A stretch of DNA of 42,005 nt, from positions 1 to 42,005 of the forward strand of contig JAHFDP010000033.1 of assembly GCA_023248955.1 (NCBI GenBank). The letters are read 5' to 3'. The notes beneath the pieces were generated by a model. It ran no database searches, was not told the origin of the DNA, and was given only the letters and a program-made list of their open reading frames with translations. Below, in pieces: positions 1-42,005 of the stretch. Each line of letters opens with the position of its first letter. Position 1 is the first letter of the stretch. Source of the stretch: Deltaproteobacteria bacterium. Its GTDB lineage: Bacteria; Myxococcota; Myxococcia; Myxococcales; JAHFDP01. A program made the position numbers and the translations under genes.

Positions 1-1
1 G

Positions 2-307
2 GCGGGCAGTCTCGTTCCTTGCCTCCATTCCGGCGTTCTCGCTGGCTGTGCGCTCTTCGTCGTCGGTGCGCTGCGCGCTGGCGGGCAACATCTGGCTGAG
101 CTTCGCGCCATCAACATTCCCTACCTGGCCACCGGGGCGCGTCTTCAGGCAGATTGGTCGATTTCCCAACACTTCGGGATCCGCGCGCAGGCCGATCTGT
201 TGGTGCCGCTGACCCACACAAGGTTGCTGGTTGGTTCGGATCAAGCTTGGGCGCTTCCAGTCCTCTCCGTCGCGCTTGGTTTCGGCGTCGTTGCTCGAAT
301 CTGGTGA
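2..307 (+). CDS. C-terminal part of a beta-barrel-like exported protein (5' end outside window)
   Basis: Reading from base 2 gives about 101 sense codons without a stop, ending at TGA 305-307. The peptide alternates small and hydrophobic residues and ends in a short strand-like tail (GFGVVARIW). It contains AELRAINIPYLATGARLQAD and AQADLLVPLTHTRLLVG, the look of the last strands of an outer-membrane beta barrel. From memory, proteins of this kind often precede ECF sigma-factor/TPR gene pairs in myxobacteria, which fits the next two genes. The stop overlaps a possible GTG start of the sigma factor in a GTGA arrangement, suggesting translational coupling. The start lies upstream, so the family cannot be fixed; beta-barrel is an inference from strand pattern only. 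Confidence 0.6.
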   Translation, partial: AGSLVPCLHSGVLAGCALFVVGALRAGGQHLAELRAINIPYLATGARLQADWSISQHFGIRAQADLLVPLTHTRLLVGSDQAWALPVLSVALGFGVVARIW

Positions 308-339
308 CGGATTTGCAGCGCTCTCCGGAATACCTGCTG

Positions 340-870
340 ATGACCGAGGACACCTCTCCGCCCTTGGGTCCAGCCTCGCCTGCGTTCGAGGCGGCCTACC
401 GCGCGGAGTTTAGCTACGTTTGGCACTCGCTTCGCCGGCTCGGAATCGACGACCGCGATCTCGAGGATCTCACGCACGACGTTTTCATGGTCGCCCATCG
501 CCGTTTCGAGGAATACGATTCGTCGCGGCCCATTCGGCCCTGGCTGTTTGGTATCGCCTTGCGTCTCGTCTCCCATTTTCGGGCTCGCGCGCATCATGCG
601 CGCGAGGTGTTTACCGACGCACCGCACGTCCACGACGAAAGCGCCGCCCCCGACGAGGTCGCCTCGGCGCGACAGCAACGCTCGATCTTGTTCGCTGCGC
701 TGGCCGGGTTGTCACCCGAAAAACAGTCGGTCTTTGTGATGCACGATCTAAACGGCCACAACATGCCGGAAGTGGCGCAGGCGCTCGCCATCCCACTCAA
801 CACGGCTTACTCGCGTCTGCGACTCGCACGGGCAGATCTGGTGGACGCAATCGTACGGCTACGCGCCTAA
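340..870 (+). CDS. ECF-like sigma-70 family RNA polymerase sigma factor
   Basis: This 176-residue protein has the two-domain layout of extracytoplasmic-function sigma factors. Region 2 covers roughly residues 14-87 (AAYRAEFSYVWHSLRRLGI, then DLEDLTHDVFMVAHRRF and RPWLFGIALRLVSHFRARA). Region 4 covers roughly 115-170 (LSPEKQSVFVMHDLNGHNM with a C-terminal helix-turn-helix, PEVAQALAIPLNTAYSRLRL). It would recruit core RNA polymerase to a specific promoter set. ATG 340 is chosen because homology-like sequence begins right after it. GTG 304 overlaps the upstream TGA and would add 12 residues; neither has a strong Shine-Dalgarno. The frame stays open back to 154, but that part is not family-like. 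The next gene starts 11 nt after the stop behind GGAG, so the two are almost certainly co-transcribed. Confidence 0.88.
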   Translation: MTEDTSPPLGPASPAFEAAYRAEFSYVWHSLRRLGIDDRDLEDLTHDVFMVAHRRFEEYDSSRPIRPWLFGIALRLVSHFRARAHHAREVFTDAPHVHDESAAPDEVASARQQRSILFAALAGLSPEKQSVFVMHDLNGHNMPEVAQALAIPLNTAYSRLRLARADLVDAIVRLRA

Positions 871-881
871 GGAGAAAACCC

Positions 882-1640
882 ATGAACGCTCCTGAACTAG
901 AACCAGTGCCTCCTGAATTGCAGGAGCTGGTCGACAGCGAATTGCGAATGCCCGATCCAGCGCCGTCCGTTCAGACCCGCGTGGGCAAGCGTCTCGAGCA
1001 GAGTTTTCGACAGGTCCAGGCGGCCCGGGTTACTGCGCCGGAGCGCCACTCGCGTTGGAGAGCCTTTTTTCGGCGGCGTACGCCGGCGCATCTCCTCACC
1101 TTCGCACTTGGTGGCGCCGCGGGTGCTGGTGTTCACGCGCTAGCTCAACACCAAGTCGCGCCGGTGGTAACGCTCGTTGCGGCGGCCGCGCCGAGGGCAA
1201 TGGTTGTCGCGGATGCCGTTGCGGTCACGCCGCCGTTCGTGCCAGTCGCATCTGCAACGCCGCGACAAAATCGCGTTCCATTCCCGACGAAACCCTCGAA
1301 ATCGGATCCGCCGCCGCCCCAACCCGAGCCTGTTCATGACGGCGACCTCGCCGCCGAGCGCCGGTTGCTGGAAACCGCCCGCCGCGCCATTACGAGCGGC
1401 GAGGGTCCCGCTGCGCTGGCCACACTCGACGAACACCAGCGCGGTTTTCCGCAAGGCCGCTTAGCCGAAGAACGCGAAGCGCTTCGAATTCAAGCGCTGG
1501 TAACCGCCGGGCGCGCCGGCGAGGCCAAGGTCGTAGGCGCTGCATTCCGCGCCCGATTCGCGGGAAGTCTCCTTCTGCCAGCGGTACAGGTTGCGCTGCG
1601 GTCGATTTCAGTGACGGAACCGGTCCCACCGGCGGAATAG
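882..1640 (+). CDS. Membrane-anchored, anti-sigma-like protein with TPR-like C-terminus
   Basis: This 252-residue protein is preceded by GGAGAAAA at good spacing, directly after the sigma factor. Residues ~1-75 are charged and predicted cytoplasmic. Residues ~78-96 (LLTFALGGAAGAGVHALA) form one weak membrane segment. A low-complexity Pro-rich stretch follows (~120-150, containing PPPPQPEP). The C-terminal ~95 residues are helical with TPR-like spacing (LLETARRAITSGEGPAALA, then GRLAEEREALRIQALVTAGR). Partner membrane proteins with this layout commonly sit beside ECF sigma factors in myxobacteria and are thought to sequester them. There is no visible zinc-binding HxxxCxxC motif, so it is not a canonical ZAS anti-sigma. 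The role is inferred from context. The longer upstream frame (from 420) overlaps the sigma gene out of frame and was not used. Confidence 0.75.
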   Translation: MNAPELEPVPPELQELVDSELRMPDPAPSVQTRVGKRLEQSFRQVQAARVTAPERHSRWRAFFRRRTPAHLLTFALGGAAGAGVHALAQHQVAPVVTLVAAAAPRAMVVADAVAVTPPFVPVASATPRQNRVPFPTKPSKSDPPPPQPEPVHDGDLAAERRLLETARRAITSGEGPAALATLDEHQRGFPQGRLAEEREALRIQALVTAGRAGEAKVVGAAFRARFAGSLLLPAVQVALRSISVTEPVPPAE

Positions 1641-1648
1641 CTTTTCTT

Positions 1649-1769
1649 GTATCCGTTCAGTCCGTCATGGCCGGGCTTGACCCGGCCATCCACGAGGATT
1701 TCGATGCACGTGGATGGCCGGCTCTTCGGCCGGCCATGACGACTGGGGTGTGCCGGACTGAACGAATAC
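1649..1769. repeat. REP/BIME-like pair of palindromes in inverted orientation
   Basis: Two palindromic units face each other. Unit 1 (1664-1694) starts GTCATGGCCGGG and ends CCCGGCCATCCACG. Unit 2 (1709-1740) is the reverse complement of the same consensus with a slightly changed loop. Outer arms (GTATCCGTTCAGTCC at 1649 and GGACTGAACGAATAC ending 1769) extend the inverted repeat to ~120 bp with one mismatch at the ends. The unit resembles REP palindromes that I recall as abundant in Rhizobiales intergenic DNA. It fills the gap between the anti-sigma-like gene and the PQQ-like lipoprotein and could act as a transcript-stabilising hairpin or attenuator. Confidence 0.85.
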
Positions 1770-1790
1770 CTTTTCTTTAGGAGAAAACAG

Positions 1791-3005
1791 ATGCGACAAA
1801 TTCTTTTCATCGCGATCGCAACATCGTTGGGTTGTAGCAATAACGTCGAGGTCATCGGCCAGCGGATTCCGGACCAAACCAATAACGAACCCAACAAGCA
1901 AGCGCACCCGTGGCCGATGTTTCATGGGAACGGCGGGCATACCGGTTACGCGCCCGTGCAAGGCCCGCAATCCGCGAAGGTGCGCTGGAAACTCCAGATT
2001 GTTGCCACGCCGGACAACCACGCCGATATTGGCAGCGTGGCCATTGCCGGGGATGGGACCATCTACGTTGGCGGTCAGGGAAAACTAATCGCACTGGATA
2101 GTTCGGCAAACAAGAAATGGGAGATCTTGTCGACGTCGTCCTCGTTAAAGGGACCGGCGCTCACCGCCGCGGGAGCGCTCTATTACCTCTCCGAGAATTC
2201 GGTTGTTTCCGTCGATTCCGCCTCGACGAAAAAGTGGCAATACGACACCGCGGGCCGGACGAATCTCTTTGGGCCCACGCTGGGTGCGGACGGGACGCTT
2301 TATCAGGGAAGTTGGGACCACTCCTTTTATGCCTTGAATCCCGATGGAACGCTGAAATGGAAGGCGCAGGCCGCCGGCTGCGTTTCCTATCCCGCCACGG
2401 TCGACGATTCCCGAAAGATGGTTTACCTCGGGGGCGGCGATGCCCACTGTGGTCCGGACGGGACGCTCTACGCTTTCGCCAACGATGGAACCTTGAAATG
2501 GAAATACGATGCTGGCTCCATGGATGTGGGTTCGCCCGCCATTGGGGCCGACGGAACCATTTACGCTCCGGCGCCGCCGAAGCTCTTAGCGCTCAATCCC
2601 GACGGAACATTGAAATGGTCCGTCGGCGATTTCCAAAATGAAGTGGCCGGCGTTATCTCGCCCGCGATTGCGGCGGACGGAACCATTTATGTCGGAAGCG
2701 CACGCGGTCATATCTCGGCCATTGATCCGGTTACACACGCCATTAAATGGTTTTATTTAACCGGACCGGAACCCGGCGATCCGGCGCAGTTTCGCGGCGT
2801 GCAGGGATACCCGGTGGTCGATCAAGACGGCACCGTCTACGTCGGCGCGGTCGATCACAACATGTATGCAATCGACAAAGCGGGAAAGTTGAAATGGTCG
2901 CTTTTGGTGGACGGGCGGCCTTCGGAATCGTCGCCGGCCCTTGGGCCTGATGGAACGCTCTATTTCACCGCCGCAGACGGGTACCTATACGCCATTCACG
3001 ACTAG
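1791..3005 (+). CDS. PQQ-type eight-bladed beta-propeller lipoprotein
   Basis: This 404-residue exported protein has a lipoprotein signal peptide (FIAIATSLGCS; lipid-modified Cys at residue 15). After a linker comes the usual opening of PQQ-like propellers (PWPMFHGNGGHTGYAP). Then come eight units of the form DGT-(I/L)Y-x-G...ALD/ALNPDG-LKW, for example DGTIYVGGQGKLIALDSS, DGTLYQGSWDHSFYALNPDG and DGTVYVGAVDHNMYAIDKAG. Eight units match one complete eight-bladed propeller. The units resemble BamB/quinoprotein repeats, but the Ala/Trp docking pattern gives no evidence for a bound cofactor, so it is more likely a binding scaffold than a dehydrogenase. The start is supported by TTAGGAGAAAACAG upstream. 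It is 17 nt from the next gene, so an operon with the RCC1 giant is likely. Confidence 0.88.
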   Translation: MRQILFIAIATSLGCSNNVEVIGQRIPDQTNNEPNKQAHPWPMFHGNGGHTGYAPVQGPQSAKVRWKLQIVATPDNHADIGSVAIAGDGTIYVGGQGKLIALDSSANKKWEILSTSSSLKGPALTAAGALYYLSENSVVSVDSASTKKWQYDTAGRTNLFGPTLGADGTLYQGSWDHSFYALNPDGTLKWKAQAAGCVSYPATVDDSRKMVYLGGGDAHCGPDGTLYAFANDGTLKWKYDAGSMDVGSPAIGADGTIYAPAPPKLLALNPDGTLKWSVGDFQNEVAGVISPAIAADGTIYVGSARGHISAIDPVTHAIKWFYLTGPEPGDPAQFRGVQGYPVVDQDGTVYVGAVDHNMYAIDKAGKLKWSLLVDGRPSESSPALGPDGTLYFTAADGYLYAIHD

Positions 3006-3022
3006 GTGAGAGGATACCCGAA

Positions 3023-6000
3023 ATGCGCTGTCTGCCCCCGCAAGCGGTTGTTGTCGTCCTCTCCGTCGTTGCCCTTATTGGCTGCGGTCGCGGTTCGAAT
3101 GGGACGAGCCGCCCCGTCCGGATTGGAACCGTGAGGTCCGCGGCTGCCCCGACGCTTTCGCCGGGCAACGTCACGCTGTCGCAGGGGCAGACGCAAACAT
3201 TCACCGCCGCGGGCACCGGGCCCTACACTTGGGCGCTGCAGGGCGGAGCTTCGGGAAGCGTCGCCAGCTCGGGCTCCACCACCGCCCTCTACACCGCTGG
3301 TAGCCCCGGCCAGGCCGGCGCCACCGATATCGTGACTGTCACCGATACGGGCGCTGGCAACACGACCGCCACTGCAACGGTCACGATTTCCAAGGGTGTG
3401 AACGCGTTCTCCAACTACGGCGGCGCTGGTCTCGCCGCTGGCAACGGCTTTCCCATTCAAAATACGACCCGCGTGGTGCAGAGGGTCGGTCAGACCTTTC
3501 AGGCGTTGGCGCCGGAGAGCGGGCAGACGCAGGGGATGGTGACGCTGGTGACCGTTGACCTGATTCGCACGGGCGGCGGCGCCGGACAAAATATCAAAGC
3601 CGAGATCCACAACCTCACTGGTTCGGGCGGTATCGATGATCAGGGTGCATCCAATGCGTTTTCGTCGGGTGTGGTCGACGCGCAAACGGCACTGCCGACG
3701 CTGAACGTCAGAACCAAAGTTCTGATTCCAATGACGGCGGGCACGGCGCTCACCGTCGGAACGAGTTACGCGGTGACCATCAAGGCCGATGTCGCGGGAA
3801 CGTTCACGGGCAGTGTGGTAGCCACCGGGCCCAACGATCCAAACGGTGGGGTGGCCTGGTGGTACAGCAAGCGCTACCACGTGGGCGGCTGGCTGTCGCG
3901 CGGCGTTTTTACGTCTAGCCCGGCCGACTACACCAAGGACACGGCGCACAACATTTCGGGCAACGTGTTCATTGGGAAGCTCTATCCTGCGCCGACAACC
4001 AGCAGCATCAGCCCGACTTCCGCGACGATCAATGCGTCGGCGTTGACGCTTACTGTGACTGGAACCAATTTCTTCGCGGCCTCAACGGTCAATTGGGGCG
4101 GTAGCGCGCGGACGACGACGTATGTGAGTGCAACGCAGCTGACCGCCGCGATTCCAACCTCGGATCTCACTTCGGCTGGAACGACCAGCGTGACGGTGAC
4201 GACGCCCGCCCCAGGCGGCGGAACCTCTGGCGGACAGACCTTCACCGTGAGCGGATCAAACCCCGTCCCCACGCTCAGCAGCCTCAACCCGACTTCGGTG
4301 ACAACGAACGATCCGCAGCTGACACTCACGGTGAACGGGACGAATTTCGTTTCCATTTCGTCGGTGTTGTGGGGCGGTAGCGCGCGGACGACGGCCTACG
4401 TCAGCTCCACCCAATTGACAGCGACCATCCCTGCTTCCGACCTGACCACGGCGGCGACGACCAGCGTGACCGTGACCACTGCTGCTCCCGGTGGCGGCAC
4501 CACCAGCGGGCAGAATTTCACGGTGAACAACCCGTTGCCGACAATGACCAGCGTCAATCCCAGCTGGCTTCTCGAAGGTAGCGCGGCCTTTACGCTGACG
4601 GTGAACGGAACCGGTTTTGTTTCCGGATCCACTGTGAACTGGGCTGGCGCCGCACGGACGACCACCTACGTCAGTGCCACGCAGCTAACCGCCGCCGTCC
4701 TGGTTGGGGATGTTGCAACGAGCGGTGTTTTCAACGTCACCGCGACGAACGCGACGCCAGGCGGAGGCACGTCCGCGGCGCAGGTTTTCACGGTGAACGG
4801 CAACGTTGGATTCTTCTGCACCGGCACTCAATGTTGGGGCGCAAATAGCTACGGCCAGCTCGGCAACAACACCACAACAGGGAGTCTGATTCCCAGCACG
4901 ATTGTCGGTGTGACTAGCGTCCAGAGCGAAACAATGGGGATGCGGCACGTGTGCGGGGTGATCAATGGCAGCGCCCAATGCTGGGGATCCAATGCCAACG
5001 GACAGCTCGGCAACAACTCCACGACGCAGAGCCTGGTGCCCGTTCAAGTGCAGGGGCTCACGACTGGCGTTCAAGCTGTCGCGACCGGCGCGAGCCATAG
5101 CTGTGCGATCATCAATGGCGGGGTGAAGTGCTGGGGCGGAAACAGCCGCGGTCAGCTCGGCAACAACGCCACGACGCAGAGCTTGGTTCCCGTGCAGGTG
5201 CAGGGGGTGAGCAGCGGCGCGCAGGCGATCTTCGCTGGTGAAATGACCGCGTGCGCGCTCGTGAACGGCGGCGTCCAGTGCTGGGGCTACGCCGGTTTTG
5301 GCAATCTTGGGAACAACAGCACGACCGATAGCTCTGTTCCGGTGCAGGTCGTCGGGTTGGGCAGCAACGTGCAAGGTGTCGCCGGCGGGCAGCACTTTGG
5401 TTGCGCGCTGGTCAATGGCGGTGCGCAGTGTTGGGGAAGCGATCTCTACGGACAACTCGGCGACAACGGCACTTCGCAGAGCAATGTTCCGGTGGTTGTT
5501 CAGGGCTGGACGTCGGGCGTGCAAGCGATCGCAGGCGGCAACAATTCGGCCTGCGCCATCGTGAACGGTGGACTTCAATGCTGGGGCTACAACGCCGAGG
5601 GCGAATTGGGGAACGGCTCGACGGTCAATAGCGGTGCGCCCGTGCAGGTCACCGGAATGTTAAGCGGAACGCAAACGCTGTGGCTCGGAACACAGTTCGG
5701 CTGCGCGGTCTCCAAGGGCGCAATGAAGTGTTGGGGTGCCAATGTCTCCGGCCAACTCGGCAATAACTCCACGACCGCTAGCTCCAATCCGGTCACCGTG
5801 TACGGAATGAGCCAGGTTGGCGTGCTAGCCACGGGAGCAGGCGGCGCCGGGGACCACCACAGCTGCGTCATCTTCAACGGCTACGTCGACTGCTGGGGAA
5901 AGGGAATCAACGGCCAGCTCGGCAACAACACCACGGTCGACAGCCTTGTGGGGACGCGCGCCCTGGGGCAATTGGGCGGCGCCTGGTCCGACAGCGGCGG

Positions 6001-6886
6001 CAATGCACACACCTGCGCGGTGTCCGGCCAAGGCGGGGGCGTTTGCTGGGGACGAAACGCAGCCGGCCAGCTTGGCAGCAACTCCACGGTCGATACTTCC
6101 GTCCTCGCCAACGTTTATCAATTGGGAACCACCATGCAAAGCATCGTGGGAGGGGCATCACACACCTGTGGCACGGTCAGCGGCGGCGTCCTCTGTTGGG
6201 GAGACGGCACGTCCGGTGATTTGGGCAACAACGCTACCGTCCAAAGCAATATCCCCGTTCAGGTAACGGGTTTGACGGGCGTTCAATACCTTGCGGCGGG
6301 CGAGTTCCAAAACTGCGCCGTGGTGAACGGCGGCGTACAATGCTGGGGGATCAACTCCTATGGCCAGCTCGGCAACAACTCGCTGACCGCCAGTTCCGTT
6401 CCCGTGGCCGTGCTCGGCTTGTCCTCAGGCGCGCAGCTGATGGGCCCCAACGCGCCCTCCAGCGACCACTTCTGCGCGGTCGTCAACGGCGGCGCGCAGT
6501 GCTGGGGACGCAATGACTATGGCCAGCTCGGTAACAACGGCACCAGCAACAGCAAGGTTCCAGTTCAAGTCGTCGGCTTAAGCAGCGGCGTAGAACGCGT
6601 CGTGGCCGCGCGGTTTCATTCTTGCGCGATCGTCAATGGCGGCGTGCAGTGCTGGGGCCGCAATGAGGTGGGCCAGCTCGGCAACAACAGCACCACGGAC
6701 AGCTTGGTGCCGGTGGCGGTCACGGGACTAACGACCGATGTCTCGTGCATCATCCCAGGGTGGGAACACAACTGCGTGTTGCGCAACGGCGCCGGGTTCT
6801 GCTGGGGGCTAAATGCCAATGGCCAGCTTGGAAACAATTCGACCACCAACAGCTCGGTGCCTGTTTCTTTGTCGCCGTTACCGTAG
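3023..6886 (+). CDS. Giant IPT/TIG-RCC1 surface lipoprotein (14 RCC1 units)
   Basis: This 1287-residue protein has a lipoprotein signal (VVALIGC, Cys21). Domains in order: an Ig-like domain (~43-123, [19 protein letters not shown]); an all-beta anchor-like domain (~127-315, with [16 protein letters not shown] and GGVAWWYSKRYHVGGW); three IPT/TIG Ig-fold units (~317-590, each with LTVNGTNF, a W-G/A-G turn and PGGGTS); and 14 RCC1-type units (~592-1287) of about 50 residues with the core CALVNGGVQCWG...GQLGNNST. Fourteen units equal two seven-bladed propellers. Each unit carries a C-x8-C-W-G pair that could form a disulfide. RCC1 folds bind proteins, so a cell-surface recognition role is inferred. 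AGAGG precedes the ATG by 9 nt. The N-terminal half is paralogous to the gene at 38696. Confidence 0.88.
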   Translation: MRCLPPQAVVVVLSVVALIGCGRGSNGTSRPVRIGTVRSAAAPTLSPGNVTLSQGQTQTFTAAGTGPYTWALQGGASGSVASSGSTTALYTAGSPGQAGATDIVTVTDTGAGNTTATATVTISKGVNAFSNYGGAGLAAGNGFPIQNTTRVVQRVGQTFQALAPESGQTQGMVTLVTVDLIRTGGGAGQNIKAEIHNLTGSGGIDDQGASNAFSSGVVDAQTALPTLNVRTKVLIPMTAGTALTVGTSYAVTIKADVAGTFTGSVVATGPNDPNGGVAWWYSKRYHVGGWLSRGVFTSSPADYTKDTAHNISGNVFIGKLYPAPTTSSISPTSATINASALTLTVTGTNFFAASTVNWGGSARTTTYVSATQLTAAIPTSDLTSAGTTSVTVTTPAPGGGTSGGQTFTVSGSNPVPTLSSLNPTSVTTNDPQLTLTVNGTNFVSISSVLWGGSARTTAYVSSTQLTATIPASDLTTAATTSVTVTTAAPGGGTTSGQNFTVNNPLPTMTSVNPSWLLEGSAAFTLTVNGTGFVSGSTVNWAGAARTTTYVSATQLTAAVLVGDVATSGVFNVTATNATPGGGTSAAQVFTVNGNVGFFCTGTQCWGANSYGQLGNNTTTGSLIPSTIVGVTSVQSETMGMRHVCGVINGSAQCWGSNANGQLGNNSTTQSLVPVQVQGLTTGVQAVATGASHSCAIINGGVKCWGGNSRGQLGNNATTQSLVPVQVQGVSSGAQAIFAGEMTACALVNGGVQCWGYAGFGNLGNNSTTDSSVPVQVVGLGSNVQGVAGGQHFGCALVNGGAQCWGSDLYGQLGDNGTSQSNVPVVVQGWTSGVQAIAGGNNSACAIVNGGLQCWGYNAEGELGNGSTVNSGAPVQVTGMLSGTQTLWLGTQFGCAVSKGAMKCWGANVSGQLGNNSTTASSNPVTVYGMSQVGVLATGAGGAGDHHSCVIFNGYVDCWGKGINGQLGNNTTVDSLVGTRALGQLGGAWSDSGGNAHTCAVSGQGGGVCWGRNAAGQLGSNSTVDTSVLANVYQLGTTMQSIVGGASHTCGTVSGGVLCWGDGTSGDLGNNATVQSNIPVQVTGLTGVQYLAAGEFQNCAVVNGGVQCWGINSYGQLGNNSLTASSVPVAVLGLSSGAQLMGPNAPSSDHFCAVVNGGAQCWGRNDYGQLGNNGTSNSKVPVQVVGLSSGVERVVAARFHSCAIVNGGVQCWGRNEVGQLGNNSTTDSLVPVAVTGLTTDVSCIIPGWEHNCVLRNGAGFCWGLNANGQLGNNSTTNSSVPVSLSPLP
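4798..6883 (+). repeat. 14-unit RCC1 coding repeat array (unit ~150 nt)
   Basis: Tandem in-frame units share TGCTGGGG(C/A) followed by GGCCAGCTCGGCAACAAC-like sequence. Fourteen Cys-Trp-Gly codon blocks can be counted. The units are diverged, so this is a protein repeat rather than a simple DNA satellite. The longer unit around 5821-5870 carries a small insertion. Confidence 0.85.
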
Positions 6887-6931
6887 ACGCCTGTCGGAAT
6901 CCTTGCGGAACATTACATGGCGGAAAATCAC

Positions 6932-9900
6932 ATGACGAAGCTTACCCGCTCTCTCGCAGTCCTCGTCGTGCTCGCCTCATCGGCCTGCCGAACATCCTCC
7001 TCGTCGGGGACGCGCATCGCCAATCGCGTTCCTGTGATTGGCTCCATCAGCCCCACGAGCGCCACCGCCGGAGACGCCGCATTCGTTCTGACCGTTCACG
7101 GCGCCGAGTTTGTCAACGGCTCGACTGTTTTGTGGAACGGCGGGGTTCGCGTAACCACCTTCGTTAGCGCGACGCAACTCACAACCGCCATTCCCGCCGC
7201 GGACATCGCCAACGTCGGCACGGTGAGCGTGACGGTCTTCAACACGCCGCCCGCCGGCGGGACATCCAATCCGTCGGTATTCACTACCAACGCGCCGATG
7301 CCGATGGCGGACGCGATCAGCCCCAGTGCCGCGCTCGCGGGCGACCCAGCTTTCCTGTTGACTGTCACGGGTAGCCGTTTCATGAAAACGTCGGTCGTTC
7401 AATGGGACGGCGTTGCACGGCCAACCTCCTTCGTTACCAGCTCGCAGCTGACCGCGTCGATCGCAGCGACGGACATCGCCAATGCCGGCTCGGCGGTGGT
7501 TACCGTCATGAGCCCCGCGCCTGGCGGTGGGACGACGGCTGCGAAGGCGTTCGCAATCACGAACCCCGCGCCGACACTCAGTAGCCTCACACCGAATGCG
7601 GCCACGGTCGGCGACAATGGAGTCCTGGTCAGCGTCAACGGAACGGGCTTTGTCCAGGGCTCCGTCGTTCACTGGGGTGGCGCAGCACGATCCACCTCCT
7701 TCGTCGATGCAACCAAGCTCATGGCGACGTTCCTGGCCACGGATCTGCTCATGGTGGGCGACACCAACGTCACCGTCGTCAATGCCACGCCCGGCGGCGG
7801 AACGTCGGATCCGAAACCGTTCACGGTAAATTACGCCAACCCGTCGATTTCGGCGCTCGTTCCAAATGCCGCCGCCGCGGGCTCGGGCGCGTTCACGCTG
7901 ACGATTAACGGCAGTAACTTTGTTCCGGCATCCAAGGTGAATTGGGGCAGCAAAGCAGTTGCTACGAATTACGTTAACGGCGGACAATTGACCGCTGCTG
8001 TTCCCGCAGCAAGTGTTGCCACTGTCGGTGTCATTAACGTCACGGTGGTGACCCCTTCGCCCGGAGGAGGAAGCTCCAATTCGCTGGCGTTCTCGGTCGA
8101 AAATCCGCTGCCAATCGCGAGTTCCCTCAGTCCGGCCTCGGTTGCGGTAGGCAGCGGCGCGTTCACCTTGACCGTGAATGGCAGCGGATTTGTTGCGGGC
8201 TCTGTTATTCAATGGAACGGTGGTAATCGACAGACGAATTATATCAACGCTGGTCAATTAACCGCGTCGATTTTCGCGAGCGATGTTACCGCGGTTGGAA
8301 CATCCAACGTCAATGTCGCCAATCCAGTTCCAGGCGGCGGTGCGTCTGGACTGCAAGTCTTTACCGTAACAGTCGCGAGCAATCCCGTGCCAGTGCTTAC
8401 GAGCCTCAGCCCCAACACGCTCCCCGCGGGAAGCGCCGGATTCACGCTCACCGTGAACGGCAGCAACTTTATCAGCACTTCCGCCGTTCAATGGAATGGC
8501 AACGGAAAATCGACAACGTATGTTAGCGGCAGTCAATTAACCGCGCTGATTGCCGCCAATGACCTCGCCGCCCCCGGAGCAGTCAGCGTTACGGTTGCCA
8601 ACCCCCTTCCGGGAGGCGGCGTCTCTTCGCCGCAGGTGTTTACCGTCAGCAATACCCAAAATCCGGTGCCCAGCATCAACAGTCTCAGCCCGGGCTCGAT
8701 TGCCGCTGGAAGCAGTGCGCTTACGGTGACGGTTTACGGTACTGATTTCGTCAGCGGTTCGGTTGTTCAATGGAATGGCGCGAATCGATCAACGAATTAT
8801 GTTGATTCTGGTCAATTGACTGTTTCAATCGCTTCCAATGACGTGACAACGGCCGGCTCTATCAACGTCAACGTTTTTAATCCGACGCCTGGCGGCGGCC
8901 TCTCCGCGTCGAAGAACTTTACGGTGACCAATTCCAACAATCCAGTGCCGACTCTCGCCAGTCTAAGTCCAGGCTCGGCTACGGTGGGTGACGGCGCGCT
9001 CACGCTGACGGTAAACGGAACGAACTTCGTGGGTAACTCCGTCGTCCAGTGGAATGGAAGCAACCGGTCGACGGCTTACATCAATTCCGCGCAATTGACC
9101 GCTTTAATCACCACGAGCGATCTCGCAAGCGCTGGATCGTTTAATGTCAATGTCGTCAATTCAGCTCCGGGTGGCGGAATGTCAGCGTCGCGGGCGTTCG
9201 TGGTGAATGCGATTACCGGTGGAAATTTCAACTGCGCCATTCTCAAAGGGTCCATTCAATGCTGGGGCCACGGCAAAAACGGCCAGCTCGGCAACAACGA
9301 CACGTTCGATAGCAACATTCCGGTGAAGGTCGTCGGAATTCCTAGCGGGGCGCAAGCGGTGGCCGTCGCTTCCCAAAGCGCATGCGCCATCGTCAATGGC
9401 GGCGCGCAATGTTGGGGCGTCAATTCCAAAGGTCAGCTCGGCAACAACGCCACCACGGAGAGCCACGGTCCGGTCCAAGTCCAGGGACTCACGGGCGGCG
9501 TTGAGGCACTCGCGGCGGGGTGGGACCACACCTGCGCGCTCGTGAACGGCGGCGTTCAATGTTGGGGCGCGAACGACTATGGCCAGTTGGGAAATGGCAC
9601 CACGAATGGGAGCAGTGTCCCGGTTTCGGTTCAGGGTCTCGGGAGCGGGGTCCAGGCACTCTCGGCCGGTGCATCGCATACCTGCGCATTAAAAAATGGC
9701 GGCGTTCAATGTTGGGGACGCGGCGATTATGGAAATCTCGGAAACAGCGCGACAAGCCACAGCTCCGTTCCGGTGCAGGTTTTGGGATTAACCAAGGTGC
9801 AGGCCATCGGGAGCGGACTGCAGCACAATTGCGCGATCTCGGACGGTGCCGCGCAATGCTGGGGGCGCAATAACTCAGGCCAACTCGGCGATGGCGGAAC

Positions 9901-11383
9901 CACGCAAAGCAGCGTTCCGATTGCGGTGCAATCGCTCACGGCCGGTGTTCAGGCGATCGCCGGTGGGCGAGATACCAGCTGCGCCCTCGTGAATGGTGGC
10001 CTTCAATGCTGGGGATTCGGCGGCGACGGAGAGCTGGGCAACGGCGCCAGCAGCACCAGCGCGACGCCGGTAGCGGTGCAAGGGATGGGAAGCGGCGTGC
10101 AATCAATAACGCTCGGTTATCTTTACGGCTGCGCGCAGGTGAACGGTGCGCTGAAATGCTGGGGCGCCAATAACAGTGGCCAGCTCGGCAACGGGTCGAT
10201 TACGACGAGCAATGTGCCCACGCAGGTTCAGGGGTTTAATACCAAAGTTGTTATATCGGTTGCTGCCGGCGGCGGCGCCTCGACCTGTTTCGAAGGGGGC
10301 GCGCCGGAAAAGTGCACGGTTTCTTGTGCGGTCGTCAACGGCGGCGTCCAATGCTGGGGTGGTAACAACAATTACCAGCTCGGGAACAATCCGAGCTTTT
10401 CGGGCACGCCGAGTGCGGTTCCGGTCCAGGTGTTTGGGCTCACGAGTGGTGCCCAAGCGATCGCCAGCGGGTGGCGCTTTGCTTGCGCCTTGGTCGACGG
10501 TGGAGGGCGATGCTGGGGAGCGAACGATCGGCCTGCTGGGGAGCTCGCCATCTTTGACGCGGGCCAATTGGGAAATAACTCCAGCTCGAAGAGCGGTGTT
10601 CCCGTGCACGTTTATGGTCTCGATACCGGGGTTCAATCCATTACCGCTGGGGCTTTGAATGCCTGCGCCGTGGTGAATGGCGGCGCCCAATGCTGGGGCT
10701 ACAATGGCAGCGGACGGCTTGGCAACAATCAAACGATCAATAGCAAGGTCCCGGTTCCGGTTACGGGACTTCAGAGCGGCGTTCAGGCGATCTCTAGCGG
10801 CGGCGCCTTCTCCTGCGCGCTCGTAAAAGGCGCGGTGCAATGTTGGGGTGACAATACGAACGGCGAGCTTGGCGATGGTTCCACGACTAACAGCAGTATC
10901 CCCGTTCCGGTCAGCGGCCTTACCGCTGATGTGCAGGCGGTTGCCGTTGGTGGATCGCATGCTTGTGCCATCTTGAATGGAGGAATGCAGTGCTGGGGGA
11001 GCAATCTCAACGGCCAACTTGGAAACAACACCACGGTCCAGAGCGCCGTACCCGTGCTGGTGAACGGACTTTCGAGCGGTGTTCAAGCAATTGCTTGCAA
11101 TAATAATTCGACCTGCGCGTTGGTGAATGGCAGCGTGCAGTGCTGGGGCGCCAACGCGTCGGGGCAGGTTGGCAACGGCTCCACGACAGACAGCTACGCC
11201 CCATTGCAAGTTAGTGGGCTAGCCGGAGGCGCGGCGACGATTAGCGGCGCGAGCTCCGGCGCGCATTTCTGCAGCATGGTGGGTGGTGCTGCGCTGTGTT
11301 GGGGCGCCAATGGAGCAGGCCAGCTTGGCAACGGCTCGTTTACGGACAGCAGCGTTCCGGTCACCGTTTCTCCATTTCTGTAG
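6932..11383 (+). CDS. Giant IPT/TIG-RCC1 surface lipoprotein (8 IPT, 14 RCC1 units)
   Basis: The protein has ~1483 residues. ATG 6932 is preferred over in-frame ATG 6917 because it puts a short basic n-region (MTKLTRS) before the hydrophobic core, with GGCGGA 6 nt upstream; both give the same lipobox (LASSACR). Eight IPT/TIG units follow (coding ~7027-9204), each ~90 residues with TAGDAAF.LTV.G..F, a short strand containing WNG or WGG, and P.PGGG. Then come 14 RCC1-type units (coding ~9205-11380), again two seven-bladed propellers' worth, with the C-x8-CWG pair. Unit 9 has an insertion (CWGANDRPAGELAIFDAGQL). The first four IPT units match, one by one, the first four of the gene at 31854. It lies 45 nt after the previous giant with no visible terminator, so co-expression is likely. 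A surface adhesion or recognition role is inferred. Confidence 0.87.
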   Translation: MTKLTRSLAVLVVLASSACRTSSSSGTRIANRVPVIGSISPTSATAGDAAFVLTVHGAEFVNGSTVLWNGGVRVTTFVSATQLTTAIPAADIANVGTVSVTVFNTPPAGGTSNPSVFTTNAPMPMADAISPSAALAGDPAFLLTVTGSRFMKTSVVQWDGVARPTSFVTSSQLTASIAATDIANAGSAVVTVMSPAPGGGTTAAKAFAITNPAPTLSSLTPNAATVGDNGVLVSVNGTGFVQGSVVHWGGAARSTSFVDATKLMATFLATDLLMVGDTNVTVVNATPGGGTSDPKPFTVNYANPSISALVPNAAAAGSGAFTLTINGSNFVPASKVNWGSKAVATNYVNGGQLTAAVPAASVATVGVINVTVVTPSPGGGSSNSLAFSVENPLPIASSLSPASVAVGSGAFTLTVNGSGFVAGSVIQWNGGNRQTNYINAGQLTASIFASDVTAVGTSNVNVANPVPGGGASGLQVFTVTVASNPVPVLTSLSPNTLPAGSAGFTLTVNGSNFISTSAVQWNGNGKSTTYVSGSQLTALIAANDLAAPGAVSVTVANPLPGGGVSSPQVFTVSNTQNPVPSINSLSPGSIAAGSSALTVTVYGTDFVSGSVVQWNGANRSTNYVDSGQLTVSIASNDVTTAGSINVNVFNPTPGGGLSASKNFTVTNSNNPVPTLASLSPGSATVGDGALTLTVNGTNFVGNSVVQWNGSNRSTAYINSAQLTALITTSDLASAGSFNVNVVNSAPGGGMSASRAFVVNAITGGNFNCAILKGSIQCWGHGKNGQLGNNDTFDSNIPVKVVGIPSGAQAVAVASQSACAIVNGGAQCWGVNSKGQLGNNATTESHGPVQVQGLTGGVEALAAGWDHTCALVNGGVQCWGANDYGQLGNGTTNGSSVPVSVQGLGSGVQALSAGASHTCALKNGGVQCWGRGDYGNLGNSATSHSSVPVQVLGLTKVQAIGSGLQHNCAISDGAAQCWGRNNSGQLGDGGTTQSSVPIAVQSLTAGVQAIAGGRDTSCALVNGGLQCWGFGGDGELGNGASSTSATPVAVQGMGSGVQSITLGYLYGCAQVNGALKCWGANNSGQLGNGSITTSNVPTQVQGFNTKVVISVAAGGGASTCFEGGAPEKCTVSCAVVNGGVQCWGGNNNYQLGNNPSFSGTPSAVPVQVFGLTSGAQAIASGWRFACALVDGGGRCWGANDRPAGELAIFDAGQLGNNSSSKSGVPVHVYGLDTGVQSITAGALNACAVVNGGAQCWGYNGSGRLGNNQTINSKVPVPVTGLQSGVQAISSGGAFSCALVKGAVQCWGDNTNGELGDGSTTNSSIPVPVSGLTADVQAVAVGGSHACAILNGGMQCWGSNLNGQLGNNTTVQSAVPVLVNGLSSGVQAIACNNNSTCALVNGSVQCWGANASGQVGNGSTTDSYAPLQVSGLAGGAATISGASSGAHFCSMVGGAALCWGANGAGQLGNGSFTDSSVPVTVSPFL
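9205..11380 (+). repeat. 14-unit RCC1 coding repeat array
   Basis: This has the same unit type as the array at 4798-6883, in the next gene. Fourteen Cys-Trp-Gly blocks are visible. Units are diverged from each other and from the neighbouring gene, so the two arrays are old paralogues rather than a fresh copy. Confidence 0.84.
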
Positions 11384-11485
11384 GGGTGCAGGACAGTGCG
11401 ACGGTCTTCCCGACCACTGCCGCATTGTTTAATATCGAACGTCCGTGAGCGCCGTCACTCTTCTGCTGCAGCAGGTCATTTGGGA

Positions 11486-11887
11486 TCAGGGACCGAGCGC
11501 CGCCGCATGGCCGGTGAGCGGAATGACGACCTCGGGTCCGTTGTCGGCGTCGGTGATGACCAGCAGACGCGCGTGGTGGTCGCCAGCGGCCGTGGGCGCA
11601 TACGTAACCGTGAGCGCAAGGAGGCCGTGGGCAGAAAGGTCCGACGTGCTGGGTTTCTCGATCGTGAAGAGCGAGGCGTGATCGCCCGTGAACGCGAAGT
11701 CGTTTAGGGTGAGCGATTCGTTTCCGCTGTTCGTGAGCGTGATGGTAAGCGCAACCGGCACGCCCACGGTAGCTGTTCCGAAATCCAACTTAGCGGGTTT
11801 AACGGCCAAGACGCCTTGCGGCGGCTTCACCGGCACGTCACCGCGACAGGCTACTAGCAGCAGAAGAGCGGAGAGTGCGGTGCGCAT
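11486..11887 (-). CDS. Small Ig-fold (choice-of-anchor D / ASH-like) lipoprotein
   Basis: This 133-residue protein on the minus strand starts MRTALSALLLLVAC, a compact lipoprotein signal with Cys14. The mature part is a single immunoglobulin-like domain. The order LDFGTATVGVPVALTITLTN, SGNESLTLNDFAFTGDHA, LTVTYAPTAAGDHHARL is characteristic of the ASH/SPD-2/Hydin or choice-of-anchor D family, where a strand-rich domain ends in APTxxGxxxAxLxI. The function in bacteria is unknown beyond being an exported beta-sandwich. It stands alone between two plus-strand blocks: ~100 nt from the end of the RCC1 gene (convergent) and 120 nt from the start of the NHL-type gene (divergent). Confidence 0.85.
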   Translation of the reverse strand: MRTALSALLLLVACRGDVPVKPPQGVLAVKPAKLDFGTATVGVPVALTITLTNSGNESLTLNDFAFTGDHASLFTIEKPSTSDLSAHGLLALTVTYAPTAAGDHHARLLVITDADNGPEVVIPLTGHAAALGP

Positions 11888-12007
11888 TAAGTAGACTTTA
11901 TCAGATTTGTTCGCGCGAAGAAAAATGCGGCGGCGGGCGCAACCACGATCCGATCTGAACCTTGTTCGTCTTTATCCGTTTGCTGATTTTGGAGCGCTCC
12001 GATCGCG

Positions 12008-15000
12008 ATGTTACGATATTTGACCTTGGACAGTATAAGGAACAAGACTCTTTACGCTTGGTCCGGGATAGTATTTCTAGCGCTGCTGCCGGGCTGCCGT
12101 CGTGCGACGAAGACCGCGGTGCCGGTGGTATTCGATGGCATCATCTCCGCTAGTGTCGACCCGTTTGGGGTCACCGCCTCGTGGAATGCGGCGAAGTTGG
12201 GTTTCGCCTCCGTTCTAGGTTACGCCGTTTTTGTCTCGGAGAATGAGGCAGACCTGTTTTCTGGAACGCCGGCCGTCTTGGTCCCAGCATCAGCAAAGAC
12301 CGCGCGCGTTCTTCACTTACCATCCCAGGTCCATCGCTTCTTCGCTGTTCGTGTACGCCTGGCCTCCGGCGAATTTGACTCCAATACCCACGCCGTCGGC
12401 GTAGATACCGCGCCACCGCCCGGAACGCTCTCTCCCGCCGCGAGCTCACACTACGTTCCCGGCGACGTTTCCTTCACGCTCCATCTGCAAATCAACCCCG
12501 ACGATCTCGCCAAAGTGGTGTGGGATTTCGGAGACGGCAACTCCGTCGAAAGCAATTACCTCGATCAGACCTTGGCGTTCCAAGCCTCAGACACAGGTGA
12601 TCGCACGGTGCAGGCCCGGTTGCTAAACCAGAATGGCGAGGATTTCGGAACCTCCAGCAGCCTACGCCTTTTTCTTCTGCCGACGCTCACGCTGACCTCA
12701 ACGCTCAGCCCGCCCATGACGGCTACGTTTCATGTGGCACTTGCCGGTGTGAACGATGCGATTGGGCTCGCCCTGATCGAGTGGGATGACCTCGGCAAGG
12801 GCTTCTTCGAAACGGGCGACTTGGACCGAACAACCGTCTTCACGAAACCTGGGCAGCACACCGTGCGCGTGCGTGCATCCTTCCAGGACGGCAGCACAGT
12901 GGAAGCGGAAACGACGGTTTCCATGAATGGCGCCGCCGTCTGGGTGTCCAGCCCGCTCGACCGGGCGGTGCTTGGTTTTTCCGATCCGACCGTCGCGCCA
13001 CCGGTCGTCGTCGAGCGCATCGGCGATCAGACCGGGCTGGCCAGTCCGATTGCCATGGCCCTCGACGAAGGACGTTCTCTTCTCTACGCCGCGGTGCTCA
13101 CGCCCGAGCCAGCGATTCTGGCGTTCAATCCGTCGGCAGGCGCAAACGCGGCGCCAGTGCGGCGCATCGCCGGCGGGCTCACATTCCTCGAAAACCCCGT
13201 CGCCCTCGCGGTGTCGGCTGTCACCGGTCAGGTTGCGGTGGCCGACGGCGCGCGGATTCTCCTTTTCGGTACGAGCGATGATGGCGACGTTTCGCCGAAA
13301 CGAATTCTCGAAGGCACCAGCACGCGGCTTGTCAAACCTCGGGCTGTGGCCTTCGGTCCTGACGGTGGAATCCTGGCGGGCGATGGACAGAACATTCTGG
13401 TCTTTGCACCCGGCGTGGATGGTAGCACCGCGCCCGCTTCGAGTGTGGCGATGGCCTTCCCGATTCGCGCGCTTGCCACGTTCCAGGATGAAACGTGGGT
13501 CGCAGGCGATCGCGGCGGCCTTGCCATGGTTCAAAACGGATCCGTCACTGGACAACTGAGACCGGCGGCCAGCTACGCGCCGCCTTTGTTCTTCTCCGCT
13601 GTCGGTGTCAATGCCGACTCGGTCTACGTTGTTTCCTCTCAACGGATTGACGTCTTCGCCCGGCCGTTGACGAGCCCCGCGGCGCCCGTGCGTGCCATCG
13701 TGGCCGGTCTCGGAAACGCGGTTGGGCTCGCACTTTCGACTTCGGGAATGTTGGTGCTCGACGCGGCCAGGTTCGGCCGGGTGCTCGGCTTTCCACTCGA
13801 CACGAACGATCTCGCCTACGTCGATGCGCGCGTGGGCGGTGAGTACAGATTAGGTGTTGCCTATGCCGATGATAGCGGAGAGCTCTATGTTGGGCAGCAG
13901 CCCTATTACGATCAAGAGGTGCAGGTCTTTCGCCGTGGCTCCGACGGCAATTTCGAATCGTCGGCGTACCGCTCTATCGCAGGTGGCAACACCGGATTTG
14001 GAGGCTACGTCAATGGCCTCGCGGTGACTCAGACAGAGCTCTTTGTGACGCTCAACCGCGGGAATGCGATGGTGGTCCATGATCGAGCAGCCAGCGGCAA
14101 CGCGGCGCCGCTGCGCACCGTTGGTGGCAACCTGACCAACATTTCCAACCCAGGCTATCCCGCGATCGACACGGTCGCCGCGGAGGTTTACATCCCGAAT
14201 GCCGCCGATGCGGTGAACGGTTCGGTAACCGTTTTTACGCTCACTGCCAACGGGAACGTTTCTCCGCTTCGCATGCTCGCGGGCGCCAGCACCCTCCTCA
14301 AGGAACCTTTCGCTGTCGCAGTCGACTCTGCGAACGGGGAACTTTACGTTTCGGACCGCACCACGCGCGCGGTGCTGGTCTTCGGGAAAAGTGACAACGG
14401 AAACGTGGCGCCGCGCAGAAGCCTCGTGCCTGCCGCTGCTGCGTCTCCCGGTTGGCTTGGCTGCATCGCGCTCGACGTTGCCGGAGGGCGTCTCTTCGCG
14501 GCCACCACGTCCGCGGGGCCGTCCGAGATCGATGTCTTCGACGAGCACGCGACTGGCACCGCCGCGCCGCTTGCTTCGATTCTCGGCACCGCGAATGGAT
14601 TCCCGCCACCTGCTCAAATTGCCTATTCCGCCAAGACCGGCCTGCTCTTTGCCGCGCAGTTTGGCGGCGTGGTGATTCTCGATCCCAGTCGCGTTCATTC
14701 GCATGCCCCAGCGACACTCCTCGCCGGAGGCGACGAGCTCGTGCAGCCTGCCGGCCTAGCGTACGACGCGCAGTCTGGCACGCTGGTCGTAGCGGATCCG
14801 GGGTTGGGCGGCGTCGCTGTCTACCGGCGGACGGACGGAGGCAAGATGGCCCGCGCGGCAACCATCGCCGGGCAGGCTACGGGCCTACTGCGGCCGATGG
14901 CGATTGCGCTCGATTCGAGCGGGAACATCACCGTGATTGATGGCGCTGTTCGGGCCGTCTCGGTTTTCGCCGCCGCGGCGTCCGGAAATGTCGCGCCACT

Positions 15001-15496
15001 TCGAACCATCGCCGGCACCCTGACGAAATTGAAGCAGCCCACGGCGGTCGCCGCTTCCGCTTCACGGCTCTACGTCTCCGACAGTTCCGGAAGCGTGTCT
15101 GCTTTCTCCTCCAGCGCCACGGGCAACGAGGCGCCGCTTGCCCGATGGGAAGGTCCGCACACCGGTCTCGCCCTTCCGGTAGATTTGGCGCTCCTCGACA
15201 GCGCCGGGCAGTTCGCGGTGCTTTCCGCGGGCCGAGCGCCGAGCGCCGCTCTCTTTCAGACCGCAACCTCCGGCGACGTTGCACCGCTTGTTTCCATCAC
15301 GGGAGCGAGAACGGGGCTGGGCGCGCCCACGGGAATCGCGTTGATGAACGGGCATCTCATCGCGATCGACAATGGCCAGATGCTGCTCTTCGGTTCAGCG
15401 GGTGGTGGCAACCTGTCTCCGCAGGCCAGCTACGCACTCCCTGGAATTCAAAGTCCAACGCGGGTGGCCGTTTCGATCCCTGCTTCGATCCGTTGA
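12008..15496 (+). CDS. PKD and NHL-type beta-propeller lipoprotein
   Basis: This 1162-residue protein has a long n-region, a hydrophobic core (SGIVFLALLPGC) and a lipid-modified Cys at about residue 30. Residues ~42-130 look like a fibronectin type III domain (FGVTASWNAAKLGFASVLGY). Two PKD-like domains follow (VVWDFGDGNSVESNY; then IEWDDLGKGFFETGDLDR). The rest (~320-1162) is a long series of NHL/SMP-30-like blades with recurring cores such as GNVAPLRTIAG, LKQPTAVAV and LYVSDSSGSVSAF, enough for at least two propellers. No catalytic motif is visible, so a binding or scaffold role is inferred. GGAG occurs 14 nt before the ATG, which is a little far. The next gene begins 12 nt after its stop behind a strong AGGAGG, so they form an operon. 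Confidence 0.84.
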   Translation: MLRYLTLDSIRNKTLYAWSGIVFLALLPGCRRATKTAVPVVFDGIISASVDPFGVTASWNAAKLGFASVLGYAVFVSENEADLFSGTPAVLVPASAKTARVLHLPSQVHRFFAVRVRLASGEFDSNTHAVGVDTAPPPGTLSPAASSHYVPGDVSFTLHLQINPDDLAKVVWDFGDGNSVESNYLDQTLAFQASDTGDRTVQARLLNQNGEDFGTSSSLRLFLLPTLTLTSTLSPPMTATFHVALAGVNDAIGLALIEWDDLGKGFFETGDLDRTTVFTKPGQHTVRVRASFQDGSTVEAETTVSMNGAAVWVSSPLDRAVLGFSDPTVAPPVVVERIGDQTGLASPIAMALDEGRSLLYAAVLTPEPAILAFNPSAGANAAPVRRIAGGLTFLENPVALAVSAVTGQVAVADGARILLFGTSDDGDVSPKRILEGTSTRLVKPRAVAFGPDGGILAGDGQNILVFAPGVDGSTAPASSVAMAFPIRALATFQDETWVAGDRGGLAMVQNGSVTGQLRPAASYAPPLFFSAVGVNADSVYVVSSQRIDVFARPLTSPAAPVRAIVAGLGNAVGLALSTSGMLVLDAARFGRVLGFPLDTNDLAYVDARVGGEYRLGVAYADDSGELYVGQQPYYDQEVQVFRRGSDGNFESSAYRSIAGGNTGFGGYVNGLAVTQTELFVTLNRGNAMVVHDRAASGNAAPLRTVGGNLTNISNPGYPAIDTVAAEVYIPNAADAVNGSVTVFTLTANGNVSPLRMLAGASTLLKEPFAVAVDSANGELYVSDRTTRAVLVFGKSDNGNVAPRRSLVPAAAASPGWLGCIALDVAGGRLFAATTSAGPSEIDVFDEHATGTAAPLASILGTANGFPPPAQIAYSAKTGLLFAAQFGGVVILDPSRVHSHAPATLLAGGDELVQPAGLAYDAQSGTLVVADPGLGGVAVYRRTDGGKMARAATIAGQATGLLRPMAIALDSSGNITVIDGAVRAVSVFAAAASGNVAPLRTIAGTLTKLKQPTAVAASASRLYVSDSSGSVSAFSSSATGNEAPLARWEGPHTGLALPVDLALLDSAGQFAVLSAGRAPSAALFQTATSGDVAPLVSITGARTGLGAPTGIALMNGHLIAIDNGQMLLFGSAGGGNLSPQASYALPGIQSPTRVAVSIPASIR

Positions 15497-15508
15497 CAGG
15501 AGGTAAGC

Positions 15509-18064
15509 ATGAGACCTGGCACTCTGGCGTTGCTGCTCTCTTTCGTCTTGATCTCCATGGCTCGTCCTGGCCGCGCTTCCGATTCCGAACCGCAGCACCA
15601 TCTTCGACTCCTGCTCGACGAAGATGCGCTCGATCCGGGTGGCAGGACAACGGGAAATCTCTATGTGGTCAAAGACGGGCTGGTGGACAGCGACTTCACC
15701 GGGGTCGCGCTCTTGACCGCGGATTCCGGCCTCTCATTCAGCCCCGCTCGGGTGACCATCGACGCCGGCAAGGCGACGATTGGGATTACCGTTGGGCCGA
15801 CGGCCGCAAGCGGTAGGAAAACCGTCCACGTCGACGTTGGCGGCCTGGGCGCCGACGCCTCGCTCGTGGTGAACTGTCTTTCGCCGCCCATCAACGATCC
15901 GACCTGGATTTCGGTCTGCGGAGATTTTGGCGCACCAGACGTTGTTGAATCTGGCGATGTGGTAACGATTACATTCAATGGAGGATGTGCACCGGCGCGC
16001 ATCTGCATGACTGGCGCCGACGAAGTTCTGAGCGGTGCGTCCACCGGGCCAGGCGACACCACCGCGTACAGCTTCTCGGGTTGGCAAATTATACCCAGCC
16101 CCGTTTCTGGTCTCTGCGCAATCGGCGTGAATTCGGCGACGTTTCATATCAATCGAGGGGCCGATCCCATCTGCACAAGCCAGTCAGGATCCGGAGTTTC
16201 GGGCGCCGCGGTTTGGGTGGATGGTCCTGGCGGCTACGAATGGACTTCGCTCCACATGTTTCGCCTTCACCGTAAGAGCAGGAGTCCAGGGCCTCCGCCG
16301 GGGAGCTGCAATCCCCATGTCCGCAATGGAATCCTAGCGATAGAGAGCTGCCCGCCCAGCGTCACGGTCGAGAATAGCTGTGATGCCTCATCGGTGATCG
16401 CCGATCGCACTGTGGACAGCGTCGACGACCCCGCGAAATGCACCGTGACGATTACCAACAACGGGGGCAGCGATGTGACGGATCTCAACGTCGACGTTGA
16501 TGTGACACCCGCGTTCAACGTGTCGAAAGTGGAGCCAGGCAGCGGTGGCAGCATTGTGACATGGCCGAAATTGGATGAAGTGGGCGTCGGCAAATTGAAG
16601 TGGCTCGCCAAGACGGTGAAGGCCAAGAATACCCTGACGCTGACGTATAAGCTCACGCCCGCGAAGGTCGCGGTAGCTGACGGAGTTTGGCTGCCTAACG
16701 TGGCCAACTGGGACGGCAGCAGTTTCTTGAGGGGTCCCAGGAAAGATAGGGATCCAGATGCAACGACAACAAAGACCGGCGGAAATCTTGTGTTCAGCAA
16801 CATGCCGGAAGGCTATCCAGAACAACATAATAGAAACTCTTTCAAGGCAGACGGCAGCGTCGTGGAGGGTATTCTCTACAGGCAAATGGACGTTTCATCG
16901 AATGGGAAGTTCCGCGTTTTCGTGGAGCATTTGCTCGGAGATCTTGCTTTTGTAAAAGCCCATAATCCGCATCCTCAATTCGATCTCTTTCTGGTTTTTT
17001 ACAATAACGGGTCATCGGACGTAATCGTTCAATCGACTGCGGAGGGTATCCAGCATGGGCGCAGCGATTACATTGCGATCGGTGTTCAAGCTATGAATAA
17101 ATTTCTGACCGCCCATTTCAAGGGCGGAACTGTCGTTCACACTTGGAATGTTCCAAAAGGGAAGGCCAAGGTCTATCGCCTCGTCAATAAAGGGGTTGAG
17201 GCCGGGGACGCTATCGATGCGATTCTTGATCTCAACGCGAATGCACCGATCCAGATCGGTGTCGTTGTCTTGAATTCGGGACATGCCAACGAATTTGCCG
17301 CCAGCCCGCTTAGGTATGCTTTTAATGACTCTGGAACGACTTATCTCCATATGCCCGTGATACCGGCGGACGAAAAAAACCACACACGGGGAACATTCGA
17401 GCACTCCGACCGAGAAGTCGAATTCAATTCAAGCCGCTTCGACGCTGCGAGTCACCGCTATGCCTGGAGACTGGGCGAGCAGTGCAGCCGTACTCAGGCG
17501 ATCGGCTGTCGCGACCCACGCGGGGAGTATGAAGAAGACCTCGACACGGGAGAAAACGGGAACAAAAAGCTCAGCGGAAATTACGGCGTGCTCTATCATG
17601 TTGTTTTTCCGAGTGTCGCTGCGCCAGTTCAGTTTCTAATCGAGAACGTTAACCCAGCGGAGAAGTATGGCGGCCCACTCTGGTTTAATGGTGCCCTACT
17701 GGAATACAAGTCTAAGAACGAAGGTTATCTCGATCCCTATGAGGCCGAAGGGATTGGTCGTGCGAAGTCTGGAGTAAGAGATCTGTACATCATGTCTCCC
17801 GGCCACGTGGGATTACCGCTGGCGGTAATTGCGTCGCCGTCCTACTTTTCGACTAAAGCGACCGCGACATTTAGCGGCAAGACAGCGGAATCGAAGAGCG
17901 TCATGGTTACCATCACGCCGAAAGGCGGTTCGGTCACCTCCGCAGTTGGTTGCAGCAGTCACGGCGACCCGTCTCCATCGAGCAGTTTGCCGCTGCTGGC
18001 CCTTTTGCTGCTCGTTTTCTCGCGCCGGTCGCGCCGGAGAAGTCGTTTCATCGAAATGAGATAG
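15509..18064 (+). CDS. Exported protein with MYXO-CTERM-like sorting tail
   Basis: This 851-residue protein has the window's best Shine-Dalgarno (AGGAGG, 15498-15503) and a Sec signal peptide (residues 1-24, ALLLSFVLISMARPGRAS). Residues ~35-115 are an Ig/Calx-beta-like domain. Residues ~290-385 resemble a DUF11-type repeat (CTVTITNNGGSDVTDLNVDV). Residues ~425-800 form a domain with EGILYRQMDVSSNGKFRVF and SDYIAIGVQAMNKFLT, reminiscent of an exported domain I recall from Firmicutes. The C-terminus has VGCSSHGD, a Leu-rich segment (LPLLALLLLVFS) and RRSRRR. This is the MYXO-CTERM layout (Cys, TM, Arg cluster) that directs cell-surface anchoring or release in Myxococcota. The gene lies between the NHL protein and the cytochrome (10-nt gap). 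Its second half is visibly more AT-rich than its neighbours. Confidence 0.82.
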   Translation: MRPGTLALLLSFVLISMARPGRASDSEPQHHLRLLLDEDALDPGGRTTGNLYVVKDGLVDSDFTGVALLTADSGLSFSPARVTIDAGKATIGITVGPTAASGRKTVHVDVGGLGADASLVVNCLSPPINDPTWISVCGDFGAPDVVESGDVVTITFNGGCAPARICMTGADEVLSGASTGPGDTTAYSFSGWQIIPSPVSGLCAIGVNSATFHINRGADPICTSQSGSGVSGAAVWVDGPGGYEWTSLHMFRLHRKSRSPGPPPGSCNPHVRNGILAIESCPPSVTVENSCDASSVIADRTVDSVDDPAKCTVTITNNGGSDVTDLNVDVDVTPAFNVSKVEPGSGGSIVTWPKLDEVGVGKLKWLAKTVKAKNTLTLTYKLTPAKVAVADGVWLPNVANWDGSSFLRGPRKDRDPDATTTKTGGNLVFSNMPEGYPEQHNRNSFKADGSVVEGILYRQMDVSSNGKFRVFVEHLLGDLAFVKAHNPHPQFDLFLVFYNNGSSDVIVQSTAEGIQHGRSDYIAIGVQAMNKFLTAHFKGGTVVHTWNVPKGKAKVYRLVNKGVEAGDAIDAILDLNANAPIQIGVVVLNSGHANEFAASPLRYAFNDSGTTYLHMPVIPADEKNHTRGTFEHSDREVEFNSSRFDAASHRYAWRLGEQCSRTQAIGCRDPRGEYEEDLDTGENGNKKLSGNYGVLYHVVFPSVAAPVQFLIENVNPAEKYGGPLWFNGALLEYKSKNEGYLDPYEAEGIGRAKSGVRDLYIMSPGHVGLPLAVIASPSYFSTKATATFSGKTAESKSVMVTITPKGGSVTSAVGCSSHGDPSPSSSLPLLALLLLVFSRRSRRRSRFIEMR

Positions 18065-18074
18065 ACTCTACGAT

Positions 18075-19151
18075 ATGCGCATAATCTCACTTGTTGCGTT
18101 GCTGGGTTGCGGCGGGAGCGCCTCATCCAGCAACTCCTCCGATTTGTCGGACGGTGCTCACGTCTACGCGACGCCCACACCCGGTGGAAATACTTTCGCC
18201 TGCGCAACGTGCCATGCCATCGAGGAGCCGAGCGCCGATGGCTTTCGACGCCCAGGCCATCCCATCGGTAATTCAACTCGGCGGCCTAGTTTCAAGAATG
18301 GTGCGCTTACTTCGTTTCTCGATGCGGTCAATAGCTGCCGCGGCGAATGGATGGCCGCCAAAGCTTGGCAAGCCGATAGCGTGGATTTTGTCGCGCTCGG
18401 ATCATTCCTCGCCGCCCAGGTGCCCAGCGGAGCCGCGCCTGCGATCCATTTCGAAATCGTCGCGCCGCCCTCCTCGCTTCCCGCTGGGAATGCGACGATT
18501 GGGCACGATCTCTTCAATAAGACGTGCGTCGTGTGCCATGGCGCCGATGCGGTTGGTACAAACCGTGCGCCGGCGCTAAATACCAATTCACAAGCGAAGG
18601 ACTATGTCTGGAAGCGCATCCGCACCAGCGGCTCAGCGGGAAGCCCGGTCTACCAAGGTCTTACGGGTGGTCGAATGCCATTCTGGGCGGCGGATCGGCT
18701 CAGCGATTCTGAAGCGGGTGACCTCGCTGCCTATGTGTCGTTACTCAAGCCCGCTGCTGATGGTGGAGGTGGCGGCGGAGGTGGAGGTGGGACGACGCCA
18801 CCCCCTGGGTGCGCCAAGACGAGCCCCAAAATCGGACAGGTGGCCGATTTACAAACCCACTTTCACCGCGTCTCGGGCAGCGCCACAATCGTTGATGATT
18901 GCACCATCGCGTTGAGCCATTTCAACTTTGATGGCAGCGGTATCGATGTTCGACTCTACAGCGGGATCGGTGGGCATTATGAAGGCGGCTTTTCGATGGG
19001 AGACGATCTCCACGGCAAGGGCGCCTATACGGACGCGGCGCTCAATTTCACGCTTCCCGCAGGTAAGACGATGAACGACCTCGATGGCGTGAGCGTCTGG
19101 TGCGTCGACGCTGCGGTGAGTTTTGGCGACGGATTGTTTCACGCGCCTTGA
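18075..19151 (+). CDS. Di-heme cytochrome c lipoprotein fused to a DM13 domain
   Basis: This 358-residue protein has a short lipoprotein signal (MRIISLVALLGCGG, Cys12). Heme site 1 is CATCH (43-47) and site 2 is CVVCH (151-155). GGRMPFW (Met ~201) is the likely axial ligand for heme 2; the partner of heme 1 could be the Met in GEWMAA. A ten-Gly linker precedes the C-terminal ~100 residues, which read as a DM13 domain (FHRVSGSATIVDDCTIALSH, then LDGVSVWCVDAAVSFGDGLF with its characteristic Cys). DM13 has been proposed to be a redox domain, so this looks like an envelope electron-transfer chain in one polypeptide. It begins 10 nt after the MYXO-CTERM gene and closes the plus-strand operon. The electron partner is unknown. 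Confidence 0.86.
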   Translation: MRIISLVALLGCGGSASSSNSSDLSDGAHVYATPTPGGNTFACATCHAIEEPSADGFRRPGHPIGNSTRRPSFKNGALTSFLDAVNSCRGEWMAAKAWQADSVDFVALGSFLAAQVPSGAAPAIHFEIVAPPSSLPAGNATIGHDLFNKTCVVCHGADAVGTNRAPALNTNSQAKDYVWKRIRTSGSAGSPVYQGLTGGRMPFWAADRLSDSEAGDLAAYVSLLKPAADGGGGGGGGGGTTPPPGCAKTSPKIGQVADLQTHFHRVSGSATIVDDCTIALSHFNFDGSGIDVRLYSGIGGHYEGGFSMGDDLHGKGAYTDAALNFTLPAGKTMNDLDGVSVWCVDAAVSFGDGLFHAP

Positions 19152-19161
19152 TTTCCACGAA

Positions 19162-19227
19162 CTACTTTAAAACGATTAATCGACGCGATACCAACATCGA
19201 TACAAGCGTTGCGTACGATGTTCTCAT
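19162..19227 (-). pseudogene. Truncated start of a glycosidase-like gene (21 codons)
   Basis: Directly after the stop of the TolB-like gene, GGAGG and an ATG (19225-19227) open a frame reading MRTSYATLVSMLVSRRLIVL, which ends after 21 codons at a TAG (19162-19164). It matches the first ~20 residues of the intact glycosidase (29323; MRTPYATPVWMLMSRRLIVF) and then diverges at the edge of the direct repeat. It is therefore the broken 5' end of a second copy of that gene. Confidence 0.8.
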
Positions 19228-19357
19228 CTCTCATTTACCTCCCGGCGCAGCAACGCGCCACAGTGCGCTGGGGCTCTCGTCCGCGCCGCGCGTGGACTCG
19301 AACGCGATCCATTTTCCGTCGGCGGATGGGCTTGGCGCGTAGTCCTTGGTGTCGGCC
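19169..19357. repeat. Direct repeat copy A (~189 bp, ~85% like copy B at 29265-29450)
   Basis: The copy starts AAAACGATTAATCGACGCGA and ends AGTCCTTGGTGTCGGCC. It covers the 3' end of the TolB-like gene plus the start of a glycosidase-like gene. Its partner at 29265-29450 is in the same orientation. The two bracket the glycosidase, Rhs and TolB genes (about 9.9 kb between copies). Confidence 0.85.
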
Positions 19358-20232
19358 GCGCGGGTTACGGCCGTGGGTGTGCCGCCGCCGGCAGCGATAA
19401 TGAATATCTTCGGGTTCTTGAGCCCGCCGAACGTGGATGAAAAGACGATGCGACCATCGGGCATGAAGGTGGCGTCGCTGTGGTCGCCTGTGCCGGGCGT
19501 TGTTACTGGCCGTACGTCGCTGCCGTCCGCGACTATGGTGAATAGGTTCGCCGCGTCGCCCGCACAGCGGCGCTGGAAGACGAGGCGATCGCCATGCGGC
19601 GACCAGTTGGGCTGGCGATCATCGCAAGTCGAGTCGGTGAGCTTGGCAAGGCCGGTGCCGTCGCTGTGAATGCTGGCGATGGAGTGGTTCCCGCTGGCGG
19701 GCGCGATCTCGAACGCTAGCGAATTTCCATTCGGTGAAAAGCTCGGCTCCTGCCACGCGGAGGTGTCATCGTGGTGCGTGACGCGGCGCGGATCGGATCC
19801 ATCTGAGGAGATGGTCCAGATCTCGGTCTTGTCCTGGCGATCGGAGGCGAACGCGATGCGTCCCGCGGTGGCATTCCAGCCGAACGAGGGGAAATTCACC
19901 GCGTCGTGATCGGGCTCGTCGAAAAGCGGCGTTGCTTTGAGCGTGGCGAGCGAGAGCTTGAAGAGCCCGGCGGGGCCGGCATTGTAGCCGTTGTGGAAGA
20001 GGGTGAAGAGGAGCGTCTGTCCGTCGGGGGAGAATTGCGCGTTTTGGGCGCTGGCGGGAGAAGCTGGGGTGTAGAGGAGCGCGGCGCCGTCGGAGCGGGT
20101 GGTGGGAGGCGAAACGCCGCCATCTGACTCACGACTACTGCTGGATGAGGTGGTGCAGGTTTCCCCGAACAAGATTGCAAGCGCGATGAAACACCACTTC
20201 ACCGAATTCCGAATTCTGTAGGCTACGGGCAT
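19231..20232 (-). CDS. TolB/PD40-like beta-propeller, probable lipoprotein
   Basis: This 333-residue protein starts with a hydrophobic segment ending CFIALAILFGETC, compatible with a lipobox (Cys ~26), followed by a Ser-rich linker. The body consists of PD40/WD40-like blades (FSPDGQTLLFTLFHNGYN; GRIAFASDRQDKTEIWTISS; FSPNGNSLAFEIAP; NWSPHGDRLVFQRRC; FMPDGRIVFSSTF; SADGKWIAFESTRG), about six, as in the TolB propeller. TolB itself is a periplasmic partner of Pal. Here there is no tol/pal context, so this is only a fold assignment. No clear Shine-Dalgarno precedes ATG 20232. It lies 68 nt downstream of the Rhs gene, where an immunity gene might be expected. A broken copy of its 3' end sits at 29325-29450. 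Confidence 0.84.
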   Translation of the reverse strand: MPVAYRIRNSVKWCFIALAILFGETCTTSSSSSRESDGGVSPPTTRSDGAALLYTPASPASAQNAQFSPDGQTLLFTLFHNGYNAGPAGLFKLSLATLKATPLFDEPDHDAVNFPSFGWNATAGRIAFASDRQDKTEIWTISSDGSDPRRVTHHDDTSAWQEPSFSPNGNSLAFEIAPASGNHSIASIHSDGTGLAKLTDSTCDDRQPNWSPHGDRLVFQRRCAGDAANLFTIVADGSDVRPVTTPGTGDHSDATFMPDGRIVFSSTFGGLKNPKIFIIAAGGGTPTAVTRAADTKDYAPSPSADGKWIAFESTRGADESPSALWRVAAPGGK

Positions 20233-20300
20233 GGGCTGTCACTCTTTTTCGCGAGACCAAGTTGCTATTTTCGCGTTTCCGGTAAGCTTGCCAACGGCTT

Positions 20301-23300
20301 CTAAGGTGGAAAAATAAGCCAACCTCCGCCGTTCTTAACGGTTAGCAGTAATTCGCCAGCCTTGCTGAGTTCTGCCGTAATAATATCCGTTGCTGCAATG
20401 ACCGGAGTTTTTGTAGCAGTCGCAATCTCTTGTGCCAAGCCATTCGCGTACTTCCCTGCTCCGCACGTTAACAATCGAATCGGATCGCTCCCATTCCATC
20501 CGGCATCTTTAATCATTTGGACTACGTTTGCCGCGCTTTTTTCCACGGTTCGGTTAAAGGCCCAATTTCCCTCTATTACCTGAGCAGCCCTACCAAAGCT
20601 CTTGTTCGATCCATGAATCACGAAATGAAATCCACCATCATCGATTTTCGCAGCCTTGTCGATCAGCTTTGCGAGAGCTTTTTGCTTGCCTGCCGCGCCT
20701 CCTCCGCCGAGGGCCAGGCGGGTGCTTCCCCCTCCGGCGCCCTTTCCAAGAAGCAGGCCATGAGCCGTACCGATCGCCATTCCGCCGTAGTACCAACTGG
20801 AGCTCGTATTGGCCGTATCGCCAACGCATGGTCCAAACCAAGCGCTGGCCACCGTCCGACGCAGGTATCCGGAAGCACCGAATGAAAGTGTATCGCCCCA
20901 TCCCGAAACGAAGTCGCCGATATTTCCATAATCGGTAACTGCATCGAGTCCGGACGGATCCTTCCCATTAAGAGGATCGTTGCCGGAATAAACGTAGACG
21001 TTCGTTCCGCCCATGAACCCCATCGGATCTTTCTGCGTCCATCGCCCGATTCGCGGATCATATTCTCGAGCGCCGAAATGAACGAGGCTGGTGTCGGAGT
21101 CGTAGAGGCCGCCCGCGAACCCGAAAGGCTGGAAGCCAGGATTCGTATCGAGAATTACATTGCCGAAGGCGTCGTAATCCATCCGCTGCACGATCTCGCC
21201 CGTTGCCGAATTCACAACAAGCCTTGGACTCCCCAAATGATCAGTTACCAATGCATAGGCCAACCCGCCCCTGACGAAGTAATCAGGAACATTTGTGTCG
21301 GATGACGAATAAATGAACGTGCTAACAACGTTACCGGCTCCATCAAGCTCGGCTATGGGCTCTAGGCCAGACTGGTACACCAACCGCTGTGCGAGAACGC
21401 CGTTTTTCTTTTTTCCGACTCGTTCACCGACGGCGTTGATCAGGTATTCGATCTTCGGTGTTCCATCCGTTTTTTCGACGCTTGTTAAGTTGCCGAACGC
21501 GTCATAACCATAGGTGGTTGTTACCGTTGAATCGGTCCGGGTCTGAAGATCGCCGTTGGTCGAATAACGGTAGGTTGCTGTGGCATCGCTCAGCAGTCGA
21601 TCCTGCGCATCGTATTTGCTCCCTAAGCGGTTGCCGCTATCGTCGTACGAAAACCCCGCCTTTGCGGTTCCATCCCTTGTCACACCCGATAAGCGCCCTG
21701 CCGCGTCGTAGACGTAATCATAAATATGCTTTTCGCTCGCGATCGTTTCTATCTTTTGGATGATCCTTCCAGCCTTGTCTTTGACAAAATGGAGATTGAG
21801 CAACTCCGACCCCGAAGCCTTTGCAACGTAATCCATTGCCTCGCCAAACGTGTTGTAGGCCACGCTGGTGGACAGCACGCCCAAGGTCGTTCCGGTTACG
21901 CGCCCGCTCGCCTCTTCTCGCTTGATGGCCAGCGCGCCTGATTGCATGACAAGCCCATCATCGTCATATGAATAATCAGCAATGGTAGCTCCATTTAGTT
22001 GAATAGACGTCATCCAAAAATCATTATTGAAAATGGCGTGCACCGATCCGGGGGCTACGCCAGCGTAGACAGTGCCCGTAAGAACGTCGCCGTCGTAAGC
22101 GAACGACACCGTTTCGCCACCTGGCGCCGTCACGCTTGCCAGTTGTCCTGTCTGGTCGTAGGTAAACGCTTTTTCTGCGGAATCGAAAGTAATAGAGGAG
22201 AGACGTCCCGCATTATCGTAGAAATAGCCGGTGACCGTTCCGTCGGCTCGGGTAAGCCGCGCGAGGCGCTGGTCAGCATCATACTCGCGAAGAATCGATA
22301 GCGAACCGTCATCGGTTGGGAAAGAATACTTTGTTAGAAGGTTGGTGTTGGAGTAGCTGAACAGGTGCTGGCTCTGCTTGCCGGGGGGCGTGAGGGACGT
22401 CACGTTGCCATTGGGATCGTAGGTGTAGCTCGCCATCTGATTCCCTGGTCCGGAGAGCTTCGTTATCCTTCCCGTGCCATCCCGAGTTATAGAAACAGTT
22501 TGCCCTAGGGAATCGGTTGCATTGGCGAGATAGCCATCGCTTCCATAGACCCAACTCGCACTCCTTGCATCCGCTTCGCTTCCTTGCGTTTGGGACGTAA
22601 GTCGCCCGTTTCCATCATAGGTTCGCTTGACGGGTGCTTCGGAGGGGCCGTTGATTTCCACGACGTTCCCTAAAGCGTCAGAAACTGTCGATGCAATTCG
22701 CCCTTTCGGACTCGTCCTGGTTATGAGTTTGGTGGAACCACTAAAAAACGTATTCGATGAACGGCCGTTTATCGTCACGGTATCCGCTAATGTCGCTATC
22801 GAAAGAGGTGAATCTGCATTGGCACGAGTTACCACGATCTGCTCCGATGCAACGAAATGCAACCCTCCTGGGGTCGTCGAGGTAAGCGACGAGACCGCTG
22901 GTGCTTGACCGCCGAAAACCGGCGACCCAGCCATTGTTGCTGTTTTCCGCACCCCGTTGGCAGATGTGCTCGTCCGGGTTCCCTGGTTTGCAAAATCCAC
23001 CACCGACTTCGTTCCATCCGAGTCCGTTGTAATCGTTTGTCTGCCACCACCGGGAAGCGTCGCCGACGCGTGCGTCTCCGTTAGCCCCATCGCCGAGGTG
23101 CGCACCACCGAAAAATCAGCGCCGGCGTTCAGCAGCGAATCCGTCCGCGCCAACGTTTGCGCGCCAAGCGGATCGGCGTCTTTTATCAATCGTCCGAATG
23201 AATCATAATAAAAAGAATGAAGATTCCCATTCGGATCGGTGAGACTCGTTAAGAGTCCAGCGCCGTCGGTCTTTAATTTGACCATGTTGCCAGTAGGATC

Positions 23301-26300
23301 GGCAACGGTCGCCAAATATCCGTTTGAATCGAAGCTTAGCGGTGTTCGTTGCCCATACGGCCCAATAATGGCAGTCGGGTTTCCGCTGGAATCTCGTTGA
23401 ACGCTCGTTACGTTTCCATACTTGTCCGTGACGCTAACCAGATAACCAGCTTTATCGTAACCGAACGTTATTTCAACGACTCCGGTGAGGGTGTTGGTGG
23501 TGGATCGATGCCGGCCCCGGTCATCGAATCGATAATATTCGCCGCCATCTTCCGATGGAACAATCAGCTCGGCCGCGCCGATTCCCGGTAACGGACTGGC
23601 GATCTTCCGGATTCTGTTGTTGTTCTGATCGGCGATATACAGGGCGCCATCGGGGCCGAATGCTACGCCTCGGGGTTGATTGACGGCCGCGGTAATGGCC
23701 GGTCCTCCATCGCCGGTATAGTCGTCCGCGATAGCAGTTAGGCTCGCGATGCTGCCGTCCGTGGTTATTTGCCGAACGGCGGATTTGCCGTTAAACAACA
23801 TGCCTCCGAAGAGGCGCCCGTCTGAATCGAATGCTAGGGAAGTAATCTCGTCGGCATTTGCGTCGAGTGCGGAGGCGCCATCGTCCGTATTGTTGCCGGC
23901 GCGGCAACAGGCCCCAGCGCCGACGGCTGATTCAAGGTTTCCGTTTGGCATTAGGCGCAGCACCTGCCTACCAGACTGAAAATAGAGTGTGCCGTTCGGA
24001 TCGATTGCCATGACCCCCAAACCACCCAACACGGCGTTTGTTGCAAGTCCACCCACGCCGCGTGCACACTCTTCGCGGTAGTTGCAGCTGCAACATGAAA
24101 CCGCATCGCCATTACCAACCACCGTACTGATAATGCCGTCTGTCCCGACGCGGCGAATTCGGTTATTTCGATCTGAAAAGTAGAGGGTTCCATCGCGGGC
24201 AACTGCCACGGCACTGGGCTCGTAGAGTTGCGCCTTGGTTGCTGGTCCTCCGTCGCCACCGAACCCTTTGATGCCGCTACCGGCGACCGTGGTGATAATT
24301 CCGTCGGGAGCAATGCGACGAACCTTGTCTAGGATCGGTTGGGCGAAGTAGAGGCTTCCATCTGGGCCAATCGCCAAACTACGCGCGGTAAAGATACTTG
24401 CCTTCGTGGCAGGAATTCCGTCGGCGTTGCTTCCGTTCCACGAGGGGGCGTTGCTTTCGTTTAAGTCGGTGAGGGTTGTTAATATCCCTTTTGGATCGAT
24501 TTTTCGCACAGCGTTGTGCCCATTGTAGAGGGTTAGAAAATAGAGACTTCCATCGGGTCCAAAGACCATGCTTCTGGGATCGTGGATCGGCGCCCCCAGG
24601 GCGGGGAGGCCATCTTGGCAGGCGGGCTTGCAACTACCGCCGGTGCCGGCAATGGTGGTTATCGTGTCATTGAGAGCGTTCGCGGATCGTTCGCTCCCGT
24701 TGCCGAGGTAGAGCGTATGGCCGATGGGGTCGTAGACGTGCTGCGCGCTCAACGTCCAGCCGCCGAGGCCGACGGCCGCCCGGGCATCGATGGCGCCAAC
24801 TTGCGTTCGATATTGTTGCCAAAGCGTTAGGTCGCTCCGCGAGCGAACGCCGGTAATCCTGATTCCATTTCCATTATAGCCAAATCGATTGACGCCTGAA
24901 TAAACGCCCTTATAGGTATATCCGATTCGAATCGTCGCCGTTGCGCGTCCCTGAACGGCCCGTCCATAAGCGTCTTTGCCGTCCCAGGCGAAGGTGGTGC
25001 TGAGATTTGGGGCGGGTGAAAAATGCTGATTGATAATTTTGCCAGCGATCGCGATTTCCAGTTCAACCCCCGTGATGTCGTTTGGGAGCACATTTGTTAG
25101 CGGTATCTCCAGTGAAGCAGCTGCGGTGGCGCCCGCTGCGCGATTGCTCTGGTAGTGAAGCGAAAAGGGCGTTCCCACGAGATTGAGCGCTTCCCCCAGC
25201 GTCTGGTTCGCGCAGTTAATGATCGAGCCAGATACCTCGCCTCCGCACGGGGTGTTTTTGTTTTCAGCCGCTCGCATTTTTGCTGCGCGTGCACCGTCCG
25301 GGGGGTAGATTCCCCAATTCGAGTCATATCCCGAGAAGTGAACGACCGGCACCCGCCAAAGGCTGGCACCGGTGGCATATTTGGCAGCGAGCTGCTGTTG
25401 TTCTGCGGGAGTAATCCCATGCGCTGCTAATGCCGCTACGCTCGCCGCGTTTCCGCTCCCGTCGAGATCGAGTTGGGCGGCGCCGGCGTCTATAGAAAGT
25501 ATTTTCACGACCATGCCATTGTCGGTCGCCACCCACGTTGCCTTCGCGCGGTCGTAGTACCCCTCCGGAACAGCCGTTCCAGTCGGAAAGCCGAGGAAAT
25601 TATCGACGTACAAAATCACGGGTTGATTGAACGTCACCCCCACAGCTCCAGCGGCCACTGCTTCATCCGCGCTTAGCTCAACGGCATAGGTGTAAGCGCT
25701 CGTCGCAGGCAGCGGCCCAGGCATCGCCTTTTCACCATTGGTCCCAACCGTAAATTCCGTTGCTCGCACGTGGAGATCGGTGAGCGGGCGGCTCGTCCCG
25801 TCAGGCATCTCCATTCCAGCCTGTGTGCCTGGCGCAAAAAGGAGCGTCGCCTGCCGGGTTCCGTCACCGTCCTTGACCATGCTACCGCTCGCCGATTGCA
25901 TCGTGGATGCATTGGGCGCTACCGTGGTGACCTGCGTGTCAAAGGCGGTCAGCATCGCTGGCGGTACCGGAGCGTAATCCTGCCAGGGTGCATAGACCGT
26001 TCGTTGAACGTCGATATATCCAGAATGTGAATAGTGGAGCGTGACATCGCCACCACCATTCACGACCAGGTCGAATTGGCCATCCTTTCGACTCATGGTG
26101 CTTCCGAATTCAGGATGTCCAAGAACCGTGACGAGAACCGCGGGTAGTGCGCTGCCATCCACGGCGCTTACCCGGCCCCGTAGGACGCAGGTTCGCGCCG
26201 GTACCATTTTTGTGAGATCGACGCCTGTTTGAATTGCATTCGGTCCGGTGTAGAGAAACGCGCTCGATTCCGCGAGGCCAGTGATTCCGGTCGGGTCCAT

Positions 26301-26933
26301 GGCCGAAGCCACCGACGCCGGGTCCGGCGGCAGACAGAGTTGGCAACTTCCACCGCAGTCGACACCGGTTTCGCTGCCGTTCTTAACACCGTCGCTGCAG
26401 GTCGGAACTTGACATTTTGAGGCCTCACAGACGCCGCTCGTGCAGTCTTTTCCGACGACGCAGGCGAACCCGTTCTTGCACCCCTCACACGTTCCGCCGC
26501 CGCAGTCGGTGTCCGTCTCCGTTCCGTTCCTCACTGCATCCGTACACGTCGGAGCCTGGCAGATCGAGTTTGTGCAGACGCCGCTCACGCAGTCGCGAGC
26601 CTCTGCGCACACCTTGCCGCTCGGGCAACCCGCGCAGCTTCCGCCGCAGTCGATGTCCGTTTCTTCGCCGTTCTTCACACCATCTACGCAACGCGCGGTT
26701 GGTTGGCAGCGGCCGTTGCCGCAGAGGCGTGTCGTGCAGTCGTCACCTTTTGCGCACGCGCGGCCCACTGTGCAGGGCGCGCAACTGCCGCCGCAATCGA
26801 CGTCCGTTTCTGTGCCGTTCTTGATGCCGTCGCTGCACGTCGGATCCGCTGGGGGCGTCGGCTTCGAAGTCGGGTGACAGGCCACCAAGGCAAGAACCGC
26901 CACCGCAAAGAGGCGCAAGATGAAGATGAGCAT
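20301..26933 (-). CDS. Giant Rhs/YD-repeat lipoprotein with protease-like C-terminal tip
   Basis: This 2210-residue protein has a lipoprotein signal (AVLALVACHPTS, Cys19). Four ~43-residue Cys-rich repeats (33-200) carry the pattern CSDGIKNGTETDVDCGGSC. A carboxypeptidase-regulatory-like Ig fold follows (~249-320). A beta-rich region leads to an NHL propeller (~750-1117; TIAGTGG, GGDGGPATKAQL, VAVARDGTLYFSD). YD repeats (~1125-1990) build the Rhs shell, closing with the core YDPRIGRWTQKDPMGF and NDPLNGKDPSGLD. The last ~213 residues are variable-tip material: a hydrophobic pre-toxin stretch, then ~2100-2210 with FHFVIHGSN (His ~2107) and IRLLTCGAGKYANGLAQEIA (Cys ~2157), resembling the His/Cys dyad of caspase-like peptidases. 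No PAAR or VgrG is present. The GGGGAG Shine-Dalgarno is close to ATG 26933. The toxin role is inferred. Confidence 0.9.
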   Translation of the reverse strand: MLIFILRLFAVAVLALVACHPTSKPTPPADPTCSDGIKNGTETDVDCGGSCAPCTVGRACAKGDDCTTRLCGNGRCQPTARCVDGVKNGEETDIDCGGSCAGCPSGKVCAEARDCVSGVCTNSICQAPTCTDAVRNGTETDTDCGGGTCEGCKNGFACVVGKDCTSGVCEASKCQVPTCSDGVKNGSETGVDCGGSCQLCLPPDPASVASAMDPTGITGLAESSAFLYTGPNAIQTGVDLTKMVPARTCVLRGRVSAVDGSALPAVLVTVLGHPEFGSTMSRKDGQFDLVVNGGGDVTLHYSHSGYIDVQRTVYAPWQDYAPVPPAMLTAFDTQVTTVAPNASTMQSASGSMVKDGDGTRQATLLFAPGTQAGMEMPDGTSRPLTDLHVRATEFTVGTNGEKAMPGPLPATSAYTYAVELSADEAVAAGAVGVTFNQPVILYVDNFLGFPTGTAVPEGYYDRAKATWVATDNGMVVKILSIDAGAAQLDLDGSGNAASVAALAAHGITPAEQQQLAAKYATGASLWRVPVVHFSGYDSNWGIYPPDGARAAKMRAAENKNTPCGGEVSGSIINCANQTLGEALNLVGTPFSLHYQSNRAAGATAAASLEIPLTNVLPNDITGVELEIAIAGKIINQHFSPAPNLSTTFAWDGKDAYGRAVQGRATATIRIGYTYKGVYSGVNRFGYNGNGIRITGVRSRSDLTLWQQYRTQVGAIDARAAVGLGGWTLSAQHVYDPIGHTLYLGNGSERSANALNDTITTIAGTGGSCKPACQDGLPALGAPIHDPRSMVFGPDGSLYFLTLYNGHNAVRKIDPKGILTTLTDLNESNAPSWNGSNADGIPATKASIFTARSLAIGPDGSLYFAQPILDKVRRIAPDGIITTVAGSGIKGFGGDGGPATKAQLYEPSAVAVARDGTLYFSDRNNRIRRVGTDGIISTVVGNGDAVSCCSCNYREECARGVGGLATNAVLGGLGVMAIDPNGTLYFQSGRQVLRLMPNGNLESAVGAGACCRAGNNTDDGASALDANADEITSLAFDSDGRLFGGMLFNGKSAVRQITTDGSIASLTAIADDYTGDGGPAITAAVNQPRGVAFGPDGALYIADQNNNRIRKIASPLPGIGAAELIVPSEDGGEYYRFDDRGRHRSTTNTLTGVVEITFGYDKAGYLVSVTDKYGNVTSVQRDSSGNPTAIIGPYGQRTPLSFDSNGYLATVADPTGNMVKLKTDGAGLLTSLTDPNGNLHSFYYDSFGRLIKDADPLGAQTLARTDSLLNAGADFSVVRTSAMGLTETHASATLPGGGRQTITTDSDGTKSVVDFANQGTRTSTSANGVRKTATMAGSPVFGGQAPAVSSLTSTTPGGLHFVASEQIVVTRANADSPLSIATLADTVTINGRSSNTFFSGSTKLITRTSPKGRIASTVSDALGNVVEINGPSEAPVKRTYDGNGRLTSQTQGSEADARSASWVYGSDGYLANATDSLGQTVSITRDGTGRITKLSGPGNQMASYTYDPNGNVTSLTPPGKQSQHLFSYSNTNLLTKYSFPTDDGSLSILREYDADQRLARLTRADGTVTGYFYDNAGRLSSITFDSAEKAFTYDQTGQLASVTAPGGETVSFAYDGDVLTGTVYAGVAPGSVHAIFNNDFWMTSIQLNGATIADYSYDDDGLVMQSGALAIKREEASGRVTGTTLGVLSTSVAYNTFGEAMDYVAKASGSELLNLHFVKDKAGRIIQKIETIASEKHIYDYVYDAAGRLSGVTRDGTAKAGFSYDDSGNRLGSKYDAQDRLLSDATATYRYSTNGDLQTRTDSTVTTTYGYDAFGNLTSVEKTDGTPKIEYLINAVGERVGKKKNGVLAQRLVYQSGLEPIAELDGAGNVVSTFIYSSSDTNVPDYFVRGGLAYALVTDHLGSPRLVVNSATGEIVQRMDYDAFGNVILDTNPGFQPFGFAGGLYDSDTSLVHFGAREYDPRIGRWTQKDPMGFMGGTNVYVYSGNDPLNGKDPSGLDAVTDYGNIGDFVSGWGDTLSFGASGYLRRTVASAWFGPCVGDTANTSSSWYYGGMAIGTAHGLLLGKGAGGGSTRLALGGGGAAGKQKALAKLIDKAAKIDDGGFHFVIHGSNKSFGRAAQVIEGNWAFNRTVEKSAANVVQMIKDAGWNGSDPIRLLTCGAGKYANGLAQEIATATKTPVIAATDIITAELSKAGELLLTVKNGGGWLIFPP

Positions 26934-27079
26934 GAACTCCCCTGCGAGCTAAAGAATATCGCCTATTTAATATTCTCGACTACGCGCGAAAACCGTCAAT
27001 CATTTTCGGTGGCGGACCGAATGCCACCTTAGATTATCTCCAGATTATCTCCGCCTCCACAACGGTGACCGCTTGGCCT

Positions 27080-29323
27080 TTAGGGTTCGGCCAAAATTAC
27101 TTTGCTGCGTGTAAAATCCAACGGGAGCATTGCTTTGCCCTGCGCGTCGGCGGTGACGGCGGAGATCGCATCGCCACTTGGTACCTCGGTTACACGGTAC
27201 CTTGTCCCCCTCGTAAGTCCTCGTAACTCGACGTTTCCCGAAAATGTCTCGGGCCCTGCGTTCACCTTGGTCTTTGGATCGTTTTCCCCGCCGGTCGCGC
27301 CAAGCAGCAGGCTGCGCGCATCGTAGCGCGTAAAAAACGAAAACTGCATCGCGCCGTTCGAAAGGCCGATGGCGTGCCCTTCCGGCTCGTCGAATCCAAC
27401 ATCGTAGAGGTTGCGGTAGGTGCCCCGCTCCGGATGGTGCGTCGCCACGTAGCTCATCCAAGCTTGCAACGTGGCCCGCCGCTCGCTAGCCAGGGTGGCC
27501 GCCGAAAAGAAGGACATGACGATCGCCCCCGGACCAACGGCGGTCGCGGGATCCCCAGAGACCGCATTGTCGTTGAAAGGATCGACATAAACGCCGACCG
27601 GCGATCGATCACCGCGGAGCGCTTTGAGTAGCTTCGTCTCGTGCCGTGCCTGCATATCGCTGCCTGGATCGCCGACGTTGTTTACCTCGTAATAAGGCAT
27701 TTGGTAAATCGTCTTGTTTCGCCCATCGGGGCAGGATTCGATCACCACCGAAGACGAAACTGAATCGCGCATCAGTTTGTAGATTGCGGGCAGCGCAAAA
27801 AATGAATCGAGCGGCCCGCCCGGGAGCGGCGGCTGTCGAAAATCGGGCCGAACGGCAAGCTGCGCTTCCTGGCTGTCGATGTAGAGGTAATCGGCACCCC
27901 AGCCGGCGAATTTCTGCACGGCTTTGCGGACCAGATCGCGCGTGGCTGGGAGCGCCGGATCAAGCATGTTCAAGCCATCGTCATCGACCACCCGCTTCCC
28001 CGACTCGTCTAGTACCGCCAGCGGTTTGAGCTCGTCGTAGTTCTCCGCCTCAGGATTGAGTTGAATCGGTTGATACCAGAGCCCCACGTTGAAGTTTTGT
28101 CCATGCAACTCGCTAATGAATTGCGTGAGATCAGCTTCATTCGAAAATCGCCCAACGGGATCATTTTTGGGCGTCCAATCTCCTTCAGCATTAAACCAAT
28201 CGAAATCGAGAAGAATGGTCTTAAATCCAAGCGTTTTGATATCTGGAATCAGATCGCGAATGCTGTCCTTAATCCAGCAACCGTCGGAATCGCACGACTT
28301 CAGCTTGCAGCTCGGATCCGGCGTGTGATCACAAGACGGCGACGCTGCACAGGCAGGCCGTGGCCTGCACGTGGTTCCACTAAGCCCCCACGTTTTCCAG
28401 AGCGGTCCATATGCTGCGTCGGGGGCATTGTCGTGGTTGAGTGAAAATCCCCCAAGCTTACTCATTACTGAAGAAAGCGTTCGCAGTGGATCGTAATAGT
28501 CGCCCTGGAATGATGTAAGCATGGCGCGTGGTGTGGATATCGACGTATTTGATTCACTGTATTGGCTCTTGGGGCGGTAGCTCACGCTAAGCTGGACGGC
28601 ATCGGTGACCGAGAGTGGTAGCGCGACATGGACGGGTGTAGGCTCGATTACCGAGAGGGCAACGCCGCTGGTGCGCGTCCACACGGCATTGAGCGGCGTT
28701 CCTCCTTTGAGCATATCGCCCGTTTTTTGATAGCCGCGAAGTGGAGGCAGAGCGGTGAAATCATCCATATAAAGGGTTCCCGCCGTGGGTCCGTAAAGGA
28801 TTCGCGTGTCGTTGTTAGTCCGGCCGTTAAGCGCCATTGAGGCAAGAATGATTTCCGAAACGGAAAGCGAGTCATCAATGGCTGAACCGGAAAGAACAAT
28901 CGCCTCGGGAAACAGATCGAATGTGTCGATATTGATGCTGACCCGCCCACGACTGCCGTTTGCGTTCCCAGTGATGCGATGGCCTGTGCCCAATTTTGCG
29001 TCGCTCAAGGCAAGCGCGACGGCGGAATCGAAGGCGGGCGTTTCGATTACGGCGCCGGTGGAAAGAGCGAATAGATGCGTCTCGTCCGTCGATGCCACGA
29101 CCAGCGTTCCGTCCGCGCGCCGCAGCGTGAATCGGCCATCCTGCCGGACTTGGAGCGACTGCACCGATGTGCTGATCGTCAGAGGGAAGGATTGTGGCGT
29201 TCCCGCTGGTGGCGGAGCTGTTTCGAAGTTTTCACACGAGTGGCAGCCCGTGAGCAGGATGACGAAAACGATTAATCGACGCGACATCAACATCCATACA
29301 GGCGTTGCGTACGGTGTTCTCAT
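27080..29323 (-). CDS. Clan GH-D-like (alpha-galactosidase/melibiase-type) glycosidase lipoprotein
   Basis: This 747-residue protein has a lipoprotein signal (VFVILLTGCHSC, Cys27). Residues ~40-300 form an N-terminal beta-sandwich, ~350-620 a TIM barrel and ~630-747 a C-terminal beta domain, the layout of GH36/GH27 enzymes. Barrel strands are visible as TLGFKTILLDFDWFNAEGDW, FNVGLWYQP, GADYLYIDSQEA (candidate nucleophile Asp483) and EVNNVGDPGSD (candidate acid Asp552). The exact family is uncertain because the usual Lys before the nucleophile motif is replaced (YLYID rather than KxD). An unusual six-Cys insert (residues 319-349) precedes the barrel. ATG 29323 is chosen because GGAGG lies 8 nt upstream; ATG 29287 also fits the signal peptide. 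The substrate is probably an alpha-linked glycan, not determinable here. The Rhs gene follows after 146 nt. Confidence 0.68.
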   Translation of the reverse strand: MRTPYATPVWMLMSRRLIVFVILLTGCHSCENFETAPPPAGTPQSFPLTISTSVQSLQVRQDGRFTLRRADGTLVVASTDETHLFALSTGAVIETPAFDSAVALALSDAKLGTGHRITGNANGSRGRVSINIDTFDLFPEAIVLSGSAIDDSLSVSEIILASMALNGRTNNDTRILYGPTAGTLYMDDFTALPPLRGYQKTGDMLKGGTPLNAVWTRTSGVALSVIEPTPVHVALPLSVTDAVQLSVSYRPKSQYSESNTSISTPRAMLTSFQGDYYDPLRTLSSVMSKLGGFSLNHDNAPDAAYGPLWKTWGLSGTTCRPRPACAASPSCDHTPDPSCKLKSCDSDGCWIKDSIRDLIPDIKTLGFKTILLDFDWFNAEGDWTPKNDPVGRFSNEADLTQFISELHGQNFNVGLWYQPIQLNPEAENYDELKPLAVLDESGKRVVDDDGLNMLDPALPATRDLVRKAVQKFAGWGADYLYIDSQEAQLAVRPDFRQPPLPGGPLDSFFALPAIYKLMRDSVSSSVVIESCPDGRNKTIYQMPYYEVNNVGDPGSDMQARHETKLLKALRGDRSPVGVYVDPFNDNAVSGDPATAVGPGAIVMSFFSAATLASERRATLQAWMSYVATHHPERGTYRNLYDVGFDEPEGHAIGLSNGAMQFSFFTRYDARSLLLGATGGENDPKTKVNAGPETFSGNVELRGLTRGTRYRVTEVPSGDAISAVTADAQGKAMLPLDFTRSKVILAEP

Positions 29324-29324
29324 C

Positions 29325-29450
29325 TCATTTGCCTCCCGACGCAGCGATGCGCCACAACGCGCTGGGCTCTGGTCCGCGTCGCGCGTGGACTCGAATGCGA
29401 TCCATTTTCCATCGACGGACGGACTCTGTGCCTAGTCCTTGGGATCGGCC
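29325..29450 (-). pseudogene. Decayed 3' fragment of the TolB-like gene
   Basis: On the minus strand this stretch corresponds to the last ~42 codons of the intact TolB-like gene (DGKWIAFESTR ... SALWRIAASGGK). It holds an in-frame TAG (29432-29434) and has lost one C near the end, so reading needs a frameshift. It begins abruptly 37 nt after the stop of the BIG2 gene. Its GGAGG still serves as ribosome binding site for the glycosidase. Confidence 0.82.
29332..29336 (-). promoter_or_regulatory. Ribosome binding site of the glycosidase gene, inside the TolB remnant
   Basis: GGAGG on the minus strand lies 8 nt before ATG 29323 and decides that start. The same GGAGG precedes the truncated copy at 19227, so it was inherited from an ancestral TolB-glycosidase gene pair. 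Confidence 0.7.
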
Positions 29451-29487
29451 AGGTCTAGAAATCGTAGGGCAGCATTGAGTTCCACGT

Positions 29488-30537
29488 CTAAATGCATGTT
29501 CCGCTGGCGGGATCGCACTTGCCCGAAGCACAGTCACGGTCGCTGCTGCACGAAGTAGGAGGCGGTGGCGTGGGAATGGTCGGAGCCAAATCCGAGAAGT
29601 GGGAGGTCTTGGCTTGAACGTGGATCGCGTCGACCACCGTCGTTGGGAGCGCGGTAAAGATCGTCGAGCCCGCCGCCGCTGTCTGGATAACAACGTCGGC
29701 AGTGGATTTGCCGGTCGGAATTTGCGAGGGCAGGACGGCCAACGTGACGGTCACCGGTACTGCGAACTGCGTTCCCTCCGGGCCAAACCGATAGGATGTC
29801 CCAACCGATTGACCAGGCGGAGCTATGGTAGCGGGGCTTTTTTGGATCGTGATCACGGTGTCCGACGAGAGCGCGCCCGCGGGGATCAACACCCCCGACC
29901 CATCCGCGACCGACAAGCTGCCGCCCTGCGATCCAATGGCGGAGATAACCGTGACGGGCTGCGTGTCCGCGATGCCTTCGATCGTTGCCGTGACCGTGGT
30001 GGCTCCTGACGCGATTCCGGTGAGAAGGCCTGTTGCGGAAACGGTGGCGATTGTGTTGTCAGCGGTGGTCCACAACATGATCTTGCCAGCCAGGGCGGCG
30101 CCGTTCGCATCGGTTGCCGAGGCCGTCAGTTGAAGCGTGGCACCTTTGTTGACCGCGGAAATCGGATGCGGACCGATCGCCACCTTGGCGACGTTGGTAA
30201 GCACAGTGACCAGGGCCTCTGCGCTTTTACTCCCGGAAGTGGCCGTCACGTGCGCGGCGCCAACTGCGACAGCGGTTACCAGGCCGCTCTGCGCATCGAC
30301 GGTGGCGACAGAGGCGCTGTCTGTTGCCCAGGCCACGGCGGCATCAGCGATGGCCGCTCCGGAGGCGTTGAACAGAGCCGCCGTCAGCCGCACTGTGGCT
30401 CCGATTTTCAGGGAGGCCGACGCCGGCGTGACCGTAACGGTGGCAGGAACCTTGTCTGTTGGATTGTTGTCGGGAGAAGGTCCAGGGCATCCCGAAACAA
30501 GGGCCAGAAAGACGACAGCGTTAAATCGATTCGGCAT
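29488..30537 (-). CDS. BIG2/ZU5-like Ig-domain lipoprotein
   Basis: This 349-residue protein starts at ATG 30537. GGAGAG upstream and the signal MPNRFNAVVFLALVSGC (Cys17) set this start, although the frame is open to 30618. Two bacterial Ig-like group 2 domains follow (~30-110 and ~115-190). They are recognised by VTVTPASASLKIGATVRLTA, a VAWATDSASVATVD strand and SGLVTAVAVGAAHVTAT, a pattern repeated in the second unit. Next is a ZU5-like domain (~195-300; GGSLSVADGSGVLIPAGALS). The tail has a Pro-rich linker and a small Cys motif (SCSSDRDCASGKCDPASGTC). BIG2 domains are typical of adhesins and surface layers. It sits between the tail-collar protein (55-nt gap) and the TolB remnant, and all read in the same direction. 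No enzymatic motif is present. Confidence 0.85.
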   Translation of the reverse strand: MPNRFNAVVFLALVSGCPGPSPDNNPTDKVPATVTVTPASASLKIGATVRLTAALFNASGAAIADAAVAWATDSASVATVDAQSGLVTAVAVGAAHVTATSGSKSAEALVTVLTNVAKVAIGPHPISAVNKGATLQLTASATDANGAALAGKIMLWTTADNTIATVSATGLLTGIASGATTVTATIEGIADTQPVTVISAIGSQGGSLSVADGSGVLIPAGALSSDTVITIQKSPATIAPPGQSVGTSYRFGPEGTQFAVPVTVTLAVLPSQIPTGKSTADVVIQTAAAGSTIFTALPTTVVDAIHVQAKTSHFSDLAPTIPTPPPPTSCSSDRDCASGKCDPASGTCI

Positions 30538-30592
30538 GGTTTCTCTCCGTGAAAGGATCCTGACGGAATAACCGAGTATTAAACGACCGTAC

Positions 30593-31543
30593 CTATTTAA
30601 TCCGCATAATCCATACAACGCTCATATTAGCGGGCCGCGTTTCAGTGGCAGAACGTCCATTGATTACGCCCTGCACGTTGCCGGAGAGCGCATGGGAGTG
30701 GCTTGGCACCGCGTGAGAGTGGTTGGCGTTTGCGCCGGCGGTGTTGGCCGTGCAACTGGCGATTTGACCCCAAAGGCCGCCTCCTCCGGATAACCCATTC
30801 GTGATTCCATCCCCGGTAAAGCCGGTGCAAAACTCGGTGCGGCGGAGCGCCGGTGCCTCACCGTGAATATGGTCAGCGGACATGAGACCGGTGGAGAGAT
30901 CGCCGCTCCCGTTCACCGCGACGTTGTTGGCATGCGCGTGATCCTGGACTGCGTCTTGTTGGGTAACACCGCTCGTGGCGCCGCCACGGAGAAAGCGTGC
31001 TTCGCCATTGAGGTTGGGAATGACCTGCCCATTTAATGGGCTCGCGGCATCGTTGAGTGTTTGTCCGTTGCATTCGACCCAGTTATCGGACAGAGCCGGC
31101 ACACCGGGCAAGGTTTTGTGCCATGCGGAAATGGAACCAATGGGCATGACGCCGTCCACCGTGCCAGCCCGAATCGCATAGGGGACGCTCAACAACGGCT
31201 CGCGGGGCGTCAGCTCCGTCTCGCCGTCGAGGGTAATGCCAAGAAAGAGCGTGCGACCGTCCCAGAGGCCAGCGAACGGTACTTGCGCACCGAGCGTTAC
31301 GACGTAAAAGCCGGCGCTGTCCAAATTAAGCGTGTGTCTTTCGGTCCAGAGTGCCACGCCACTTGTAGCAGAATCATAAATAGAGAACGTGGCGCCCTGA
31401 TCTCCGCTCTGCGGTGTTCCATCCGTTTTAATGATACGGCCTTGTTGATCCAACGTTTGGGGAACACCAGCGTTGGCGGAAATGGATGCAAATAGAAATA
31501 AACATAAACAAGACCAGAATCGAAGTTCGCCACAGTTCTTCAT
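30593..31543 (-). CDS. Secreted protein with phage tail-collar-like C-terminal domain
   Basis: This 316-residue protein has a Sec signal peptide (CLCLFLFASISANAG) and CGGAGG about 7 nt upstream of ATG 31543. Residues ~27-130 form a beta domain common at the N-terminus of exported bacterial tail-fiber-like proteins (LDQQGRIIKTDGTPQSGDQG; LTPREPLLSVPYAIRAGTVD). Residues ~133-316 resemble the phage tail collar domain: PIGSISAWHKTLPGVPAL, NWVECNGQTLND, IPNLNGEARFLRGG, a His-rich knob region with several HAHA/HSH motifs, and the terminal TRPANMSVVWIMRI. In phages the fold forms trimeric receptor-binding tips, and the His clusters could bind metal as in long tail fibers. No other phage genes are near, so this is probably a domesticated surface fiber. 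It is the first gene of the minus-strand cluster. Confidence 0.85.
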   Translation of the reverse strand: MKNCGELRFWSCLCLFLFASISANAGVPQTLDQQGRIIKTDGTPQSGDQGATFSIYDSATSGVALWTERHTLNLDSAGFYVVTLGAQVPFAGLWDGRTLFLGITLDGETELTPREPLLSVPYAIRAGTVDGVMPIGSISAWHKTLPGVPALSDNWVECNGQTLNDAASPLNGQVIPNLNGEARFLRGGATSGVTQQDAVQDHAHANNVAVNGSGDLSTGLMSADHIHGEAPALRRTEFCTGFTGDGITNGLSGGGGLWGQIASCTANTAGANANHSHAVPSHSHALSGNVQGVINGRSATETRPANMSVVWIMRIK

Positions 31544-31853
31544 ACCGACCTCCGAAAGAAGGGGATTACTTCAATACGAATAAAAGCAATCCCTGGTGAC
31601 CGAGCCTAACGAAAAATTTCGCAAACGATTATGACCAGGACACAATTGTAGCACGGCTCACCCGTAGAGCTCCGCAATGGGCGACAGTTGTTCTAAGTTC
31701 GGTTATTCCGTTAGTTCGAAAACTTTTTGTGACGGAATCGGTAGCCTGGACAGAACGGGATTACGGAAGGGAACATGGACGAACCCACGAATCGATTCAC
31801 GAGCTTTGGGCGCACATCCAGCTGGTCCAGACGGTGTTACAATAACAGTGCCG
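31544..31853. promoter_or_regulatory. Divergent intergenic region with inverted repeat and shared upstream block
   Basis: This 310-bp gap separates the divergent tail-collar gene and IPT/LamG giant, so it should hold both promoters; no clean -35/-10 pair was identified. It contains ATTCCGTTA (31705-31713) and TGACGGAAT (31730-31738), a spaced inverted repeat with one mismatch. The block 31729-31756 (GTGACGGAATCGGTAGCCTG...) recurs with 23 of 28 matches at 38613-38640, upstream of the other LamG giant. TACAAT occurs shortly before ATG 31854. A longer reading frame from 31677 is open here but lacks signal-peptide character. Confidence 0.5.
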
Positions 31854-34800
31854 ATGACGAGCGTTGCCAAAGTCCTCATCACGGGAATCGCCGCGATCAC
31901 CGCGTCAGCTTGTCGTTCGTCCGTCGCGCCGCGTGAATCAACCGGCGTGGCGAGCATCGCTGCACTGACGCCTTCTGGCGCGACTGCCGGCGAGGGTGCG
32001 TTTGTTCTCACCATTCTTGGCGAGGCGTTCGTCGAAGGTTCGACCATCCTCTGGAACGGGACGACCCGTGGCGTGACTTTCGTCAGCAAGTCGCAATTGA
32101 CGACGCCCATTTCCGCCGCGGACATCGCCTCCAACGGAACGGCCAATGTCTCCGTGGTCAATACGACGCCGCAGGGGAAACGGGCGTCCAATTCCGTTGT
32201 TTTCACCATTAACGCACCGGTGCCGGCCGCGGACGCGATTAGTCCCGACGCGGTCGTCGCTGGCGGTGGCGCGTTCACGCTTACCTTCACGGGTGACCAC
32301 TTCCTCCAAGCGTCGCTGGTCCAGTGGAACGGCGACGCACGCTCAACCACCTTCGTTACGCGCTCGAAGCTGACCGCTTCCATCTCGGCGGCGGACATCG
32401 CGGTCGCGGGCGTCGTCACGGTCACTGCGACGAGCCCGACACCCGGCGGTGGAACAACCAGCGCGCGAACGTTGACGATCGGCAATCCCGCGCCGACGTT
32501 GAACGCGCTCGATCCGGGCGTGGCCACGATTGGTGATAACGGCGTCCAGGTGACGCTGACAGGAACCGGTTTCGTCGCCGGTTCTGTTGTTGAGTTGGGC
32601 CCAATCGCTCGATCCACCCAATTCGTCGATGCGACGAAGCTCGTCGCAACCTTTCTGGCGACGGATCTCCTCTTCGCGGGCGAGACGAATGTCACCGTTG
32701 TCAACGGCGCGCCGGGAGGGGGAACTTCGAATTCGAAGCCGTTTACGGTGAACGCACCGGCGCCGATCATCGCGACGCTCGTCCCCTCGTCCGTCCTGGT
32801 GGGATCTGGTGCGTTCGTGCTGTCGGTGAATGGCAATCACTTCGTTCCGACGTCCAAGGTGAATTGGGGCAATGCGGCGCTGGCGACCACCTATGTTGGC
32901 AGCGGACAGCTCACCGCGCTCGTTCCGGCGTCGGACAGCGCGGTTGCAGGCCTAGTTAACGTCACGGTGTTCACCCCATCGCCAGGGGGCGGATCCACGG
33001 AGCCACAGCTGTTCACGGTAACCAATCCGCAGCCGACGCTCACGCTCACGAGCCCCACCGCGTCCTTTGTGGGCGACGCCGCGCTGCTTTTGACGGTGAC
33101 CGGTACGGGCTTTGTGGCGACCTCAGCGGTTTCGTGGAACCTCTCGCCTCGGACGACCAGGTTCGTGAACGGCGGCACGCTGACGGCGGCCCTCTTGGCG
33201 TCGGATCTAACGACGGCGGGTACATTCAATGTCGCCGTTACCAATCCCGCGCCGGGCGGTGGGACGTCTGGTGCACAAACGTACACTGTGGGTAACCGCG
33301 TGCCGACCGCGACGAGCATCAGCCCTACGGCGGCCACCGTTGGCGATGGAGCATTCACACTGACGGTTAGCGGCACGAACTTCGTGAATGGTTCGACGGT
33401 GGGCTTTGCGGGATCAAGTCGCCCGACCAGCTTTGTTAATAGCGCCGAGGTTACCGCGACGATTACCGCGTCCGATCTCAGCGCGGCCGGTACCTTCAAC
33501 ATTACCGTCGCCACCGGAACTCCGGGTGGCGGCACATCCGGCGCGCAGACGCTCACGGTGAACAACCCCGCACCGAGCGTGGTTGCCCTCTCTCCGAATG
33601 CGGCGCTCGCCGGTTCCGGTTTGACGCTCACCGTGAGCGGCGCGGGCTTCGTGTCCACGTCCGTCGTGCAGTGGGCTTTTGCCGATCGCCCGACGACCTA
33701 CGTCAACGCGAGCCAGCTAACCGCGGCGATTTTTGCCGGCGATTTGGCGAGCAGCGGTAGTTTCAATCTGACGGTCACGAGCCCCAAGCCCGGCGGCGGA
33801 ACATCGTCGGCCGCGACGTTTACCGTGAACAACCCGGTGCCAACGACGACCAGCTTGAGCCCCTCGGAGATCAACAGCGGCGTCGCTTCTTTTATCCTGA
33901 CCGTGAACGGAACGAATTTTGTCTCCGGTTCGACCGTGAGCTGGGCCGGCGTGCCGCGAACGACCACTTTCGTGAACGCCACGGAGATCAGGGCGGCTAT
34001 CGGTGCGCAGGAGGTGGCCAGCGTCGGAATGTTCAGTGTTGCAGTAACGAATCCAGCGCCGGGCGGCGGTACGTCGAACCTCCAGACGTTCACGGCGAAC
34101 AACCCGGCGGTGACCATCAGCGGGTTCTCCCCGAGCTCCGCCCTTGCAGGAGCTTCCGCGTTTCCACTTACGATCAACGGCGCAGGTTTCGTCGCCGCAT
34201 CTTCCGTTCAATGGAACGGCGCTGCACGTCCGATGACGTTTATTGGCCCCACACAGCTCATTGCCGCGATCGCGGCGAGCGACGTGGCGGGCACCGGCAC
34301 ATTCAATGTAACGGTGACGAGCCCTCCTCCTGGGGGCGGCACTTCCGCGCCGGCGATCTTTTCCGTTACAAACCCGGTGCCGACGGCGTTGAGCATCAGC
34401 CCAGCGTCGGCCAGTGCCGGCGCGGCGGCTTTCACGATCACTTACAATGGAACGAATTTTGTTGCCGGTTCGACAGTGAGCTGGGCGGGCACCAGCCGCA
34501 CGACCAGTTACGTTAGCGCGACGCAGTTGACGGCAACGATCGGCGTTGCCGACCTGGCCAACGCGGGAACTTTTGGCCTGACCGTGACCAACGACGCGCC
34601 CGGCGGCGGGACTTCGGGTGCGCAGAAATTTACCGTGAACAACCGCGTTCCCACGACGGCGAGCATGAGTCCAAACTCGATCAGCGCGGGCGCCGCGGCG
34701 TTCACCCTGACCGTGAATGGAACGAATTTCGTCAATGGGTCGACGGTGGTTTTCTCGGGCACAAGCCAGCCAACGACCTTCGTGAACAGTACGCAGCTGA

Positions 34801-37800
34801 CGGCGCTGATTCCTGCGTCGGATCTGATCATGGCTGGGTTGTTTAACGTGACCGTGGCGACCGGAACTCCCGGCGGCGGAACGTCGGATGCGCAGCTGTT
34901 TACAGTGAACAACCTCTTACCGACGATTTCGAGCATCAGCCCCGCCGCGGCCAACGCCGGCGATTTGCTGCTAACGCTGACGGTGAACGGCACGAACTTC
35001 GTCGCATCCTCGACGGTGCAGTGGGCAGGCGCGAGCCGCACGACAACCTACGTGAGCGGGTCGAAATTGACTGCAGTGATCTCGACGTCAGACCTCTCGA
35101 TCGCCGGTACATTCAATGTCACGGTGGACAATCCGTCGCCCGGCGGCGGAACGTCTGGTGCACAAACGTACACCGTGAACAACCTCGTCCCGACGCTCAC
35201 GAACCTCACCCCCGCGGTGGTTACCGATGGCAATGGGGCGCTTACATTGACGGTGAACGGCACGAGCTTCGTCGCCGGCTCGACGGTGAACTGGGCGGGC
35301 GCCAGCCGCACGACAACCTACGTGAACGCGTCGAGTTTGACGGCGGCGATCTCGACGTCGGATCTCTCGGTGGCGGGAACCTTCAGCGTCACCGTCACCA
35401 ATCCTGCTCCGGGTGGCGGACCATCGGGAGCGCAAACGCTGACGGTAAACAACCCCGTACCGACGACCAGCAACATCATTCCGATCGCAGCGACCGCCGG
35501 CGCGAGCGCCTTCACGTTGACCGTCAACGGAACAAACTTCGTCGGAAGCTCGACGGTGAGGTGGGCTGGGGCCAGTCGTACGACGACGTACGTAAGCGCC
35601 ACGCAGCTTACCGCGTCCATCGCGGCCGCGGATGTTGCCGGCGCAGGATCGTTCAGCGTCACGGTTTTTAGCAGTGCACCGGGTGGTGGCACGACTGGTG
35701 CGCAGGCATTCTTGGTGAATCCGGCCGGCGGCTTTTTGTGGCTCGATGGCGCGGACGCAACGACGATCACGAAAAACGGCAGCAACCAGGTTTCCAATTG
35801 GGCGGACAAGAGCGGGAAGGGCTACGACGCCTTTCAGGCTTCTACCGCGAAGAGACCCAACTACGGATCGACCACCCAGAATGGCGTTCCGGTGCTTTCC
35901 TTCACCGGTTCGAGCGCGCAGGTTCTGCGTTTTCCGAGCAGCACACCAGTAACGAGCTATAGCGGTTTTTGTGTCTATGATCTGCCCACCACGATGAACT
36001 ATGCGGCGGGGCGCTACTATCCGCTCGCTTTCGGAGGCGTCACCAACACGACTGGACTCTACTCGCTAGTCGAGATCGGTGATGTCTCGTCGCGTGACGC
36101 CAACGGCCTCAACATCGCCGGTGGTTTTGGCAACGTCGCGCTCGCAGCCTATTCGGGTATCTCTTCCTCCGGCGTCTGGCAGGTGCTGAGTTGGGTCTCG
36201 GGCAGCACGCACAACACCAGTGTCTTTTCGACGGGCAATGCGGCGACGATCACCAACCCGGGAAGCGACGTGGCATGGAACTTTACACTCGGCTCGGGCA
36301 GTGACGGCGATTTCGGCGGAATCGGCGGCCTCTCCTGGGATGGTCATTATCAGGACACCAACGTGGCCGAAATCCGTGTCTACAATCGCCAGCTCAACAC
36401 ATCGGAGCGCCAGCTTATCGAAGGCGTCTTGGCTTGGAAGTGGGGGCTGAAGAGCGCGCTTCCATCGGGACACCCCTGGAAGAATACCGCGCCTTACAAC
36501 GTGGCCCCGACGATGACGAACATGCTCCCGACTTTCGCCTTGCAGAACGCCTCGGCGATCACCTTGACGGTGAATGGCACCAACTTCGCTTCCAACTCGA
36601 TCGTGAATTGGGGCGGGGCGGCACGAACGACTACCTACGTGAACCCGGTCAAACTGACCGCAGCTATTTCCACCTCCGATTTCAACACCGCGGCAACGAC
36701 CAGCGTTACAGTAACGACCCCGGCGCCGGGTGGGACCTCGGCCGGTCTTAACTTCTCCGTGAGCGCGACCAACCCGGTGCCGGCGGTCACGAGCCTCAAC
36801 CCGACCTTCGTCACGGCCGGTGCGAGCGCGTTTACCTTGACGGTCAACGGCACGAACTTTATCGCTGGCTCGATGGTGAATTGGGCTGGTTCGGCCCGAA
36901 CGACCACCTTCGTTAACGAAACCCAAATCACCGCGACCATCAACACGGCGGATATTGCCACGGCGGGATCGTTCAACGTCACGGTTACCAACGGAACCCC
37001 AGGTGGCGGGACCAGCGGGTCAACGACGTTCTCGGTCAGGGTGGTCGGACTCGTCCTCTGGCTCGATGCCGCGGATGCCACAACGATCACCAAAAACGGC
37101 GGCAACGCGGTTTCCAATTGGGCGGACAAGAGCGGGAACGGCTACAACGCCACGCAAGCGATCACGTCGCAAATGCCGAATTATGGTTCCATTACTAAAA
37201 ATGGCAGCCCTGTTCTTTCTTTCACGGCCGCCAACTCGCAAATTCTCTTCTACCCGAACACGCCCGCGCTCTCGAGCATGAGCGTCTTCGCTGTTTTCAA
37301 TCTGCCGTCGGCCATGGACTACACGAACAACGGGTACTTCCCGATCAACTTCGGCGGCAACAGCAATACGACTGGCAAGTACACCGGAGTTGCCTTCGGG
37401 CACTATGCTTCGGGGAATGCCAACGGTATCTCGATTTATGGTGGCTTCGGCAATGATGCGCAGGCCGCGTTGACGGGGATTGCCAATTCGGGCGTCTGGC
37501 AGGTGCTCGATTGGGTCTCGGGAAGCACCCACACCACGAACGTCTGGTCGAATGGAACCGCCGCCACGATGACCTACCCGGGCGGCGACGTTGCTTGGAA
37601 CCTCAAGCTGGGATCCGGTAACACGAACGACTTTGGTGGAATTGGCGGCGAGGTTTGGGGAACAGGTCCGTATCAGACCCCCTACGTGGACTCCTACGTC
37701 GCCGAGATCCGCGTCTACAATCGTCAGCTCACGACGTTCGAGCGGCAGCTCACCGAGGGACAGCTGGCCTGGAAGTGGGGACTTCAGGCGTCCTTGCCCT

Positions 37801-37832
37801 CGGGGCATCCCTACAAGAATTCCGCGCCGTAG
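31854..37832 (+). CDS. Giant IPT/TIG-LamG surface lipoprotein (16 IPT units, 2 LamG-like domains)
   Basis: The protein has ~1992 residues. ATG 31854 is chosen because it gives a clean lipoprotein signal (SVAKVLITGIAAITASAC); the frame is open upstream to 31677 but that part is not signal-like. Fourteen IPT/TIG units of ~90 residues come first (to ~35720), each with LTVNGTNFV, a W-A-G strand and PGGGTS. A concanavalin A/LamG-like domain follows (~35721-36498; FLWLDGADATTITKNG, NWADKSGKGYD, and the end motif LAWKWGLKSALPSGHPW). Two more IPT units and a second LamG-like domain (~37042-37832) complete it. LamG-like domains often bind glycans or proteins, so this is probably a long stalk with two binding heads. 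Units 1-4 match those of the gene at 6932. Units 5-9 and 10-14 are a duplicated block. No Shine-Dalgarno is obvious. Confidence 0.86.
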   Translation: MTSVAKVLITGIAAITASACRSSVAPRESTGVASIAALTPSGATAGEGAFVLTILGEAFVEGSTILWNGTTRGVTFVSKSQLTTPISAADIASNGTANVSVVNTTPQGKRASNSVVFTINAPVPAADAISPDAVVAGGGAFTLTFTGDHFLQASLVQWNGDARSTTFVTRSKLTASISAADIAVAGVVTVTATSPTPGGGTTSARTLTIGNPAPTLNALDPGVATIGDNGVQVTLTGTGFVAGSVVELGPIARSTQFVDATKLVATFLATDLLFAGETNVTVVNGAPGGGTSNSKPFTVNAPAPIIATLVPSSVLVGSGAFVLSVNGNHFVPTSKVNWGNAALATTYVGSGQLTALVPASDSAVAGLVNVTVFTPSPGGGSTEPQLFTVTNPQPTLTLTSPTASFVGDAALLLTVTGTGFVATSAVSWNLSPRTTRFVNGGTLTAALLASDLTTAGTFNVAVTNPAPGGGTSGAQTYTVGNRVPTATSISPTAATVGDGAFTLTVSGTNFVNGSTVGFAGSSRPTSFVNSAEVTATITASDLSAAGTFNITVATGTPGGGTSGAQTLTVNNPAPSVVALSPNAALAGSGLTLTVSGAGFVSTSVVQWAFADRPTTYVNASQLTAAIFAGDLASSGSFNLTVTSPKPGGGTSSAATFTVNNPVPTTTSLSPSEINSGVASFILTVNGTNFVSGSTVSWAGVPRTTTFVNATEIRAAIGAQEVASVGMFSVAVTNPAPGGGTSNLQTFTANNPAVTISGFSPSSALAGASAFPLTINGAGFVAASSVQWNGAARPMTFIGPTQLIAAIAASDVAGTGTFNVTVTSPPPGGGTSAPAIFSVTNPVPTALSISPASASAGAAAFTITYNGTNFVAGSTVSWAGTSRTTSYVSATQLTATIGVADLANAGTFGLTVTNDAPGGGTSGAQKFTVNNRVPTTASMSPNSISAGAAAFTLTVNGTNFVNGSTVVFSGTSQPTTFVNSTQLTALIPASDLIMAGLFNVTVATGTPGGGTSDAQLFTVNNLLPTISSISPAAANAGDLLLTLTVNGTNFVASSTVQWAGASRTTTYVSGSKLTAVISTSDLSIAGTFNVTVDNPSPGGGTSGAQTYTVNNLVPTLTNLTPAVVTDGNGALTLTVNGTSFVAGSTVNWAGASRTTTYVNASSLTAAISTSDLSVAGTFSVTVTNPAPGGGPSGAQTLTVNNPVPTTSNIIPIAATAGASAFTLTVNGTNFVGSSTVRWAGASRTTTYVSATQLTASIAAADVAGAGSFSVTVFSSAPGGGTTGAQAFLVNPAGGFLWLDGADATTITKNGSNQVSNWADKSGKGYDAFQASTAKRPNYGSTTQNGVPVLSFTGSSAQVLRFPSSTPVTSYSGFCVYDLPTTMNYAAGRYYPLAFGGVTNTTGLYSLVEIGDVSSRDANGLNIAGGFGNVALAAYSGISSSGVWQVLSWVSGSTHNTSVFSTGNAATITNPGSDVAWNFTLGSGSDGDFGGIGGLSWDGHYQDTNVAEIRVYNRQLNTSERQLIEGVLAWKWGLKSALPSGHPWKNTAPYNVAPTMTNMLPTFALQNASAITLTVNGTNFASNSIVNWGGAARTTTYVNPVKLTAAISTSDFNTAATTSVTVTTPAPGGTSAGLNFSVSATNPVPAVTSLNPTFVTAGASAFTLTVNGTNFIAGSMVNWAGSARTTTFVNETQITATINTADIATAGSFNVTVTNGTPGGGTSGSTTFSVRVVGLVLWLDAADATTITKNGGNAVSNWADKSGNGYNATQAITSQMPNYGSITKNGSPVLSFTAANSQILFYPNTPALSSMSVFAVFNLPSAMDYTNNGYFPINFGGNSNTTGKYTGVAFGHYASGNANGISIYGGFGNDAQAALTGIANSGVWQVLDWVSGSTHTTNVWSNGTAATMTYPGGDVAWNLKLGSGNTNDFGGIGGEVWGTGPYQTPYVDSYVAEIRVYNRQLTTFERQLTEGQLAWKWGLQASLPSGHPYKNSAP
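33027..35720 (+). repeat. Five-unit IPT block duplicated in tandem (2 x 1347 nt)
   Basis: IPT units 5-9 (33027-34373) and 10-14 (34374-35720) are exactly equal in length, 449 codons each. Corresponding units share private features: 6 and 11 both have RVPT, NFVNGSTV and VATGTPGGGTS; 8 and 13 share VTNPAPGGG; 9 and 14 share AGASAF and DVAG. This indicates duplication of a five-unit block followed by divergence. Confidence 0.75.
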
Positions 37833-37931
37833 CTCCTGGTTTTGAAGGAACCCCGATCAAATCCGGCCGATGTCCGGCACGGCTGTTGTTAAACGATAGA
37901 CAGTAGTACCCTATAGCCCAAAGGAGTTCCT

Positions 37932-38576
37932 ATGAAAGCCTCTGGCCCTTTTGCGCTTCTTTTCGCCGCAAGCACCTTGCTCGCGAGCGAGACGCGACCC
38001 AAGATGTGCCCGCCGGGCACCTTCGTCGGATCTTCCTGGGGGAAGCGCACCTGCGCGCTCTGTCCGCCCGATACCTTCTCGGCCACCCCTGACTCCAACC
38101 AGTGCATACCGTGTCCGCCGGGGACCCGCGCGCCCAACGCAGGCTCCACCGCTTGTGCGATTCCACCGCCGTCGCCAGCCTGCCCACCGGGTACCTCCAA
38201 GAGCAGCGATGCCTCCGGAAAGCGCACCTGCGCGCTCTGTCCGCCCGATGCCTTCTCGGTCACCCCGGACTCCAACCAGTGCACACCGTGTCCGCCGGGG
38301 ACCCGCGCGCCCAATGCGGGCTCCACCTCCTGCGCGACGACGCCTTCGAGCCCGCCAGCTGCGCCACCACAGCCATCCAACTGCACGCCGGGCACCGCCC
38401 CGCGCGCTGATGGAACGTGCGCGCCATGCGCGCCGGGAAAGTTCACAGCCATCGTGGGCGCTCTGCTGTGTCTGCCCTGCCCGGCCGGTACGTTCGCGCC
38501 CTATGCCGGTTCAATCGCGTGCAGTCCCTGCCCGCCGGGACGCCAATCGGCCGCCGGCGCCGTGGCTTGTGAATAG
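37932..38576 (+). CDS. Small secreted Cys-rich protein (GCC2/GCC3, ephrin-receptor-like repeats)
   Basis: This 214-residue protein has a Sec signal peptide (ALLFAASTLLASE) and a good AAAGGAG 8 nt before the ATG. The mature chain is made of Cys-rich repeats of the CPPGT-(F/R)-A...C-x-x-CPPG type seen in GCC2/GCC3 and ephrin-receptor-like modules (CPPGTFVGSSWGKRTCALC; CIPCPPGTRAPNAGSTAC; CAPCAPGKFTAIVGALLC; CPAGTFAPYAGSIAC). Pro-rich linkers separate them. Cysteines appear in disulfide-like pairs, so an extracellular, rigid binding module is likely. Two copies of a 59-residue unit are nearly identical. It sits between the two LamG giants and may be transcribed with them. No function is recognised. 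Confidence 0.83.
   Translation: MKASGPFALLFAASTLLASETRPKMCPPGTFVGSSWGKRTCALCPPDTFSATPDSNQCIPCPPGTRAPNAGSTACAIPPPSPACPPGTSKSSDASGKRTCALCPPDAFSVTPDSNQCTPCPPGTRAPNAGSTSCATTPSSPPAAPPQPSNCTPGTAPRADGTCAPCAPGKFTAIVGALLCLPCPAGTFAPYAGSIACSPCPPGRQSAAGAVACE
38043..38340 (+). repeat. Internal 177-nt tandem duplication in the Cys-rich gene
   Basis: AAGCGCACCTGCGCGCTCTG occurs at 38043 and again at 38220, and ~115 nt downstream of each start match with few changes. The offset is 177 nt (59 codons), keeping the frame. The second copy carries small changes such as GATACC to GATGCC. Confidence 0.85.
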
Positions 38577-38686
38577 ACAAAATGGTTGGGCTCGGCTTGA
38601 CGGGCAAGTGAAGTGACGGAATTGGTGGCCTGAGGAGAACAATAGAATGGGGCGCTTTGTGCGATAATGAACCAATAGGCTATTTC

Positions 38687-38691
38687 GGAGG
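38687..38691 (+). promoter_or_regulatory. Ribosome binding site deciding a TTG start
   Basis: GGAGG lies 4 nt before TTG 38696. No ATG or GTG in this frame sits near the signal-peptide coding region, so the TTG is the best start for the large gene that follows. The spacing is slightly short. Confidence 0.6.
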
Positions 38692-38695
38692 TACA

Positions 38696-41600
38696 TTGAA
38701 CGCTCGCCATTCGTGGTTGTGCGCTCTTCTCGCGGTAGCCACGACCGTCGCGGCTTGCGATCAGCGGGTGGCCGGGGCCGATCGCGCGCCTCGTCTCGGA
38801 AACGCCAGGTCGGCCGTCAACCCGACGCTTTCCCCTGCCAACGTGACGCTGTCGCAGGGACAAACGCAGCAGTTCACCGCAACCGGAACCGGGCCTTATA
38901 CCTGGGCATTGCAAGTGAGCCCCTCGGGCAGCATCAGCAGCGCTGGTCTCTACACGGCGGGTAGCCCCGGTTCTAGCGGTGCCACGGACACCGTTACGGT
39001 CACCGACACGGGCGCTGGCAACAGCACCGGCACGGCCACGGTCACAATTTCCAAGGGCGTCAATGCGTTTAGCAACGGTGGCGGCAGCAACGGCGTCGTC
39101 GCCGGCAACGGATTTCCGATTTTGAGCAACACTCGGGCCACAAAGAAGGCTGCGCAAACGTTCCAGGCGGCCGCACCGGTTGGTGGCGCCACGCAGGCCA
39201 TGGTGACGCTGGTGGCCGTGGACATGATTCGGGTCTCGGGCGGAAGCGGACAAAACATCAAGGCGGAGATTCATAGCCTCACGGGTTCCGGCGGGATCGA
39301 CGATCAGGGGACTTCGAATGCTTTCGCAACGGGCACGGTGGATGCGCAGACGGCGTTGCCGACGCTGAATCTGAAAACGCGCGTGTTGATTCCCATGACC
39401 CCGGGTACGGCGTTGACGGTGGGGACAAACTACGCGGTCATCATCAAACCCGACGTGGCTGGGACCTTGAATGCTTTCGTGAGCGCAACCCCAGCGAACG
39501 ATCCCAACGGCGGCGTCGCCTGGTGGTATGCGAAGCGATACCTCCCAGGTGGCTGGGTGGGGCGCGGCATCCTTTCTACCGGCCCGGCAGATTACACCAA
39601 GGATACCACGCACAACCTCTCGGGCAACGTTTTTATGGGTGAGGTTTACCCGGCGCCGACAACCTCCAGTATTAGTCCGAGTTCGGCCACGGCGGGTGGG
39701 GCGGGCTTTACGCTGACGGTCACCGGGACCAACTTTTTCGGGGCCTCGACGGTGAAGTGGGGCGGCAGTGCGCGCACCACGACCTACGTCAGCGCGACGC
39801 AGTTGACCGCCGCAATCAACGGCGCGGACATCGCGAGCAGTGGCACGACGAGCGTAACCGTGACCACACCCGCACCTGGCGGCGGTACGTCAGGCGGGCA
39901 GACTTTCACGGTAAGCAACAGCGCGTCCAAGTATGGTTTCCCTTTTCCGACCGGATCGGTTCGGGCGACGATCTGCTCTGGCGCGATGCTGGTCCAGCTT
40001 CAGGACGCGGGTGGCAACGCCATCACGAACTCAACGGGCGGCAGCCTGATCGTCGCACTTTCTCGAACGCTCCAAGGCGGCGGCAGTCCCACCGGAACGA
40101 CGACCTACTATTCGGATTCAGCCTGCGCGTCGCAGATTTCGGCGCCGTTGACGGGTTTCACGATCGCCGCGGGGACCAGCACCAACACGTTCTACTTTAA
40201 GCATTCAGCGCAGGAGAATCTCACCATCACCGCGGCGGATGGAAGCGGCCAAGGCTACACCAGCGCTACCGCGAACGTGGTCGTCATGCTCAGCAGCATT
40301 CTCGCGGGGAAGACCAACATGAAGTTTTGGCTCAAAGCTGATTCGATTGGTCTGGGAAACAACGCAGCGGTCCCAACTTGGAGCGACAGCTCCGGCAACG
40401 GATACACCTGGACGAGCTCGGGCTCTCCGACCTACACGACGGCAGATAGCGCGCTGAACAATCAGCCAACCGTCAAGTTTGTCGGTTCCAGTGCCCAGTT
40501 TTTTACGAGTGCCTACACCAATAACTACATCACCGGGACCAATCCGTGGACCCTGACGGTGGTGGAGATTCAGGATGCCAGTGGGTGTTGCTCGAACTTC
40601 CTCTCCTGGTATCAGACCGGTGGACCAGGTGACGAAAACATCCAGGTCGCCAAGAGCGGCGCGCTGATGAATCTTTGGGCGGGCTCCGAGCTGTTCGGTG
40701 TGTCTGACGGAACCGCGTTGGGTACGGCGTACGTCACGGTTTGGCGTCGCATATCTTCGAATAGCTGGGACGTTCGGGTCAATGGTGTCCAGAAGGGCAC
40801 GTCGTCGAGCACCGTTAGCCTCGGAACGCCGACGAACAACCTGCACAACGCCCAATTCACCATCGGAGCTGACGCGGACACGAGCGTGCAACGTTTCACC
40901 GGCCGTATTTCGGAGATGGTGCTCCATTCCACCAACCTTTCCAACAGCGATCTATCGAATGTCGAATGCGAGCTTGGAGACAAGTATGGTGTTTCTGTCT
41001 CTGGTGGCTGTACGAGTGGGTCCACAGCATCTATTTTGGCTTATTCCGCTTCGGTATCGCTGGTTGGAAAGACACTCTGCTCCGGTGTCATGACGGTGCA
41101 GCTACAAAACATCTATGGGGACTCCATCGCCAACTCGACGGGAAGCGCGGTCACCGTTGCCTTGTCGACCAAACTGCAAACCGGTGCGAGCACCACGGGG
41201 ACCACCACCTACTATTCAGATTCTACCTGCACGACGCAGATTAGCAGCCCCTCGACTGGATTTACGATTGCCAATGGATCGAAGTCCGCCAACTTTTATT
41301 TCAAGCATTCCGCGGTTGAAAACATCGTCGTTGCCGCCGTCGATGGCAGCGGTCACGGGTATGCACCCACCAACGCCAACGTAACGGTAGCTAACAACAA
41401 GTATGCGTTTACAGTAGCGGCAACAACGCTTAGCACGACCGCGTGCACTGGTGCGATGACCGTGCAACTTCAGGATCCAAACTCCAGCGCGTTGACCAAT
41501 TCCACGGGTGGCGCGCTCGTGGTCGCACTGTCACGGACACTCCAGGGTGGCGGCTCGCCCGCGGGCACTACCACCTACTATTCGGACGTGGGCTGCGTCA

Positions 41601-42005
41601 CCCAGATTTCCAGCCCCTCGACTGGGTTCAGTATCGCCAACGGGTCCAATTCTAACACTTTCTATATGAAACATTCGGCGGTGGAGAACATCACGGTGAC
41701 CGCGGCCGATGGCAGCGGAAATGGCTACACCAGCGCCACGACGAACGTGACCGTTTCGAATAGCTATCTGACGTTGAAGACCAACATGAAGTTTTGGCTC
41801 AAGGCCGATTCGATTGGTCTGGGAAACAATGCCGCGGTCTCGACTTGGAGCGACAGCTCCGGGAACGGGTACACCTGGACGAGCTCTGGCTCGCCGACCT
41901 ACAAGACGTCCGATAGCGCGCTGAACAATCAGCCAACCGTCAAGTTTGTCGGTTCCAGTGCCCAGTTTTTTACGAGTGCCTACACCAATAACTACATCAC
42001 CGGGA
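38696..42005 (+). CDS. Giant Ig/IPT-LamG surface lipoprotein, 3' end outside window
   Basis: The frame is open for 1103 codons from TTG 38696 to the window edge. The signal [20 protein letters not shown] gives a lipobox (VAAC). An Ig-like domain ([19 protein letters not shown]), an anchor-like beta domain ([32 protein letters not shown]) and one IPT unit match the start of the gene at 3023. Next are a filamin-like bacterial surface repeat (~39931-40290; [34 protein letters not shown]), a LamG/concanavalin-like domain (~40308-41010; [18 protein letters not shown], ending [11 protein letters not shown]), two more filamin-like repeats (~41029-41757), and the start of a second LamG-like domain nearly identical to the first. 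It was probably assembled by module duplication. An adhesion or glycan-binding role is inferred. Confidence 0.84.
40310..40538 (+). repeat. LamG module segment, copy 1 (partner at 41777-42005)
   Basis: These 229 nt align without gaps to 41777-42005 at an offset of 1467 nt (489 codons). Thirteen differences fall in the first 135 nt, while the last 94 nt (from 40445) are identical. This is the first part of the LamG-like domain. Confidence 0.9.
41777..42005 (+). repeat. LamG module segment, copy 2, running off the window
   Basis: This is the second copy of the 229-nt segment at 40310-40538. Identity is complete from 41912 to the last base of the window, so the match probably continues beyond it. 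Confidence 0.9.

Follow-up and report, generated by a model that had tools for sequence, protein, structure and literature searches.

Front and tail modules have probably been exchanged between paralogous genes of a genome-wide family of large predicted lipoproteins in a Myxococcota bacterium

Large lipoprotein genes that lie close together in one bacterial genome may resemble one another at one end and differ at the other. The question raised by the contig examined here is whether such genes have exchanged their front and tail parts, and whether they still do so. The window, by which we mean the whole stretch of 42,005 nt that was analysed, is contig C78 of a genome of 3.83 Mb in 116 contigs (completeness 95.6%, contamination 0.7%). 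The original prediction was that two N-terminal types and two C-terminal types occur in all four combinations among four genes of the window, reflecting active exchange of surface heads on conserved stalks. The genes were compared with the rest of the genome, with 40 relatives and with 195 genomes of the phylum, a set that lists no other genome of the host's own family. Genes outside the window are named by their contig. The Ig-like and beta domains together are called the front module, and LamC, LamD and bigD serve as provisional labels for distal domains of genes C and D.

All four genes, A to D, are real long open reading frames on the forward strand (+), each with a lipoprotein-type leader at its start, and the starts proposed earlier at 6932, 31854 and 38696 agree with these leaders. 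The leaders end, as judged by eye, in ALIGC (A), SSAC (B), TASAC (C) and TVAAC (D). A signal peptide with a lipobox cysteine, as expected of an outer-membrane lipoprotein, was recognized by eye in all four, and a simple pattern matched A, C and D. Gene A (3023–6886) encodes the leader, the front module (Ig 3143–3394, beta domain 3395–3988), three IPT units (3992–4804) and 13–14 RCC1 units (4868–6874). Gene B (6932–11383) consists of the leader, eight IPT units (7031–9214) and 14 RCC1 units (9137–11371). In gene C (31854–37832, start codon chosen by eye) the leader is followed by 14 IPT units (31950–35726), a first LamC domain (35727–36494), two later IPT units (36507–37043) and a second LamC domain (37047–37829). 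Gene D (38696–42005) has a leader, the front module (Ig 38816–39055, beta domain 39056–39652), one IPT unit (39656–39922) and alternating bigD and LamD domains, the latter at 40292–41017 and from 41756 to the contig end; its C-terminus lies beyond that end and its tail is known in part only. The repeat model NF058597 (choice-of-anchor Z repeat, curated cut-off 30) scored 270.9, 748.3, 1358.7 and 106.1 bits on A, B, C and D, with 3, 8, 16 and 1 matching units, respectively. The RCC1 model PF00415 (gathering score 21.7) gave 247.6 bits for A and 325.3 bits for B, with C and D not listed.

Several other features of the window were recorded. A 2210-aa open reading frame on the reverse strand (20301–26933) has the look of an RHS/YD-repeat protein and includes two stretches of NHL-like sequence. 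The 215-aa Cys-rich protein encoded at 37932–38576 has Ephrin_rec-like repeats, and a stretch of 118 bp is repeated there at 92% identity. The product of 30596–31543 (reverse strand) has no Pfam match and is 38% identical over 110–140 aa to genes downstream of the Cys-tail genes on C1 and C112, and these two share 74% identity over 106 aa. A direct repeat of 189 bp (19169–19357 and 29265–29450, 86% identical) has its sole two genomic copies here, and an Rfam scan of the window gave no match.

Comparison of the four genes confirmed most of the predicted resemblances. Genes A and D do share an N-terminal type, made up of the front module plus the first IPT unit (IPT1): A 3125–4252 and D 38798–39916 are homologous at 71% nucleotide identity over 1138 bp, the front modules are 73% identical in amino acids, and the match stops at 4252/39916, the end of IPT1. 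Genes B and C share their four leading IPT units (7031–8107 and 31950–33029) unit by unit on a strict diagonal, at 58, 61, 71 and 60% amino acid identity, and the diagonal is absent after unit 4. Since B's sixth IPT unit finds matches of 48–61% in unrelated phyla, this colinearity carries more weight than the level of identity. The RCC1 tails of about 14 units foreseen for A and B were also found (profile counts of 13 and 14); they are 51% identical to each other, and each is no closer to the other than to other RCC1 tails. These results account for three corners of the two-by-two arrangement. The fourth did not hold, since the tails of C and D belong to different subfamilies rather than to one ‘LamG’ type: they are 24% identical over 244 aa, and their profile match in local-mode hhalign spans 51 columns only. 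For these two tails the arrangement inside the window is at best a resemblance in a putative fold. The strict fourth combination lies outside the window, at C73:12571–16236, where a front module precedes the tail cassette of gene C. This cassette (LamC-IPT-IPT-LamC, or with the preceding unit IPT-LamC-IPT-IPT-LamC at 35460–37829, + strand) is shared with C73 at 59% amino acid identity over 803 aa.

The folds of these parts were examined by family and structure searches. No LamG/concanavalin family matched the ends of C and D at E < 0.01 in Pfam or E < 0.05 in NCBIfam, and LamC had no match in a sequence search of the PDB. For the front module, PDB matches were weak and confined to short stretches, the best being to designed armadillo-type proteins (E 0.006). 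Models of the front module and LamC built from two-row alignments reached a pLDDT of ∼31, leaving these folds unconfirmed. The tail of gene A, on the other hand, matches the solved UVR8, RCC1 and BLIP-II structures by sequence. RCC1 units occur mostly in blocks of 7 or ∼14, and the repeat number together with the BLIP-II and UVR8 matches would suit one or two propellers of seven blades each.

The window samples only part of a family of large predicted secreted lipoproteins encoded throughout the genome. Because many contigs stop inside these genes, the counts that follow are minima. A genome-wide search for the front module found 12 near-complete genes, which between them carry six tail types, and three fragments. 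The tails are RCC1 (A, C106 and C37), NHL (C75 and C115), Gly-rich (C31 and C45), LamC (C73:12571–16236), LamD (D) and Cys-rich (C1 and C112), and that of C34 is cut off. About 17 further genes carry an IPT array with no front module: 12 with an RCC1 tail, plus two cut by contig ends, one with a LamC tail (gene C) and those with a Gly-rich tail (C32, two on C13, and C111). RCC1, LamC and Gly-rich tails are thus each found on both front types. The genes of the window were not one another's exchange partners; the front module of D is closest to that of C115.

Outside this genome the parts are distributed unevenly. Units of the NF058597 type occur in 124 of the 195 phylum genomes and RCC1 units in 155 of the 195; IPT-like units are present in many phyla, as arrays without these tails. 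With our own profiles, an IPT array joined to RCC1, LamC or Gly-rich tails was found at 0 of 76 named loci outside the host genome. Front-module profiles found matches in 13 other phylum genomes, to the Ig or the IPT parts. The beta core had no match outside the host among the 195 phylum genomes, and the front module had none in named genomes and plasmids.

Had whole-gene duplication alone produced this family, front module and tail would share one history, but their histories differ. The beta domain of C75, an NHL gene, is closest to that of C106, an RCC1 gene (78% DNA identity), and the beta domain of the other NHL gene, C115, is closest to that of D (77%). In IPT1, however, C75 and C115 are mutually closest (73% DNA identity), and their NHL tails share 67% amino acid identity, the next best match in the genome being 28%. 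A nearest-neighbour test with 5000 label shuffles was applied to the nine genes whose tail type occurs more than once. The nearest neighbour had the same tail in 3/9 cases for the Ig domain, 4/9 for the beta domain and 1/9 for its second half, compared with 9/9 for IPT1, a score reached by none of the 5000 shuffles. The front-module tree likewise disregards tail type: AU tests on this part rejected the NHL pair (p = 3.6e-7) and the RCC1 trio (p = 8.7e-9) as clades, while the Gly-rich pair was not rejected (p = 0.33). In the IPT1 tree the NHL pair forms one clade (100/98), and AU tests rejected the groupings C75 + C106 (p = 0.017) and C115 + D (p = 0.003). Trees of the RCC1 tails were too divergent to resolve.

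Maximum chi-square analysis of nine triples placed four breakpoints at columns 840, 841, 857 and 872 of an alignment of 1113 columns (p = 0.0005, 0.0005, 0.001 and 0.0085), none of them more than 25 nt from column 849, where the front module meets the IPT unit; these p-values are somewhat optimistic, as the triples were picked after the identity tables had been seen. A fifth significant breakpoint, from the triple of C115 with D and C75, lay within IPT1 at column 996, two triples were borderline (p 0.05–0.06) and two were clearly not significant. In gene A the beta-domain/IPT1 border, the probable exchange point from the genome-wide set, lies at approximately 3970–4010 (+). In gene D the candidate breakpoint, with C115 and A as parents, lies at approximately 39634–39674 (+; permutation p = 0.001). 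These tests show that the front module has a history separate from that of the remaining protein and that the switch occurs at or near this border, so that IPT1 and the tail travel together. The recombination of front and back parts that had been predicted is supported by discordant trees, by the switch of nearest neighbours and by breakpoints at one border. The idea of a conserved stalk has to be amended, since IPT1 moves with the tail and the border falls just ahead of it, after the front module.

The strength of this signal is tempered by the age of the sequences. Fourfold-degenerate sites are identical at 0.42–0.50 on average, near saturation, which indicates that most exchanges are old. 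In IPT1, identity at these sites within tail types is 0.48 versus 0.44, a difference that is not significant, and the nearest-neighbour test on synonymous sites, which are saturated, was significant neither for IPT1 nor for the beta domain, the Ig part reaching 4/9 (p = 0.033). The IPT1 signal thus rests largely on non-synonymous sites, and shared constraint could account for part of the same-tail agreement. This saturation is one of the observations that would suit plain duplication and divergence with repeat expansion, in which the mixing would reflect noisy trees or convergence of repeats. Such a history also fits the tandem expansion by which IPT and RCC1 repeats evolve, and the Cys-tail pair of C1 and C112, which co-diverged as a block and was duplicated together with its downstream gene. 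It is at odds with the clades rejected by AU tests of the front module, with the change to same-tail neighbours at IPT1, with the clustered breakpoints and with a LamC cassette that is found behind both front types, and we consider this already disfavoured explanation unlikely. Past exchange between paralogues, separating front from back parts, is by comparison well supported by the sequence evidence.

Exchange that is still active and programmed, in the manner of a shufflon or of antigenic variation, would diversify heads for the self/non-self or prey recognition that the original prediction had raised as possible. The repertoire is indeed combinatorial, and one front module looks like a recent mosaic: those of C109 and C73b are 99.1% identical over 226 bp, with leaders at 55% and upstream DNA at ∼28%, while C109 and C94 are 94.5% identical over 419 bp of upstream DNA and 95% identical in the front module. 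Both C109 and C73b lie at contig ends, and an assembly error is possible. In C94 a front-module copy (30178–31258, L041) is in three pieces, the middle one (residues 182–312) being inverted relative to its flanks. This split and partly inverted copy is likely to be a pseudogene or a misassembly near a contig end. Most pairs, however, are only ∼70% identical in nucleotides, with the saturated fourfold sites described above. The window contains no large inverted repeats of the shufflon type (the scan covered the window and no other locus); its only inverted self-match at E < 1e-3 is an imperfect palindrome of 90 bp (1658–1745, 78%). No recombinase was found among the window open reading frames scanned, a set that left out 20301–26933 and small frames. 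The single reverse transcriptase domain of the genome (PF00078, E 2.4e-42; G000:C11:21064–21681) lies on contig C11, away from these loci. Active or programmed exchange is for these reasons quite improbable.

Two further kinds of repeated DNA were seen in the genome. An element of ∼144–160 bp that resembles a MITE, with terminal inverted repeats near CCTGAAAACCTCA, is present at three places on C94, C112 and C64 (L041 5337–5482, L039 1271–1430 and L044 3563–3706) at 98.6–99.3% identity. The RCC1 gene DNA of C36 and C94 (L047 and L041) is 93% identical over 1007 bp, indicating a recent duplication.

Our preferred explanation, to which we assign a probability of roughly three in four, is that of a genome-wide lipoprotein family in which front and tail have been exchanged by recombination at the beta/IPT1 border to give a surface repertoire of ligand-binding proteins. 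That the exchange took place between paralogous genes is the part we hold most firmly, and we consider it very likely. Each protein has a leader, followed by a membrane-proximal part that is either the front module with one to three IPT units or an IPT array directly after the leader. The distal tail consists of RCC1 blocks of ∼7 or 14 units, of NHL or Gly-rich repeats, of LamC or LamD, or of a short end rich in Cys. Paralogues have probably recombined ectopically at the border, by ordinary homologous recombination or by gene conversion, yielding new head–tail pairs over long periods. The IPT units would then serve as spacers, the heads that bind being the tails of beta-propeller or lectin-like type, and shuffling together with duplication would broaden the range of ligands. 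The leaders, the spacer-like IPT arrays and the propeller-like form of the tails point to binding proteins displayed at the surface, but whether these predicted proteins act as adhesins or other ligand binders is in our view an even call. A bolder version of the preferred explanation makes the lineage-specific front module the base of a surface library that is still recombining, with heads swapped at a fixed border. It would give the bacterium a standing repertoire of binding specificities, and we regard it as doubtful.

Large repeat proteins annotated without a function are plentiful in Myxococcota, and this family offers domain shuffling within one bacterial genome in a form that can be tested statistically. 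The exchange point is placed at a domain border, with the clear prediction that IPT1 and the tail are the moving unit.

Among known systems, the SitA toxins are lipoproteins of the same phylum in which the N-terminal domain defines the family and the C-terminus is modular and polymorphic (PMC8546572), but the likeness is limited to this modular plan. The possibility that the present genes encode toxins of this kind or their counterparts, with a conserved delivery front and a variable C-terminal toxin, deserves hardly any credence, because the tails with family matches are RCC1, NHL and IPT repeat domains, no toxin or nuclease family was found in the proteins scanned, nor any immunity gene, no conserved small gene lies downstream of the front-module genes, and the proteins are much larger repeat proteins. 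The IPT units of all four window genes match NF058597 (CoaZ_rpt_PGGG) far above its cut-off, and this model covers the repeat unit only and not the joined RCC1, LamC or Gly-rich tails. RCC1 units are expanded in many genomes of the phylum, the RCC1 tails have counterparts in Myxococcota RCC1-repeat proteins and in bacterial propellers of this type, for instance BLIP-II, and an RCC1 repeat protein is listed among the outer-membrane-vesicle proteins of M. xanthus (PMC4158809). Compared with other RCC1 proteins, the RCC1 tails described here sit on a shared front module or on an IPT array. TraA is described as a polymorphic surface recognition protein of myxobacteria and a kin-recognition receptor (PMC6372800). 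Its variation concerns a receptor at one locus, traA, whereas in the present genome it is spread over many paralogues.
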